DNA from: Polynucleobacter necessarius
GTDB taxonomy: Bacteria > Pseudomonadota > Gammaproteobacteria > Burkholderiales > Burkholderiaceae
Length of the DNA stretch: 64,000 nt
NCBI RefSeq assembly: GCF_900096765.1
Contig: NZ_LT615228.1
Span: 998,669-1,062,668 of the forward strand
Reading direction: 5' to 3'
Below the pieces are notes generated by a model that had not been told where the DNA came from, ran no database searches, and was given only the letters and a program-made list of their open reading frames with translations. Positions 1-64,000 of this stretch are shown here, piece after piece. Position 1 is the stretch's first letter. Every line of letters starts with the position of its first letter. Made by a program: the position numbers and the translations under genes.

Positions 1-595
1 TTCTTTGAGCATTCAAACCATTATTTGAAGTATGAATAGCGCTTCCAGAAATCGATAGGACTTCAGTCTCCCAGTAAAAGTCGATACCTAGTTCGTTTTC
101 GAAATAATTTGCCAGCTGAGGAATGGCTTCTCTAGATTCAACTCTAAATTCATGGGGGCTGTATAAAAGACCTAATGAATTTTTTAAATTTAGACTCTCG
201 ATATTGAAATGGCCAAGTGCTTCTAAAGTGGGATAGTCAGCCAGAGGGTAATATTTACAGTCAACCCCCATCGGTGTTTGGAGAAATGCTTTGGCCACTT
301 CAACCGCCTCTGGGCGCTGGCATACAATCCACGTGCCCTGGTGCAATACTTTAATGTTCGCCAAAGAGGCTAATTCCCGCCAGACTTGCGCTGAGTACAC
401 TGCCCTTCGCCAGGTGTCCCGGCTACTTTGCCCTGAGACCGTAATAAAACCAAAATTTCGGATAGAGGCGCCCGTACAACTAGCGTTTTGCTCAACGATT
501 GCTACTGATAAACCTCTTTTTTTGGCCTCATAAGCATGCGCCAATCCCACAATACCAGAACCCACTACCAGCAGATCATAATTTTTATTTGTCAT
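1..595 (-). CDS. FAD-dependent oxidoreductase of phosphonate operons (3' end outside window)
   Basis: The reading frame starts at an ATG at 595 and stays open to the left edge, so only the N-terminal ~198 residues are visible. Residues 8-16 form a Rossmann FAD-binding motif (VVGSGIVGL), followed by an acidic residue at the end of the second strand (VAIVEQ) and a GASIRNFGFI stretch typical of DAO-type flavin oxidases. Its start overlaps the end of the upstream alcohol dehydrogenase by 11 nt, which suggests translational coupling. DAO-type oxidases in phosphonate operons (family TIGR03364) are thought to act oxidatively on aminophosphonates. The exact substrate cannot be read from the sequence. 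Confidence 0.8.
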   Translation of the reverse strand, partial: MTNKNYDLLVVGSGIVGLAHAYEAKKRGLSVAIVEQNASCTGASIRNFGFITVSGQSSRDTWRRAVYSAQVWRELASLANIKVLHQGTWIVCQRPEAVEVAKAFLQTPMGVDCKYYPLADYPTLEALGHFNIESLNLKNSLGLLYSPHEFRVESREAIPQLANYFENELGIDFYWETEVLSISGSAIHTSNNGLNAQR

Positions 596-1658
596 TAACG
601 CTAAATCCTGCGAAGTTTTTTCCTCGAGCAGAAAGTCTAACCACATTTACCTGATCTTCAACTGTTTTGTCACGCGTGAGCGCAGGATATACCGAAAAAC
701 CAAGAGCAAGTAGCCATTCTTGCATCTCGGTCGGAGTTGAAAAATATTCTCCAATCGCCTGATTAATAGAGATCAAAATTTTGGATTCGCATTTGCTTTG
801 AATCAATAATTGCCATACATACGGTAACCAGTAGGCACAAGCTTGACCGTGCGTTTTTTTACTATTCATTGTCTGCGCATATGACAAAGCATGTGCAAGT
901 GCCGTTTGTGTTTTGGCCATAGCCATACCAGCAGACAATGCCGATTCTGAAAGTGCTTGACGATACTCTAGATTATTTAAATCATCGCGAAGAAGAGGTA
1001 AATAACGGCAAATTTTCTGTGCAGCATTAATCGCAAGATCATCCGTTTCTTTTGTACGATTGATATTCCAAATTGCCTCTAATGCATGCGAAAGAGCATC
1101 AATTGCTGCATCGCGCGAAATAATCCAGGGAGCTCCAAGACAAAGGCGGGGATCAATGATGGCAACATCGGCCAGAACCTGAGGTCCAAAAAAGGAATGT
1201 TTGCACTGGTTTTCAAAGTCCCAAATTGTCGCCGTAGGAGTCACCTCACTACCCGTGCCTGCAGTAGTAGAGGCCAACAAGAGGGGCATTTTTGGGAGAC
1301 TCTGATCTGCTATTGAAACATCAAGATGCCTGCTTAACCAAGCCTTGCCGTCAGGCTTAAAGCGCAATACTTTAGCAGCATCCATCACACTACCACCACC
1401 CATTCCCAGTAGAACAGAGTTACCGCAATCAGCATATCTCCAAAAATTATCCTGGAGGTCTTCAACGACTCTAATATCTGGCATACCTTGTTGATAAACC
1501 ACTTCCGAAAGAACTCTACCTTGCAATGATGATCTGATTTTCCTCATATCTGCATCAGAAATCTCTGGAATTCGCAAAATATGAAAACCACGATCAGGAA
1601 AAAGTGTTTCTAGCTCTGCAAGTAAGCCTGCACCAAAATAGATACTAGGCTTAGGCAT
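585..1658 (-). CDS. Iron-containing alcohol dehydrogenase, phosphonate-associated
   Basis: 357 residues, the usual length for the phosphonate-associated iron alcohol dehydrogenase family. The dinucleotide-binding motif GMGGGSVMDAAK is at about residues 85-96 and STTAGTGSEVTP at about 130-141. Metal-ligand candidates are the Asp of DAAIDALSHALEA and His residues near HALSYA and KTHGQA. It lies 3 nt after phnE and overlaps the FAD oxidoreductase start, inside a transport operon for phosphonates. A role in reducing or oxidising a phosphonate aldehyde/alcohol intermediate is inferred from context and family, not shown by the sequence. Confidence 0.82.
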   Translation of the reverse strand: MPKPSIYFGAGLLAELETLFPDRGFHILRIPEISDADMRKIRSSLQGRVLSEVVYQQGMPDIRVVEDLQDNFWRYADCGNSVLLGMGGGSVMDAAKVLRFKPDGKAWLSRHLDVSIADQSLPKMPLLLASTTAGTGSEVTPTATIWDFENQCKHSFFGPQVLADVAIIDPRLCLGAPWIISRDAAIDALSHALEAIWNINRTKETDDLAINAAQKICRYLPLLRDDLNNLEYRQALSESALSAGMAMAKTQTALAHALSYAQTMNSKKTHGQACAYWLPYVWQLLIQSKCESKILISINQAIGEYFSTPTEMQEWLLALGFSVYPALTRDKTVEDQVNVVRLSARGKNFAGFSVNDK

Positions 1659-1661
1659 TAT

Positions 1662-2474
1662 TTAACTTGCAAGCTTCCTTAAATAGGAAGAAATTAAATC
1701 GATGATTGTTACAGTGATAATCAGAATAATCAAAACTGCGCAGGTTTGAGGGTATTGAAACCCACGAATTACTTCATAAAGAATGACTCCAATTCCACCT
1801 GCACCAACCATTCCCACTACTGAAGCAGAGCGTACATTAGACTCAAATCGATACAAAGAATAGGAAACCCATAAAGGCATCACTTGAGGCAAGATTCCAT
1901 AAACAATCTCAGCCATTGGATGAGCGCCTGTAGCCCTAATACCCTCAATTGGTCTCGGATCAACCGCTTCAACAGCTTCTGAAAATAATTTTGCTAAGGT
2001 GCCAGTGGTATGTACAAATAAAGCTAAAACCCCAGCAAATGGGCCAAGTCCAACTGCCACAATAAATAACATGGCAAACACCATCTCATTTATTGCACGC
2101 AAGGCATCCATCAAGCGACGCACTGGTTGATACATCCAGGGACTTACTACATTAGAGGCGCTGAGCAAGCCCAGGGGAACAGCAGCAAGGATTGCAAGCA
2201 AGGTGCCCCAAATTGCAATCTGCACAGTAATTAACATTTCCCCTACATATAGCTTCCAATCCTTAAAATTTGGAGGGAAAAAGTCGGCGGCATACTTGCC
2301 CATATTGCCAGAATCTTTAATCAGATCCAAGGGGCGCATTTCTGCGCCCTGCCAGGCCCAGGCTAATACCAAGAAGAATAGCCCCCACCCTATGTAATAG
2401 GTCAGGCCATGCCTCTCCTCGAAGGCTCGCGCCTTAGCTCGATCTAAGGAAAGCTCTGAAACAGACCCACTCAT
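1662..2474 (-). CDS. phnE: Phosphonate ABC transporter permease PhnE
   Basis: 270 residues with about six hydrophobic segments. It belongs to the binding-protein-dependent transport permease family and carries the cytoplasmic EAA-like loop ([29 protein letters not shown] region, about residues 165-195) that contacts the ATPase. The C-terminal part ([22 protein letters not shown]) is characteristic of PhnE. Its start overlaps the end of phnD by 4 nt. It forms the inner-membrane channel for phosphonate uptake together with PhnC and PhnD. Confidence 0.92.
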
Positions 2475-3418
2475 TTGATCTTGGCCAAGGCCTCGTTGAG
2501 TTCAGCAACTTTTTTAGCCTTATCAGCATCACTCATAGTAGTGTCAGACTCTACCTTACGGATCTCTTTAAACAACTCCAATTGACGAATTGGATTTAAT
2601 TGAGCATTAGTAGATGGTCTAAATCCACCATAGTTATAGATATTCTTGAGTACTGCCTTTTCTTCTGGATTGGTTTTAGCATAGTTGTATACAAATTTTT
2701 TCAACTTCTCTTTTGTATCCTTATCCAAATCATTACGCCATACAAATGGGTCGCTCGGAATTAAAGGACTCTTCCAAATAATTTTGATCTCTTGAACTGC
2801 CTCAGGCTTGGTAGCAGCCAAGCGATCAACTTCTTCGGAGTTATTGGTGGCAACATCGAGTTGTTTAGCAAGAATTGCTTGCATATTTGCGCCATGGCTT
2901 GCGTTGCGAACTGTTTTAAAAACTTCTCTTGGCTCAATATTTCGCTTAGCGAAGATGTAATAACTCGGAACCAGGAATCCAGAAGTGGAGTTTGAATCAC
3001 CAATGCCAAAATTGATGCTCTTACCATTCTTAATTACATCATCCACATTATTGTAGGGAGAATCTTTTTGGGTAATTAAGTAAGATGTGTAACCGACCCC
3101 ACCATCGGCGTAAACTACTTGCGCAAAGACTTCACCATTCGCACGATCAACAGCCTCCATGGCTGCTTTATTTCCAAACCAAGCCACCTGTACTTTATTA
3201 AAGCGCATTGCCTCAATCACTCCGGCATAGTCTGGCGCGTAAAATGATTTCACTGTTAGGCCTGTTTGCTTTTCCATGTCTCTGAAAAAGGGCTCCCAAC
3301 GGTCTCTTTGAGCTGCGGCAGAATCCGTGGAAATAACTCCAAAACTAATTTCTTTAGCTTGTGCCACACATACTGATAAAGCCATTAACCCGGCCAAAAG
3401 TAATTTGCTTATTCTCAT
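2471..3418 (-). CDS. phnD: Phosphonate ABC transporter periplasmic binding protein PhnD
   Basis: 315 residues with an N-terminal Sec signal ([21 protein letters not shown], cleavage near residue 21). The mature part shows the PhnD fold features [40 protein letters not shown] and [17 protein letters not shown]. In PhnD proteins these regions line the phosphonate-binding pocket. A GGGAGA ribosome site lies just before the ATG. The start is 20 nt after the phnC stop. Expected to capture phosphonates such as 2-aminoethylphosphonate in the periplasm and deliver them to PhnE. Confidence 0.93.
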
Positions 3419-3438
3419 TTGAATCTCCCAAAAAAAGT

Positions 3439-4284
3439 CTACTGAACTAATGCGAGCTTTGGCTCAGATACACCAAGCTCTTGAACGCTAGAAAAATCAT
3501 CAAAATCCAAATCATCGAGATTGGATCCGTATAAATTTGCCAAGATGTCAGCAGTTAATGCTTTGGTTGGACCATCAAAAACTACTACGCCCTTATTTAA
3601 GGCAATGGTTCTCTCGCAATACTTTCTGGCAACTGGAATCTGATGCAAACTAGTAATGAATGTGAGATCTAATTTCTCAGACAAATTGACCATAGTCTCC
3701 ATCACCTTTCTGGATGATTCGGGATCTAAGGATGCGACTGGTTCGTCAGCCAATAAAATTTTTGCACCCTTGATTAATGCCCTGGCTATCGCAACTCGTT
3801 GTTGCTGTCCGCCTGAAAGATTTGATGCTCTTTGGTATGCAAAATCAATCAAACCAACCTTTTCAAGCGCATCTAGGGCTTTAGCCTTTTCTTCCAAAGA
3901 AAACCGTCGAAAAATAATCTCGGCAACACTCTTTTGAGGGCAAATACCAATCAAAACATTTGTTATCACATCTAATTGGTTTACCAAATTGAATTGTTGA
4001 AAGATGGTGCCAATTTCATTCCTCATTTGTCGCACGTTCTTAGGTAAATGGCCATTCGACTGCATCTGCCTGCCATAAATGAGGATTTCTCCACTACCTT
4101 TATCCAAAACCTCTAATCCACAAATAGCTCGAATGAGAGTGGACTTCTCCGAACCAGACGCTCCTAATAAAGACACTCTCTCGCCTGCGGCAACATCAAT
4201 AGATACATTGCACAAAGCCCGATTCTTCTTGCCATTTGAGAAGAAAGTCTTACTGGCATCTTCTATTTTTAGAACGCTATTCAT
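3439..4284 (-). CDS. phnC: Phosphonate ABC transporter ATPase PhnC with altered Walker A
   Basis: The start is placed at the ATG at 4284, which overlaps the preceding stop as ATGA; an upstream start at 4314 would extend 34 nt into the HD gene and is less likely. The ABC signature LSGGQQQRVAIARAL, Walker B ILLADEPVASLD and an H-loop histidine (TSLHQ) are all present. The Walker A, however, reads GASGSEKST. The glycine directly before the catalytic lysine is Glu (codon GAG, one transition from GGG), breaking the GxxxxGKS/T consensus. ATP binding should be poor unless this is a sequence error. The rest of the 281-residue protein is intact. Confidence 0.88.
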   Translation of the reverse strand: MNSVLKIEDASKTFFSNGKKNRALCNVSIDVAAGERVSLLGASGSEKSTLIRAICGLEVLDKGSGEILIYGRQMQSNGHLPKNVRQMRNEIGTIFQQFNLVNQLDVITNVLIGICPQKSVAEIIFRRFSLEEKAKALDALEKVGLIDFAYQRASNLSGGQQQRVAIARALIKGAKILLADEPVASLDPESSRKVMETMVNLSEKLDLTFITSLHQIPVARKYCERTIALNKGVVVFDGPTKALTADILANLYGSNLDDLDFDDFSSVQELGVSEPKLALVQ

Positions 4285-4838
4285 ATGCACTCTTGAGCCA
4301 ACTGAGTTAAGCAAGCTATTACAACTTCCTTTGCGGGGATTTTTAATTCCGAGTTCTTTCCCAACTCATCCCATTTGCGCAATAAAATAGCATCCTGCGC
4401 AAAAGTCATCGTGACAAATTGATTGCACTCTTCTAAAGTCATTTCCCCTCCTTGAAGCGCCAAGCTTCTGATGGAATCGGGAGATAAGAGTTTGCGATAT
4501 TCCGGATCAGTTGATACTAAATATCTTTTGGCATTAACATGCATCAAAACCGGGCAACTGACTTCTTCGGAAAAAAGTTGCGCTAGATAAGCTCCGCCAA
4601 TTTGCTCATGATGATCATCGTATCCATAACTAGTTGGGGTGCCCTCTTTGCTGGATAGAAGATGTCCAATATCATGCAGCCAAGCGGCTAACTGCAATTG
4701 AGGGCTAACACCACTCTCTTTAGCAAGCTGCCCACATTGCCAAGCATGAGCTAGTTGGGAGACCCCCTCACCGTCGTAGTGAAGATCGCCTTTTTTTTGA
4801 TAGAGCTCGGAGATTGCTTGGATAGATGTTTCCACCAC
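4281..4838 (-). CDS. PhnZ-type HD-domain hydroxyphosphonate oxygenase
   Basis: 185 residues, a compact HD-domain protein and first gene of the phosphonate operon; it begins with GTG. The PhnZ active-site pattern is visible: Tyr21 and Glu24 (HYDGEGVS), His31, His55-Asp56 (WLHDIGH), His77, and His100 with Lys104 (HVNAKRYL). In PhnZ and TmpB these residues bind a mixed-valent di-iron centre and the substrate, cleaving the C-P bond of 1-hydroxy-2-aminoethylphosphonate or its N-methylated forms to phosphate plus glycine or betaine. The hydroxylase partner (PhnY/TmpA) is not in the window. The substrate is inferred from family and context. Confidence 0.82.
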   Translation of the reverse strand: MVETSIQAISELYQKKGDLHYDGEGVSQLAHAWQCGQLAKESGVSPQLQLAAWLHDIGHLLSSKEGTPTSYGYDDHHEQIGGAYLAQLFSEEVSCPVLMHVNAKRYLVSTDPEYRKLLSPDSIRSLALQGGEMTLEECNQFVTMTFAQDAILLRKWDELGKNSELKIPAKEVVIACLTQLAQECI

Positions 4839-5136
4839 AGCAATATCGCAATCAAATATGACGATTTAATGTCAGCCCTGTAATACCCAAAATTAACGCT
4901 CAAAAGAGCATCTATGCAATCGTGAGCAATATTCTCCGGCCCCTACTTGCCATATATTTTGACTCAGCAAGCTTTAATCAATTATCCATCCATGACATGA
5001 GTTTGGATCAAGCAATGAGTATATTTACAGCGCCACTCACCCATGAATTCGTTTGCAGTACTTATTTCAATAACCAGAAGCATCTAAATAGAACATCATA
5101 AATCCTCTACCCGCACATTCTCCAGTCATCAGCATC
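4839..5136. other. Intergenic gap upstream of the phosphonate operon
   Basis: 298 bp without a convincing gene. It must hold the operon promoter. The only plus-strand reading frame is a 34-codon one starting near 5000 (MSLDQAMSIF...), with no recognisable family. No regulator gene is adjacent, so phosphate-responsive control could only be tested by looking for a Pho box. Confidence 0.4.
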
Positions 5137-5547
5137 CTAATATCGACGAGGCATACAACCTATTTTTAATAAATTGGCTGGCCAATTATCGCCTGAGGGA
5201 GATGAGCCAAATTGATCATTTAATTGGAAATTACCAAGCAATTTACCGTGAAGATTTGGCCCGGAATAATAACTTTCCGATAATGCAAACAGTCTTTTTG
5301 CATTGCAATCCAGTCGAATATTGGTGGCTTTTGATAAGTAGGATATGGCACCATAACTTTTGCATTGATTAAAACTCTCTACATAAGTAAAAGTCACCGT
5401 TGGAGGGGTTCTTATGATTGTATTTGTATCTATGTAGAGATTACCTTCATCCGTATAACCCGACACAGGCAAAAGATAGGCCCAAGCAGACTGTACCAAT
5501 AAAAGCTGTGCAAGTAATGAGACCCCAAATGCTAAAAGTTTTTTCAT
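5137..5547 (-). CDS. Secreted surface-adhesin E-like hypothetical protein
   Basis: Start chosen at the ATG at 5547, where a clear Sec signal begins (MKKLLAFGVSLLAQLLLVQSAWA); the frame is open further upstream but those residues are not signal-like. The mature ~113 residues contain YIDTNTI and two spaced cysteines around a FNQCKSY and RLDCNAKR pattern, then GDNWPANLLKIGC at the end. The pattern resembles the small surface-adhesin protein E domain found in many proteobacterial secreted proteins. Function unknown. No operon partner. Confidence 0.6.
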   Translation of the reverse strand: MKKLLAFGVSLLAQLLLVQSAWAYLLPVSGYTDEGNLYIDTNTIIRTPPTVTFTYVESFNQCKSYGAISYLSKATNIRLDCNAKRLFALSESYYSGPNLHGKLLGNFQLNDQFGSSPSGDNWPANLLKIGCMPRRY

Positions 5548-5701
5548 GCTGGTTTCATCCATTAAATATGCTTTGTGTGGCAGCGTATTATTTCTGATCG
5601 TTTGATGTCGGTAAAGTAATGCGAAATTCAAGCCTCATAAGACTTTAAACCAAATCCCACTCAGGGTCGCGTCTTTTGCACAATAGCCTATTGATATTGA
5701 C

Positions 5702-5731
5702 GTATTAATTTCCCACTCTAGAAATTAATAC
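5702..5731. promoter_or_regulatory. Perfect 11-bp inverted repeat upstream of the CitE-like gene
   Basis: GTATTAATTTC and its exact reverse complement GAAATTAATAC are separated by 8 nt. A second short inverted repeat, CCTATT-6 nt-AATAGG, follows at 5741-5758, and a related CAATAGCCTATTG element lies just upstream near 5682-5694. The spacing and position (about 80-110 nt before the start at 5813) fit an operator. A transcription-stop role for the divergent neighbour is a weaker alternative. Confidence 0.45.
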
Positions 5732-5812
5732 CATTTTTCCCCTATTAGGCCCAATAGGTATTCAGATATGATATTTCGACTCGTTTCGCTTTAATAGATA
5801 AAATTCATTCAA

Positions 5813-6683
5813 ATGATTAATACCACCAGACCACGCCGCTCTGTGCTGTATATGCCCGGAGCAAATACCAGGGCGCTTGAAAAAGCTAAAAGTCTAGCCG
5901 CCGATTCACTCATCCTTGATTTAGAAGATGCAGTAGCTCCAGATGCAAAAGTAATTGCCAGGGAAAATATTCGCTTAGCCTTTGAGTCAGGCTTTGGTCA
6001 CCGGGAAGCGGTCGTCAGAATCAATGGCCTCAACTCGCCTTGGGGTTTAGATGACAATTAAGGCATTTGCAAATACTCGGGCCGATGCCATCGTATTACC
6101 TAAAGTAGAGTCTGCCTCACAAGTTGCCGAAGCGGCCAATATCCTCGCTCAACTCAATGCACGCCCAGGTATCACCATCTGGGCAATGATTGAAACGCCG
6201 ATGTCTATTTTTAAGCTTCCTGAAATTACCAGCTCACACCCTTTGCTTGAAGCCCTTGTATTGGGGACCTCAGATTTAGTCAAAGATCTTCATGCTCGTC
6301 ATACTCCAACAAGAATTGAAACCCTAACCGCTTTATCACTTTCTGTCTTGGCTGCCAGGGCCCATGGTCTTTGCGTCTTAGATGGTGTGCACCTATCGCT
6401 CGATGATGAAGATGGCTTAAGACAGTCTTGTATTCAAGGTCGAGATATGGGCTTTGATGGTAAGACACTGATCCACCCCAGCCAGATTGCCCTTGCCAAT
6501 GAAATATTCGGCCCCTCCGAGGCCGAAATCAAAGAGGCTCAAGAGAGAATTGCTGCATATGATGCCGCCATCCAATCTGGAGCAGGCATTGCAGTGCTGA
6601 ATGGCAAGCTCATTGAAGAATTACATATTCAGGATGCCAAGCGCATATTGGCCTTAGCTTCTGCGATTAAATCATTTGCTTAA
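5813..6683 (+). pseudogene. HpcH/HpaI aldolase family CoA-ester lyase (CitE-like), frameshifted
   Basis: Two overlapping frames encode the two halves of one CoA-ester lyase. The first (5813-6061) ends after NGLNSPWGLDD; the second continues with IKAFANTRADAIVLPKVES. A single extra base around 6056-6059 (gac-aatt-aag) explains the shift. Removing it gives 289 residues, normal for the family. Family motifs RSVLYMPG, LDLEDAV, VLPKVES and DGKTLIHPSQI are present. Such enzymes cleave or form acyl-CoA thioesters such as malyl- or citramalyl-CoA. Likely inactive. Confidence 0.85.
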
Positions 6684-6757
6684 TTAAGTGCAATTTTCAG
6701 GGGGTCTAAGACTCAACCCTTCTTCACAGACTGTCCGCAAGGAAATAGAATGGAAAG

Positions 6758-7534
6758 ATGCCTAATGCCTTTAATTTTTCAGCATCTCCCTTTGATTGCT
6801 TAAACGCTCAAGAGCAAAAACTTGTCAGAGATAATATAGACATCGCCTACTTTAAAGAAGGTGAAGTCATTTTGGTTGTTGGCTCTGCCCCAACCCATCT
6901 ATTGACTCTCATTAAAGGCTTTGTACGCCAATTTGAAGACACTACTAAAGATTGGCTACTAGAACCCACCCCTGATAGCTTAATGAACTTAGCTATCTTT
7001 CTTGATGCCCACTCGATTACCGGTGACGCTAGCCTACTGGCCCAGGTAAAACAATCGCTGTTTGCCTTGGTTACCGATAATCAATTCTTGCTCGCACGTT
7101 TTGCTTCTGCAATCGAAAGCTTCTCTTCTGATATCGGCTGGTGGAATCGCCTGCTGACCCTCGGAGCAGAGCCCTCTGAGAATCGTATCAATCTTAAAAA
7201 AGCGGGTATCTTTTCCATTGTGCATGGCGTTCGCGCACTTGCGCTAGAAAATCATATTTGGGCTAACTCCACATCTGATCGAATTACCGAGCTCGTCAGA
7301 CTCCATAAAATACCAAAAGATTTAGCCAATGAAACTCTAGAGTCACTTCACCTCTTAATGGAATTGAGATTGAAAAGTGGTCTTATAGAACTCGAGACTG
7401 ACAAAGAGGTGTCTGGTGAAATTGACCTAAGTCGCCTTTCTACTTTAGAGCGCGATCTTCTTAAAGATGCTCTCAATGTAGTTAAACGATTCAAGACTTT
7501 TTTGCGCCAGCACTTTCATCTAGAGTTTGCATGA
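6758..7534 (+). pseudogene. DUF294-type cyclic-nucleotide/CBS/nucleotidyltransferase protein with large internal deletion
   Basis: The 258-residue frame is open, but it joins an N-terminal cyclic-nucleotide-binding-like segment (residues ~1-65, ending KGFVRQFE) straight to the C-terminal DUF294 segment (DWLLEPTPDSLMNLAIFLDAH onward). Full family members are roughly 600 residues with two CBS domains and a nucleotidyltransferase domain between these parts. All of those are missing here. The junction is near 6935-6955. An in-frame deletion of about 1 kb is inferred. Its stop overlaps the start of the next gene (ATGA), as expected for the intact operon. Confidence 0.7.
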
Positions 7535-8187
7535 ACCGGTTAGTCCCTGGTCCAATTAAAAGACTTTACAACGCTGTATGGCGTGAATGGCTTATTTACC
7601 ATCTCGCTGATGAACGCTATAAATTCATGTTCGACCCTCCCCCGCCAGACGAATGGGTGGTTCTTGACTGCGAGACTACTGGCCTGAATATCGCCAAGGA
7701 TCAAATCATCTCCATAGGGGCTGTGAGAATCGTCGGAAATAAGCTCATGACTAGCGAGCGTCTAGAGCTACTCATCAAACCAGACAAAGAGCTATCAGCA
7801 GAAAGCGTCAAAATTCATCGACTTCGTGAGCTTGATCTTGTTAATGGCTTAGCCCCAGAAATTGCAATCGCCAAGCTAATGCATTTCATCGGCAGCCGTC
7901 CCATTGTCGGCTACTACCTCGAGTTTGATGTGGCAATGCTTAATAAAGTCATCTGGCGCATGCTTGGCCAGGGACTCCCCCAAGAAAAAATTGAGGTTTC
8001 GGAAATGTACTACGAGTATAAAAATGCTCAACTACCGATCAATGAACGTGGTCAAATGATTGACCTGCGCTTTGAAACGCTGATGAAAGATTTGAGCTTG
8101 CCTGTGCGCGATGCGCATGATGCCCTCAATGATGCTGTTATGACTGGGCTAGCTTTTGTGAAGCTACGTCAATTACTGAGGCAATAA
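7531..8187 (+). CDS. DnaQ-like 3'-5' exonuclease
   Basis: 218 residues. Exonuclease motifs are visible: ExoI VVLDCETTGLN (Asp and Glu, about residues 44-54), ExoII with YYLEFDVAML, and ExoIII near RDAHDALNDAVMTGL, giving the DEDDh set. The family is that of DNA polymerase III epsilon-like exonucleases that commonly follow DUF294 proteins. It overlaps the preceding gene by 4 nt and is followed immediately by a strong hairpin terminator. Likely a stand-alone nuclease. The catalytic set is intact even though its operon partner is truncated. Confidence 0.82.
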   Translation: MNRLVPGPIKRLYNAVWREWLIYHLADERYKFMFDPPPPDEWVVLDCETTGLNIAKDQIISIGAVRIVGNKLMTSERLELLIKPDKELSAESVKIHRLRELDLVNGLAPEIAIAKLMHFIGSRPIVGYYLEFDVAMLNKVIWRMLGQGLPQEKIEVSEMYYEYKNAQLPINERGQMIDLRFETLMKDLSLPVRDAHDALNDAVMTGLAFVKLRQLLRQ

Positions 8188-8213
8188 AAAACCAGGATTG
8201 CTCCTGGTTTTTT
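8186..8213 (+). terminator. Rho-independent terminator after the exonuclease gene
   Basis: A perfect 12-bp stem (AAAAAACCAGGA / TCCTGGTTTTTT) with loop TTGC lies directly after the stop. The A and T runs make it usable in both directions, so it also ends the convergent actP transcript. Confidence 0.88.
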
Positions 8214-8237
8214 ATGAATTACAACATCAAATACTTC

Positions 8238-9971
8238 TTAGTGACCAGAAGCTCCTGAAGCACCAAAGCCTGTCTCTGAACGAACTTGCTGTGCAGCAAA
8301 TGCAGCACGTTCATTCTTAGCGTTTTCACTGTTGTCCAGTACAGAAAACAACCAAACCCCAACAAAGCCAATAGTGATTGAGAATAATGCTGGTGAAGAG
8401 TATGGGAACAAGGCAGACCCTTTTGGATTACCCAAAACCGCTTCCCATACAGATGGTGAAACTACGGTCAAGGCAACAGAAGATACCAAGCCCAAGAATC
8501 CGCCAATCACAGCACCTTTTGTTGTGCAGTTCTTCCAAAGCACTGACATAAACAAGACTGGGAAGTTGGCAGAAGCAGCAATCGCAAATGCTAAAGACAC
8601 CATGAAAGCAATGTTTTGCTTTTCAAAAGCGATGCCTAAGACCACAGCAATCACACCCAAAGTCAAAGTAGTCAAACGAGATACTTTTAACTCAGATGCG
8701 CTATCTGCATTACCCTTTTTAATCACCGTTGCATAGAGGTCATGTGAAACCGCTGAGGCACCTGACAAAGTCAAACCAGCAACAACAGCCAAAATGGTTG
8801 CGAATGCCACTGCAGAAATAAATCCATAGAAGACGTTGCCGCCCACAGTCTTCGCAACTAATACCGCTGCCATATTTGCAGTTCCAGCACCACCTTTGAT
8901 CACGCCCTTAGCAACATCTGCCATCTCTGGATTGGTCAAGACCAAGGTAATCGCACCAAAACCAATGATGAAAATCAAGATGTAGAAGTAGCCAATCCAA
9001 GTGGTTGCCCACAATACAGATTTACGAGCTTCTTTTGCATCAGGAACAGTGAAGAAACGCATCAAGATATGTGGCAAACCAGCTGTACCAAACATCAAGG
9101 CCATACCGAATGAGATTGCTGAGATAGGATCTTTAATGAAGCCGCCGGGACCCATGATGCTCAAGCCAGCCTTTACAGCCTCTTCTGGAGTTTTGCCTGC
9201 ACTAGTTGCAATAGCAGTTTTTACTTCAACCGCTTTTGCAAATAAAGCTTCTGGACTAAATCCATACTGAGCCAACACCATGAATGCCATGAAAGTAACG
9301 CCAGCCAAAAGTAAGCATGCCTTAATGATTTGTACCGATTTGTACCCAAGTAGTAGCCGTCATGCCGCCAAACAATACGTAAATCATCATCAAGCAACCA
9401 ACGATTACCACAGCCATCCAATACTCAAGACCGAAGAGTAACTTAATCAACTGGCCCGCACCAACCATCTGTGCGATCAAGTAAAAAGCAACTACAACTA
9501 AAGTACCGGAAGCAGCAAAGGCTCTAATTGGAGTTTGCTGGAAACGATAGCCAGCAACGTCAGCAAAGGTAAATTTACCTAAGTTACGAAGACGCTCTGC
9601 CATCAAGAAGGTAATGACTGGCCAGCCAAGAAGCCAATGGAGTAAATCAAGCCGTCATAACCATTGGCCATCACTGCAGCAGAAATACCCAAGAATGATG
9701 CAGCAGACATATAGTCACCAGCAATCGCTAAACCATTCTGAAAGCCAGTGATACCACCGCCGCCAGTATAGAAGTCAGCAGCAGATTTGGTTTTAGTTGC
9801 AGCCCACTTAGTAATGTAAAGAGTGCCGGCTACAAAAGCAGCAAACATACCAATCGCTACCCAATTAGTAGCTTGTTTCTCTACTTGACCCATATCAGCA
9901 CCAGCAGCAATTGCCAACGCCGGCAACACTAAAAGCGCTAAAGCACAAAATAATTTTTCAATGCGATTCAT
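8238..9971 (-). pseudogene. actP: Cation/acetate symporter ActP, broken by two indels
   Basis: Three frames give consecutive parts of one sodium:solute symporter. The first (9971-9603) has a signal-like start and ends near IYSIGFL. The second (from ~9606) carries [20 protein letters not shown]. The third (to 8238) carries the remaining membrane segments. The first break fits loss of 4 bp from a TTGGTTGG sequence near 9625 (expected [12 protein letters not shown]). The second is an exact 10-bp tandem duplication at 9327-9346 within TWVQI-IKA. Undoing both restores 575 residues. The gene sits 4 nt into the end of yjcH. Acetate uptake by this route is probably lost. Confidence 0.93.
9327..9346. 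repeat. 10-bp exact tandem duplication in actP
   Basis: The unit gatttgtacc occurs twice with no spacer. Deleting one copy restores the family sequence TTWVQIIKA and the reading frame, so the duplication is the mutation itself. Confidence 0.95.
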
Positions 9972-10276
9972 TTGACACTCTCTTTCAAAATTTCTGCAGT
10001 CAGAGTGTCATATTCACCATTTGCACGGCGAACATAGATACCTGTAATCAGAATCGTGAAAATAATTACGCCCATACCAATAGGAATTCCCAAGGTAATC
10101 ACGCCATCACCAATCGGCTGTGCCAAAAAAGCCTTATCAAAAGCAATTAAGGCAATGTATCCGTAATAGACGATAAACATCAAAATGCAGAGGGCCCAAC
10201 CAAAAGTGCTGCGCTTTCGCTTGAGCTCTTGGCATTTTGGATTTGCCTCTATGCGTGCAACGACAGCATCAGACAT
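9968..10276 (-). CDS. yjcH: DUF485 inner-membrane protein YjcH, partner of ActP
   Basis: Start placed at the ATG at 10276 ([22 protein letters not shown]), preceded by AAGGAGAAA; the frame is open further but the longer start lacks a ribosome site. 102 residues with two transmembrane segments (about 28-48 and 58-82). The family is almost always co-transcribed with actP, and here its stop overlaps the actP start. Intact although its partner is broken, so its retention is probably recent or passive. Confidence 0.85.
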
Positions 10277-10591
10277 GCATTTCTCCTTGAAAAAACAACC
10301 TATAAAGAATCTCAATTTTAATAAGCCCACACTGACAAAAGGGTTAGTTATGAAGTCATTTGGCTCAGTTTCTAGGGAAGATCCTATAAAGGTATTCCCT
10401 AAATCAGAAAACTACAGGGCAACTGCACTAGTTAAGTGCGCCCCAGATCAATATCGCTGCACTTTTTTAAGATTAGCCTTTTCTATTAAGGCCCGGGACT
10501 CTAAAAAACCTAGACACCTAAATGGTGCAAGCAATTTTCTAAATTGTGCATGCTGGTAGTTACTGGTATTGATGGGAACTTAAGATGAGCT

Positions 10592-10810
10592 ATGCGCATC
10601 AAAATTACTAAAAGCTTAGTGCTCAATGCTCAAATTCTGGATACAGAGAATATTCCAGAGGCCCTTTTCCCAGAAGGGGAGTATGTAGCCAATCTCACCC
10701 CAGACAGAAAGATTGAGGTCATTAATACCAAAAAAATTAAGGCCCTTTTTTCATTCTCCCAGTTTAGGGATAAGGTCTCTCAGGGCGATTTTGTGGTAGT
10801 TGAAGCCTAA
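10592..10810 (+). CDS. Small hypothetical protein
   Basis: 72 residues, soluble, no recognised domain. The sequence has normal-looking composition (MRIKITKSLVLNAQILDTENIPEALFP...) and ends 4 nt before the convergent neighbour. The 260 bp before it (10331-10591), shared with divergent yjcH, hold no gene I can support. Function unknown; may be a genuine lineage-specific protein. Confidence 0.45.
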   Translation: MRIKITKSLVLNAQILDTENIPEALFPEGEYVANLTPDRKIEVINTKKIKALFSFSQFRDKVSQGDFVVVEA

Positions 10811-10814
10811 AACC

Positions 10815-11192
10815 CTAGTGATCTAAATCTAAACTTTGAATCAAGCTGGCAAGCTTAACCACCGACTCAAAGGCATTAGAACTGCTAGCCTCTACATCGA
10901 GATTTTCCCAATTAAATTCCAAAGAGAAGTGTGCTGATTCAATAATGAGCTCATAACTGGATGAAGCTTTATGGTTTGAATTTAAAGAGTGCTCTTCAGT
11001 AATTGGAACCTTCACTACACCGATAGTATCTAAGAGTAGCCGTACCTCAGAATCAGAAAGCTCCCTGCTATGCAAGACATCATCTGTACGCTTCACCGAA
11101 ATTTTAGAGACCTCATCAATCACGACTTCATATTGATTAAGCCCTAGATCAAACCAAACAGTTAGTTCGAGTGCTATCGGATAGGTTTTCAT
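10815..11192 (-). CDS. Hypothetical protein
   Basis: 125 residues, soluble, acidic, beta-rich in appearance, with no signal peptide or known motif. It begins directly after the stop of the upstream 80-residue gene (no spacer), so the two form an operon. Family not recognised. Confidence that it is coding rests on the clean frame, the tight spacing and ordinary amino acid composition. Confidence 0.6.
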   Translation of the reverse strand: MKTYPIALELTVWFDLGLNQYEVVIDEVSKISVKRTDDVLHSRELSDSEVRLLLDTIGVVKVPITEEHSLNSNHKASSSYELIIESAHFSLEFNWENLDVEASSSNAFESVVKLASLIQSLDLDH

Positions 11193-11432
11193 TTAATCCA
11201 CCTCATCGGCATGTAGTTCATCAAAGTGATTATGTTGGGGTTTGAGTTTTGCTTCTAACTGCACCCATTTGCTGTGCTGCGTGCGGTATAGACAATCTGC
11301 AGCATGGTTTTCTAATAAGCCAAAAATAATCGTTGTAGGAATCTTGCAATATGCGCAGCAATAAGCATGCTGATGCTCCTCAATTTTCTCTTGGGGATAA
11401 TCAATATAGAACGGCTTCACAAAACCTCCCAT
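11193..11432 (-). CDS. Small cysteine-rich hypothetical protein
   Basis: Start chosen at ATG 11432 (MGGFVKPFYIDYPQEK). 79 residues with a CCAYCK motif, several histidines and a later HAADC, which could bind a metal in a zinc-ribbon-like way. No known family recognised. It is immediately upstream of, and abutting, the 125-residue hypothetical gene. Confidence 0.55.
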   Translation of the reverse strand: MGGFVKPFYIDYPQEKIEEHQHAYCCAYCKIPTTIIFGLLENHAADCLYRTQHSKWVQLEAKLKPQHNHFDELHADEVD

Positions 11433-11566
11433 TAGACACAAGATTATTTGAAAACATCTTACACCCCATATTGGCTACTCCAGGATACTTATCTAAGTAA
11501 AAGTGCTGATGGGCTTTATTTTGGGTTTGTTTAGACTGAATCATTCAATATTCAGGTGAGTCCAAA

Positions 11567-12211
11567 ATGGTCTGGTTAGGTTTGGCGGTCTTTCTCTTTC
11601 TCTTTGCCATCTATAAAAGTCCGCCAAGCATATTTTCTAAACCACCTCTATCTTTTATGGCTTTAGCGGCCATCCTCTTTTTAACAATTGCGTGGCATGT
11701 TTCACCAACCCTACCAGGTCAAACACCTGGCAGATTCTATGGGCTCATTTTTCACTTTTATGGGGCGGCTTTACTTACTGCCATGTTTGGAGTGGCTATT
11801 GCACTCTCAATACTGTTTCCAGTTGCCTTATTAAGCGATTGTCTGATTCAAGGCAATTTAATAGAAGCGGCGCAACATTACTTAATGGTTTGCGTGTTAC
11901 CCGCTTGCTTTGCCTATCTCACTATTCAAGCAATCCAACGCTGGGTACCCAAACATCTTTTTGTATTAATCCTTGGTAATGGATACGTTGCCGCATTTCT
12001 TAGCGTAATTCTGTCGGGCATAACGTTATTAATTGGAAACCTGTTTATTAACGGCGGAGCAGCCCATATTGATTTAGAAGGCTGGCTTCTTGGTCTCATC
12101 ATCATTGCATTTATGGAGGGCTCTCTGTCAGAAATGCTTCTGGCGATTTTCCTCATCTTTAGACCAAACTGGGTAGCCACTTACAATGAAGATGCCTACA
12201 TGAGCCGATAA
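11567..12211 (+). CDS. CbiM-like energy-coupling factor transporter permease
   Basis: 214 residues, six to seven hydrophobic segments. The C-terminal EGSLSEMLLAIFLIFRPNWVATY pattern and the central GAALLTAMFGVAIALSILFPVAL resemble the CbiM/ECF substrate-specific permease superfamily (PF01891-like). An AGGTGAG ribosome site precedes the ATG. No ATPase component is adjacent and no cobalamin riboswitch boxes are seen upstream, so the transported substrate is unknown. Confidence 0.65.
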   Translation: MVWLGLAVFLFLFAIYKSPPSIFSKPPLSFMALAAILFLTIAWHVSPTLPGQTPGRFYGLIFHFYGAALLTAMFGVAIALSILFPVALLSDCLIQGNLIEAAQHYLMVCVLPACFAYLTIQAIQRWVPKHLFVLILGNGYVAAFLSVILSGITLLIGNLFINGGAAHIDLEGWLLGLIIIAFMEGSLSEMLLAIFLIFRPNWVATYNEDAYMSR

Positions 12212-12238
12212 TGCTCTTTATCAACCAAATTAAAAATA

Positions 12239-12912
12239 TTGATGCTGCCCTGTATTGAACTTGAAACTGCCCCCAATCCAACCGCTGCCGTGATTTGGCT
12301 TCACGGCCTTGGCGCAGATGGCAACGATTTTGTACCTATTGTTCCCGAGCTTGATCTTCAGGGCTGCCCTGGCATTCGCTTTGTCTTTCCTAGCGCTCCT
12401 TCTATGCCGGTAACTGTCAATGGTGGTTATGTGATGCCTGCCTGGTATGACATCATCGGCAGAAACTTAACAGACCAAGAAGACGCTAAAGGTATTCACC
12501 GATCGGCGGCTGCCATTATTGAATTAATCAATCGTAAAAAAATCGCGATATTGCTTATAGCAATATTGTCTTGGCTGGCTTTTCACAAGGTTGCGCTATG
12601 GCTCTGCATATTGGCCTGCGCTTTCCTCACCAACTCGCCGGAATCATTGCGCTTTCGGGCTACCTGCCGCTTGCGATGAGATTAAGCATTGAAAAACATA
12701 GCGCCAATCAAACCACCCCCATCTTGATGGCTCACGGCACCTATGATTCAGTTGTAGTGCCCCAGCGTGCCGAAGCGTCATATGTTTTGTTGGAGAATAT
12801 GGGGTATCAGGTGAATTGGAATGAGTACCCCATGGAGCATTCCGTCAATCACGAAGAGCTCATGGATATCTCTCGTTTCCTCAGGCAGATTTTGATTCGC
12901 CCTGAGAAATAA
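12239..12912 (+). pseudogene. estB: Carboxylesterase/phospholipase (alpha/beta hydrolase), frameshifted
   Basis: The first frame (12239-12679) holds IWLHGLGADGNDF and the oxyanion region. The second carries the nucleophile elbow GFSQG, the Asp region (AHGTYDSVV) and catalytic His (MEHSVNHEE). The frame changes in an A7 run at 12536-12542. A single extra A would restore INRKKNRDIAYSNIVLAGFSQG and a 224-residue enzyme, the usual size. As written, the first product ends soon after the break and lacks the catalytic serine. A homopolymer sequencing slip is possible for this one. Confidence 0.87.
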
Positions 12913-12919
12913 GCTCGGT

Positions 12920-13708
12920 TTATAAAAGTCCGTCGGCAATCAATTTAATGCTCGCCACTAGTAAGAAAAAGCGCACGATGCGGTAATACCACTTCATTGA
13001 GATACGTTTGGCCAAGTAAAAACCAAAGTAAACACCTACTGGCACACAAGGCAATAACAATAGTGAAGTTGCAAATTGCCCAAAGTTTAGTAAGCCTAGA
13101 TAGGAGTATGGCCCTAACTTAGCAAAATTAATAATAGTAAAGAACACACCCAGGGTGGAGGTGTAAACCATTGGTAATAACTTTGCCCGAAGCATAAACA
13201 CGGTAATAGGTGGACCACCAATATGGGCAACAAAAGAGGTAAAACCTGAAGTTAAACCCATTGCCCTGCCAAGCCAAAGATAGGGCTTCGCTTCTTTAAA
13301 ATCAAAATATTCCATTGCCAAGTTCTGAATCAGAAAAAGCAAAGTAAAAATGCCGATCGAGAGAGTGAGTACTTTTGGCGTAATCGCAGTAAAGAAAATC
13401 ATCCCCAATAGCATGCCCAAAAAAGCTGGGGGAATAATCAATTTCAGAAGTTTCCAATCGGCATTTTTAATAAAGCGGCGCAGACCCACTAAATCCATGG
13501 CGATTAATAGTGGCAATAAGATTGCCAATGCTTCATTAATGCTCGATTGGCTGGCCATTAAAGGTAATGAGAGAATCCCAAGACCAGCTCCAAAGCCGCT
13601 CTTAGAGATGCCCATCAGAATCACACTAATGAATGCGCAAACAAAAAAGGTGAAGGAATGCGCATGAAAAGATTGAATAACTGGGTTTAATAGGGAATCA
13701 AGCATCAA
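12920..13708 (-). CDS. TauE/SafE-family membrane transporter
   Basis: 262 residues, about eight hydrophobic segments. The two related halves typical of TauE/SafE proteins are visible (GISKSGFGAGLGILSLPLMA near residue 33 and GLTSGFTSFVAHIGGPPITVFML near 150). Members export sulfite or sulfoacetate, or move other small organic anions. The substrate here is unknown. It is convergent with the broken esterase gene. Confidence 0.8.
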   Translation of the reverse strand: MMLDSLLNPVIQSFHAHSFTFFVCAFISVILMGISKSGFGAGLGILSLPLMASQSSINEALAILLPLLIAMDLVGLRRFIKNADWKLLKLIIPPAFLGMLLGMIFFTAITPKVLTLSIGIFTLLFLIQNLAMEYFDFKEAKPYLWLGRAMGLTSGFTSFVAHIGGPPITVFMLRAKLLPMVYTSTLGVFFTIINFAKLGPYSYLGLLNFGQFATSLLLLPCVPVGVYFGFYLAKRISMKWYYRIVRFFLLVASIKLIADGLL

Positions 13709-13791
13709 GAGATATTAACAACTAATTGTTCCGCACCCTGCGGTCTTGACCCTATCAGGCGAAACTACTGCAGCCACCTAGAAGCAAAAGA

Positions 13792-13813
13792 AAAGGGCTC
13801 CACCGAGCCCTTT
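13792..13813 (-). terminator. Terminator after the TRAP binding-protein gene
   Basis: On the minus strand AAAGGGCTC-GGTG-GAGCCCTTT forms a 9-bp stem followed by TCTTTTG, 20 nt after the stop of the TRAP gene. Confidence 0.8.
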
Positions 13814-13832
13814 AGCCACAAGAAAATCCCAA

Positions 13833-14915
13833 TCACAATTTTTTACTAAAGCTGTACTGAGCAAATGCCTGCTCTGCCACCCCAAACCACTGAGCCTCCA
13901 TATTTCTGAAGGCGCGATAATCATCAAATATCTTTTTAAACTGAGGGTTTTTAGCAGACTCTTCAGCGTATGTTTCTTGACTAGCCTTAAAGCAAGCATC
14001 CATGACTGAGGTATTAAATTTCCGTAATACGGCGCCGCTCTGCAAAAGACGTTGTAACGCGGGCGGATTCAGAGCGTCATATTTGGCGCACATATCAGTA
14101 TGAGCCTCAAAACAAGCCGCTTCCCATGCAGCTTGATAGGCTGGCGGCAAAGAGTCCCACTGCTTCTTATTGACCAAAAAAGATAGTCCTGCGGCACCCT
14201 CCCAGAATGCTGGGTAGTAATAATTTTTTGCTACTTTGGCCAGGCCCAATTTCTCGTCATCATAAGGCCCAACAAATTCCGCAGCATCAATAGTGCCTTT
14301 TTCAAGAGCTGAATAAATTTCGCCAGCTGGCAATTGCTGTGGGACAACCCCCAACTTTGCAAGCACCTGACCGGCAAAACCAGCAATGCGGAACTTCAGA
14401 CCCTTTAAGTCTTCTGGTGATTTAATTTCCTTGCGAAACCAACCTCCCATTTGTGTACCAGTTTGGCCGCCTAGGAAATTCACAATGTTGTAGCTCGCAT
14501 AAAGCTCACGCATTAACTTCATGCCGTTACCATGCAGCATCCAAGCTGATTGTTGACGCACGGTCATACCAAATGGCGCTGCGGTATCAAAAATAAAGGC
14601 ACTGTTTTTGCCCAGATAGTAGTAACTAGCGGTGTGACCACATTCCACGGTACCATTTTGCACAGCATCTAATACCTGAAGTGCTGGCACAACCTCTCCA
14701 GCAGCAAATACTTTGACGTTGAACTTGCCGTCAGTTGCTTTGCGCAAAGCATTGGCAAAAACTTCTGGCGTACCGTACAAAGTATCTAAAGATTTGGGGA
14801 AACTGGACACGAGACGCCAATTTAAGCTTGGCAAACTTTGAGCAATTGCCGGAGCACCTATCGCAGCGACACCAGCACCAATGGTTGCTTTCTTTAAAAA
14901 AGAACGTCTTTGCAT
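13833..14915 (-). CDS. TRAP transporter solute-binding protein (DctP family)
   Basis: Start at ATG 14915, with AGGAG 6 nt upstream; a GTG 3 nt earlier is too close to that site. 360 residues beginning with a Tat-type leader (MQRRSFLKKATIGAGVAAIGAPAIA), followed by the DctP fold with VECGHTASYYYLGKNSAF and AAEFVGPYDDEKLGLAKVAKNYYYPAFWEG. The substrate is probably an organic (oxo) acid, by family. The membrane subunits DctQ/DctM are not nearby, so it must act with a transporter encoded elsewhere. Confidence 0.87.
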   Translation of the reverse strand: MQRRSFLKKATIGAGVAAIGAPAIAQSLPSLNWRLVSSFPKSLDTLYGTPEVFANALRKATDGKFNVKVFAAGEVVPALQVLDAVQNGTVECGHTASYYYLGKNSAFIFDTAAPFGMTVRQQSAWMLHGNGMKLMRELYASYNIVNFLGGQTGTQMGGWFRKEIKSPEDLKGLKFRIAGFAGQVLAKLGVVPQQLPAGEIYSALEKGTIDAAEFVGPYDDEKLGLAKVAKNYYYPAFWEGAAGLSFLVNKKQWDSLPPAYQAAWEAACFEAHTDMCAKYDALNPPALQRLLQSGAVLRKFNTSVMDACFKASQETYAEESAKNPQFKKIFDDYRAFRNMEAQWFGVAEQAFAQYSFSKKL

Positions 14916-14952
14916 CACAATCTCCTTTTATTTTTTGGGTCAACTGTAAAAC

Positions 14953-16242
14953 TTACTTTCCACCAACGGTCATCGATCCAATCAAGATTGAACCCGTCTC
15001 TTTTGTACCCCGAATTAATGTATCACTACCAATCAGTTCAATATCCAACAGCATGTCACGTAAGTTACCCGCGATCGTTACCTCTTCAACTGGATACTGA
15101 ATCTGACCATTTTCAACCCAGTAGCCAAATGCGCCTCGTGAATAATCACCAGTGACATAGTTCACGCCTTGGCCCATTAATTCAGTCACTAACAAACCTG
15201 TACCCATTTCTTTTAATAAGGCTGGTAAGCCACCTTTCGGGGTTTTCTTGCTTTGTAATGTGAGGTGGTGCGAACCGCCAGCATTGCCTGTGGTTTTCAT
15301 TCCTAACTTGCGCGCAGATGTCTTGACACCCTCTTCATCAAATGGGGCACTTCCAGTCATCGCCTTTAGGTGAGGGTTTTCAAAAAGACTGACATGTTTT
15401 GGAAGGACCTGCTTTCCCAAACTATCAAGTAAGAAGCTCGAACGTCGATAAAGAGCGCCACCGGATACTGCCTGTACTAAGCCACCCAATAAACCAGCAG
15501 CTAATGGTGCTTCAAAAATTACTGGGCAACGACGAGTACCAAGTGATCTCGCTTTTAGACGAGATAAAGCACGCTGGGCGGCATACTTTCCAATCGACGC
15601 TGGATCAGCTAGCTGCGCCGGAATGCGCGAGCTGGAATACCAATCATCGCGTTGCATCTGTGATTGTTTACCGCCTGCGCTAGCAATCGGCGCACAAGAA
15701 ATATAGTGACGAGAGAACGGGTATCCACCCATAAAACCGTGCGAGGTTCCCATCATGAAGTGCGCATGATGCGCAGAAACTGAAGCGCCATCGCTATTTT
15801 GAATTTGCTTGCTCACGGCAAATGCTGCGCCCTCTGCAGTGCGGGCAATCTCAACTGCATGAGCTGCATCGATATCCCAGGGATGAAATAAATCTAGATC
15901 TAAGGGTTTATTTTCTAATAACTCAGGCTCTGCTGGGCCAGCACAAAGATCTTCAGCCGTATGCTGCGCAATGTGATAAGCGGCATCGACGGTAGCCTTG
16001 AGTGATGCCTTTGAAAAATCGCTTGTACTCGCATTACCACGATGGTGACCCAAAAATACGGTAACCCCAACCTGCTTATCTAAGCTTTGCTCAATCGTCT
16101 CCACCTCGCCCTTGCGAACCGTTACCGAGAGACCTTGCCCTTCAGAAACTTCAGACACTGCATCAGAGGCGCCCCTTCTTTTGGCTTCTGCGAGCATGAA
16201 ATTGATGATTTCTTGAAACTGACTGTATGAATATGTAAACAT
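14953..16242 (-). CDS. pmbA: Metalloprotease PmbA (TldE)
   Basis: 429 residues, TldD/PmbA family. Typical stretches include MAEAKRRGASDAVSEVSEGQGLSVTVRKGEVE at the N-terminus, RRCPVIFEAPLAAGLLGGLVQAVSGGALYR in the middle and GVNYVTGDYSRGAFGYWVENG near the end. With TldD it forms a heterodimeric protease that processes peptides and unfolded proteins. Divergent from mogA, with 26 nt between the starts. Confidence 0.92.
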   Translation of the reverse strand: MFTYSYSQFQEIINFMLAEAKRRGASDAVSEVSEGQGLSVTVRKGEVETIEQSLDKQVGVTVFLGHHRGNASTSDFSKASLKATVDAAYHIAQHTAEDLCAGPAEPELLENKPLDLDLFHPWDIDAAHAVEIARTAEGAAFAVSKQIQNSDGASVSAHHAHFMMGTSHGFMGGYPFSRHYISCAPIASAGGKQSQMQRDDWYSSSRIPAQLADPASIGKYAAQRALSRLKARSLGTRRCPVIFEAPLAAGLLGGLVQAVSGGALYRRSSFLLDSLGKQVLPKHVSLFENPHLKAMTGSAPFDEEGVKTSARKLGMKTTGNAGGSHHLTLQSKKTPKGGLPALLKEMGTGLLVTELMGQGVNYVTGDYSRGAFGYWVENGQIQYPVEEVTIAGNLRDMLLDIELIGSDTLIRGTKETGSILIGSMTVGGK

Positions 16243-16268
16243 GACCTAATAATAGCTAGAATATCAAC

Positions 16269-16892
16269 ATGAAGCATACAGAAACTCACGATGAAAGCCC
16301 TCCAAATGAAGTCAAGATTGGCTTAATTTCGATTTCTGATCGTGCCAGCAAAGGGATCTATCAAGATGAGGGAATCCCAGCCCTTCAGACATGGCTTATC
16401 AAGGCTATTCATAACCCTTGCACTTTCCATGAACGCTTGATAGCGGATGAGTCCGAAATCATCACTGAAATGATTATTGAGCTCGTTGATGACATGGGTT
16501 GTGACTTAGTGTTAACTACTGGTGGCACTGGCCCCTCTAGAAGAGATGTCACACCAGAAGCCACTCTTGAAGCGGGAACTCGAGAAATGCCGGGCTTTGG
16601 CGAGCAAATGCGTCAAATTAGCCTGAAATTTGTTCCAACTGCAATTTTGTCTCGGCAGGTTGCTGTTCTTCGAGAGATCGAGGGCCACGCTGCTCTTGTA
16701 GTGAATTTACCTGGTCAACCTAAAGCCATTGCCGAAACCCTTGAGGGGCTCAAGGATGAAACTGGCAAATCAATTGTGCCTGGCATTTTTGCAGCAATTC
16801 CTTACTGCATCGATTTAATTGGTGGCCCCTATATTGAAGCTAACGAAGCAGTCATTAAAGCTTTTAGACCCAAAAGTGCTTTAAAAAAATAA
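16269..16892 (+). CDS. mogA: Molybdopterin adenylyltransferase MogA
   Basis: 207 residues. The MoCF motifs TTGGTGPSRRDVTPEAT (about residues 82-98) and LVVNLPGQPKA are intact. The enzyme adenylates molybdopterin before metal insertion in molybdenum cofactor synthesis. No other moa/moe genes are nearby. A strong bidirectional terminator separates it from convergent orn. Confidence 0.92.
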   Translation: MKHTETHDESPPNEVKIGLISISDRASKGIYQDEGIPALQTWLIKAIHNPCTFHERLIADESEIITEMIIELVDDMGCDLVLTTGGTGPSRRDVTPEATLEAGTREMPGFGEQMRQISLKFVPTAILSRQVAVLREIEGHAALVVNLPGQPKAIAETLEGLKDETGKSIVPGIFAAIPYCIDLIGGPYIEANEAVIKAFRPKSALKK

Positions 16893-16911
16893 TTCTTGCC
16901 AGCGAAATATC

Positions 16912-16937
16912 AAAAGGTCTGCAACTGCAGACCTTTT
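16912..16937. terminator. Bidirectional terminator between mogA and orn
   Basis: AAAAGGTCTGCA and TGCAGACCTTTT form a perfect 12-bp arm with almost no spacer (effective loop 4-6 nt), followed by CTTTTT on the plus side and an A-rich run on the other. Confidence 0.88.
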
Positions 16938-16958
16938 CTTTTTGCATCTCCTTGCGCA

Positions 16959-17546
16959 CTACTGCGGCAGGGGGACGATAAATTTTTCTCGATAGTATTT
17001 GAGCTCTTCAATAGATTCCTCAATATCTGCCAAGGCTGTATGAGCCTGTTTTTTGGTAAAGCCTTTGACTAACTCGGGATGCCAGCGTTTGCATAATTCC
17101 TTGAGTGTAGAAACATCCACATTCCGATAATGAAAATAAGTCTCTAGTTTTGGCATGTACTTAGCCATAAAGCGACGGTCTTGGCCAATCGTATTGCCGC
17201 ACATCGGCGCAATACCTGCCTTGATATATTGCTTTAAAAAGGCTATGCACTCAGCCTCCACTGCAGCTTCATCCATGGTTGAAGCCTTGACCTTATCAAT
17301 CAATCCAGAACGTCCATGAGTGCCTTTATTCCAAGCATCCATTGCATCTAAGACAGCATCTTCTTGGTGAACCACCCATACTGGCGCAGTAGCAATCGTG
17401 TTGAGGTGGGCATCGGTGATGATGATGGCGATTTCTAATATACGCTCTGTCTCGGGGTCTAAGCCCGACATTTCCATATCCACCCAAATCAAGTGCTCGT
17501 TGGCCGGTGCCGCCTTAGTTACCGCAGTGTTTGTTTGCTCGCTCAT
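16959..17546 (-). CDS. orn: Oligoribonuclease
   Basis: 195 residues, the usual length. The DEDDh catalytic set is present: [12 protein letters not shown] (Asp, Glu), [10 protein letters not shown], and [20 protein letters not shown] (His and Asp). Degrades 2-5 nt RNA fragments to mononucleotides and is normally essential in gammaproteobacteria. Divergent from the M48 protease gene, with starts 16 nt apart. Confidence 0.95.
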
Positions 17547-17561
17547 ATCTATAATGATCTC

Positions 17562-18815
17562 ATGACCTTCACCATTGTTTTCTTAATTGCCTTTATTGCC
17601 AGCTTTGGCTTACGCCACTGGTTGTCCCAACGTCAAATCCGCCATGTGTCTGACCATCGAAATGCAGTACCCACCGATTTTGCTGAAAAAGTGAGTCTAA
17701 CTGAGCATCAAAAGGCCGCCGACTACACGATCGCCAAATTGCGCCTTGGCATCCTGGAAAATGGGGTCAGCGCCATCATTTTAATTGGCTTTACCTTGTG
17801 TGGTGGATTGCAGATTCTTAATCTCGCACTTTTGCAGTGGCTTGGCGTGGGTATTACTCAGCAAATCGCCTTGCTGATATCGATCGTCATTATTTCCGGA
17901 ATGATTGATCTCCCCTTCTCTTGGTATAAGCAGTTTCACCTTGAGGAGCGCTTTGGCTTTAATCGCATGGACAAAAAACTATTTTTCGTAGACTTAATTA
18001 AAGGCGCTCTAGTCGGTGGAGTAATTGGCATTCCTTTGCTGTGGGTCATTCTGAGCTTAATGGCTACAGCTGGTGACTTGTGGTGGCTATGGGCGTGGGG
18101 AGTCTTGACTGTCTTTAGCTTACTCATGCAGTGGATCTTCCCTACTTTTATCGCCCCACTCTTTAATAAGTTCCAAGCCCTTGAAGATGGCCCCTTAAAA
18201 ACTCAAATTGAATCTTTGCTCACCCGCTGTGATTTTGCTAGTCAAGGACTGTTTGTGATGGATGGCAGCAAACGTAGCGCCCATGGCAATGCATTCTTTG
18301 CGGGCATGGGCAAAGCAAAGCGTATTGTCTTCTTTGATACCTTAATTGAAAAACTCAATCCCGGCGAAGTTGAAGCAGTGCTTGCCCATGAGTTAGGCCA
18401 CTTCAAGTGCAAACATATTCGCAAACGTCTGTTAGTTTCCTTTGCATTGAGCTTTGGCATGTTTGCGCTGCTCGGTTGGATCAGTACTCAAGTCTGGTTC
18501 TATACCGATCTTGGCGTGATGCCCAATCTCAATGGTTATAACGGCGGCCTCGCCTTAGCGCTGTTTATGCTGGTCTCACCAGTATTTAGCTTTTTCTTCA
18601 CACCGCTAGGCAGCTTAGCCTCTCGCAAACACGAATATGAAGCAGATGGCTTTGCCGCAGAAAAATCGTCTGCAAAAGATTTAATCTCGGCATTGGTAAA
18701 GCTCTACCAAGACAACGCCTCTACCCTAACGCCCGATCCGATCTACACTGCTTTTTATAGCTCGCATCCACCAGCACCACTGCGCATCGCTCACTTACAA
18801 CGTTACAACTCATAA
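17562..18815 (+). CDS. M48 (Ste24-type) membrane metallopeptidase
   Basis: Start set at ATG 17562, where the hydrophobic N-terminus begins ([20 protein letters not shown]); the frame extends upstream into orn without a better start. 417 residues. The zinc motif [13 protein letters not shown] and the distal [10 protein letters not shown] glutamate are intact, with several membrane segments and [18 protein letters not shown] at the end. A CAAX-protease-like family member active in membrane protein turnover. The rsgA start follows after 2 nt. Confidence 0.9.
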
Positions 18816-18817
18816 CG

Positions 18818-19831
18818 ATGGATCAATTCCGTGCGCTACTCACTGCTTCCTATGGAAGGCACTATCTAGCACAGCGCTTAGTTGCGGACTCACTCGGAAA
18901 CCAATCTCCTCAGGGCTCTCTCATTCAGGTAAGCACCCCCGCTAAGCAGCACATTGGTGCAGTCGGCGATCATCTAATTTTAGAGATGACCTCAGCAGAT
19001 CAGGCGCGCATTATTCAAATTGAGCCTCGTGAAAATATTCTTTATCGCTCGGATGCTTTTAAAAGCAAAATCATCGCCTCTAATGTCGATCAAATTCTGG
19101 TGGTGCTAGCAACGCAGCCCGCTTTTTCACCCGACCTTCTCGGTAGAGCAGTTGTTGCTGCGGAAGCCAATCAAATTGGTTTGCACATCCTACTCAATAA
19201 ATGCGATCTCAAAGATAACTTAGAACACGCACGTAAAATTATTGAGCCGTATGCAAAGATGGGCTACCCTGTCAGCGAAGTCTCCGCCAAGTTTGATCCC
19301 GCTTCCATCGAGGCTCTTCGCCCTACGATCCAAGGGAAGATTTCAGTATTTGTTGGGCAATCTGGCATGGGTAAATCGAGCTTACTCAATGCCTGGGTCC
19401 CTAATGCTGCTGCACTGACCCAGGAATACTCGGTACGCCTAGACACCGGTAAACACACCACTACTGCCTGCCGCTATTTCGAATTACCCCAAGACTGGGG
19501 AAGGGGATCAAATGGCAAGCTAGGTGCCCTCATTGACTCACCGGGCTTTCAGGAGTTTGGTCTTGCCCACATGTCTGTCAGCGAGTTACAACATGCTTTT
19601 AGAGAATTTAAAGATCTCTTGGGCAAATGTCGCTTTCATAATTGTGCGCATGAGTCCGAACCAGATTGCGCAATACGCGATGCCGTAGATAGAAATGTAA
19701 TAGCGCCAGAGAGACTGGCGCTATTTAAACAACTGCGTTCAGATTCAAAAACTGCTGATACGCAGTTACAGGGAATTAGCCAAGCCAAAGAGCGATGGTC
19801 AGCATTAGCAACAAAGCCATCCAAACGATAA
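18818..19831 (+). CDS. rsgA: Ribosome small-subunit-dependent GTPase RsgA
   Basis: 337 residues. An N-terminal OB fold is followed by the circularly permuted GTPase: G4 LLNKCDL, G1 VGQSGMGKSSLLNAW, G3 DSPGFQEFGL. The zinc motif (CRFHNCAHESEPDC) follows. The protein helps late maturation of the 30S subunit. Its last 56 nt overlap the end of the convergent CobD/CbiB-like gene. Confidence 0.94.
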   Translation: MDQFRALLTASYGRHYLAQRLVADSLGNQSPQGSLIQVSTPAKQHIGAVGDHLILEMTSADQARIIQIEPRENILYRSDAFKSKIIASNVDQILVVLATQPAFSPDLLGRAVVAAEANQIGLHILLNKCDLKDNLEHARKIIEPYAKMGYPVSEVSAKFDPASIEALRPTIQGKISVFVGQSGMGKSSLLNAWVPNAAALTQEYSVRLDTGKHTTTACRYFELPQDWGRGSNGKLGALIDSPGFQEFGLAHMSVSELQHAFREFKDLLGKCRFHNCAHESEPDCAIRDAVDRNVIAPERLALFKQLRSDSKTADTQLQGISQAKERWSALATKPSKR

Positions 19832-20735
19832 CCAAGCGCCACACCAAACCTACTGCAGAGCGCATCGTACGCTCGGTAGGCTCAAGACCTACCTCATATA
19901 CCAAAGGCTCGCCAGCTTCGGCCATTCGTAAAGCTTCATCGCTCTCAGGTTCACTCAAAGGTTCACCCAAGCGAACACCAAGAGCACCACTACCAGCGAC
20001 TAAGATGACTGCAGACAAAGAGTCAGACCATTTTTGCGTCAGGTAACGCCATGCGTATACTGCGCCCTCAAAGTTTCCGACAATTGCAAAGCCCATTGCA
20101 GTAATACGCGCTGGAATCCAATCGAGTACATAAAAGAAATGGCGTGCAGATTCGCTTAAATTAAAGTCACCGCGCTCAGACCAACGCTGCGCAGCGATAT
20201 CAGCCAAACGGTAAAGCACAACACCAGCAGGGCCCATGGGCATCATGAACCAAAACAAAACACCAAATACATGTCGATGTGAGCCAATAATAGCGCGCTC
20301 TAATGCCAATGAGATCACTTCTGTTTCCGATAAATTGGATGTATCTAATTCAGGCCCATACCATTCACCCAAGGCTGCGCGGGCTGCTGGCAAATCATGC
20401 GCCTCAATCGCTTCATGAACTAAGGTAAATGAATGGCTAAATTGCCGAAAGCCAAAAAACAAATAAGCAATGACAATGTTCCAAAGGAAACCCAAGATTG
20501 GGTAAGTCACCATACAGGTGACGTACACCATAAACACCAAGAAGGTTGGCAAAATAAAAGCAACCAGGCAGGCCATGCGAGCACCAACAGGACTTGCACC
20601 TTCTTCTGACTTTCCACCAAATTCAGCGGCGACCCAATCTAACCATCGAGCACAGGTGCGCACAATCCAATGGTTAGCGGTCACCGGGCGATATTGCTCG
20701 GCAATGAGGGCGAAGAGGATAGAAAAGAAAGTCAT
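19776..20735 (-). CDS. CobD/CbiB (AmpE-like) family membrane protein
   Basis: 319 residues with four to five membrane segments. The motif LALERAIIGSHRHVFGVLFWFM and the segment FYVLDWIPARITAMGFAIVGNFEGA are typical of the CobD/CbiB family, which in cobalamin makers attaches aminopropanol to cobyric acid. In many betaproteobacteria without a nearby cob operon its role is unclear. Its start overlaps the NUDIX stop by 4 nt. Confidence 0.85.
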   Translation of the reverse strand: MTFFSILFALIAEQYRPVTANHWIVRTCARWLDWVAAEFGGKSEEGASPVGARMACLVAFILPTFLVFMVYVTCMVTYPILGFLWNIVIAYLFFGFRQFSHSFTLVHEAIEAHDLPAARAALGEWYGPELDTSNLSETEVISLALERAIIGSHRHVFGVLFWFMMPMGPAGVVLYRLADIAAQRWSERGDFNLSESARHFFYVLDWIPARITAMGFAIVGNFEGAVYAWRYLTQKWSDSLSAVILVAGSGALGVRLGEPLSEPESDEALRMAEAGEPLVYEVGLEPTERTMRSAVGLVWRLVIVWMALLLMLTIALWLG

Positions 20736-21469
20736 ACTTTTAATAAATGATAAAGGTTACGCAACATTCCCGCAGTAGCGCCCCAAATAAAGCGGTTCTC
20801 ATAAGGCGTTGAATAAAAACGTCGTCCACCCTGCTCGCTTTGCCACAATCTCACTTGGTGATTAGCGGGATCAAGTAAAAAATCCAGCGGCACCTCAAAA
20901 ACATCAGCCACTTCAAACTCATCTAACACGTATTCTGCCTGAGGTTGAACTAACCCGACCACTGGTGTAACACTGTAACCAGAGACAGTTAAATACTGAG
21001 GCAAATAACCAATAATCTCAACATTATTTCGATTGAGACCAATCTCTTCTTCACTCTCTCGCAAAGCGGTTTCATCGGGACTGTGATCTTCGGGGTCCAT
21101 CCGCCCGCCAGGAAAGCTAATCTGCCCCGCATGATCTCGCAGGTGATTCGTTCTTTGAGTCAGCAGAACTGAAAGTCCTTCTTCTCTCAATAGTAGAGGT
21201 ATTAACACTGCAGCTTTAGTAACCTTGCCAGCTGCTTGTCGCCTGGCAATAATATCTGCCGCCATCACGTGGCGATTTTCATCAGTAATCTCAGGCTCCC
21301 ATTCTGGAGGATTTTGCAAACGAGCTCTCAAGGCCTCTGGCTGCAATAACTGTGGGGCTATCTTTTTATCCTGAGTGCGAACCTCATGAATGGGGATAGC
21401 CTGCGCATTAAATCCTGGAGGCGCAGCTACATTAATTGCGTTTTCTTCAGGCTGAGCGGTCTTAGACAT
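20732..21469 (-). CDS. CoA pyrophosphatase-type NUDIX hydrolase
   Basis: 245 residues. The NUDIX box is visible in SFPGGRMDPEDHSPDETALR then ESEEEIGL, in the spacing used by CoA-diphosphatases (NudL). LLTQRTNHLRDHAGQISFPGG just before it is the UPF0035 signature. Probably hydrolyses CoA or its derivatives. It lies downstream of rplS, beyond a terminator-like hairpin, and overlaps the next gene by 4 nt. Confidence 0.88.
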   Translation of the reverse strand: MSKTAQPEENAINVAAPPGFNAQAIPIHEVRTQDKKIAPQLLQPEALRARLQNPPEWEPEITDENRHVMAADIIARRQAAGKVTKAAVLIPLLLREEGLSVLLTQRTNHLRDHAGQISFPGGRMDPEDHSPDETALRESEEEIGLNRNNVEIIGYLPQYLTVSGYSVTPVVGLVQPQAEYVLDEFEVADVFEVPLDFLLDPANHQVRLWQSEQGGRRFYSTPYENRFIWGATAGMLRNLYHLLKV

Positions 21470-21490
21470 CTTGATATTTTAAGGCAACAA

Positions 21491-21514
21491 AAAAGGCGAC
21501 CTAGGCCGCCTTTT
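21491..21514 (-). terminator. Terminator after rplS
   Basis: On the minus strand AAAAGGCG-8 nt-CGCCTTTT is followed by further T residues. The loop (gcctaggt) is itself palindromic. It separates the ribosomal-protein operon from the NUDIX gene. Confidence 0.8.
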
Positions 21515-21535
21515 GGGTTTTCCTCAAAGCAGCAA

Positions 21536-21931
21536 TTATTCAGCAGCAACTGCAGCTGGTTTATTGCGAGCTTGAAGTTTTTCTTTAATACGTGCTGACT
21601 TACCAGAACGGTCACGCAAGTAGTACAGCTTGGCGCGACGGACATCACCGCGACGCTTCACTTCAACGCTAGCGATCAATGGTGAGTATGTTTGGAAAGT
21701 ACGCTCAACGCCTTCACCAGAAGAGATCTTACGCACGATAAAGCTGGAATTGAGTCCGCGATTACGTTTATTAGCAATCACTACGCCTTCAAAGGCCTGG
21801 GTACGCTTACGAGTACCTTCAACAACGTTTACGCTAACAATGACTGTGTCGCCAGGCGCGAAGCTTGGCAAAGTTTTGTTAGCACTTAAGCGAGCAATTT
21901 CTTCTTGCTCAATTTTTGCAATTAAATTCAT
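21536..21931 (-). CDS. rplS: 50S ribosomal protein L19
   Basis: 131 residues. L19 signatures [30 protein letters not shown] and [16 protein letters not shown] are present. Last gene of rpsP-rimM-trmD-rplS. It sits 138 nt after trmD and is followed by a hairpin terminator. Placed at the interface of the 30S and 50S subunits. Confidence 0.97.
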
Positions 21932-22069
21932 TTTTAATCCTTAAACATCTTGTTAGCGTTTAATCCCGAGATGATTAATCAACGGACCTAACAGAGGATG
22001 TAGTTAAAACAATTTCACTAAACCAAAAAACCAAACTACTTATTCACAACTGCACACTAATAAAAGTAT

Positions 22070-22828
22070 TTACAGCGAGCGAAGAAATTGTTCATCTTCT
22101 CGGGTTAGCAACCCTTTAACTCTAGCCGACTCAATTAAGTCCGGCCGGAGTCTTAACGTCAACTCCAAAGACTTTTGCCGACGCCAATCCGCTATTTTAG
22201 CGTGATGTCCGCCCAAAAGCACGTCTGGGACCGATAAATTTTCATAAATTTCAGGTCTGGTGTAGTGTGGATAGTCCAAAAGACCATTCATAAAGCTATC
22301 TTGGGCAGCAGATTCACCATCCCCGAGGGCACCCGGAATCAAGCGAATTACCGCATCCATGATAGCCATAGCGGGAATTTCACCCCCAGAAAGCACAAAA
22401 TCCCCTATAGAAATCTGTAAATCGACGTTTCGATCTACAAAACGCTGGTCGACCGCCTCATAACGACCGCAAACTAAACTGATATTGCCGTACTCGAGAA
22501 TGTTGGCAGCTATTTGTTGGCTAAAACGCTCCCCTTGAGGTGCGAGCAGACAAATGGGGCCAGACTTCAGACCAGCTGCCTGATGGGCTGCCTTGATGCC
22601 CTCAACCGTATCCTCCAGGGGTTTGGCCATCATCACCATCCCAGGGCCTCCGCCATATGCACGATCATCGACTGTTTTACGGGGATCAGAGCAAAAATCA
22701 CGAGGGTTCCATAAATGCACGCTCGCTAAAGAGCTCGCTAAAGATTGTTCACAGGCGCGACCAGTGACACCCCACTGTGTAAGCGCAGAAAACATATCAG
22801 GAAATAAAGTAACTACATCAAAGCGCAT
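22070..22828 (-). CDS. trmD: tRNA (guanine-N1)-methyltransferase TrmD with 4-residue tandem insertion
   Basis: 252 residues. SPOUT-fold motifs are intact: DDRAYGGGPGMVMM, LVCGRYEAVDQR and SIGDFVLSGGEIPAM (the knot), plus GLLDYPHYTRPE. After VTGRACEQ the sequence reads SLASSLAS before VHLWNPRDF. Compared with E. coli TrmD there are four extra residues between GRA and the conserved Trp. They come from an exact in-frame 12-bp duplication at 22721-22744. TrmD makes m1G37, which prevents frameshifting, and is essential, so the altered protein is presumably still active. Confidence 0.96.
   Translation of the reverse strand: MRFDVVTLFPDMFSALTQWGVTGRACEQSLASSLASVHLWNPRDFCSDPRKTVDDRAYGGGPGMVMMAKPLEDTVEGIKAAHQAAGLKSGPICLLAPQGERFSQQIAANILEYGNISLVCGRYEAVDQRFVDRNVDLQISIGDFVLSGGEIPAMAIMDAVIRLIPGALGDGESAAQDSFMNGLLDYPHYTRPEIYENLSVPDVLLGGHHAKIADWRRQKSLELTLRLRPDLIESARVKGLLTREDEQFLRSL
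22721..22744. repeat. 12-bp exact tandem duplication in trmD (in frame)
   Basis: The unit gctcgctaaaga occurs twice without a spacer. It encodes a repeated four-residue unit in SLASSLAS near TrmD residues 30-38. Confidence 0.95.
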
Positions 22829-22839
22829 CGTTGAATTTA

Positions 22840-23403
22840 CTACCAGTCAGACTGCCAATCTAAAGTAATTTTTTTGTTTTCTAAGTCTACTTCTTGCACT
22901 ACCTCTTTGACAAAGGGCACCAAGTATTTCGCGTCTTTACTCGTTGTATCACCAATGGCAATGACGCCATGAGCGCCATTCTCGGTCACATCCAGAACAT
23001 CACCCAAGACTTCTCCTTGTAGATTGATTACCTGACAACCAATCAAGTCAATCCAATAATAAGAATCACTTTCGGCCTTTGGAAAGGCATCGCGTCCAAC
23101 GAGAATACGCGCACCCTTCAAAGCAAGGGCTTGGTCTCGATCAGTAACACCATCCAGAGCAATCACCACATTACCGCTATGGATTTTGGCGCTCTTGACC
23201 TTGTATTGTGTCAGTGATGCCTGCTCTACTGATGCAGCAACGACAGCATCCCTTCGCGGGATCAAAGACAGCCAAAGAGTTTTAGAAGAGAGTAGCGCTA
23301 CGGGATCAGGTGAGTGAGGTCTAACTTTCAGTTGCCCCCGCAAGCCTTGGGCCTCAGAAATAGCACCAAGTTCTATCAGATCATTTAGGGGAGGTATACT
23401 CAT
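22840..23403 (-). CDS. rimM: Ribosome maturation factor RimM
   Basis: 187 residues. The N-terminal RimM domain has LGAISEAQGLRGQLKVRPHS and the C-terminal PRC-barrel part contains YYWIDLIGCQVINLQGEVLGDV and ending KYLVPFVKEVVQEVDLENKKITLDWQSDW. It binds S19 and assists maturation of the 30S head. It lies 11 nt before trmD and 95 nt after rpsP. Confidence 0.95.
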   Translation of the reverse strand: MSIPPLNDLIELGAISEAQGLRGQLKVRPHSPDPVALLSSKTLWLSLIPRRDAVVAASVEQASLTQYKVKSAKIHSGNVVIALDGVTDRDQALALKGARILVGRDAFPKAESDSYYWIDLIGCQVINLQGEVLGDVLDVTENGAHGVIAIGDTTSKDAKYLVPFVKEVVQEVDLENKKITLDWQSDW

Positions 23404-23498
23404 TTGTAAGTCACCCTATCTTCCCAAAATAAAACCACCAATTAACTTAATCGCTAAAAAACCCCATCTTCGATGATGAAGTTTTTAGCAATAGAGTA

Positions 23499-23744
23499 TT
23501 AAACAGCTGGATTATTTTTGATTAAACGAACAACTGTTGGAGATAATTGCGCACCAACACCAGTCCAATAAGTCAAACGATCTTGAGCAATGCGCATTGC
23601 TTGCTCTTTTTCGGCTGCTTGTGGATTGAAGTAACCAATGCGCTCGATAAAGTTCGAGTCACGACGGTTGCGCTTATCAGTAGCAACAATGCTGTAAAAA
23701 GGGCGCTTCTTAGAACCGCCGCGTGCCAGTCGAATGACGACCAT
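23499..23744 (-). CDS. rpsP: 30S ribosomal protein S16
   Basis: 81 residues, starting [23 protein letters not shown], with the S16 signature RIGYFNP. First gene of the rpsP-rimM-trmD-rplS operon; the promoter must lie in the 224-bp gap (23745-23968) shared with the divergent META-domain lipoprotein gene. Confidence 0.97.
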
Positions 23745-23968
23745 ACTTATTCCTTAAAATCTAAAATGAAAACAGGTTGATTACAACCCAATGAAATTTC
23801 TACAAAAAATCTTGGGCCCCAGTTCACCTATGAAATGCGAGGTAAAGCGGAAAACCTCATATTCTAGACGAAAACCCTTACTTCTTCCACCTCTTTAAGC
23901 TCCTATGCCAGTAGAATAGAATTCTGAATTTTATAAATAATTCATATAAAACAGATACTTAGATAAAT

Positions 23969-24499
23969 ATGACAGCAAAAAAATCCTCTTTTCACTGCAC
24001 TCAGAAGCATTTAAAGAGTCTTTTTTTGGGGATTTCTTGCTTTGGACTGAGCTTTCTTTATGGCTGCGCTAACGTCATTCCACCGTGTGGAGCAAAAATC
24101 AGCCCTCCAAGCAGCGAGTTGCGTAATACCAAATGGGAACTAACGCGCTGGAATTTACCCCCCAACGTGAATGGCGAAGTACGAACCCGTCAAATCCCTG
24201 TGGGAGAGGCAAGCAAACCCATTCAAATCACCTTTGATGCAAACGGCCAACGGGTCAGCGGCTTTACTGGGTGCAATCGCTTTACTGCAGAACTAGACGA
24301 GGATTCTCGCGGTTTTAGTCTTAGCAAGATCGCGAGCACCAAGGTGGCTTGTAATCCACAACGCATGGAGTTGGAAAATGATTTTCTGTATGAGCTCAAT
24401 GATTACCGCAGTATTGTTCGCAATGGCGATCAACTATTAATGATTGGCACAGATCGCGAAGTATTAAGTTTTGTACAGCGCCCCACTGCAAATAAATAA
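23969..24499 (+). CDS. META-domain lipoprotein
   Basis: 176 residues. A signal-like segment leads to a lipobox (LYGC, Cys33). The META/HslJ domain follows: LRNTKWELTRWN, then ITFDANGQRVSGFTGCNRFTAELDED and KIASTKVACNPQRMELENDFLYEL. Such proteins are outer-envelope lipoproteins of uncertain role, linked to stress or motility in other bacteria. The next gene starts 21 nt downstream. Confidence 0.8.
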   Translation: MTAKKSSFHCTQKHLKSLFLGISCFGLSFLYGCANVIPPCGAKISPPSSELRNTKWELTRWNLPPNVNGEVRTRQIPVGEASKPIQITFDANGQRVSGFTGCNRFTAELDEDSRGFSLSKIASTKVACNPQRMELENDFLYELNDYRSIVRNGDQLLMIGTDREVLSFVQRPTANK

Positions 24500-24520
24500 A
24501 CTAAAAAATACTTGAGGCTC

Positions 24521-24970
24521 ATGAAAAAATCCAAACTCCTATTTTGCGCGCTCGGCTTATTTTTTCCTGGCAGCGGATTAAACTGCTTTTACTTGCAGGG
24601 CATCAAATCTTTTTGGTCATGGTCACAATTATTCGCATTAATTGGCGGCATCATCGGTTGGGGCTTACTCAAAGATACTCACTTTCATTCAGCGCCGGGT
24701 TGGGTTCTTCTCACTTTTGGCTTTATTGCATTAGAAGCGAGTTGGCTCACCACTATTACCTTTGGCTTACGAGCAGATGAAAAATGGGATGCGCAATTTA
24801 ATCCTGGAATCCCTGCCGAGCAACGCACACAGTCGGGCTGGCTAGTTGTATTGACGGTGATTTTTTCGCTGGTCTTAGGTGCGGGTGTGATGATGACTTT
24901 TTTAGCCATCTCATTTGAGCAATTTTTTATTTCCCAACTCAAAGAAGCAAGAAAGCTATCCCAGGAATAG
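24521..24970 (+). CDS. Hypothetical inner-membrane protein
   Basis: Start at ATG 24521 with GAGG just upstream; a TTG 9 nt earlier is less likely. 149 residues with about four hydrophobic segments (residues ~5-25, 35-50, 60-80, 108-135). No known domain recognised. The stop codon lies in the loop of a 12-bp hairpin. Probably co-transcribed with the META lipoprotein. Confidence 0.6.
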   Translation: MKKSKLLFCALGLFFPGSGLNCFYLQGIKSFWSWSQLFALIGGIIGWGLLKDTHFHSAPGWVLLTFGFIALEASWLTTITFGLRADEKWDAQFNPGIPAEQRTQSGWLVVLTVIFSLVLGAGVMMTFLAISFEQFFISQLKEARKLSQE

Positions 24971-24983
24971 CGGATAGCTTTCT
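24950..24983. terminator. Hairpin between convergent genes, enclosing a stop codon
   Basis: AGAAAGCTATCC and GGATAGCTTTCT form a perfect 12-bp stem with a 10-nt loop that contains the TAG stop of the membrane-protein gene. The U-tract is weak on both sides, so termination strength is uncertain. Confidence 0.6.
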
Positions 24984-25010
24984 CGATTACTTGAACTGAT
25001 TTATTTTAGC

Positions 25011-26803
25011 CTAGAAACACTCTGCCTCTAAAGCATTAGTGGAGTGACCGCCCTCAACAATAGAGGTTGCTAGAGCCCCAGCTTGCGGCAAAAGGTTTTC
25101 CGCAAAGAAGCGTGCTGTAGCAATCTTAGTATTGTAAAAAAACAGGATCACTGTCACGCAAACGCTCTGCAGCCAATACGGCACGAGCCATTTGCCAGCC
25201 ACCGAGTACTAAACCCGATAAACGCAAATAAGCAAAGCTTCCCGCATAGACAGACCGCTTTGATATCTGTTTTGGCGTTAGTAAGAATATAAGCAACCGC
25301 TTGATCAAAGGCGGCACGCCCAGCACTCAATTGTTTGAGGACTGCTTTCGCATCAGCGCTACCGCTAGCGGCCAACTCTTTTTCGACATCAGCAATTTTT
25401 TGAGAAAGCACTTTTGCAGTTACCCCACCATCGCGGACTGTTTTTCTACCCACAAGATCATTTGCCTGAATAGCAGTAGTACCTTCGTAAATCGTCAAGA
25501 TGCGAGCATCGCGATAGTGTTGTGCAGCGCCAGTTTCTTCAATGAAGCCCATGCCACCATGAACTTGCAAACCCAAGCTGGCAACCTCAATCGACATCTC
25601 TGTTGAAAAGCCTTTGACGATAGGCACCAAGAACTCATAAATCGCTTGATTGGCTTTGCATGCCGCTTCATCAGGCGCAGCATGTTGCGTATCATAGGCA
25701 GCAGCAGCGTAATAAGCCAAGGCACGAGAAGCCTCTACATAGGCGCGCATTGTCATCAACATACGCTTCACATCTGGCTGATGAATAATCGCAACCGGGC
25801 CAGCAGAACCCGCTAAGTCTCGGCTTTGAATACGATCTTTGGCATACTGCACCGCCTTTTGATAAGCTCGTTCTGCAACTGCAATGCCTTGCATACCCAC
25901 CGCGAAACGAGCAGCGTTCATCATGACGAACATATACTCGAGACCACGGTTCTCTTCGCCAACCAAATAGCCAATCGCCCCACCATGATCACCAAATTGC
26001 AGCACTGCTGTTGGGCTTGCCTTAATACCGAGTTTATGTTCAATTGATACGCAGTGAACGTCATTGCGCTCCCCCAAAGAACCATCAGCATTGACTAAAA
26101 ACTTAGGCACTACAAATAAAGAAATCCCTTTAACACCTTCAGGCGCATCTGGGGTTCTAGCCAAGACTAAATGCACAATATTTTTGGCCATATCATGCTC
26201 ACTATAGATGATGTAGATCTTGGTACCAAATATTTTGTAAGTGCCATTACCTTCAGGCACCGCTTTAGATCGCACCATTGATAAATCAGAACCAGCTTGG
26301 GGCTCGGTTAAACACATGGAGCCGGTCCATTCGCCAGAGATCATATTGGGAACAAATTGCTCTTGTAGCTCAGGACTCGCAGCCGTGAGCAAAGCCTCAA
26401 TAGCGCCATCAGTGAGCATGGGGCACAAAGCAAATGACAGACTTGCAGAGTGAACCATCTCAAAGCAGGCAGTCGCAATTAACTTGGGTAGCCCTTGACC
26501 ACCAAATTCTGCAGGATGAATGACGCCTTGCCAGCCTGCAGCCGCAAACTGCTCAAACGCCTCTTTAAAACCTGGTGATGTCGTAACCACTCCATCTTGC
26601 AATGAGCTTGGCTTTTGATCACTTGGCCAATTGAGGGGTGCAATCACATCTTGATTGAATTTAGCCGACTCCTCCAAAATCGCTGGGGCCAAATCGACAT
26701 CAGCACCAGCCTGCGCATAAGAGGGATATGCCACCACATCCGCTAGCCCCGCTAACTCATTCATTGCGAACAACATATCTTTCACAGGGGCTAGGTATGG
26801 CAT
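25011..26803 (-). pseudogene. Acyl-CoA dehydrogenase (DmdC/FadE-like), C-terminus broken by two indels
   Basis: The first ~515 residues are intact acyl-CoA dehydrogenase (CLTEPQAGSDLSMVRSKA, GDHGGAIGYLVG, LQVHGGMGFIEETGAAQHYRDARILTIYEGTTAIQANDLVGRK). The frame is then lost at KTDIKAV by an exact 4-bp duplication (25248-25255), and again near 25131-25142 by one extra base in or beside a 7-bp A/T run. Correcting both gives 595 residues, the normal size of this large subfamily, ending TARFFAENLLPQAGALATSIVEGG. The C-terminal helical domain is replaced by ~30 wrong residues. Confidence 0.9.
25248..25255. repeat. 4-bp tandem duplication in the acyl-CoA dehydrogenase gene
   Basis: agac is present twice in a row (GTCTGTCT on the coding strand). 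Removing one copy joins KTDIKAV to YAGSFAYLRLSGLVLGGWQ in frame. Confidence 0.85.
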
Positions 26804-26837
26804 TACAACTCCTCTAAATTCAATTGGATGAAAGCGA

Positions 26838-27773
26838 TTATGAGAGCGCCTTGGTTAATTCAGGTACTGCAGTAAATAGGTCTGCAACTAGACCGTAGTC
26901 AGCTACACCAAAGATCGGCGCCTCTGGGTCTTTATTAATTGCGACGATGACCTTGGAGTCCTTCATACCGGCTAGGTGCTGAATCGCGCCTGAGATGCCA
27001 ACCGCCACATACAACTGTGGGGCAACAATTTTGCCGGTTTGCCCGACCTGATAGTCATTCGGCACATAGCCAGCATCAACCGCTGCACGTGATGCGCCTA
27101 AAGCGGCGCCAAGTTTGTCGGCCAAGGGAACAACGAGCTCTTGATACTTTTCGCCGGAACCCAAACCACGGCCACCAGAGACGATGATCTTGGCAGCAGT
27201 CAATTCTGGACGATCAGACTTGGTGAGCTCTCGACCTACAAAGGAAGATTTACCAGCACAATCGGCTGCAGCTACTTTTTCAACCGCCGCAGAACCGCCA
27301 GCAGCAGGCACAGCATCAAAACCGGTGGTGCGCACAGTGATTACTTTTATAGGGTCTACACTTTGTACTGTTGCAATGGCATTACCCGCATAAATCGGAC
27401 GCTCAAAAGTATCTGGTGCAACCACCTTGGTGATGTCAGATAACTGAGCAACATCTAACTTAGCAGCAACGCGCGGCAAGACGTTCTTACCAGAGGCTGT
27501 AGCTGGAGCTAAGATGTGGCTGTAGTGATTTGCAATCGATAGTATCTGGGCAGCTAAAGGCTCAGCCAATTGATCGCCCAAATTACTAGCATCCATTTGA
27601 ATGACTTTACGGACACCCGCGATTTGCGCTGCAGAGGCAGCGGCTGCATCAGCAGCAGAACCAGCAACCAAAACATCGACTTCAGGGGAGCACTGCAGAG
27701 CAGCAGCAACCGCATTGAATGTAGCTGCCTTGAGGGCTTGATTGTCGTGTTCAGCAATAACAAGTGCGGCCAT
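26838..27773 (-). CDS. etfA: Electron transfer flavoprotein alpha subunit
   Basis: 311 residues. The C-terminal FAD-binding domain has the signature VSGGRGLGSGEKY, LGASRAAVDAGYVPNDYQVGQTGKIVAPQLYVAVGISGAIQHLAGM and VAINKDPEAPIFGVADYGLV. With EtfB it carries electrons from acyl-CoA dehydrogenases to the quinone pool. It starts directly after etfB. Fully open, unlike the dehydrogenase next to it. Confidence 0.96.
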   Translation of the reverse strand: MAALVIAEHDNQALKAATFNAVAAALQCSPEVDVLVAGSAADAAAASAAQIAGVRKVIQMDASNLGDQLAEPLAAQILSIANHYSHILAPATASGKNVLPRVAAKLDVAQLSDITKVVAPDTFERPIYAGNAIATVQSVDPIKVITVRTTGFDAVPAAGGSAAVEKVAAADCAGKSSFVGRELTKSDRPELTAAKIIVSGGRGLGSGEKYQELVVPLADKLGAALGASRAAVDAGYVPNDYQVGQTGKIVAPQLYVAVGISGAIQHLAGMKDSKVIVAINKDPEAPIFGVADYGLVADLFTAVPELTKALS

Positions 27774-28523
27774 TTAAATCACCTTCGCTTCATTTTTGAG
27801 TTTTTCTACAAGGGTTGCCACATCAGCAACCATGACGCCTGCGCTACGCTTGGGCGGCTCTTCTACTTTAAGAGTCCTGAGACGCGGTGCAATATCGACA
27901 CCTAAATCTTCGGGCTTCACAATATCGATTGCTTTCTTTTTAGCCCTCATGATGTTCGGTAAAGTCACGTAGCGCGGCTCGTTCAAACGTAAGTCAGTAG
28001 TGATCACTGCTGGCAATGTGAGAGCAATTGTCTCAAGGCCACCATCGACCTCGCGAGTGACAGTTGCTTTGCCATCTGCAATCACAACCTTTGAGGCAAA
28101 GGTTGCTTGGGGGATATCCATGAGACTTGCCAACATCTGACCAGTTTGATTGCTATCGTCATCGATTGCTTGCTTACCCAGAATGATGATTTGCGCTTGT
28201 TCTTTTTCTGAGAGTGACTTCAGAATCTTCGCCACTGCTAAGGGTTGCAACTCAGCATCAGTCTCTACCAAAATTGCGCGGTCAGCGCCAATGGCCAAGG
28301 CAGTGCGTAAGGTCTCTTGGCACTGAGTAACGCCAGCAGTCACAACGACTACTTCGGTTGCCACACCAGCTTCTTTAAGACGCACCGCCTCTTCAACAGC
28401 AATCTCATCAAAAGGATTCATGCTCATTTTGACGTTAGCAATATCCACGCCTGAGTTATCTGACTTCACGCGCACCTTGACGTTGTAATCAACAACACGC
28501 TTTACCGCAACTAAGATCTTCAT
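27774..28523 (-). CDS. etfB: Electron transfer flavoprotein beta subunit
   Basis: 249 residues. The start [20 protein letters not shown] and the signature [21 protein letters not shown] are typical of EtfB, as is the AMP-binding region with [22 protein letters not shown]. The recognition loop region ([40 protein letters not shown]) is intact. The pair etfBA is the retained core of the cluster. Confidence 0.96.
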
Positions 28524-28606
28524 CTGGGTTCACAATCCTAAAACGCTACAAAAATGATTTTTACTAAAAACTCGGAAATAATTATTTTACCGCCCTCGTT
28601 GCCAGT

Positions 28607-30261
28607 CTAGACATCAATAGCAGTGGCTGAACCCGCCTGCTTTCGCAACTCAAACTTCTGAATTTTTCCCGTAGATGTCTTTGGTAGATCCCCAAACACA
28701 ATCGCTCTAGGCACCTTAAATCCAGCTAAGTGTTGCTTGCAATGGGCAATGATTTCTTCTGCAGTGACTGGAACCCCGGGTTTGACTTCCAAGAAGGCGC
28801 AAGGGGTTTCGCCCCACTTCGGATCTGGCTTTGCCACCACTGCGGCCGCAATCACTGCTGGGTGGCGATAGAGAACGTCCTCCACTTCAACCGAGGAAAT
28901 ATTTTCTCCACCAGAAATAATGATGTCTTTACTGCGATCTTTCATCTTGACATAGCCGTCAGGATTCATCGCTGCCAAATCACCAGAATGAAACCAGCCG
29001 CCTTCAAATGCCTCTTTAGTGGCTTTCTCGTTTTTGAGATAGCCTTTCATGGCAATATTGCCTTTGAACATAATCTCACCCATGGTTTCTCCATCGGCAG
29101 GAACAGGCTGCATTGTTTCTGGATCTAATACAGCGATAGCTTGTTGCATGTGATAACGCACACCCTGGCGTGCATTTAAACGGGCGCGTTCACTGATATC
29201 CACATCATTCCACTCATCTTGCTTCACACAAACCGCAGCAGGACCATAGACTTCAGTCAAACCATAGACATGCGTTAAATCAAAGCCCAATTTCTCCATA
29301 CCTTCAATAATAGAAGCAGGGGGCGCAGCACCAGCAATCAAGCCCTTCACACCTGCTGGAACGCCTACCTTTAACTCGTCTGGGGCATTGACTAAAAGGT
29401 TATGGACGATCGGTGCGGCGCAGTAGTGAGTCACGCCATGCTCTTTGATGGCCGCAAAGATATGTTGAGCATCCACACGGCGTAAGCAAATATTCACTCC
29501 AGCACGGGCAGCAATCGTCCATGGAAAGCACCAGCCATTGCAATGGAACATCGGCAAGGTCCATAGATATACCGGGTGTTTATTAATATCCCAGTCAAGA
29601 ACATTGGATACAGCATTAATAGCTGCGCCACGATGGTGATACACAACACCCTCTGGATTACCAGTAGTGCCTGAGGTGTAGTTCAAGCAAATGGCTTGCC
29701 ACTCATCTGCCGGCACCTGCCAAGCAAACTGCGGATCGCCCTCGGACAATAATTGCTCGTACGTAAGCTTGCCCAACTTTTCGCCTGGAACATCAAATTC
29801 ATTTTCTTCAACATCGATCACCAGAAATTCACGGCCCGAATCTTTTTTGGCAATCTCTAAAGCTTTTTTCATCACCCCTGAAAACTCAGGATCAACAATG
29901 ACTACTTTGGCTTCACCATGATTGAGCATGAAGGCAATGGACTCTGGGTCTAGACGGGTGTTGAGAGCATTTAACACTGCACCAGCCATTGGAATACCAA
30001 AGTGCGCCTCCACCATCGGCGGGGTATTAGGCAACATCACAGCAACCGTATCGCCCAGGCCAATGCCATGCTTTTGCAAGGCGCTTGCTAGGCGACGGCA
30101 GCGCTCGTAGTTTGCGCCCAAGTTTGACGAAGCTTTCCATGAATGACTGCAAGCTTATTTGGATAGATCTGAGCAGATCGCTCTAAAAATAACAGTGGAG
30201 TGATTGGAGTGAAGTTTGCAGAATTACGCTCTAAACCTTTTTCATAAATATTTTCCATCAT
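28607..30261 (-). pseudogene. Acyl-CoA synthetase (AMP-binding), frameshifted near the N-terminus
   Basis: From the ATG at 30261 the frame reads MMENIYEKGLERNSANFTP and runs through HGKLRQTWAQ. It is then lost by one missing base near 30109-30111; the rest continues as YERCRRLASALQKHGIG in the next frame. Adding one base gives 551 residues. Downstream motifs are intact: LNYTSGTTGNPEGVVYHH, GLTEVYGP, HSGDLAAMNPDGYVKMKDRSKDII and PKTSTGKIQKFELR. The family contains medium-chain and methylmercaptopropionate-type ligases. A TTG at 30121 could restart translation but would drop ~47 residues. Confidence 0.85.
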
Positions 30262-30312
30262 CTACCTTCGGTAATAGTGTTTCTTCTAATGTTTCTGTTT
30301 TGCTTCTATTTG

Positions 30313-31232
30313 TTAAATATCTGCCAATGCTTTGACATGAGCGACTACACTGCGACCCAACGCAGAAAGGTTATACCCCCCTCTAAGCAACTCACAATTC
30401 GATTATTTGCATATTGATGAGCGACTTCTTTTAAGCGCTTAGTAATCCAAACGTAATCGCCTTCCACCAGGCCCATCTGCCCCAAGTCGTCCTCACGATG
30501 TGCATCAAAACCTGCAGAAATTATGATGAGTTGCGGCTCAAAATGATTCAATGCGGGCATCCATTTCTCATCCACAATCGAACGCACCACGTCACCACGA
30601 GTTGCTGCTGGCAAAGGGACATTCACCATATTGTTGGCGTGGTCTAAACCGCTGTAGGGGTAAAAAGGATGCTGAAAGAAACTACACATCAAGACACTAG
30701 GATCGTTGAAGAAAGCGGCCTCGGTACCATTGCCGTGGTGAACATCAAAGTCAATGATGGCGACACGCTCAATGCCATAGGTTTCCATAGCATAACGCGC
30801 GGCAATAGCCACGTTATCAAACAAGCAAAAACCCATTGAGCGCGTAGGCTCAGCATGATGACCGGGAGGCCTGACTGCACAAAAGACATTCTCGACCTCA
30901 CCCTTCATCACAGCATCAACACCAGCAATGGCAGCTCCAGCAGCACGCAATGACGCTTGCCAAGTGTGAGGGTTCATAATGGTGTCACCATCTAACATGA
31001 CGTAACCAGACTGCGGAGCTTGCTCTTTAACAAAAGCGATATGGTCGGGACTATGAACCAACTCAAGTTGTTCTTCGCTCGCCAGTGGAGCATCTAAATG
31101 ATGCAAAAAACGATCAATACCACTGCGGATCATCTGATCGTTAATCGCTTGGATGCGCTCCGGACATTCGGGATGATGATTACCCATCTCATGTTTTAGA
31201 AAATCTGGATGGGTTATGTATCCTGTTGTCAT
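30313..31232 (-). pseudogene. Histone deacetylase-family protein with frameshifted C-terminus
   Basis: The main frame has the deacetylase motifs AVRPPGHHAEPTRSMGFCLFDNVAIAARYA, IDFDVHHGNGTEAAF and ISAGFDAHREDDLG with all zinc ligands. It breaks at SCLEGG in a G6 run (30376-30381). With seven Gs the frame would continue YNLSALGRSVVAHVKALADI and stop at 30313, giving 306 residues. As written, the last ~18 residues are replaced. Relatives deacetylate acetylpolyamines or acetoin-pathway proteins. Because the catalytic core is whole, some activity could survive. A homopolymer sequencing error is possible. Confidence 0.78.
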
Positions 31233-31282
31233 TAGCTGTAATCCTATATAGCAATACTGTAATTTTTATAATCTAATTAAAC

Positions 31283-32575
31283 GTGCCTAATTCTTATCAA
31301 ACCAATCTCTCGCGCAGGTATATTCCAATTACCTACCTTCTTCTAGCGCTCACTCTGGGTGCGTGCTCTAGCAGCCCTACCCAACCAAACAACACACAAC
31401 AACCCATCGTAAACCAAGCTGACGATGCAGACACCGAGGCACATTACAGCCAAAATCTGAGCACCTTCCTTAATCAGATCTCTCAAACCCAAGAAATCCC
31501 GCTTCAGACCCTAGAAAATGGCTTTTTAGATGCTAAAACGATTCCCTCTATACGGAAATTGGTATTACCCCCATCGGGTACTTTTAAGAAAAATTGGCTG
31601 GTTTATCGAAAACGCTTCGTAGAACCAGTTCGCCTGAAAGCTGGGAGAGTCTTTTGGGATGAAAACCGAGCCTTTTTAAGTCAGGTTGAGCAAGATTCTG
31701 GGGTGCCAGCTGAGGTCATTGTGGCCATTATTGGCATTGAAACCATATACGGACGTCAAACCGGTAACTTCCGAGTAAAAGATGTGCTCTCAACCCTTGC
31801 TTTTAGCTACCCCGAGACACCCAATAAAGCGACTAGGGAGCAGTTATTTAAAGATCAACTCCAAGAACTCATCCTGATGTGTTGGACAGAGGCAGGTGGC
31901 AATTTACCGGCCAAAAACAGCGCCCAAGGGGTAAATTCCATCCGCTTTAATGCTTGCCTCAACCAAAATAGCTCTTATGCTGGCGCAATTGGATTGCCAC
32001 AGTTTATGCCCAGTAGCATCCGCAGCTTTGCGGTAGATGGTGATGGTGATGGACGAATTGATCTCAAACAAAGTCCCAAAGATGCCATTGCCAGCGTAGC
32101 TAACTTTATGAAAAAGCATGGTTGGCAAGTAGGCATGCCAATTTACTTCCCAGTAACTTATTCCAGCATCCCTGTCGCAAAACAATTGGCCGATGGTGAG
32201 CCTCAACTGAAATACACCGTAGCAGAGCTCATTGAGAAAGGCATTCTCACGCCGCCACAAGGAGATCTTCAACAAGGCGGTGTGGAACCACAAAGCAAAG
32301 CATTGATTATTGATCTTCCCTACCCAGATAAAGATGGCTCTGATCAGGCGCAATACTTTGTTGGTTTGAATAATTTTCTAACGATTGTTCAGTACAACCG
32401 TAGCTACTTTTATGCTCAAAGTGTTGCAGAGTTTGCAGAAGCTCTGGGATACAAAAATCAGAGCGTCGTTCCGACTCAATACACCAACAAAGCAAAATCT
32501 CCTAGCGATGCACCTAAAAACAAAAAGAGTGGCGGAAAGAAAAAAGGGAAAGCTACTTCCAAGGCAGCTCAGTAA
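31283..32575 (+). CDS. mltB: Lytic murein transglycosylase B
   Basis: 430 residues, lipoprotein signal with lipobox LGAC (ACSSSP). The SLT family 3 domain follows, with catalytic Glu in IVAIIGIETIYGRQTGNF and later AIGLPQFMPSSIRSFAVDGDGDGRIDL. Cleaves peptidoglycan glycan strands to anhydromuramyl products from the outer-membrane side. The C-terminus is a Lys-rich low-complexity tail (about residues 405-430). Convergent with cysM, with only 4 nt between them. Confidence 0.93.
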   Translation: MPNSYQTNLSRRYIPITYLLLALTLGACSSSPTQPNNTQQPIVNQADDADTEAHYSQNLSTFLNQISQTQEIPLQTLENGFLDAKTIPSIRKLVLPPSGTFKKNWLVYRKRFVEPVRLKAGRVFWDENRAFLSQVEQDSGVPAEVIVAIIGIETIYGRQTGNFRVKDVLSTLAFSYPETPNKATREQLFKDQLQELILMCWTEAGGNLPAKNSAQGVNSIRFNACLNQNSSYAGAIGLPQFMPSSIRSFAVDGDGDGRIDLKQSPKDAIASVANFMKKHGWQVGMPIYFPVTYSSIPVAKQLADGEPQLKYTVAELIEKGILTPPQGDLQQGGVEPQSKALIIDLPYPDKDGSDQAQYFVGLNNFLTIVQYNRSYFYAQSVAEFAEALGYKNQSVVPTQYTNKAKSPSDAPKNKKSGGKKKGKATSKAAQ

Positions 32576-32579
32576 GGCC

Positions 32580-33491
32580 TTAGGCAGGAAAGACGTCTGT
32601 AGATAAGTAACGGTCACCACGATCGCAGACGATAAACACAATCGTGGCATTTTCAACTTGTCGGGCTATACGCAATGCAACCACTAGCGCACCACCAGCT
32701 GATATTCCGCAGAAAATACCCTCTTCAACTGCCAAGCGGCGCGCCATATCCTCTGCATCTGCCTGGCTGACGTACTCAATACGATCAACTCTGTCGCCTT
32801 GGTAAATTTTTGGCAAATACTCCGGAGCCCATTTACGAATGCCTGGAATCTGCGAGCCTTCTTCAGGTTGAGCACCAATAATCTGAATCTGAGGATTCAT
32901 TGACTTGAGATAAGTCGAGACGCCAGTAATCGTGCCAGTAGTGCCCATCGCAGAAACAAAGTGGGTCACTTGACCATCGGTATCTCGCCAAATTTCTGGG
33001 CCAGTAGTTTCGATATGGGCCCTTGGATTATCGGGATTAGCAAATTGGTCCAATAATCTGCCTCGCCCCTCTCGTTGCAACTGCAATGCGTAATCTCTAG
33101 CAAATTCCATGCCCCCTGAGGCTGCAGTCAAAATTAATTCAGCGCCATAGGCTGCCATACTTTGGCGACGCTCAATACTTTGGTTTTCAGGCATAACCAA
33201 AATCATTTTGTAACCTAGCATAGCGGCAGTCATCGCTAAAGCAATACCGGTATTACCACTGGTTGCTTCAATTAAGGTATCGCCTGGTTTGATTTCGCCT
33301 CGCTCTTGAGCGTGCATGATCATCGACAGCGCAGGTCGGTTTTTCACCGACCCGGCTGGATTATTACCCTCTAATTTACCCAAAATCACATTGTTGCGAT
33401 TTTCGTTTTCCAGACCCGGAATGCGTTGCAAACGCACCAAAGGAGTATTGCCTACGGTCTGCGAAATGGTGAGGTAATTTGGTTTGCTCAT
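32580..33491 (-). CDS. cysM: Cysteine synthase B
   Basis: 303 residues. PLP lysine in PAGSVKNRPALSM; the substrate loop IEATSGNTGIALAM; the glycine-rich phosphate loop TTGTITGVSTYL. Compared with CysK the sequence shows the CysM pattern around RRQSMAAYGAEL. Makes cysteine from O-acetylserine and sulfide or thiosulfate. Intact, in keeping with retention of biosynthetic genes. Confidence 0.94.
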   Translation of the reverse strand: MSKPNYLTISQTVGNTPLVRLQRIPGLENENRNNVILGKLEGNNPAGSVKNRPALSMIMHAQERGEIKPGDTLIEATSGNTGIALAMTAAMLGYKMILVMPENQSIERRQSMAAYGAELILTAASGGMEFARDYALQLQREGRGRLLDQFANPDNPRAHIETTGPEIWRDTDGQVTHFVSAMGTTGTITGVSTYLKSMNPQIQIIGAQPEEGSQIPGIRKWAPEYLPKIYQGDRVDRIEYVSQADAEDMARRLAVEEGIFCGISAGGALVVALRIARQVENATIVFIVCDRGDRYLSTDVFPA

Positions 33492-33532
33492 GGGCTCATT
33501 TTAGCCACAAGCAAATCTACACCCTAAAGGGT

Positions 33533-33955
33533 TTAATTTCGGCGGCGTGTTGGCGCAGACTCCTGTTGATTGCGAGGACTAGCTTGATGACGAGAAGCAC
33601 GTCTACCAGAGGATGCGCCCTCCTTTTTCGCGCAGCCATTGGGCTCTCGAAAAGCGCTTGGCGCCTCGATGGTTAAACCATTGTCAACCATTTTCTCAAC
33701 TGATTTCATACCAATTCCGCGCACTCTTTTTTGTAGATCATTCGCATCTTGAAAGTGACCGCCATCTAATCTCTCGGCAATGATGGTTTTGGCTTTAGCT
33801 GGACCAATACCCTTAATGCTCTCTAATTCAGATTGAGTTGCAGTATTCACATTTACAGGGGATGCGCTAGCAAGGCCTAGAGAAGCCAAAGCCAAGCCAC
33901 CTACAACAATCCACTTTCTCACTGCTGGTAATACATTTGCAAAATTTTGATTCAT
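33533..33955 (-). CDS. ComEA-like helix-hairpin-helix protein
   Basis: Start at ATG 33955, preceded by GGAG. 140 residues: signal/anchor segment (residues ~15-32), then VNVNTATQSELESIKGIGPAKAKTIIAERLDGG and a second HhH (LQKRVRGIGMKSVEKMVDNGL), then a basic Ser/Arg-rich tail. ComEA proteins bind incoming DNA in the periplasm during transformation; the tail is longer than in minimal ComEA. No other competence genes are nearby. Confidence 0.82.
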   Translation of the reverse strand: MNQNFANVLPAVRKWIVVGGLALASLGLASASPVNVNTATQSELESIKGIGPAKAKTIIAERLDGGHFQDANDLQKRVRGIGMKSVEKMVDNGLTIEAPSAFREPNGCAKKEGASSGRRASRHQASPRNQQESAPTRRRN

Positions 33956-33978
33956 AAGCTCTCCATTGATCAAGAAAA

Positions 33979-34005
33979 ATCCACGAACACAAAGTGCGCG
34001 TGGAT
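33979..34005 (-). terminator. Terminator downstream of rfaD
   Basis: Minus-strand ATCCACG-13 nt-CGTGGAT followed by TTTTCTTG, between rfaD and comEA. Confidence 0.65.
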
Positions 34006-34149
34006 CATGAACAACGAAAAGAAAAGAATGGAGTTGACTAGATTTTGGGTAAGGCCAAGAAATCAGTAAATGCTGACTGGAACTTTGCTATTCACTGAAA
34101 GCCTATATGAGACTAGTTGAATGATTTTGGGGCTAACCTATAAAGCAAA

Positions 34150-35169
34150 TTAAAGGGGGTTAGCCAAGAAACCCGAGTTGGTCTCTAGCCACTCAATATA
34201 ACGACTTACGCCCTGCTCTACGTTAAGGAAGGGTTCTTGATAGCCTGCAGCACGCAACTTGGTAAGGTCGGCTTGAGTAAAGCACTGATACTTACCTTTG
34301 AGCGCATCCGGAAATGGGATGTACTCGATTGCTTTTTCTTTTACTAACTCTTGTAGGCTCGCTGGCTTAGCGTTGTCCAATTTACGCATCGCATTGGCTA
34401 CCGCATGTGCAACATCATTGAAGGGCTGTGCACGACCCGTTCCCAAATTAAAAATGCCGCTGATTTCTGGGTGATCAAGGAAGAAGAGGTTTACTTTAAC
34501 CACGTCTTCTACAGAAACAAAATCTCGACTTTGTTCGCCCGCACCATAGCCGCCGTACTCGCCAAACAGTTTGACGTGCCCATTAGCTTTGTATTGATGG
34601 TACTGATGGAAGGCGACTGATGCCATACGACCCTTATGGGATTCGCGTGGACCATAGACGTTAAAGTAACGAAAGCCAACCACTTGAGCGGTATTCGCAT
34701 GTTCTGCAAAACGCTTTCGCATCACCTGATCAAAGAGGAACTTGGAGTAACCATAGATATTGAGCGGCTTCTCATATTCACGACTCTCAACAAAGATATC
34801 AGATCCACCATAGGTGGCTGCAGATGAGGCATATAAGAGTTGTACCTTTTGAGCAGTACAGATGTCGAGCAAACTCATGGTGTAGCGATAGTTATTCGCC
34901 ATCATGAAAATGCCATCGGTTTCCATCGTGTCAGAGCAAGCACCTTCATGGAAAACCGCCTTTATCTTACCAAGTCGCCCACCCCTAAATGCCTCAAGGA
35001 ACTCGTCTTTATCCAAGTAATCAATGATGTCAAGATCAGCTAAATTGCGATATTTATCTGCAGGACGCAAATCATCAACGGCAATGATATTTTTCTCACC
35101 ACGCGCGTTGAGAGCTTGAACGATATTTGCGCCAATAAAACCTGCAGCGCCAGTTACGATAATAGTCAC
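34150..35169 (-). CDS. rfaD: ADP-L-glycero-D-manno-heptose 6-epimerase
   Basis: 339 residues. The Rossmann start [17 protein letters not shown], the YxxxK catalytic pair in [14 protein letters not shown], and [23 protein letters not shown] are typical of RfaD/HldD. Final step of heptose precursor synthesis for the LPS inner core. Its start overlaps the end of rfaE1 by 4 nt, giving ugd-rfaE1-rfaD as one transcription unit. Confidence 0.95.
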
Positions 35170-36095
35170 TGTAATTCCTCTGAAGTTACGGTCGCAGTAC
35201 CCAGCTTACCAACCACAATACCACCAGCACGATTGGCCAGAGCCATTGCCATTTCTAATGGCCACTTTGCGGCCAACGCTACCGCTAAGGTTGCAATTAC
35301 AGTATCGCCAGCTCCTGATACATCAAACACTTCCCTGGCCTGCGCTTTTACGTGACCGACACCAGAGTTGGTATATAAACTCATCCCCTCTTCAGAGCGC
35401 GTTAAGAGCAATGCCTGGAGATTTAATGATTTTCTGAGTTCTTGCGCTTTTTTTGTCAAATCTTCTTCGCTTGTCCACTGGCCAACCACTTGGCGCAGTT
35501 CACTACGATTTGGGGTCAATACAGTAGCGCCACGATATTTCTCGTAGTCCTCACCTTTGGGATCAACCAAAATCATTTTGTTTTGCGCTCTTGCCTGCTC
35601 AATCATGTGAGCAACCTGCCCTAATGCACCTTTACCGTAATCAGACAAAATCACCACATCTGCGGCCCCAATTAGTCTTTCAAAACGTTCTAACTTATGA
35701 GCCAAGGCTTTGGCTGTTGGAGTCTCTTCAAAATCTAATCGTATTAACTGTTGCTGGCGTGCAATGACGCGCAACTTCACAATCGTAGGAACATCCACAT
35801 CAACTTCCAACTGACTATCCACTCCGCCAGAGTTGAGAAGATCGATTACGCGTTGGCCAGGCTCATCTTTACCAACAATCCCCAGAATAGTTGCTTGAGC
35901 GCCCAGTGCGGCTACGTTCCGCGCCACATTGGCGGCACCGCCTAGGCGTTCATCAATCTTTCCAACTTGCACTACAGGAACTGGCGCTTCAGGAGAGATG
36001 CGATTGGTATCACCAAACCAATAGCGATCGAGCATCACATCGCCCACTACCAGTAGGCGTGTTTTAGAAAACTGCTCTCGATTCGCTTTTTCCAT
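35166..36095 (-). CDS. rfaE1: Heptose 7-phosphate kinase RfaE domain I
   Basis: Start at ATG 36095 ([29 protein letters not shown]); a longer frame to 36137 has poor support. About 309 residues of the PfkB/ribokinase family. N-terminal [15 protein letters not shown] and the C-terminal anion hole/catalytic Asp in [20 protein letters not shown] are present. The nucleotidyltransferase domain of the bifunctional E. coli HldE is absent, so domain II must be a separate gene elsewhere. Confidence 0.94.
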
Positions 36096-36105
36096 ATGGA
36101 TACTC

Positions 36106-37470
36106 TTAATTATGTCTTCCAATACCATAGTACTCAATGCCTAATTCTTTCATGGTTGCCGGCTCATAGAGATTACGGCCATCAAAGATGATAGGGCGAG
36201 TGAGTTTTTGCATCACCTGATCAAAATCAGGCGTGTGAAACACCTTCCACTCAGTAGCAATTACCAACGCATCGCAACCATTTAGAGCATTCATTGGATT
36301 GGCTACCATAGACACTTTCTGTAAGCTATCGGAATTACCTGCAAAATCTAATTCTAAGCAGTGCTGAGCTTCCGGCATCGCTACTGGGTCATAGGCCACA
36401 ATCGTTGCACCACGCTTGACTAACTCAGCAATAATGACGCGGCTAGGAGCCTCACGCATATCGTCTGTATTAGGCTTGAATGCTAGACCCCATAGGGCAA
36501 ACTTCATGCCTGAGAGATCTTTACCAAAGCGCTGTTCGATCTTTTCTACCAAGATGTATTTCTGAATTTCATTAACGGCTTCAACCGCATCTAAAATTTT
36601 GAGCTCACGACCATGCTCTTTAGCAGTTTTAGACAAAGCAGACACATCCTTAGGGAAGCATGAGCCCCCATATCCAGTGCCTGGATATAAAAAGCCAAAG
36701 CCGATTCGAGAGTCTGCACCTATACCTTGGCGTACCGACTCAATATCAGCGCCCACTAAATCAGCTAAATTCGCCAATTCATTCATAAAGGAGATGCGGG
36801 TAGCTAACATGGCATTAGCAGCATACTTAGTTAGCTCAGCGCTTTTCACATCCATGTAATACGTACGCTCATGGTTACGATTGAAGGGAGCATAAAGCTT
36901 GCGCATTTGTTCTTTTGCTCTCAAGCCAGCAGGAGTAGCCTCGGTACCGATCACAATTCGATCTGGACGCATGAAGTCCTCAACTGCCGCCCCCTCTTTT
37001 AAGAACTCAGGATTAGACACCACTGAGCACAACTCAGGCTCAAGCCCACGCTTTTCTAATTCTTCGGTAATAGCTGCTTGCACTTTGTCTGCAGTACCGA
37101 CCGGAACGGTGGACTTATCCACTATCACCTTAGGTGTAGTCATGTGACGACCAATATTACGAGCGGCTGCTACAACATATTGCAAGTCAGCAGATCCATC
37201 CTCATCAGGCGGGGTGCCTACCGCAATAAATTGAATATCACCATGAGCAACTGAAGCAGCAATATCGGTAGAAAATTGCAAACGACCAGCAGCACGATTG
37301 CGCTCGATCATCTCTTTGAGACCAGGCTCATAAATTGGAACACCACCAGAATTGAGAATTTCAATCTTTTTCGGATCTAAATCCAAACAAAAAACATTAT
37401 TTCCCTGCTCAGCAAGACAAGCACCTGTGACCAAGCCTACGTAACCACTGCCAATAATCGTAACTTTCAA
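36106..37470 (-). CDS. ugd: UDP-glucose 6-dehydrogenase
   Basis: 454 residues. NAD-binding [23 protein letters not shown], the catalytic cysteine in [29 protein letters not shown] and [15 protein letters not shown] are all intact. Makes UDP-glucuronate for LPS or polysaccharide. Start lies 35 nt downstream of lapB. First of the ugd-rfaE1-rfaD set. Confidence 0.95.
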
Positions 37471-37505
37471 GCGAACTCCTGATAAGGTCTAATTTATAAA
37501 TAGTA

Positions 37506-38717
37506 TTACATTGATGGTCCACTAGGCGCAGCACCCTCAGAGCGTCGTGGGGAGTATGCCTCCCAATTATTACAGCCAGGGCACTGCCAATAGAATCTAC
37601 GAGCTCTAAAGCCACAATTACCGCAAGTGTAGCGAGCTAAGCTGGTTGCGCGTTGACGCAAGAGCTTCAAGATCGATTGCAACTCTAATAATCTTTCAGG
37701 GCTGGCAACTCCTTGCTCTAACGCGAGACGGGTTTCTGCCATCTTGGAGAGTGCACTTAAACTAGGTGAATACTGCATCACATCAGACAGCATCACATTA
37801 GCCGCTTGTGGGCCGCGCAACTGCATGACTTGCTTATAGACAATATCCAATAACTCACCCGAAGCTTGAGTTTTGAGCAATGCCAGCAGTTGATCTAAGC
37901 CCTCGGTTGCTTTATCTAGCGCAGTATGGGCGACCATCCAACGATCAGCCAATAGATGCATGTAAGCGGGATGAGAAGTAGCAATCTTGCTCCACGCTTC
38001 GATTGCTTGGCTGGGACGCTCCATCGCCATACAATAGTCACCCTGCAAAATTAAGGCACGGGCATGATTTGGAACTGCCTGCAACGCACGAACAATCGAT
38101 TGCTCAGCCTCAGACAAGTCTTTACGGCGCAGGGCATCTTGACCTAGCTCACAATGAAACTGAGCAATTTCAGTGCTATGAGATTTTCCTTGCAGACTTT
38201 CGAGCTCGCTTGCAGCGATGATAGCTTTTTTCCAATCACGCTCGATTTGGTACATCTCCAAAAGACTTTCCTTGGCAGGAACGGCATACTTTCCACTACC
38301 CACACGATTTAATGAAGCCTCAGCACGGTCCAGCAAGCCCGCACGCAGGAAATCTCGACCCAACTCATACGCAGCATGGTCACGATCGCGCGGCTTCAAA
38401 TCATCACGATTTGCCAAATGCTGATGCACACGAATGGCTCGCTCGGCTTCACCACGACGACGAAATAAATTGCCCAAAGAGAAATGAAGCTCAATCGTTT
38501 CTGGATCTAGCTGTGCAATCTTGACCAAAGTCTCGATAGCTTGATCGGGTTGCTCATTCAATAAAAGACTTAAGCCTTTAAAGGTTGAGCGCTGTTGACG
38601 CATACGCTCACGCTCATCCATACGGTTTTCAAGGCGCAAATCCCAGCGTGATGCCATCCAGCCAATTCCAAACATGACTGGCAAAAGCAATAACCATGAG
38701 GTAGCAATCTGAATCAT
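37506..38717 (-). CDS. lapB: LPS assembly protein LapB (YciM)
   Basis: Start at ATG 38717, where the membrane anchor begins (MIQIATSWLLLLPVMFGIGWMASRWD); the frame stays open 42 nt further upstream. About 403 residues: one N-terminal helix, a chain of TPR repeats (residues ~40-350) and a C-terminal rubredoxin-like metal site with two CxxC pairs (CGNCGFRARRFYWQCPGC). Controls LpxC stability and LPS assembly. The small lapA gene often found between ihfB and lapB is absent here. Confidence 0.92.
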   Translation of the reverse strand: MIQIATSWLLLLPVMFGIGWMASRWDLRLENRMDERERMRQQRSTFKGLSLLLNEQPDQAIETLVKIAQLDPETIELHFSLGNLFRRRGEAERAIRVHQHLANRDDLKPRDRDHAAYELGRDFLRAGLLDRAEASLNRVGSGKYAVPAKESLLEMYQIERDWKKAIIAASELESLQGKSHSTEIAQFHCELGQDALRRKDLSEAEQSIVRALQAVPNHARALILQGDYCMAMERPSQAIEAWSKIATSHPAYMHLLADRWMVAHTALDKATEGLDQLLALLKTQASGELLDIVYKQVMQLRGPQAANVMLSDVMQYSPSLSALSKMAETRLALEQGVASPERLLELQSILKLLRQRATSLARYTCGNCGFRARRFYWQCPGCNNWEAYSPRRSEGAAPSGPSM

Positions 38718-38777
38718 GGCGTACAGAAACTTAATAAAAAAATGGCCCGAACGGACCACTGAGGAAGAGCCTGAATG

Positions 38778-39122
38778 CTAGGCACCAGAACCCTCTTTAG
38801 GGCCCGCCTGTTTCAAAGGCTTGTAATCAACACGCTCACGTAACTCTTTGCCAGGCTTAAAGTGGGGCACGCGTTTTTCAGGAATTAATACTTTTTCACC
38901 AGACTTTGGATTGCGGCCAGTATGGGCAGGACGATGATGGAGCACAAAACTACCAACCCCGCGCAACTCAATACGCTTTCCCTCAGCTAAAGCCTGAGTC
39001 ATTGTGTCTAGCAATGTTTTAACAGCTAACTCTACATCTCTCGGTAGAAGCTGCGGAAACTGTTCCGCGAGGCTCTCCACGAGTTCGGAGCGAGTAATTG
39101 CTTGTTGCTCTTGATCTGTCAT
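38778..39122 (-). CDS. ihfB: Integration host factor beta subunit
   Basis: 114 residues. DNABII family: [16 protein letters not shown] at the start, [31 protein letters not shown] with the DNA-intercalating beta arm (RNPKSGE), then a short extra C-terminal tail. Bends DNA as a heterodimer with IhfA. Follows rpsA, separated by a hairpin. Confidence 0.96.
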
Positions 39123-39133
39123 GATCTATCAAT

Positions 39134-39166
39134 AAAAAAACCGCCACCCTCAAAAAGAGGGTGGCG
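39134..39166 (-). terminator. Terminator/attenuator between rpsA and ihfB
   Basis: Minus-strand CGCCACCCTC-5 nt-GAGGGTGGCG followed by GTTTTTTT. It lies 8 nt after rpsA and just before ihfB, so ihfB either depends on readthrough or has its own promoter in the end of rpsA. Confidence 0.85.
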
Positions 39167-39174
39167 ATATTGAT

Positions 39175-40848
39175 TTAGCCTTGATTATCCAATTTTGCCT
39201 TTAACAAAGCACCCAAATTGGTTGTGCCAGACTGCGCATCACCTTGGAGCTTGCTCATTGCATCTTGTTGATCAGAGCTATCTTTTGCTTTGATTGAAAG
39301 ATTAATTGCGCGTGACTTACGATCAATATTAATGATCATGGCAGTTACGCTATCGCCTTCTTTCAATACATTGCGCGCATCTTCAACGCGATCGGTTGAG
39401 ATTTCAGAGGCGCGCAAGTATGCTTCAACTTCATCGGCTAAGTGAATAGTTGCACCCTTAGCATCAACAGCCTTCACAGTGCCGGTAACTAAAGCACCTT
39501 TGTCGTTAACGGATGTGTAGTTATTGAATGGGTCGCCAGACAATTGCTTGATACCAAGCGAGATACGCTCTTTCTCAACATCAATTGCCAATACCGTAGC
39601 TTCAACTTCATCACCTTTTTTGTATTTCTTAACAGCTTCTTCGCCCGGCTCATTCCATGAGAGATCTGAGAGGTGAACTAAACCGTCGATACCACCAGGC
39701 AAGCCGATGAACACACCAAAGTCAGTAATAGACTTAATGGCGCCAGACAACTTATCGCCTTTTTGTTGTGAACGTGCAAACTCTTCCCAAGGATTTGCTT
39801 TGCACTGTTTGATACCCAAGCTAATACGACGCTTGTCTTCATCGATATCGAGAACCATGACTTCAACTTCGGTGCCCAATGCAGTTGCTTTGCTTGGAGC
39901 AACGTTCTTGTTTGTCCAGTCCATTTCAGAAACGTGCACCAAACCTTCGATACCAGATTCGATTTCAACGAATGCGCCGTAATCTGTGAGGTTAGTTACT
40001 TTGCCGAATAAACGGGTGTTTGGCGGGTAACGGCGAGCGATACCAACCCATGGATCATCACCGAGTTGTTTCACGCCGAGTGAAACGCGGTTTTTCTCTT
40101 GATCGAACTTCAAAATCTTTGCAGTTACTTCTTGACCAACAGTCAACATCTCGCTTGGGTGACGCACACGACGCCATGCCAAGTCAGTGATGTGCAAGAG
40201 GCCATCGATACCACCGAGATCAACGAATGCGCCGTAGTCAGTAATGTTCTTAACGAGGCCAGTAACAACAGCGCCTTCTTTCAAGTTAGACATCAACTTA
40301 GCACGCTCTTCACCTTGGCTAGCCTCGACCACTGCACGACGTGACAACACTACGTTGTTACGCTTACGGTCAAGCTTGATCACCTTGAACTCCATAGTCT
40401 TACCTTCGTAAGGGCTGGTGTCCTTGATTGGGCGAGTATCAACTAGTGATCCAGGCAAGAATGCGCGGATACCGTTAACCATGACAGTCAAGCCACCTTT
40501 AACCTTACCAGTAACAGTACCGGTAACGATTTCAGCTTGTTCGAGTGCTTTCTCCAAATTCAACCATGATGCCAAGCGCTTAGCTTTGTCACGGGAGAGG
40601 ATAGTGTCGCCATAGCCGTTTTCGAGGGCGTCAATAGCGACAGAAACGAAATCGCCAGGAGCTACTTCAATCTCGCCAGCGTCGTTATGGAATTCTTCAA
40701 CAGGAATAAACGCCTCAGACTTTAAGCCAGCGTTAACAACGACGAAGTTATGGTCGATGCGAAGAACTTCAGCCGAAATAACTTGGCCGGTCTTCATATT
40801 CGATCGGGTTAATGATTCTTCAAATAATTCTGCAAATGATTCAGACAT
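39175..40848 (-). CDS. rpsA: 30S ribosomal protein S1
   Basis: 557 residues with six S1 RNA-binding repeats. The central repeats show the characteristic [17 protein letters not shown]...GLLHITDL pattern (for example residues ~190-265 and 275-350). Brings mRNA to the 30S subunit. Fully open, preceded by a 137-bp gap that separates it from cmk. Confidence 0.97.
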
Positions 40849-40985
40849 GTGTATTCACTTTGTGCCGCCAGAAGGCCTGACGGGTTAGATTAAAAAAGCC
40901 TTAAAGAAACACGCTCAAGATAAGGTCGCGTTGTGGAGTTTCTTAAGACACCAAAAACAACTTCTTACAACTCACTTCTTACAAA

Positions 40986-41648
40986 TTAGGCAATTGCAGA
41001 TTGATACCAATCTAAAACTGTCTTAACTGCTTGATCTATCGACAAATCTGATGTTTCAAGCACTTTTGCACTATCCGCAATCATTAAGGGCGCCGCACCT
41101 CGACTACTGTCTCGGGCATCACGTTCCTGTAAATCTTGCAGCAAGTCTTCTAGTTTAGCAGAAATTCCCTTAGCTATCAATTGCTTATAGCGTCGCTCTG
41201 CTCTGGCAGCAGCACTTGCAGTCAAAAAAACCTTCAAAACTGCATCTGAGAATATCACGCTGGCCATATCCCTGCCATCAGCCACCAAACCAGGAGATTG
41301 ACGAAAAGTATGCTGGAGACCCACCAATGCGGCTCTAACTTCTGGATGAACCGCTAGTGCTGAGGCTCGCAAGCCAATACTTTCGGTACGAATGGCGTTG
41401 GTAACCTCTTCACCATTGAGAAAAATTTGATTATTTTTAAATGAAATCAATAACTTATGAACCAAAAGACCTAACTCTGGGCCATTATTGACGTCGATCC
41501 CCTCTTTTTCGCTGGCTAAAGCGACTAGGCGGTACAGGGCGCCACTATCTAAATAATGAAACCCCAGTTTTTGGGCGACTAAAGAAGCCACGGTACCTTT
41601 GCCAGAAGCGGTGGGACCATCGATAGCGATGACTGGATAATTACTCAT
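40986..41648 (-). CDS. cmk: Cytidylate kinase
   Basis: 220 residues. The P-loop [18 protein letters not shown] and [12 protein letters not shown] are standard. The LID/arginine region RRYKQL, and [13 protein letters not shown] (D-RD-R) are intact. Phosphorylates CMP and dCMP. Lies 14 nt downstream of aroA. Confidence 0.96.
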
Positions 41649-41662
41649 GAGATGGTTTTGAA

Positions 41663-42991
41663 TTAACTGACAACTTTTGCAAATTCAGCAAAGTATGTCG
41701 GGAAAGTTTTAGCAACGCAGTTGGGATCGTTGATCTTCAATGCATTTGGTCCAAATGCTGCAATCGAGAAACACATCGCCATACGATGATCATCGTAAGT
41801 ATCGATACCTTCGCTTGGAGATTGCCAGTCGGCAGGTGATGCTGGCGCCTGCACAACAATGTAGTCAGCACCTTCTTCAACGATTGCTCCAACTTTCTTT
41901 AACTCTTTTGCCATCGCTACAATACGATCAGTTTCTTTAACGCGCCAGCTCGCAATGTTATTTAAGCGAGTCGGTCCTTCTGCAAATAGCGCTGCTACTG
42001 CAAGCGTCATTGCTGCATCAGGAATCTCGGTGCAATCAATAGTAATACCGTTCAATTTGCCGTTCGCATTTTTCACGCCCGCAACTTCAATCCAATCCTC
42101 ACCCGCAGTAATGTTGGCACCCATTAACGCCAGTGCATCAGCAAATGCAACATCTCCTTGGATACTATCTTTGCCGACACCGAGAACTCGCACAGGACCA
42201 TTGCCAATGGCGCCAAGCGCCAGAAAGTAAGAGGCTGAAGAGGCATCTCCCTCAACTGATAATTGACCCGGGCTCTTGTATACAGACTCCGATATTTTTG
42301 CAGGAATGATGAATGATTGCGCATCAGGGCATTCAACCACAACACCAAAACGCGCCATCAGCTTTAAGGTGATATCAATGTATGGGCGAGAAATCAGCTC
42401 ACCAACCACCTTGATGCACACTGGCTCGCTAGCCACTAATGGCAAGGCCATGAGTAAAGCCGTGAGGAATTGACTAGAAACATCGCCGCGAACTTGAATC
42501 ACATCTTGAATGTGAATTTCTGCTGCGGAAATCTTGATAGGCGGATAACCTTCTTGCAATTCGTAATCAATTTTTGCTCCGACTTGGCGTAATCCATCGA
42601 CCAAATCTCGAATAGGTCTTTCATGCATACGAGCCACACCTGACAAGCGATAGTTACCACCCTGCATTGCTAGAGCGGCTGTTAAAGGGCGAATTGCAGT
42701 GCCGGCATTTCCCATAAACAGCTCTGCATCGCGCACTGGAAATTGACCACCGCAGCCTTCGACTACGCAAACGTGATTAGCCTGATCGGTCACTGACAGG
42801 CCTAATTGGCAAAGCGCATTACGCATCACCTGAGTGTCGTCAGCATCTAAAAGGTTTTTTAAGGTGGTGGTGCCGCTCGAAAGCGCCGCTAAGAGTAAAG
42901 CGCGATTTGAAATACTTTTAGAGCCCGGCAGAACAATTGAGCCTTGCGCTCGTTTTAATGGCCCAACACGAATCTCTGGCAAACCACTCAT
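41663..42991 (-). CDS. aroA: 3-phosphoshikimate 1-carboxyvinyltransferase (EPSP synthase)
   Basis: 442 residues. [50 protein letters not shown] and [15 protein letters not shown] match the EPSP synthase signatures. Sixth step of the shikimate route. 17 nt after tyrA in the aromatic operon. Confidence 0.96.
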
Positions 42992-43008
42992 TAGAGAACA
43001 TCCAAATC

Positions 43009-43872
43009 TTAACGTGCTTTGCTCGCCTTATTAAATAATTTCTCTAAACCAGCACCATCATTTTCGGCAATTAATTTACGCATGTGATTAACAATGAGCA
43101 GGTATTGATCCAGCTCTTTCAAGATTGCAGTGCGATTGCCTAAGCAAATATCGCGCCACATTTCTGGACTAGAGGCTGCAATACGAGTGAAATCTTTAAA
43201 GCCAGCACCTACATGACTGAGTTTTTGCTCAGCGTCTTCAGAGTTAACAACGCTAGCCATCAGAGCATAAGATAGGATATGCGGTAAATGCGAAACGGCC
43301 GCATAAATTGCATCGTGCTGAACCACGCCAATCCTTTTCACTTCCGAACCAACTGACTCCCAAAAGCCAGTGATTAGCGCAGTGTCCTCTGGAGAATTTT
43401 CCTGCAATGGGCAAATGATGGTTTGTTTGCCTTTGAATAAATCCGCTTTAGCAGCTGCAGCGCCATGCTGAGCACCACCCGCAATAGGGTGGGCAGGTAC
43501 AAATTGGCAGGCTTTTTTACCCAACACCTCTTTAGCGGCCAAGATGACATCACCCTTTGTACTGCCGGCATCAGTAATCATGGTGCGAGGCTCTAAACAA
43601 GGCTCCATCACCTCAAACGCTGCGCGCATTTGCGCCACAGGAACACAAAGCACAATCACATCAGATTGCTTAGCGGCTTCTACCAAATCCACTACACCAT
43701 CAATTGCTCCCATCTTGAGGGCCTGATCAAGATTTTGTTTGCTACGACCAACGCCCAATACTGTATTCACAACGCCCGCTTGCTTAAGAGCCAAACCCAG
43801 AGATGCACCAATCAAACCAACACCCACAATGGTGACAGTGCCGTAGTTACTTGATGGATTAATGATGGTCAT
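43009..43872 (-). CDS. tyrA: Prephenate dehydrogenase
   Basis: 287 residues. NAD-binding [18 protein letters not shown], the central [10 protein letters not shown], and VPAHPIAGG then [12 protein letters not shown] are typical of TyrA. Oxidative decarboxylation toward tyrosine. Monofunctional; the chorismate mutase part is on PheA. Confidence 0.93.
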
Positions 43873-43882
43873 GAGTTAATGC

Positions 43883-45007
43883 TTAGTGCCCTGACAGGAT
43901 AGCCTTGAGAGCTTCGATGAATGCTGCGTTCTCTCCCGGCAATCCAATAGAAATTCTCAACCACTGAGGCAAGCCGTAGTTCCCTACTGGGCGAACAATG
44001 ATGCCGCGCTTGAGCAGGGCCAAATTTATTCGAGCACCTGCTTGATCATCGTCACCCACTTTTACTAAAACAAAGTTTCCAGCAGATGGAAGGTATTTGA
44101 GGCCTAAGCTATCAAAAGCACTGGTAAGCTGCTCATAACCCGCACGATTGAGCTCATATCCTTGCTGCAAGAAAGTCTTGTCTTGAAAAGCAGCAATTGC
44201 CGCGGCTTGTGCCAAGCTATTAACGTTAAAGGGTTGACGAATACGATTTAATAAATCGGTTAGTTGAGTTTGCGCGACACCATAACCAATACGCAAGCCG
44301 GCAAGACCATAGGCCTTCGAAAAACTGCGTGACAAAATCATATTCGGGAAACGTTTAACCCAAGCAACTGCGTCATAGCGCTGCTCTGGAGTAAGGTATT
44401 CGTTGTACGCCTCATCCAAAACGACAACTACGTGAGATGGGACTGCCGTTAAAAAATCTTCGATCTCTTCAGCAGTCAAATAACTTCCTGTTGGATTGTT
44501 GGGGTTTGCCACAAAGACGAGCTTTGCTTTATCTCCTGAGATCTTTATAGCTTCGAGCATTGCTGGCAAATCATGTCCATAAGCATCTGTTGCAGAGACT
44601 TCAATAGCCTTTGCGCCAACCGCCTGCGTAGCAAGCGGATAAACGGCAAAGGCATGTTTAGAAAAAATCACTTCATCATCAGCGTGGGCAACTGCGCGTG
44701 CAGCCAACTCCAAAATGTCATTACTGCCATTTCCTAAGGTGATCCAGTCTGCTGGCACCCCTAAGCGCTCTGCCAATACTTTTTTCAATTCAAAACCATT
44801 GGAATCTGGATAGCGACCCAAATCACTAGCCGCTTTAATCATCGCCTCTTGTGCAGACTTAGGCATACCCAATGGATTTTCATTGGAAGCCAGCTTCACA
44901 ATTTTGCTCTCGTCTAAACCATATTCGCGCGCAACTTCACTAATCGGGCGACCGCCGACGTAAGGCGCAATGGCATGAATATGTTTTAAACCAATCTTAG
45001 AGGTCAT
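43883..45007 (-). CDS. hisC: Histidinol-phosphate/aromatic aminotransferase
   Basis: 374 residues, fold type I PLP enzyme. LASNENPLGMPKSAQEAM, FVANPNNPTGSYL, VVVLDEAYNEY and the PLP lysine in SRSFSKAYGLAGLRIGYG are present. Position between pheA and tyrA suggests it also transaminates phenylpyruvate or hydroxyphenylpyruvate, as for HisC2-type enzymes in Burkholderiales. That is inference. Confidence 0.92.
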   Translation of the reverse strand: MTSKIGLKHIHAIAPYVGGRPISEVAREYGLDESKIVKLASNENPLGMPKSAQEAMIKAASDLGRYPDSNGFELKKVLAERLGVPADWITLGNGSNDILELAARAVAHADDEVIFSKHAFAVYPLATQAVGAKAIEVSATDAYGHDLPAMLEAIKISGDKAKLVFVANPNNPTGSYLTAEEIEDFLTAVPSHVVVVLDEAYNEYLTPEQRYDAVAWVKRFPNMILSRSFSKAYGLAGLRIGYGVAQTQLTDLLNRIRQPFNVNSLAQAAAIAAFQDKTFLQQGYELNRAGYEQLTSAFDSLGLKYLPSAGNFVLVKVGDDDQAGARINLALLKRGIIVRPVGNYGLPQWLRISIGLPGENAAFIEALKAILSGH

Positions 45008-45059
45008 GCGAGCTTTACTGATCTATGAAATAAATAATCTGGAAAATTGCTTTAATTGT

Positions 45060-46139
45060 TCAAGCAGAGTGAGGATAAGAGCCTAGGTTTTTATAAAACG
45101 CAGCGACTTCTTTTAACTCTTCCAAAGCCTTCACCAGCCTTACATCATCTGCATGACCTGCAATATCAATATAAAAATGATATTCCCAAGTGCCTTTTCG
45201 AGCGGGACGAGATTCAAAGCGATTCATCGAGACACCATGCTTAGCCAGCGGCGCTAACAAACGATGTACTGCTCCCGGTTGGTTATCCACAGAAAGCACC
45301 AAAGAAGTTTGATCTTTACCAGTGGGTGAACACGCATAGTTACCCACCACCACAAAACGTGTTCGGTTGTGTGGATCATCCTGAATTTGTGCCGCCACTG
45401 CTTGCAAACCATAAGCTTCTTGCGCTGGATCTCCAGCAATAGCCGCCAAACTTGGGTCATTGGCTGCTAAGCGAGCAGCTTCAGCATTGCTACTGACAGC
45501 CTGACGCTTGAGTTGTGGGGCATGAACACTTAACCATTGCTGACATTGCGCAAGTGCTTGAGCATGCGCGCAAACAGTGGTGACACCATCCAAATTACCG
45601 CTCTTGGTTAGGAGATGATGTCGAATTGGGAGGACCACTTCGCCACTAATACGCATCGACGAATCCAAGAGTAAATCTAAAGTCCGCGAGATGGCGCCCT
45701 CGCTTGAGTTTTCAACCGGCACCACGCCAAATTGCGCCGCACCCTTTTCTACCGCCTTAAATACCTCATCAAGACTTGCGCAAGGCAAACCTGCAATCGA
45801 ATGACCAAAATAGGTTTGTGCCGCTTGTTCAGAAAATGTTCCCGCTGGCCCAAGAAAAGCAATGGTTTGACGCGCCTCCAAGGCTCTGCAAGCGGACATC
45901 ACTTCACGCCAAATTGCGGCAATCCCATCTGGCAATAATGGGCCTTTGTTAATTTCTTGGAGACGGGCAACCACTTGGCGTTCACGTTCCGGACGGAAAA
46001 CAGGAGATAAGAAATCACCCTTAATGTGACCCACTTCTTGCGCTGCTTTGGCGCGCTGGGTCAACAAATCTAATATTTGCGCATCTAAGGAATCGATCTT
46101 GTCGCGAATGGGCGCTAGGCGCTGCTCTTCAGTACTCAT
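45060..46139 (-). CDS. pheA: Chorismate mutase/prephenate dehydratase
   Basis: 359 residues: AroQ chorismate mutase (residues 1-~90, IRDKIDSLDAQILDLLTQRAK), prephenate dehydratase (FLGPAGTFSEQAAQTYFG, VVPVENSSEGAISRTLDLL, and NRTRFVVVG) and a C-terminal ACT domain (TSLVLSVDNQPGAVHRLLAPLAKHGVSMNRFESRP) for phenylalanine control. The start codon overlaps the serC stop. Confidence 0.96.
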   Translation of the reverse strand: MSTEEQRLAPIRDKIDSLDAQILDLLTQRAKAAQEVGHIKGDFLSPVFRPERERQVVARLQEINKGPLLPDGIAAIWREVMSACRALEARQTIAFLGPAGTFSEQAAQTYFGHSIAGLPCASLDEVFKAVEKGAAQFGVVPVENSSEGAISRTLDLLLDSSMRISGEVVLPIRHHLLTKSGNLDGVTTVCAHAQALAQCQQWLSVHAPQLKRQAVSSNAEAARLAANDPSLAAIAGDPAQEAYGLQAVAAQIQDDPHNRTRFVVVGNYACSPTGKDQTSLVLSVDNQPGAVHRLLAPLAKHGVSMNRFESRPARKGTWEYHFYIDIAGHADDVRLVKALEELKEVAAFYKNLGSYPHSA

Positions 46140-47236
46140 TAAGCCCGCCTTTCAAAATCACGCATAAATTCCACCAAAGCTTTGACGCCTTCAATAGGCA
46201 TTGCATTGTAAATACTGGCACGCATGCCACCTGCAGCCTTATGACCACGCAATGCCACTAAACCAGCAGCGTTTGATTGAGTCAAGAACTCTGCATTGAG
46301 GTTCTCATCTTTTAAGAAGAAAGTCACATTCATCCGCGAGCGATATTCTTTAGTGACTCGATTTTCATACAAACTACTCTGATCTAAGAAGTTGTAGAGC
46401 AAATTCGCTTTTTCTTGATTGCGCTTTTCAATTGCTTTTACGCCACCTTGTTTTAACAACCACTTAAATCCAAGACCAGCCATATAGATTGAAAAAGTTG
46501 GCGGGGTATTAATCATTGACTGCGTATTTGCCTGCACAGACCAATCCCAAATGGTAGGCGTAATAACCATGCTATGACCAAGCAAGTCCTTGCGCACAAT
46601 CACGATTGTTACGCCAGATGGGCCAATATTTTTTTGGGCACCACCAAACCAAACGGCGCACTTGCTGACATCTATTTCTTTAGAAAGAATGTTGCTTGAA
46701 ATATCAGCTACTAGCGGAGTGTCACCCACATCTGGAACATCTGGAAACTCCACGCCACCAATCGTTTCATTAGCGCAATAGTGAACATACGCTGCATCGC
46801 TGGATAACTGCCAAGTCGATCTGGCTGGAATCGTATTGAATTTTTCAGTTGCAGAAGACGCCGCTAAATGAGCGTTGCCATATTTCTGCGCTTCCTTAAA
46901 TGACTTTTCAGACCAAACTCCAGTCACCAAAAAATCTGCCCTAGGGCCATTCTTGGCCAAAGGCATAAGATTCATCGGAATAGCCGCATTTTGACCAAGG
47001 CCGCCACCTTGTAAAAGCAAGATTTCATAGGTCTCAGGAATATTCATGAGAGCGCGAAGATCTTTTAAAGTTTCTTCATACACTTCCATGAATTCTTTGC
47101 TGCGATGGCTAATCTCCATCACGCTAGTACCAAGTCCACGCCAATTAAGCATTTCATCAGCCGCCTGTTTCAACACCTCTTCAGGCAAAGTAGCAGGCCC
47201 CGCTGCGAAATTAAAGATGCGGCGGTCAAAAGTCAT
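46139..47236 (-). CDS. serC: Phosphoserine aminotransferase
   Basis: 365 residues. FNFAAGPATLPEEVLKQA, the PLP lysine in WFGGAQKNIGPSGVTIVIVR, and RSRMNVTFFL are typical. Second step of serine synthesis, also used in pyridoxine synthesis. 33 nt after gyrA, 1-nt overlap with pheA. Confidence 0.96.
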   Translation of the reverse strand: MTFDRRIFNFAAGPATLPEEVLKQAADEMLNWRGLGTSVMEISHRSKEFMEVYEETLKDLRALMNIPETYEILLLQGGGLGQNAAIPMNLMPLAKNGPRADFLVTGVWSEKSFKEAQKYGNAHLAASSATEKFNTIPARSTWQLSSDAAYVHYCANETIGGVEFPDVPDVGDTPLVADISSNILSKEIDVSKCAVWFGGAQKNIGPSGVTIVIVRKDLLGHSMVITPTIWDWSVQANTQSMINTPPTFSIYMAGLGFKWLLKQGGVKAIEKRNQEKANLLYNFLDQSSLYENRVTKEYRSRMNVTFFLKDENLNAEFLTQSNAAGLVALRGHKAAGGMRASIYNAMPIEGVKALVEFMRDFERRA

Positions 47237-47269
47237 GATTTAACTAGTCGCTTTTTCTACGGTGACGCC

Positions 47270-49993
47270 TTACGCGTCACCTGCCGCATCAGAATTAGAA
47301 TCCGTTGCTGGATCGGCAGATACATCTGAATCCTCTACCTCATCGGTATCGCCCTCGTCATCAGAATCACTCTCTGCAATACGCTGCAAGCCAGACAAGC
47401 GAGTACCTTCATCAACGTTAATCAAAGTAACGCCTTGTGTGGCACGTCCCATCTCTCGAATCTCTGAAACGCGCGTGCGCACTAGAACACCGCCAGTAGT
47501 GATCAACATAATTTGATCTTCCGGCGAAACCAAGGCAGCGGCAACCACTTTGCCATTTCGCTCCGAGGTCTGAATCGCGATCATGCCCTTTGTGCCACGA
47601 CCATGACGAGTGTATTCAGCGATTGGTGTGCGCTTACCGTAACCATTTTCAGTGGCGGTTAATACGCTACTTGGAATGGATCCGCCATCTACATCAGCTA
47701 CTGCAGCCTCAGCGGCAACAGACCCCTCTGCAGCTTCAGCAGGAGCAACCAACATTGCAATCACTTGATGACCATCACCAAGATTCATACCACGCACACC
47801 ACGCGCAGTACGACCCATTGGGCGAACATCGTTTTCATCAAAGCGCACTGCCTTACCAGCATCAGAAAACAACATCACATCGTGTTGGCCATCGGTAATT
47901 GCCGCGCCTACTAAGAAGTCATTTTCATTGAGATCAACCGCAATGATGCCGGCCTTACGTGGGTTAGAGAAATCAGACAAACGAGTCTTCTTCACAGTAC
48001 CCAAGCTAGTAGCCATAAAGACGTAATGATCATCTTGGTAACCCTTGATCGGGAGAATTACAGTGATTTTCTCATCCTCAATCAACGGGAACATATTCAC
48101 GATTGGCTTGCCTCGGGAAGTACGGCTTCCTTGGGGAACTTCCCAGACCTTGAGCCAGTACATGCGACCACGATCAGAGAAGCAAAGAATCGTATCGTGG
48201 GTATTGGCTACAAATAAGGTATCAATCCAATCTTCATCTTTGGTTGCAGCAGCTTGCTTGCCGCGACCACCACGTTTTTGTGCACGATATTCGCTTAATG
48301 GCTGGCTCTTCATATAACCAGTGTGAGAAAGCGTGACCACCATATCTTGCGGCGTAATTAAATCTTCCGTGAAGAGTTCGGTTGCATTCATTTCAATAAA
48401 TGAACGACGACCGTTATCACTTCCTGTTGCACCAAATTCAGACTGAACTTCTTTGAGTTCGTTCTCAATCACTTGTGTGACGCGTTCAGGTTTTGCTAAC
48501 AAGTCAAGCAAGTCAGAAATTTCTGCCATCACTTCTTTGTACTCGTTAACAATCTTATCTTGCTCAAGACCAGTCAAACGCTGTAAGCGCATTTGCAAAA
48601 TCTCTTGCGCTTGACTATCTGAAAGACGATACAAACCAGTAGTTTGCATACCAAATTCAGACAACAAACCTTCAGGTCGATAGGCGTTTCGGCTACCAGG
48701 AGTCTCGGTCTCAGCACGTGCCAACATCTCACGCACCATCGATGAATCCCATGCTTTACCCATCAACTCTTGTTTAGCGATGACTGGATTAGCAGCAGCT
48801 TTAATTATCGCGATGAACTCATCGATATTGGCCAGTGCAACTGCCAAACCTTCTAAGACGTGACCACGTTCACGCGCTTTACGTAATTCAAAAATCGTGC
48901 GACGTGTCACCACTTCGCGACGATGCTGCAAGAAGTACTCTAGCATTTGCTTCAAGTTCAACAAGCGTGGCTGGTTATCTACCAATGCCACCATGTTCAT
49001 GCCGAAGTTATCTTGTAACTGAGTACTCTTATACAAATTATTGAGAACAACTTCAGGCACTTCACCGCGCTTGAGCTCAATGACAACGCGCATGCCGGAT
49101 TTATCCGACTCGTCACGCAAATCCAAGATACCTTCAATTTTCTTTTCATTGACCAACTCGGCAATACGCTCGAGAAGGTTCTTTTTATTCACTTGATAGG
49201 GCAACTCATCAACGATAATGGCCTGACGAGCACCTTTATCGAGGTCTTCAAAGTGGGTTTTAGCCCGCATAACGACCCTGCCACGACCAGTGCGATAGCC
49301 CTCGCGAACCCCTTGAACGCCATAAATAATGCCGGCAGTAGGGAAATCAGGGGCTGGAATGATCTCAATCAGCTCGTCAATGGAGCAATCTGGGTTGTGC
49401 AGAACGTGCAAACAGGCCGAAACCACCTCATCCAGGTTGTGAGGGGGGATATTGGTTGCCATACCCACCGCAATGCCAGAACTGCCGTTAATGAGCAAAT
49501 TAGGCACCTTGGCAGGCAGAATCAGGGGCTCTTTCTCGCTACCGTCATAATTTGGCCCAAAATCAACCGTTTCCTTATCTAAATCGGCCAATAGCTCATG
49601 GGCTATTTTGCGCAGACGGATCTCCGTATACCGCATTGCAGCAGCGTTATCGCCGTCTACAGAGCCAAAGTTACCCTGCCCATCAACCAGCATATAGCAC
49701 AAAGAGAAATCCTGGGCCATACGAACGATCGTGTCATACACAGCAGAATCGCCATGGGGGTGGTATTTACCGATTACATCGCCAACTATACGGGCAGATT
49801 TTTTGTAAGCTCGGTTCCAATCGTTGTTTAATTCATACATCGCAAATAAGACCCGGCGGTGAACCGGTTTGAGGCCGTCACGCACGTCTGGCAGGGCTCT
49901 GCCGACGATGACGCTCATTGCGTAGTCCAAATAGGACCGCCGCATTTCGTCTTCAAGGGATATTGGTAGTGTTTCTTTAGCGGCTTGTTCCAT
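47270..49993 (-). CDS. gyrA: DNA gyrase subunit A
   Basis: 907 residues. The active-site tyrosine is in [10 protein letters not shown] (Tyr122), the quinolone region [12 protein letters not shown] has wild-type Ser83 and Asp87, and the GyrA box is [11 protein letters not shown]-terminal beta-pinwheel ends in a long acidic Asp/Ser/Glu tail (residues ~870-907). The first 100 residues align with E. coli numbering, and residue 99, Arg in the conserved [15 protein letters not shown] motif, is Cys here (codon TGC). First gene of the gyrA-serC-pheA-hisC-tyrA-aroA-cmk set. Confidence 0.97.
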
Positions 49994-50152
49994 CTAGAAA
50001 TAATATCATTTTGATGACTGAGGAGCCCTATGCTAAGATTCTGTCAGTTTGTACGAAATTGAGATGTGTCGCTTTGCAGTATTTGTTTCAAGGTAGGGCG
50101 AATTACATTTAAGTTTGACTTTAATTAAAAAAGAGATTTTTGAGGACTAAAA

Positions 50153-50722
50153 ATGAACAAAACCCTAAAAGTATTGCTCGCTTCTGTTATTACCGTTTCT
50201 GCATCTGCAGCAATGGCTTCTGATAACTGGCAAAACGGCGACGGCGCCCTTAACTGGAAAAACGGCGACGGCACATTGTGCTGGCGTGATAACAACTGGA
50301 CACCTGCTACTGCAGCTAAGGGTTGTGATGGTGCATTGACTGCAGCTCCTGCTGCTGCTGGTGTTAGCCAAAGCAAAATCACTTTGCAAGCTGATACTCT
50401 TTATGATTTCAACAAGTCTGACTTAAAACCAGAAGGCAAAGCTACTTTAGACAAGATCGCTGCTGATTTGCACAAAATCAAATTAGAAGTAATCATCGCT
50501 GTTGGTAACACAGACAGCATCGGTACTGATGCATACAACATGGCCCTCGGTCAGCGTCGTGCACAATCTGTTAAGACATACCTCGTAAGCAAGGGTGTTG
50601 ACGATAGCAGCATCTACACAGAATCAAAAGGCAAGAGCAATCCAGTTGCATCAAACGCAACTGCTGAAGGCCGCGCTAAGAACCGCCGTACAGACATCGA
50701 AGTTGTTGGTACAGCTAAGTAA
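50153..50722 (+). CDS. ompA: OmpA-family outer membrane protein
   Basis: 189 residues. Sec signal (residues 1-22, ending AMA-SD), then a short Trp/Gly-rich repeated stretch (W-x-N-G-D-G-x-L twice, then CWRDNNW), a Pro/Ala linker and a peptidoglycan-binding OmpA domain (LYDFNKSDLKPEGKATLDKIA, NMALGQRRAQSVKTYL, GRAKNRRTDIEV). No beta-barrel is present, so it is a periplasmic/lipid-side anchor type. The usual GHTD motif reads GNTD. TTGAGGA precedes the start; a strong terminator follows. Confidence 0.9.
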   Translation: MNKTLKVLLASVITVSASAAMASDNWQNGDGALNWKNGDGTLCWRDNNWTPATAAKGCDGALTAAPAAAGVSQSKITLQADTLYDFNKSDLKPEGKATLDKIAADLHKIKLEVIIAVGNTDSIGTDAYNMALGQRRAQSVKTYLVSKGVDDSSIYTESKGKSNPVASNATAEGRAKNRRTDIEVVGTAK

Positions 50723-50736
50723 TTCTTTTTACTTGT

Positions 50737-50765
50737 AAAAAAGCCCGCTTCTAGCGGGCTTTTTT
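50737..50765 (+). terminator. Terminator after ompA
   Basis: AAAAAAGCCCGCT-TCT-AGCGGGCTTTTTT, a 13-bp stem followed by ATTT. Confidence 0.9.
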
Positions 50766-50819
50766 ATTTCCGCTATATTCACACTTAGCCCTACAGAACT
50801 GCGCCACCAAAGTAAATAT

Positions 50820-51509
50820 ATGAACGTTGATCAATCTGAAATCGCCAAATTTAGCGCCCTAGCCCATCGTTGGTGGGACCCCAATAGCGAATTCAAGCCG
50901 CTGCATGCCATCAATCCTTTGAGACTCAATTGGATTAAATCCTTTGTCAATTTAGAGGGCAAGAAAGTGATTGATATTGGTTGTGGTGGTGGCATCTTGG
51001 CAGAATCCCTTTCCCGATCAGGCGCAGATACCACTGGCATTGATTTATCTGAAAAAGCACTGAAGGTTGCAGAGTTACATGCATTGGAAGTTGGTGCAAA
51101 TCTCACCTACAGATCCATCTCAGCAGAAGCATTGGCAGACGAACAGTCTGAGCAATACGATGTGGTGACTTGCATGGAAATGTTGGAGCATGTTCCAGAT
51201 CCAGCCTCAGTTGTTCGAGCCTGTGCAAAATTATGCAAACCTGGTGGCACATTGTTTTTTAGCACTTTAAATCGCAGCCCCAAGTCCTACTTATTTGCGA
51301 TTATTGGCGCAGAGTACATACTTAAACTACTCCCTAAGGGCACTCACGAATACACCAAATTCATTAAGCCCTCTGAATTAGCGGCTTTCACACGACATGC
51401 TGGTTTAGAGATGATTGGCATGAAGGGCCTGAACTACAACCCGTTTACTCAGATCTACAGCCTGAGTGACGCTGTCGACGTAAATTACATGATCGCAGTG
51501 CGCAAATGA
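50820..51509 (+). CDS. ubiG: Ubiquinone biosynthesis O-methyltransferase UbiG
   Basis: 229 residues. FSALAHRWWDPNSEFKPLHAINPLRLNWI is the UbiG N-terminal signature; the SAM motif is VIDIGCGGGILAESL and CMEMLEHVPDP follows. Carries out both O-methylations of ubiquinone synthesis. Overlaps gph by 4 nt (ATGA), forming the ubiG-gph pair common in Burkholderiales. Confidence 0.95.
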   Translation: MNVDQSEIAKFSALAHRWWDPNSEFKPLHAINPLRLNWIKSFVNLEGKKVIDIGCGGGILAESLSRSGADTTGIDLSEKALKVAELHALEVGANLTYRSISAEALADEQSEQYDVVTCMEMLEHVPDPASVVRACAKLCKPGGTLFFSTLNRSPKSYLFAIIGAEYILKLLPKGTHEYTKFIKPSELAAFTRHAGLEMIGMKGLNYNPFTQIYSLSDAVDVNYMIAVRK

Positions 51510-52184
51510 ATCAGGGTTTGCAAAGTCCGTATGATGGGGTGTTCTTTGATCTGGATGGCACTCTAGCGGATACCGCCCCAGACCTGGTAGCGGCTACCAA
51601 TAAGCTCCTGACAGCACGTAACTTATTGCCCAAGCCCTATGAATTTTTGAGGCCCTATGCATCGGCAGGGGCGCGTGGCTTACTGGAAGGCGCCTTTGGA
51701 ATCGGTGCGGATCACCCGAGTTTCATCGCCTTGCGGGATGAATTTTTCGCTAATTACGAAAAAGCCCTGCTAGTGGAGAGCAAATTATTTGACGACATGG
51801 AACATCTCCTCCAGCAAATGGAGCATGCCAGCCTTCCTTGGGGCATCGTAACGAACAAAAGCGAGCGCTTTACCAAAACCCCTCACTGAACTCATGGGTC
51901 TGAGCCAAAGAGCTATTTCAACCGTTTCTGGTGACACTACCCCACACTCCAAGCCACACCCTGAGCCCATCTTACACGCGGCCAAAATCGCCAAAATTGA
52001 TCCTACAAAATCGCTATATGTTGGCGACGATATTAGAGACGTCATTGCTGGCAAGGCAGCAGGTATGAAAACGGTTGCAGCAGCTTATGGCTATTGCGGC
52101 TGCAAAGAGCCTCCAGAAGCTTGGGGCGCGGATTTCCTCATTAATAGCCCACTCGATTTGCTAGAAATTATCTTCCCAAAGTAG
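51506..52184 (+). pseudogene. gph: Phosphoglycolate phosphatase (HAD family), frameshifted
   Basis: HAD motif I (FFDLDGTLADTAPD) and motif II (GIVTNKSERF) lie in the first frame, which ends soon after. Motif III/IV (KPHPEPILHAAK, YVGDDIRDVIAGKAAG) are in the second frame from ~51890. One extra A in the A4 run at 51875-51878 explains the shift; without it the sequence reads FTKPLTELMGLSQRAI and gives 225 residues. Gph removes 2-phosphoglycolate made in DNA repair. Its loss would be tolerated outside oxidative stress. A homopolymer sequencing error is possible. Confidence 0.87.
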
Positions 52185-52254
52185 GGATAAGCCAAAAGAT
52201 ATCAGCAATTGCTGGCCATCAGCCTTAAAATAGAACCTCTTATGCATAAACTCT

Positions 52255-52613
52255 GGGGTCGACATGGTTTCGACGTGGATTACAAAGCATCAAGGGCATA
52301 CCGAGGACCCGTTATCTCGTAAATCAATGGGAATGTAATAACTGCTAACGACGAACGTTACGCACTAGCCGCTTAATTGCGGTTGCCCCTGAACTGATTC
52401 TCTCTTGGGTCAGGTAGCGTAAGCTACATCAGGGTCATTTACAAGAGATAAGACCATTTCGCGTCACGAGGATTGGTACGAAAACTGAGTGAATCGTCAG
52501 CGTGGAACATGTCAATCTGTGACTAGCTGGCTAAATTAAATGATATGACTAAGTATGTAGAACTTGCTGTGGAGGATTTGCGGACGCGGGTTCGATTCCC
52601 GCCGACTCCACCA
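52255..52613 (+). ncRNA. ssrA: tmRNA (ssrA)
   Basis: 359 nt, one-piece form. The 5' GGGGTCG pairs with 3' CGACTCC ahead of the encoded ACCA. The 5' sequence GACATGGTTTCGACGTGG and the 3' T-arm GCGGGTTCGATTCCCGC are typical. The tag frame starts with GCT at 52344 and reads ANDERYALAA followed by TAA at 52374-52376, a betaproteobacterial tag type. Rescues stalled ribosomes with SmpB and marks the product for ClpXP. Its 3' end is a common integration site for islands. Confidence 0.97.
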
Positions 52614-52620
52614 TATTAGA

Positions 52621-52660
52621 AAATAGAAGCCCTTGATTTTTAAGGGATTTCTATTTTTTA
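52621..52660 (+). terminator. Terminator of ssrA
   Basis: AAATAGAA and CCCTT pair with AAGGG and TTCTATTT (one bulge), followed by a T run, 7 nt after the CCA end of tmRNA. Confidence 0.8.
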
Positions 52661-52709
52661 AACTTTCAAAAATATCTTTTTAAAAAAAAGCCTGTTTTTG
52701 CCCTAGTTA

Positions 52710-52731
52710 GACAGCTTTTGGACAGCTTTTG
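52710..52731. repeat. 11-bp exact tandem repeat downstream of ssrA
   Basis: gacagcttttg occurs twice without spacer, in non-coding DNA 97 bp beyond the tmRNA end. It could be another copy of the short-duplication event seen elsewhere in the window, or an integrase-arm type repeat left from an island inserted at ssrA. Confidence 0.8.
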
Positions 52732-53375
52732 GAAACCAAATCCCTGACAATGTTGAAGGCATTACAGATTTACAGCTCCAGCCAACTTTTTAGCCAACTT
52801 CTTAAAGATAAAGATTTCAGATGGGCCAAAAGATGAGGGTTCTTTTGAATAGACTATGAGAATGCCAATGTTTTTGCCATCGGCTACTAAAGGCACGGAA
52901 AGGCTACTTCTGATACCAAATAATCTTGCATTTGAAACCCAAGGACCAAAGTTAGACGCCATTTCCGTATCAGACATTACGACAGGCTCTCCAGATCGAA
53001 GTGCAATGCCCGTTGGACCAGATCCATAAACGCTATTAGGGTCCCAACTCAAAGATAACGACTTGCCATAGCCTTTTGCCTCTCCATCAACCGCCACCAT
53101 TTGCAGCGATTTATTAAATTCAGTAGTTAAGAGTCCGACATAAACGCAAATATATAAATCCTGAGAGGCGATAGCATGACAAACGCCTTCTGCAATTTCT
53201 CTAAACGACTTGCCAACCTCTACGACTTTCTCGGCATCAGCAAAAGCAGTAATTGCACTTCTTTGCGCCTCAAGATAGGCCTGACTTAGAAGGTCTGATG
53301 CAATCAAAATAGCTTTTGGATCATTGTGATCAAAACTGGGATCTTCAAAACATTTTTGTAGATAGAAAGAAAGTT

Positions 53376-53397
53376 CTTCGTAATACCTTCGTAATAC
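53376..53397. repeat. 11-bp exact tandem duplication between HTH and GAF parts
   Basis: cttcgtaatac twice in a row (GTATTACGAAG on the coding strand). Removing one copy fuses the HTH frame to the GAF frame through KYYEELSFYLQ. Confidence 0.95.
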
Positions 53398-53629
53398 TTA
53401 ACTGTCTTAGCAGAAGGGACTGGTAACTTGACACGACGGTCCTCGCTATCCTGATAGTTAATAAGACCAAGTTCAAATAAACCTCGTATGTGATGCTGGA
53501 GTGTAGATTGAGAACCTAATTCACTATTTGAAGCAATTAAGTCACCTACTGACACCAAAAGATCTTCGCTCCAATTGAGCATTATCTTCTCAAGCAAGCC
53601 TTCGGAAATGCAGTCTAATTTTTTCCTAC

Positions 53630-53651
53630 CAACGAATAGACAACGAATAGA
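53630..53651. repeat. 11-bp exact tandem duplication in the N-terminus of the HTH-GAF gene
   Basis: caacgaataga twice in a row. Removing one copy joins YYDLFVGRKKLDC in frame back to an ATG at 53707. Confidence 0.95.
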
Positions 53652-53868
53652 TCGTAGTACTGTTTTAATTTTACAAAACGAAGTACTGAATTTAATTTAG
53701 AAGACATTAGTTAACCCCAACAAAACAACCTCGCATTTAATATTAACTTTTCATCGGCCTTGCGTAAATTTGTCTTCAGACATGAATTAGTATTTAGGCG
53801 CCTTAATGAAGGTATATTTAATCAATAATCTTTATAAGCACTATTTTAGATAATCAGATCTTTTAGAT

Positions 53869-54671
53869 CTACAAGGCTTTTTGATTTGGATCAAATGCAA
53901 TCCCGCTATTCTTGATAATCTCAGATGAGGCTTCTTCAAGACTCCAGCTTTTTTATATGACCTATCGCTAATGAGAGCATCGAACACATCTGCCACACTC
54001 ATAATCCTTGCTTCTAGCGGTATATCCTCATGACTTAACTTAAGCCCCGAGGATAGCCGGACCCATTCCACTTTTCGTGATGAGCTCCTGCAACTTTTAT
54101 AGCGGTTGGAATCAAATCTGACTCAGCGTCCTCCGATTTTGCGGTCGATAAAATTGACTCGCCAATCATGGCATGAGTATAAATCAATCGACGCTCATCC
54201 TCTGTTAAGCGCCCTTCTTTTTTTTAGGATATGGTCTGGAATACCCACCTTCCCCAAGTCATGTAGTGGTGCGACTTGCACAAGTTTATCAATCTGAGCA
54301 TCAGTTAAAAGTTCTACGTGATAGCCCATATTTCTTAAACGAGTCGCAAGGACTCTTACATACTTTTGCGTCCGAATAATGTGACTTCCTGTTTCATTAT
54401 CTTTTGCTGTAGCTAGGGCATTGAGAGCCGAGAGCATCTGATTTTCACGTTCTGTAATCGTATCAAGATAACTATTCATTAGCTTAGTTACAGTCCACCA
54501 TACGACTGGAATAGTAATTATTGAGAGCATGATTACATCAAGAAGCATATTAAGCAGAAAAGGCATGCTCTCTAGATTTCTTAGGATTAGCATGATCAGC
54601 GCTTCGCCAAGGATAATGCTAGCAATAAGCACATAATTTAGACGCTTAATTGGATTTAACTTTACCGCCAT
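53869..54671 (-). pseudogene. HD-GYP domain membrane protein with three frameshifts
   Basis: Start at ATG 54671 with AGGAG 6 nt upstream. Two N-terminal membrane helices precede the HD-GYP domain (ETGSHIIRTQKYV, APLHDLGKVGIPDHIL, then in other frames HAMIGESIL, AGAHHEKWNGSGYP, LEARIMSVADVFDAL). Breaks: one extra A in an A8 run (54218-54225), one lost G in a G4 run (54045-54048), one lost base near 53946 (KKAWSLEEAS expected). Corrected length 267 residues. Intact relatives hydrolyse cyclic di-GMP. Three independent lesions mean old loss of function. Confidence 0.87.
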
Positions 54672-54888
54672 CAGAACTCCTACTAATTCAACAATTTCAA
54701 CAGAAATCACAAATTCGTTCTGCCGAAGCAATGATCATATGCCCCAAATTAGCGGTTCGGATTTTAGTAAAAAGAGGAGGAATTGGAAAATTCTAAACTG
54801 CTATTTAAATCTACTGATAAATTCGATAATTAAACTTAAGACAATATTTTGGCTGCTTAGTTGTAGAGCCCAACAAAATCAAGAATAT

Positions 54889-54918
54889 CTGCGGGTTCGA
54901 ATTCCGCCCTCTCCACCA
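54889..54918 (+). tRNA. 3' fragment of a tRNA-Ser-like gene
   Basis: The sequence has a T-arm (GCGGG-TTCGAAT-TCCGC, with one G-U pair), a 7-nt 3' acceptor strand CCTCTCC, a discriminator A and encoded CCA. The matching 5' strand GGAGAGG, the D-arm and the anticodon arm are not present in the 150 bp upstream. CCTCTCCACCA with a 5' GGAGAGG partner is typical of proteobacterial tRNA-Ser. A hairpin follows directly, as for a native tRNA gene. It is either a deletion remnant or the right attachment site of an element. Confidence 0.65.
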
Positions 54919-54922
54919 ATTA

Positions 54923-54958
54923 AAGCAAACTCCTCTGATGTTTTAGAGGGGTTTGCTT
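54923..54958. terminator. Terminator hairpin after the tRNA fragment
   Basis: AAGCAAAC-TCCTCT-8 nt-AGAGGG-GTTTGCTT forms a 14-bp stem. It serves the plus-strand tRNA remnant and overlaps the repaired stop of the convergent methyltransferase gene. Confidence 0.8.
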
Positions 54959-56139
54959 ATCCAAGCTCGGTTTTTAATCCTAGGCGCCAGAGAGAAGTCA
55001 CCTCAGCAGATCTTGCTGAATGCAGAGCGTCTGATTCATCAAATACTTTGTGATGGGTTGGTTTGGTATCAATACGACCAAGAACCCTTAAGTCAGCGAC
55101 TTCAATCCAATTGAGCAACTCATCGCGCGCGCAAACCTAAATGCTCTGCTAAATCCGAGAGGATGAGCCAACCCTCACCACCCTCTAAAAGATGGTTGTT
55201 AAGGCCATTCAAGAATCCTTTGAGCATCTGACTATCCTGATCATAGATGGCATGCTCAAGTGCAGAGCTTGGGCGCGCTGGCAACCAAGGTGGATTACAA
55301 ACAACTAGAGATGCTTTACCTTCAGGAAATAGATCGGCCTTCAAAATTGTGATGTGATTTTCAAGATGAAAGCGAGCAACATTTGCTTGCGCACAAGTGA
55401 TAGCACGCTCATTTAAATCGGTAGCAATGATCTTCTTCACCTCTCGCATTGCCAGAACCACCGACAATACGCCTGTGCCTACGCCGATATCAAAGGCGAT
55501 AGAGTTTTTTTGGAGCGCAGTTGGTAGTGGCGCCTTAAGAACAAGTTCAATATATTCGCCTCGTATCGGTGAAAACACTCCATAGTGCGGATGAATACGA
55601 ATCTCTTCATCATCTCTAGCCAGAATGGGAACACCCTTCTTGCGCCATTCATGGGCGCTAATCACACCTAGCAACTCTCGCAGAGAGATGACATAAGAGC
55701 TCTCTTGTTTCCCATAAGCCTCGAAGCAGGCCCGTGCTACATCAGGTGCGCGCCTTAAAGAGATCGTGTGATCAGCATTAATTTGAATCAGTAGCATTCC
55801 CAAAATGCGGGCCCGCTGTGACTGACTCAGACGATGCATATTAAAAATATCGAGAGGGCTCTTTGATTTTTCTTTGGTAAATCTATATGCCCGCGTTGAT
55901 TTTTTAGAGGGTTTGTCAATCCTACGGACCATGGCCTGCAAAAGCTGTCTCGCATTCTGAAAGTCGCCACGATAAAGCAGGGCATTGCCTTCGCATGCAA
56001 GACGATAAGCTACATCTGCTGTCAGAGTGTCGTCAACGACCTGGATTTTTTGGTGAGGAGCGATACCGTTTTCTGAATGCCATCGAGCAGAGCACAGTTG
56101 TTCGCCTTCATGCCATTGAAGCGTTTGTATTGTGGTCAC
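54957..56139 (-). pseudogene. Class I SAM-dependent methyltransferase, frameshifted near the C-terminus
   Basis: The frame is intact for ~339 residues, with the SAM motif FDIGVGTGVLSVVLA, ATDLNERAITCAQANV and the N5-glutamine/adenine-type motif CNPPWLPARPSS. After HLGLRAR it stops. The next frame continues DELLNWIEVADLRVLGRIDTKPTHHKVFDESDALHSARSAEVTSLWRLG. A 2-bp (CG) loss from the GC run at 55124-55132 explains it. Corrected length 394 residues. The catalytic motif is present, but the last ~55 residues are missing. Target RNA or protein unknown. Confidence 0.85.
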
Positions 56140-56992
56140 CTAGGAAATCACAAAACGATTATTTTGATAATCATCAATGGCCTGCTCAATTTCTGCGCGA
56201 GTATTCATGACAAAGGGGCCGTACTGCACAATAGGCTCATGCAAAGGTAAAGCAGCTAGCACGATAAATTGCGCGCCAGCTAAGCTTGCTTTGGCTTTGA
56301 GCAGATCGCCTTCGCCCAGAACAATTGCAGCCTGCTTCGGAGCCGACTTCAAGGGATCGCCAATCTCAAGGCCACCCTCATAAATATAGATAAAAGCATT
56401 GAGTTCTTCGGAAATCGCTTGTTCAAACTCGCCATTGGGCGGTAATTGCACGTCAAAAAATAATGGGGCTGTAGTGATTCCTTGGATCGGACCAGTAACC
56501 GTCTTGCCATCTGCCGCATAGGTGCCCGCAATAATTTTGACGGAGCCACCATTAGTCAAGGCTTGCTTTGGAATATCTTCGACTTGGATATCTTGATATC
56601 CGGCTGGCTTCATTTTTTCTTTAGCTGGCAGATTGATCCAAAGCTGAAAGCCGCGCATGGCGCCACTGACTTGTTGCGGCATTTCTGAGTGAATGATGCC
56701 GCGCCCTGCCGTCATCCATTGCACTCCACCCGTCTTCAAGTGCCCTTGATTACCCAAGTGATCCTCATGCAATATAGCCTTCAAGCATGTAAGTAACCGT
56801 CTCAAAGCCCCGATGCGGATGAGCCGGAAACCCAGCTACGTAATCATTCGGATCGTTCGATGAAAACTCATCGAGCATCAAAAAAGGATCAAGCCGTAAT
56901 TGCTGCTGACCACCTAAACTGCGACGCAATTTCACACCAGCACCATCAGATGTAGCTATCCCCGGAATAATGGTCTAAATATTGCGAATCAT
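56140..56992 (-). pseudogene. Pirin family protein with premature stop and 2-bp deletion
   Basis: The natural start is ATG 56992 (MIRNI), followed at codon 6 by TAG. Beyond it the frame reads IIPGIATSDGAGVKLRRSLGGQQQLRLDPFLMLDEF and AGFPAHPHRGFETVTYMLEGY. It is then lost where TATATAT appears shortened by 2 bp; the rest (LHEDHLGNQGHLKTGGVQWMTAGRGIIHSEMP) is in another frame. Corrected length 284 residues. Pirins are cupin proteins with quercetinase-like or co-regulator roles. Two separate lesions mean it is dead. Confidence 0.88.
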
Positions 56993-56999
56993 CTTACTC

Positions 57000-57551
57000 T
57001 TAAGCTGGCGGATAGTCTTCTGGGTTGACGTCCAAGGCAATCAAAAAGCGTGACACCATATTGTATGCTGCAATCACGGTGACTAATTCAACCGTATCGG
57101 TGCTACCCAAAGCCTTTTGCAAACGCTTCATTAACTCTGGATCAACCTTGATGTTACGAGTCATCTGAAAGGTAAGATCGGCAGCATCGTTTTCCACTGC
57201 TGAGAAAAGATTACGCGGAAAGCTTGCTTGACCAATTAATCGAATTGCTTGAACCTGCTCTTCAGTGCCACCTGCTTTTTTAAAGGGTGGCGCATGGTGA
57301 AAAAATTCATACTCGGCACCATTCAAAACTGCTACGCCGCACATTGCCAACTCACGCAACTTCGGATTCAGCGAAAGATTGTTGCGAATCTCACCAATGA
57401 AATGATTCCAGCCTTCAGCAATCGGCACGCTATGCAAAAGCATGCGATCCAAATTGATGAATTGGCCACCGCGTCTTTTACGAATCGCAGCAACCAACTC
57501 AGCTGGCTCCGCTAAATCCATGGGCTGATAAGGAATTAAACGTTCAAACAT
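57000..57551 (-). CDS. Carboxymuconolactone decarboxylase/AhpD-like family protein
   Basis: 183 residues, all-alpha AhpD/CMD type: FINLDRMLLHSVPIAEGWNHFIGEIR, then LRELAMCGVAVLNGAEYEFFHHAPPFKKAG. The redox CxxC of AhpD proper is absent, so a decarboxylase or hydrolase-like role is more likely; substrate unknown. Lies 9 nt downstream of a TctC gene and 8 nt upstream of the pirin start, so part of one minus-strand operon. Confidence 0.75.
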   Translation of the reverse strand: MFERLIPYQPMDLAEPAELVAAIRKRRGGQFINLDRMLLHSVPIAEGWNHFIGEIRNNLSLNPKLRELAMCGVAVLNGAEYEFFHHAPPFKKAGGTEEQVQAIRLIGQASFPRNLFSAVENDAADLTFQMTRNIKVDPELMKRLQKALGSTDTVELVTVIAAYNMVSRFLIALDVNPEDYPPA

Positions 57552-57560
57552 ATGGACTTT

Positions 57561-58574
57561 CTATTGGCCAGTTTCTTTAATATTGTTTTCAATCACAAAC
57601 TTGCCCCAGATCGCAATTTGCTTACCGATGAAATCACGCAAAGTCTCTGGAGATCCGCCGACGATTTCGATGCCTTGCGCTTTGAATTTGGCGGCAACTG
57701 CAGGCGATTTGAGAACTTTATTCAGAACCTTATTCATTGAATCCACTATAACGGGGGGTGTTTTCCCTGGAGCGAGAACAGCCCACCATGCAGGCGCACT
57801 AAACCCAGGGAAACCGCTTTCAGCAATCGTTGGAACATTCGGCAATGCTGGAGATCTCTTGGCTGTAGTAATAACCAAAGGCACAACACCACCACTTTCA
57901 ATATGAGGCTTGACCAAAAATTCAGAACCTACTGCTAACTCAACCTGGCCACCCAAAACATCCTGCATCAAAGGCCCCCCACCACGATAAGGAATGTGAT
58001 TCCAGTCAAAGCCAGCTTGCTTAGCCAAGCGAGCCATCGCCAAATGACCTAAGCTGCCAATACCAATCGATCCGTAGCTAAATTGCTTACCAGTTTTAGA
58101 CAGCTCGACCAATTGTTTGAAGCTAGTAATACCGGATTTTTTACTGGCCACCAACACCATTGGTGAAGTCCCCACCAAGATGACCGGTGAGATGTCTTTA
58201 ATGGTGTCATAAGGAAGCTTGTCTTTGAGGCTTGGATTGACTCCATGAGTATCAAAAACGACTGCAAATGTGTAGCCATCAGGATCAGAACGCGTCATTG
58301 CAGAAGTGCCAATCACTCCAGATGCTCCACCAACGTTTTCTACGATGACGTTTTGCTTAAGTTCGCCCTGCAAGGCAGGCGCTAAAATACGGGCAACCTG
58401 ATCAACGGAGCCCCCTGGAGGGAAGACGGCGATCAAACGAATCGGTTTTTGCGTAGGCCAAGCCCCAGAGGCGGCTGTTTGAGCTAAAGCTAGGTTGCTG
58501 ATTCCCGCCGCCACCAATACAGTCAAGAGTGTTTTAAAACAGGCTCTAGCGGCCATTTTTGATAAATCCTGCAT
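57561..58574 (-). CDS. Tripartite tricarboxylate transporter binding protein (TctC/Bug family)
   Basis: 337 residues. A signal peptide ends near residue 33 (LALAQ-TA). Bug-family features: KPIRLIAVFPPGGSVDQVARILAP, IVENVGGASGVIGTSAMTRSDPDGYTF, and VQFSY-type GSIGIGSLGHLAM followed by HIPYRGGGPLMQDVLGGQVEL. AGGAGA precedes the ATG. No TctA/TctB is adjacent. Probably binds a carboxylate; ligand not predictable from sequence. Confidence 0.88.
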   Translation of the reverse strand: MQDLSKMAARACFKTLLTVLVAAGISNLALAQTAASGAWPTQKPIRLIAVFPPGGSVDQVARILAPALQGELKQNVIVENVGGASGVIGTSAMTRSDPDGYTFAVVFDTHGVNPSLKDKLPYDTIKDISPVILVGTSPMVLVASKKSGITSFKQLVELSKTGKQFSYGSIGIGSLGHLAMARLAKQAGFDWNHIPYRGGGPLMQDVLGGQVELAVGSEFLVKPHIESGGVVPLVITTAKRSPALPNVPTIAESGFPGFSAPAWWAVLAPGKTPPVIVDSMNKVLNKVLKSPAVAAKFKAQGIEIVGGSPETLRDFIGKQIAIWGKFVIENNIKETGQ

Positions 58575-58669
58575 GGATTGTCTCCTTTTACTTTTAGTTA
58601 GGCCTTTAGATTACCACCCCCAGAGGCTGTTTGCTCGATAATATGGGGGCTTGCCTAATGAGAGAAACC

Positions 58670-59440
58670 ATGAAGTCTATTTTGAATATCGCAGCCTATT
58701 TATTTGTAAGTCTAGACGGCTTGCCAGAGTTGCGCGCCAAAATACTCGAGCAATGCAATACGAGAGAGCTCAAAGGCACCATTTTGCTCACAGGTGAAGG
58801 CATCAATATGTTCCTTGCAGGCAAACCAGATGCATTGCGAGGATTTTTAGATTGGTTACGCACCGACCCCCGTTTTGCGCCTCTAGAGGCTAAGGAGAGT
58901 TGGTCCGATGATCAGCCCTTCAAAAAGATGCTGATCAAGCTAAAGAATGAAATTATTCGCATGAATCATCCAACGATTCAGCCAAAAAAGGGTCGCGCCA
59001 ATTTTATTTCTCCTAAAAAATTACGAGAATGGCTTGATCGCGGCACAGATGACCTGGGTCGTCCAGTAGTCATGGTTGATACTCGGAATGCTTTTGAAGT
59101 GGATTACGGCACCTTTGAAAATGCCTTACATTTCAATATCGAGAAATTTACGGAATTTCCAGCTGCAATTTCTGCCCACAAAGAAGAGTTGGCCGACAAA
59201 ACTCTAGTCAGTTTTTGTACCGGCGGCATCCGTTGTGAAAAGTCTGGTCTTTATATGCGTGAAATTGGCATGGAACACAGCTACCAGCTTGAAGGCGGCA
59301 TTCTGAAGTACTTTGAAGAGGTAGGCTCTGCGCACTACCAAGGAAGCTGCTTTGTATTTGACGAGCGCGAAGCCCTTGAACCCAATTTGGACTCAATCCC
59401 TATAGAGCGCTCAATCCGCAAAAAACTCAAGGCGGTCTAA
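58670..59440 (+). CDS. trhO: tRNA uridine hydroxylase TrhO (rhodanese-like)
   Basis: Start at ATG 58670 (MKSILNIAAYLFVSL); the frame extends 39 nt further without a better site. 256 residues: N-terminal domain with ELKGTILLTGEGINMFLAG, then a rhodanese domain with active-site loop SFCTGGIRCEKSGLYM. TrhO makes 5-hydroxyuridine at tRNA position 34 in an oxygen-dependent way. Divergent from the TctC gene. Confidence 0.9.
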   Translation: MKSILNIAAYLFVSLDGLPELRAKILEQCNTRELKGTILLTGEGINMFLAGKPDALRGFLDWLRTDPRFAPLEAKESWSDDQPFKKMLIKLKNEIIRMNHPTIQPKKGRANFISPKKLREWLDRGTDDLGRPVVMVDTRNAFEVDYGTFENALHFNIEKFTEFPAAISAHKEELADKTLVSFCTGGIRCEKSGLYMREIGMEHSYQLEGGILKYFEEVGSAHYQGSCFVFDEREALEPNLDSIPIERSIRKKLKAV

Positions 59441-59522
59441 GAAACCCACCACCACCTTTACTTGCTACAAATAGTAAAATTGTCAGGCTGTTTACATTAA
59501 CAAAAATAAACTGGACCTGAAG

Positions 59523-59550
59523 ACATGTCTAAAACCACATGTCTAAAACC
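59523..59550. repeat. 14-bp exact tandem duplication over the start codon of a TctC gene
   Basis: acatgtctaaaacc occurs twice without spacer, so there are two ATG TCT AAA ACC starts 14 nt apart. Only the second (59539) is in frame with the protein. Confidence 0.95.
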
Positions 59551-60534
59551 AATAATCGGCAAAAAAAGCCGATTATTTTATCCTTTTTATTCGCCCTAGC
59601 AGGCTTGGTAACGAGTTTGAGCATTCAAGCACAAACTGCTACATACCCAGTCAAACCTATTAAACTTATCGCCCCTGTTGCTGCTGGGGGAGGTTTAGAT
59701 AATATTGCCCGCGCTGTAGCGGAGAAACTTTCTCGCTCTATCGGCCAACCCGTCATTGTGGAAAACATGGGTGGTAGTGGAGCCATTGCTTCACAAGCGA
59801 CCGCTAAAGCACCAGCAGATGGCTACACGCTCATGATTGCGTATGTTGGTACACACGGCACCAATCCTGCAATTCGCCGCCTGCCATATGACGCGATCAA
59901 AGACTTCACTCCAATTGGTATGATCGGCGCAACTCCAAACGTATTAATCATCAATCCAGATTTACCGATTAAAAACTTCAAGGAGTTTGTGGATTACGCC
60001 AAAAAGAATCCAGCGAAATTAAGCTATGGCTCTGCTGGTCCTGGTACCTTCACCCATCTTGGTATGGAGCAACTAAAACTAGCGGCTGGAATATTCATGG
60101 TGCATGTGCCTTATCGCGGCATTGGCCCTGCTTACACAGACTTACTGGCCGGTCAAACTCAAGCCATGCTCCCCACTTTGTTTGCTGCACTCCCTTATCT
60201 GAATACCAATCGCGTACGTGGCCTTGCAGTTACAGGTGCGAAACGTAACCCTGCGGCACCCAATATTCCGACCTTCAAAGAACTTGGCTTTAACGGCTTT
60301 GATGGTCAACAGTGGTACGGCGTAGTAGGCCCAGCCAACCTACCTCCTACGATTGTTACCAAACTTAATGCTGAACTCAATAAAGTGTTGGCGCTACCAG
60401 ACTTCTCAGAAAAGATGTCAAGCGAGGCAATGACTCTGATGCCTATGACACCACCGCAGTTTGGCAATTACATCAAAGAAGATATTGCACGTTGGGCCAA
60501 AGTTGCCAAAGATCGCCATATTGAACTGGAATAA
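59539..60534 (+). CDS. TctC/Bug-family binding protein with duplicated start region
   Basis: 331 residues. A signal peptide (LSFLFALAGLVTSLSIQAQ) is followed by Bug motifs KPIKLIAPVAAGGGLDNIARAVAEKL, IVENMGGSGAIASQATAKAPADGYTLMIAY and VPYRGIGPAYTDLLAGQTQ. A 14-bp duplication places a second, out-of-frame ATG (59525) at the position the original start would have held relative to upstream sequence. The in-frame ATG is therefore displaced by 14 nt and initiation is probably reduced. First of the set with MmgE/PrpD and the dehydrogenase. Confidence 0.87.
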   Translation: MSKTNNRQKKPIILSFLFALAGLVTSLSIQAQTATYPVKPIKLIAPVAAGGGLDNIARAVAEKLSRSIGQPVIVENMGGSGAIASQATAKAPADGYTLMIAYVGTHGTNPAIRRLPYDAIKDFTPIGMIGATPNVLIINPDLPIKNFKEFVDYAKKNPAKLSYGSAGPGTFTHLGMEQLKLAAGIFMVHVPYRGIGPAYTDLLAGQTQAMLPTLFAALPYLNTNRVRGLAVTGAKRNPAAPNIPTFKELGFNGFDGQQWYGVVGPANLPPTIVTKLNAELNKVLALPDFSEKMSSEAMTLMPMTPPQFGNYIKEDIARWAKVAKDRHIELE

Positions 60535-60566
60535 ACATTACTCAATCATTAAATATTAGGAAAAAT

Positions 60567-61940
60567 ATGTCTCACGCTATTGCCGCAGCAGCTGATTTAA
60601 ACGCACCGCCAGTCACTAAAATTTTGGCGGAGTTTGTTACATCCCATCCAAGCCAAGGCTGGACCCCTGAAGTAGATCACGAAGCTCATCGTACTTTTTT
60701 AAATTGGCTCGGCTGCGCTATTGGCGCTGCTAATCATGAGAGCGTTGAATCCTCATTGGCCGCTATTCGAGAATTTCAGCCAGCTGCTCAAGCCAGCATC
60801 TTGGGTCGTAAAGATAAAGTCGATATGAGTGGCGCTGCTCTAATTAACGGCATTAGCTCACACACTTTTGACTTTGATGACACCCACCTAAAAACCGTGA
60901 TCCACCCAGCAGGACCAGTAGCCTCAGCAATTCTGGCACTTGGCGAGCACATCAATGCCAATGGTCGTCAAATTATTGACTCACTAATTTTAGGTATCGA
61001 TGTAGCTTGCCGTGTTGGTAATGCAATGTACCCTGATCACTATCACCGCGGTTGGCATATCACTGGCTCAACTGGCATGCTTGGTTCGGCAGCAGCTTGC
61101 TCACGAATGATGGGTCTTGATCTTCAGAAAACAACGATGGCTTTGGGTATCGCGGCTTCACAACCTGTGGGTATGCGTGAGCAGTTTGGCACCATGACTA
61201 AACCATTCCATCCAGGTGGTGCGGCACGGGCCGGCCAACTCTCTGCATTGTTGGCAAAGCACGGCTTTACTGCTAGCCCCAAAGCACTCGAAGCTGGACG
61301 CGGCTACATGCAAACTGTTTCTACCAAGTGTGATTGGGCGGAAATTGATCGCGCCCTTGGTAAGTCATTTGAAATTTCTTTAAATACCTACAAGCCATTT
61401 GCCTGCGGTATTGTGATTCACCCTGCTATTGATGCCTGCGCACAACTACGCGCTCAAGGAGTGAAAGCAGAAGACGTCGAGCGCATTGAATTACGCGTTC
61501 ACCCACTCGTGCTTGAGTTGACTGGCAAGAAAACTCCCAAGGATGGTCTAGAGGGTAAATTTAGTGTGTACCACGGTTGCGCTGTTGGCCTCATCTTCGG
61601 ACAAGCTGGCGAAGGCGAATACGCCGATGACATTGTTAATCGCCCTGATGTTGTGGCTCTGCGAGCCAAAGTCAATGCAACGACTGATACTTCTATTAGT
61701 GAAGCTTCTGTTGATGTCAAAGCCTTCCTGAAGGATGGCAAAGAAGTCCATATCTTCGTTAAAAATGCGATTGGTTCTGTTGAAAATCCAATGAGCGATG
61801 CCAACCTTGAGCAAAAGTTCACCAGTTTGGCAGAGCCAGTCATTGGCAAAGAGAAGACTCGCCAACTCATTTCTGCACTCTGGAAATTAGGGCAAGCTTC
61901 TGATCTCAAGCAAATTCTCAGTCTTTGCACACCTGACTAA
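60567..61940 (+). CDS. MmgE/PrpD family protein
   Basis: 457 residues. Family stretches: NWLGCAIGAANHESVESSL, LINGISSHTFDFDDTHLKTVIHPAGPVASAILALGE, RGWHITGSTGMLGSAAACSRM and FGTMTKPFHPGGAARAG. The family includes 2-methylcitrate dehydratase and aconitate-decarboxylase-like enzymes. With a TctC upstream and a 2-hydroxyacid dehydrogenase downstream it likely works on a di- or tricarboxylate. The specific reaction is unknown. Confidence 0.87.
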   Translation: MSHAIAAAADLNAPPVTKILAEFVTSHPSQGWTPEVDHEAHRTFLNWLGCAIGAANHESVESSLAAIREFQPAAQASILGRKDKVDMSGAALINGISSHTFDFDDTHLKTVIHPAGPVASAILALGEHINANGRQIIDSLILGIDVACRVGNAMYPDHYHRGWHITGSTGMLGSAAACSRMMGLDLQKTTMALGIAASQPVGMREQFGTMTKPFHPGGAARAGQLSALLAKHGFTASPKALEAGRGYMQTVSTKCDWAEIDRALGKSFEISLNTYKPFACGIVIHPAIDACAQLRAQGVKAEDVERIELRVHPLVLELTGKKTPKDGLEGKFSVYHGCAVGLIFGQAGEGEYADDIVNRPDVVALRAKVNATTDTSISEASVDVKAFLKDGKEVHIFVKNAIGSVENPMSDANLEQKFTSLAEPVIGKEKTRQLISALWKLGQASDLKQILSLCTPD

Positions 61941-61959
61941 ATTAAAGGGAAGTATTCCA

Positions 61960-62937
61960 ATGCCATCTTTACCAAACATCGTTGTTCTAGGGGACTATGA
62001 GCGCGCCCTTCGTCGTTTCTCCAATTGGGAGAAATTAGAAAAGCAAGCCAATCTGGTTATTCATCACGAGCCTTTACGAGATGAAGCCCTTTATGAAGCA
62101 GTTAAAGATGCCGATGCTATTGCAATCGTGCGTGATCGCTCTCCATTTAATGAGGCAATGATTGCACGTCTACCAAGGCTTAAATTTCTGATGTTCACCG
62201 GCGAACGGAATGGCACCTTGGATACTGCAGCTCTTGTAGCACGCAACATTCCAATTGCCTGCTCACCAGGAGGCCCCTCTAAAGAAACCACTGCGGAACT
62301 CACCTGGGCTCTTATTCTAGGTGCATCAAAGCGCCTAATAGAGGAAAACAAGCTGATAGCATCAGGTGGCTGGCGCGATCATTTATCTGTTTTACCAATG
62401 CTCTCTGGTGAGCGTCTTGGCATCATGGGTCTTGGCGCTATTGGTAGTCGGGTTGCGCGTGTAGGTGCTGCATTTGGCATGGAGGTAGTTGCTTGGAGTC
62501 CACGCATGACACCAGAGCGGGCTGCTGCTGAAAATGCAAAAGCCGTCAGCTTAGATGAACTGCTATCAACTTCTAAGATTGTATCGATGCATCTCGTAGC
62601 TGGGCCGGGCACTAAAGGCTTAATTAGCAAAGATCAATTGGCTTTAATGCGCCCAGATTCCATTTTGGTAAATACCTCACGTGCAGCGCTTATTCATATG
62701 GGGGATCTACAAAATGCTTTGGCAGCCGGTCGACCAGGCCAAGCTGCTGTGGATGTATTTGATATCGAGCCGCTTCCTAAAAAAGATCCTTTGCGCAACA
62801 CACCCAATCTTTTAGTAACTCCTCACTTAGGTTTTATTGCCGAACCCATATTTGAAACCTTCGCAAAAGGGATTACCGAGACACTAGAGGCTTGGCTCGA
62901 CAATAAGCCGGCCCCTCACCCCTTTAAGCTTCAATAA
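61960..62937 (+). CDS. D-2-hydroxyacid dehydrogenase family protein
   Basis: 325 residues. The NAD-binding motif LGIMGLGAIGSRVARVGAAFGMEV, catalytic Arg in LVNTSRAALIHMGDLQNAL, Glu in DVFDIEPLPKKDPL and His in LLVTPHLGFIAEP are present. Reduces a 2-oxoacid or oxidises the matching hydroxyacid. 19 nt after the MmgE/PrpD gene; probably co-transcribed. Confidence 0.9.
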   Translation: MPSLPNIVVLGDYERALRRFSNWEKLEKQANLVIHHEPLRDEALYEAVKDADAIAIVRDRSPFNEAMIARLPRLKFLMFTGERNGTLDTAALVARNIPIACSPGGPSKETTAELTWALILGASKRLIEENKLIASGGWRDHLSVLPMLSGERLGIMGLGAIGSRVARVGAAFGMEVVAWSPRMTPERAAAENAKAVSLDELLSTSKIVSMHLVAGPGTKGLISKDQLALMRPDSILVNTSRAALIHMGDLQNALAAGRPGQAAVDVFDIEPLPKKDPLRNTPNLLVTPHLGFIAEPIFETFAKGITETLEAWLDNKPAPHPFKLQ

Positions 62938-62939
62938 TT

Positions 62940-63479
62940 TTGAAAAAGCTCACGCCAAAAGAACTCTTTATTGGTTTTAGCAAGATAGGTATGTCTGGCT
63001 TTGGTGGCGTGCTGCCTTGGGCGCGCCGCACCATTGTTGAACAAGAAAAATGGCTGACCGCAGAAGAATTTAGTGCGATGCTCGGCATCTGCCAAATTGT
63101 TCCTGGACCCAACATCGTTAACCTAGGAGTCTGTGTCGGCAGTCGTTTCGCTGGTATACCGGGGGCCATTGCCGCAGTACTAGGTTTAATGCTTGGCCCT
63201 GTTGCACTTTTATTGTTGTTAGCAGTGCTCTATGAGCACTATAGCTATATGCCAATTGTTCAGGGTATGCTCAGAGGCGTTTCTGCGGTTGGCGTTGGCT
63301 TGATTGCTAGCACGGGTTTTAAGATGATGCGCACCGAACTGAAATATCCGCCAATGCTCGCTGTGATTGTTTTGGTGATCGTATTAGCAACCTGCTTTCA
63401 CTTAGGATTAGGCTGGGTTGTATTAATAGCTTCACCCCTGGCTATCGTTCTAGCCTGGAAAAAGGCGAAAAGATCATGA
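62940..63479 (+). CDS. chrA: Chromate transporter, N-terminal half protein (short ChrA)
   Basis: 179 residues, starting with TTG 2 nt after the preceding stop; no in-frame ATG lies at that end. One CHR domain: FSKIGMSGFGGVLPWARRTIVEQEKWLTAEEFSAML, ICQIVPGPNIVNLGVCVGSRFAGIPGAIAAVLGLMLGP, about six membrane segments. Forms a pair with the next gene, overlapping it by 4 nt. Short-chain ChrA pairs export chromate or transport sulfate-like anions. Confidence 0.87.
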   Translation: MKKLTPKELFIGFSKIGMSGFGGVLPWARRTIVEQEKWLTAEEFSAMLGICQIVPGPNIVNLGVCVGSRFAGIPGAIAAVLGLMLGPVALLLLLAVLYEHYSYMPIVQGMLRGVSAVGVGLIASTGFKMMRTELKYPPMLAVIVLVIVLATCFHLGLGWVVLIASPLAIVLAWKKAKRS

Positions 63480-63985
63480 GCGCCCTGATCAGCTTATTTA
63501 TCAAGTTTTCTGCTTTTTCTTTAGTTGCATTTGGCGGAATTAATGCACTCCTTCCTGTGCTTTATGACTTATCGGTGAATCAAGAGCATTGGATTAATGC
63601 TCAGACTTTCTCAGACTACTTTGCAATTGCCCAAGCCGCACCAGGACCTAACCTGATGACAGTCACCTTAATTGGCTGGAATGTTGGGGGCGTTCTGGGG
63701 GCTGCAATTGCCACGCTAGCTATCTCATGGCCTTCTTCCATCATGATTTATTTTTTGCAAAAATCGATTCTGAGCATGCAAGATAAGGATCGGCAACAAG
63801 CAATTCAGTTTGCTGCAGCTGCGCTAGCGGTGGGATTGGTTCTGTCCGCAGCTTGGCAAATTAATCAAAGCTTAGCCGCCTATCTATTGACGATTGGCAC
63901 TATAACTATTACCTTTTTCACACGTTGGCATCCTTTGTATCTCATTGCGCTTGGTGCGCTTCTAGGAATCCTGGGCTTTATTTAA
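63476..63985 (+). CDS. chrA: Chromate transporter, C-terminal half protein (short ChrA)
   Basis: 169 residues, one CHR domain: FSLVAFGGINALLPVLYDLSV, DYFAIAQAAPGPNLMTVTLIGWNVGGVLGAAIATLAISWPSSIMIYFL. About six membrane segments. Starts at ATGA within the end of its partner. The opposite membrane orientation expected for the second half of a split ChrA could be tested by topology prediction. Ends 15 bp before the right edge. Confidence 0.87.
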   Translation: MSALISLFIKFSAFSLVAFGGINALLPVLYDLSVNQEHWINAQTFSDYFAIAQAAPGPNLMTVTLIGWNVGGVLGAAIATLAISWPSSIMIYFLQKSILSMQDKDRQQAIQFAAAALAVGLVLSAAWQINQSLAAYLLTIGTITITFFTRWHPLYLIALGALLGILGFI

Positions 63986-64000
63986 GAAAGAATCAATAAC

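Follow-up and report, generated by a model that had tools for sequence, protein, structure and literature searches.

Exact head-to-tail duplications of 10-22 bp occur genome-wide in Polynucleobacter necessarius (NZ_LT615228.1), at a density above both chance and that of related genomes. They are derived where relatives can be aligned, those that break a reading frame are depleted within genes, and their junctions are free of homology. We suggest that they are young insertions of about 9-22 bp, each adding a single head-to-tail copy independently of pre-existing short repeats, and that they come from a homology-independent process of local re-synthesis which is minor across the genus and raised in this genome; the probability of this reading is put at roughly 40%. 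The window, which is the whole stretch of 64,000 nucleotides that was analysed, covers positions 998669-1062668 of a single-contig genome of 1,825,583 bp. The genus is borne out by trmD, whose best-listed relatives with a named organism are Polynucleobacter. The original prediction was that six exact tandem duplications of 10-14 bp in the window are mutations left by a specific process, and all six are there as described, head to tail and without a spacer. This class of duplication was not reported for bacteria in the literature titles and abstract openings searched, nor was it present in the titles and abstract openings on ciliate-associated Polynucleobacter.

Abundance in the genome and its relatives

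All genomes were scanned by one rule, which accepts exact adjacent copies of a primitive unit with a period of 10-60. The sample of the present genome consists of the window and 40 stretches of 20 kb, together 864 kb of 1.83 Mb; the window and L153 overlap by 1332 bases, with no event inside the overlap. The 41 raw matches became 39 on removal of two overlapping ones in a 15-bp lysine-alanine array (L161), and the frame and junction counts also omit L204, an A/T-rich 13-bp repeat of 2.6 copies, which leaves 38. Both L161 and L204 are left out of the size table of this genome entirely; a repeat in G085 similar to L204 (2.7 copies, 7 bp extension) is retained in the counts of G085.

The six duplications of the window are far above chance, because first-order Markov simulation gave only 0, 0, 1, 1 and 0 exact repeats with a period of at least 10 in five runs of 400 kb. 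The scan and comparison with simulated sequence that were suggested with the original prediction, applied to the 864-kb sample, also gave a count far above chance, namely 39 exact repeats of two copies with periods of 10-22. The relatives were chosen non-randomly, and among them six classed as intact (G113, G103, G185, G047, G107 and G032) hold 5 such repeats, all of 10-11 bp, in 920 kb (effectively about 2.4 kb less, since control stretch L237 of G113 holds 2406 N), and five classed as decaying (G082, G085, G095, G017 and G016) hold 10 repeats of 10-18 bp in 680 kb. The density in the present genome (n=39) is 8.3 times that of the intact set (binomial p=2e-8) and 3.1 times that of the decaying set (p=5e-4). 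Four 50-kb stretches of E. coli K-12 (200 kb) held none. The class is densest in the present genome among the 12 genomes sampled. The suggestion that it is unique to this lineage is only partly supported, as decaying relatives carry the class at about one third of the density. Additionally, G032, though classed as intact, has 2 in 60 kb, which indicates that rates vary even outside clear decay. For G113, G103, G185 and G047 the samples surround the segment that corresponds to the window, and G113 was later sampled evenly as well; G107, G082, G085, G017, G095, G016 and G032 were hand-picked as single-contig genomes, and the samples of G085, G095 and G017 were enlarged once decay was apparent.

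The present genome is decaying, as symbiont genomes do. Orthologues found broken by tblastn number 29 of 170 (17%) in it, 12 of 334 in five intact relatives (G113, G047, G103, G185 and G107), 0 of 23 in G032 and 16 of 68 in G082, G085, G017 and G095; G016, with 0 of 4 broken, was put among the decaying genomes by ORF coverage alone (0.78). Ciliate-associated Polynucleobacter, in which genome decay was reportedly described by Boscaro and colleagues, likewise have a small genome and many broken genes, with several decaying lineages in the genus. The occurrence of the class in decaying relatives indicates that relaxed selection accounts for part of the signal. When only non-gene sequence was considered, repeats of at least 10 bp numbered 25 in 156 kb of the present genome, 7 in 180 kb from the decaying set and 2 in 157 kb from the intact set, against expectations of 0.3, 0.2 and 0.8, respectively.

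Unit lengths run from 10 to 22 bp, most commonly 10-12, with a median of 12 for those of at least 10 bp. The predicted closeness to one helical turn fits the commonest lengths, but the range is wider than that. In the same non-gene sequence, sizes of 4-7 bp show no clear excess over intact relatives (at 7 bp, 15 versus 8), units of 8 bp are frequent on both sides (12 in the present genome versus 9) and 9 bp is found 6 times versus 0, the Markov expectation of the intact set being slightly off in this comparison through the N run in L237. The same N run spoiled 56 near-exact matches in intact relatives, which were excluded. The lower size limit is soft, with an excess over chance from 8 bp and over intact relatives from 9 bp, on small numbers at 7-9 bp. 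Two longer tandem copies, of 81 and 121 bp, have junction homology of 5 and 10 bp and were held apart as a separate class.

Duplications in the window and their derived state

A 10-bp tandem duplication (9327..9346) lies between two open pieces of an actP-like (acetate-permease) gene on the minus strand, namely an upstream piece (9322..9606, minus strand, SSF domain positions 59-148) and the C-terminal piece of the broken symporter (8238..9308, minus strand, ActP model positions 219-552). Relatives are net 10 bp shorter here in 11 of 11 aligned, a twelfth strong match having yielded no locus, and the frames on either side are offset by the shift expected from 10 bp. The 12-bp duplication at 22721..22744 falls within trmD (22070..22828, minus strand), a gene of 252 aa that scores 272 bits against TIGR00088 (cut-off 195), and adds 4 residues. 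All 111 relative loci that span it, with some species represented twice, are net 12 bp shorter. TrmD is 248 aa long in 104 of 120 homologues (cluster representatives, from 279 matches), and the sole 252-aa homologue among the 120, three of which were inspected, lacks the extra residues at this position. No independent carrier was found among the best 120 of 279 protein matches (cluster representatives, the query itself absent), which leaves the trmD duplication without independent confirmation. trmD is usually required for growth; the duplication in it is in frame and the reading frame remains open.

Three duplications of 11 bp lie close together. One (52710..52733, with 2 further bp) stands between the tmRNA and a GAF-domain gene and has no spanning alignment, and the other two (53376..53397 and 53630..53651) are in the decayed GAF-type regulator gene, the remains of which form two open pieces (52762..53597, minus strand) with an HD-domain piece nearby (54195-54731). 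In G002, a single distant homologue with 64% identity, the sequence is net 11 bp shorter at both of the latter sites, with a split gap at 53376; the frame shift is as expected at both, on a weak coding signal at 53630. The 14-bp duplication (59523..59551, with 1 further bp) lies where a gene for a TctC-type binding protein begins (59539-60534, Pfam TctC). G113 (locus L165) is shorter by about 14 bp there, other relatives being ambiguous. A 4-bp duplication had also been claimed. It is present at 25248..25255, within an acyl-CoA-dehydrogenase-like gene (25154..26803, minus strand) that is broken in its 3' part, and comparison with the four relatives shown makes it an insertion, but by count it is insignificant, as 518 repeats of 4 bp were observed in 156 kb of non-gene sequence against 491 expected. 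Other short repeats in the window do not differ in length between this genome and the 3 or 4 relatives compared (46728, 9 bp; 10620 and 42304, 7 bp); the one at 22020 (8 bp) also occurs in one relative, and three others have one base less. Exact repeats below 10 bp in the window are mostly not recent duplications.

The polarity of 41 sites (the 39 and the two long duplications) was tested with blastn, the nearest DNA match among the relatives searched having 80% identity over trmD-rimM and 85% over the actP region. A spanning alignment was obtained at 12 sites, and in 11 of these a relative lacks roughly one unit, with the gap sometimes split and with 59523 counted on G113 only; the twelfth (L143:16176) is ambiguous. 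No relative aligned at 26 of the 41. Over alignments covering 174 kb, tandem-duplication insertions of at least 10 bp number 4 in the present genome and 0 in intact relatives. The repeats had been predicted to be derived insertions, and relatives are indeed mostly single-copy wherever they can be aligned.

When one mismatch was allowed between adjacent copies of 13-40 bp, 18 of the 22 cases were still exact, the lysine-alanine array being counted in both groups. As the copies are nearly all identical, the duplications appear to be young, or else older ones are lost by precise deletion. The view that the process is still at work is consistent with this near-identity, which fits a recent origin, but the same pattern is inseparable from rapid loss of older copies.

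Reading frame, junctions and repair genes

Placement relative to genes was compared with a null of 1200 random in-silico duplications classed by identical rules. Ten of the 38 sites are 40 bp or more away from the ends of an ORF of at least 100 aa that contains them, and the period is divisible by three in nine of these ten. In the null, 35% of frame-breaking and 82% of in-frame duplications fall this deep in ORFs. Only 1 of 24 frame-breaking duplications does so in the genome (versus 0.35, p=4e-4), while those divisible by three do so in 9 of 14 cases (versus 0.82, p=0.09). This null supersedes an earlier Fisher test (p=1e-4), which was partly circular because frame-breaking insertions themselves shorten ORFs. 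Frame-breaking events seem to be removed where genes matter, and their rarity inside genes makes the duplications look like mutations filtered by selection and not like assembly noise. It had also been claimed that removing one copy restores the frame or the family sequence. When frame-breaking sites with a one-strand coding signal on both sides were examined, the shift was as the unit length predicts at 11 of 15 (one third by chance), and at the remaining 4 of 15 the coding frames disagree with the predicted shift; one A/T-rich site was dropped from this test and several of the coding scores are weak.

Junctions were analysed in 48 events, pooling the present genome with G085, G095 and G017. 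The match extends by 0 bp in 30 of them, by 1 bp in 10, 2 bp in 6, 3 bp in 1 and 7 bp in 1, giving a mean of 0.67 bp, which is also the mean by chance (0.67). This argues against ordinary slippage. Re-pairing of a strand end with a nearby repeat is disfavoured as well, since it predicts more junction match than 0.67 bp. No shared motif strong enough to trust was found in the units of the 48 events, in line with the original observation that they have no obvious sequence in common. A possible boundary motif, A or T at position -2, occurs at 45 of 60 boundaries and was rejected as too weak after many comparisons, and the folding energy of the sites equals that of controls.

Ku was not found in 19 of 19 members of the genus (the present genome, G000, and 18 others), with a positive control in Bacillus subtilis, and an ATP-dependent ligase domain was not found in 10 of 10 genomes. 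This suggests that the known bacterial end-joining pathway is missing. A search for the MutS domain was likewise negative in 10 of 10 genomes. According to an excerpt of PMC5644125, mutS and mutL are absent from 20 PnecC genomes and both are present in two species outside PnecC; the result obtained here agrees with those PnecC genomes, though the present genome is unplaced relative to PnecC. Each of 10 genomes searched has the PolA 5'-nuclease domain in an open frame, and RecJ is present in 10 of 10, and loss of either as a cause in this lineage is ruled out.

Possible origins and contribution to gene loss

Duplications made by replication slippage in bacteria are head-to-tail copies, and those described here share this arrangement in a genus without MutS. 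Ordinary slippage, in which the nascent strand slips back by 10-20 nt before being re-extended, with relaxed selection revealing the products, is a possible but rather unlikely source. The MutS result (in agreement with the excerpt of PMC5644125), the occurrence of the class in relatives, the decay of the present genome and the junction homology of the 81- and 121-bp duplications are all as slippage would have it. However, junction homology in the 10-22 bp class does not exceed chance, and slippage should favour shorter units, whereas 4-7 bp units show no clear excess over intact relatives. Also, the decaying genome G095 is far sparser per non-ORF base than the present one (36 versus 379 per Mb). 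Another candidate is relaxed selection combined with slow loss as the only cause, where the formation rate would be equal across Polynucleobacter and the present genome would simply contain much recently freed sequence. That decaying relatives share the class, its sizes and its junctions, and that frame breakers are depleted from gene interiors in the present genome, would follow from this explanation, but non-gene sequence holds 25 in 156 kb here versus 7 in 180 kb of the decaying set, and a wide spread persists after normalising by non-ORF sequence. We regard it as doubtful, more so than slippage.

An assembly artefact, in which short contig overlaps were joined unmerged to leave exact tandem copies, would account for the exactness of almost all copies and for a trmD duplication with no independent carrier among the best 120 of 279 protein matches. 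It would be indifferent to reading frame, however, and frame-breaking duplications lie deep in ORFs in 1 of 24 cases against a null of 0.35. Only 10 of 38 sites are deep in ORFs, which make up 81% of bases, a comparison that is biased for frame breakers and is corrected by the null. Decaying relatives moreover show the class in their own assemblies, and an artefact is highly improbable. Some insertion sequences make target duplications of 9-14 bp, which would suit scars left where a mobile element inserted and then departed. Such scars should be of constant length and not vary over 10-22 bp, the copies touch with zero bases between them, and the transposase family DDE_Tnp_1, the one family searched for, was not found in 6 of 6 genomes; this origin has even less to recommend it than an artefact.

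The preferred reading, a minor process of young homology-independent insertion that is raised in this genome, would operate at a pair of nicks or broken ends, one on each strand, offset by 10-20 nt. Local re-synthesis across the offset, by fill-in or strand displacement, would be followed by joining without base pairing. The process would be minor throughout the genus and most visible in the present genome because genes are being lost and many sites are now neutral. Relaxed selection accounts for much of this visibility, but an extra of about 3-4 fold remains, which may reflect more formation or slower loss of copies. The original proposal of staggered-break fill-in is matched by junctions that are free of homology, as expected, but neither Ku nor ATP-dependent ligase was found in the genome, which leaves the joining step without a known enzyme. 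The more specific claim that bacteria without Ku and ATP-dependent ligase refill and rejoin offset strand ends independently of homology, leaving exact 10-20 bp duplications at a raised rate in this lineage, is unlikely as it stands.

In mammalian cells, fill-in at offset ends gives rise to small tandem duplications, which according to an excerpt of PMC8355091 fall strongly without Ku80; the fill-in is guided by primase at breaks with protruding complementary ends, and duplications with junction homology are a separate product of Polymerase theta. The duplications described here resemble the fill-in type of that excerpt in being small, head-to-tail and homology-free at their junctions. They differ in that Ku was not found and that they are known from sequence alone, and in view of the Ku result the class is not filed under Ku-dependent fill-in duplications. 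Bacterial slippage products, in turn, differ from the present class as regards junction homology and an excess at the smallest units. Neither MutS nor Ku was found in this group, and the size class, which is distinct and has homology-free junctions, can be measured against relatives; how Ku-less bacteria produce such duplications thereby becomes directly testable. If refilling and rejoining are indeed independent of homology, the decaying genomes of Polynucleobacter would preserve a natural record of the process.

Small insertions help to set the speed of gene death in symbionts and other decaying genomes, and they are usually attributed to slippage. Among the 29 broken orthologues of the present genome, 19 have a frame junction and 10 have stops only. 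One of the 19 junctions is a duplication of the 10-22 bp class (L150) and most others resemble small indels, several alignments being ambiguous, which suggests that gene loss owes little to the duplications. The open pieces at duplication sites match actP, a GAF-domain regulator (two sites), a sigma-70-type factor, an outer-membrane efflux protein, a LysR regulator and others.

Short and longer tandem duplications

Four short duplications (10, 9, 11 and 11 bp) span about 700 bp of the window's own decaying genome at L150:630-1345, and the region that holds this cluster was shorter in both of the relatives that were aligned (n=2). A duplication cluster resembling that of L150 was also seen in the window at 52710-53651.

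The 121-bp exact tandem duplication at L202:6528-6769, another sampled locus, differs from the short class (exact head-to-tail two-copy duplications of about 9-22 bp, with junction homology at chance level) in that 10 bp of homology were present at its junction. An 81-bp exact tandem duplication with 5 bp of junction homology (L196:15442-15603) sits within long open frames in repeat-rich sequence.

Mismatch repair genes

MutS domain V was not found in any of the ten Polynucleobacter genomes searched (the window's own and nine relatives), and PMC5644125 describes PnecC genomes as being without mutS and mutL. At L149:8308-8326 a frame break adjoins a homopolymer run of 13 bases, which might be the kind of lesion expected without mismatch repair.

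Other repeats and control sequence

Near-exact repeat counts made without skipping N were spoiled by the 2406 N contained in L237, a control stretch of the intact-classed relative G113. An 8-bp repeat (window 22020-22035) lies directly downstream of trmD. Four relatives match the stretch holding it at roughly 90% identity; one of them has the repeat in common, and in the other three it is one base shorter. This may be a conserved element. A tandem array with a 15-bp unit (L161:7571-7663) is in a short open frame that, by eye, is rich in lysine-alanine.
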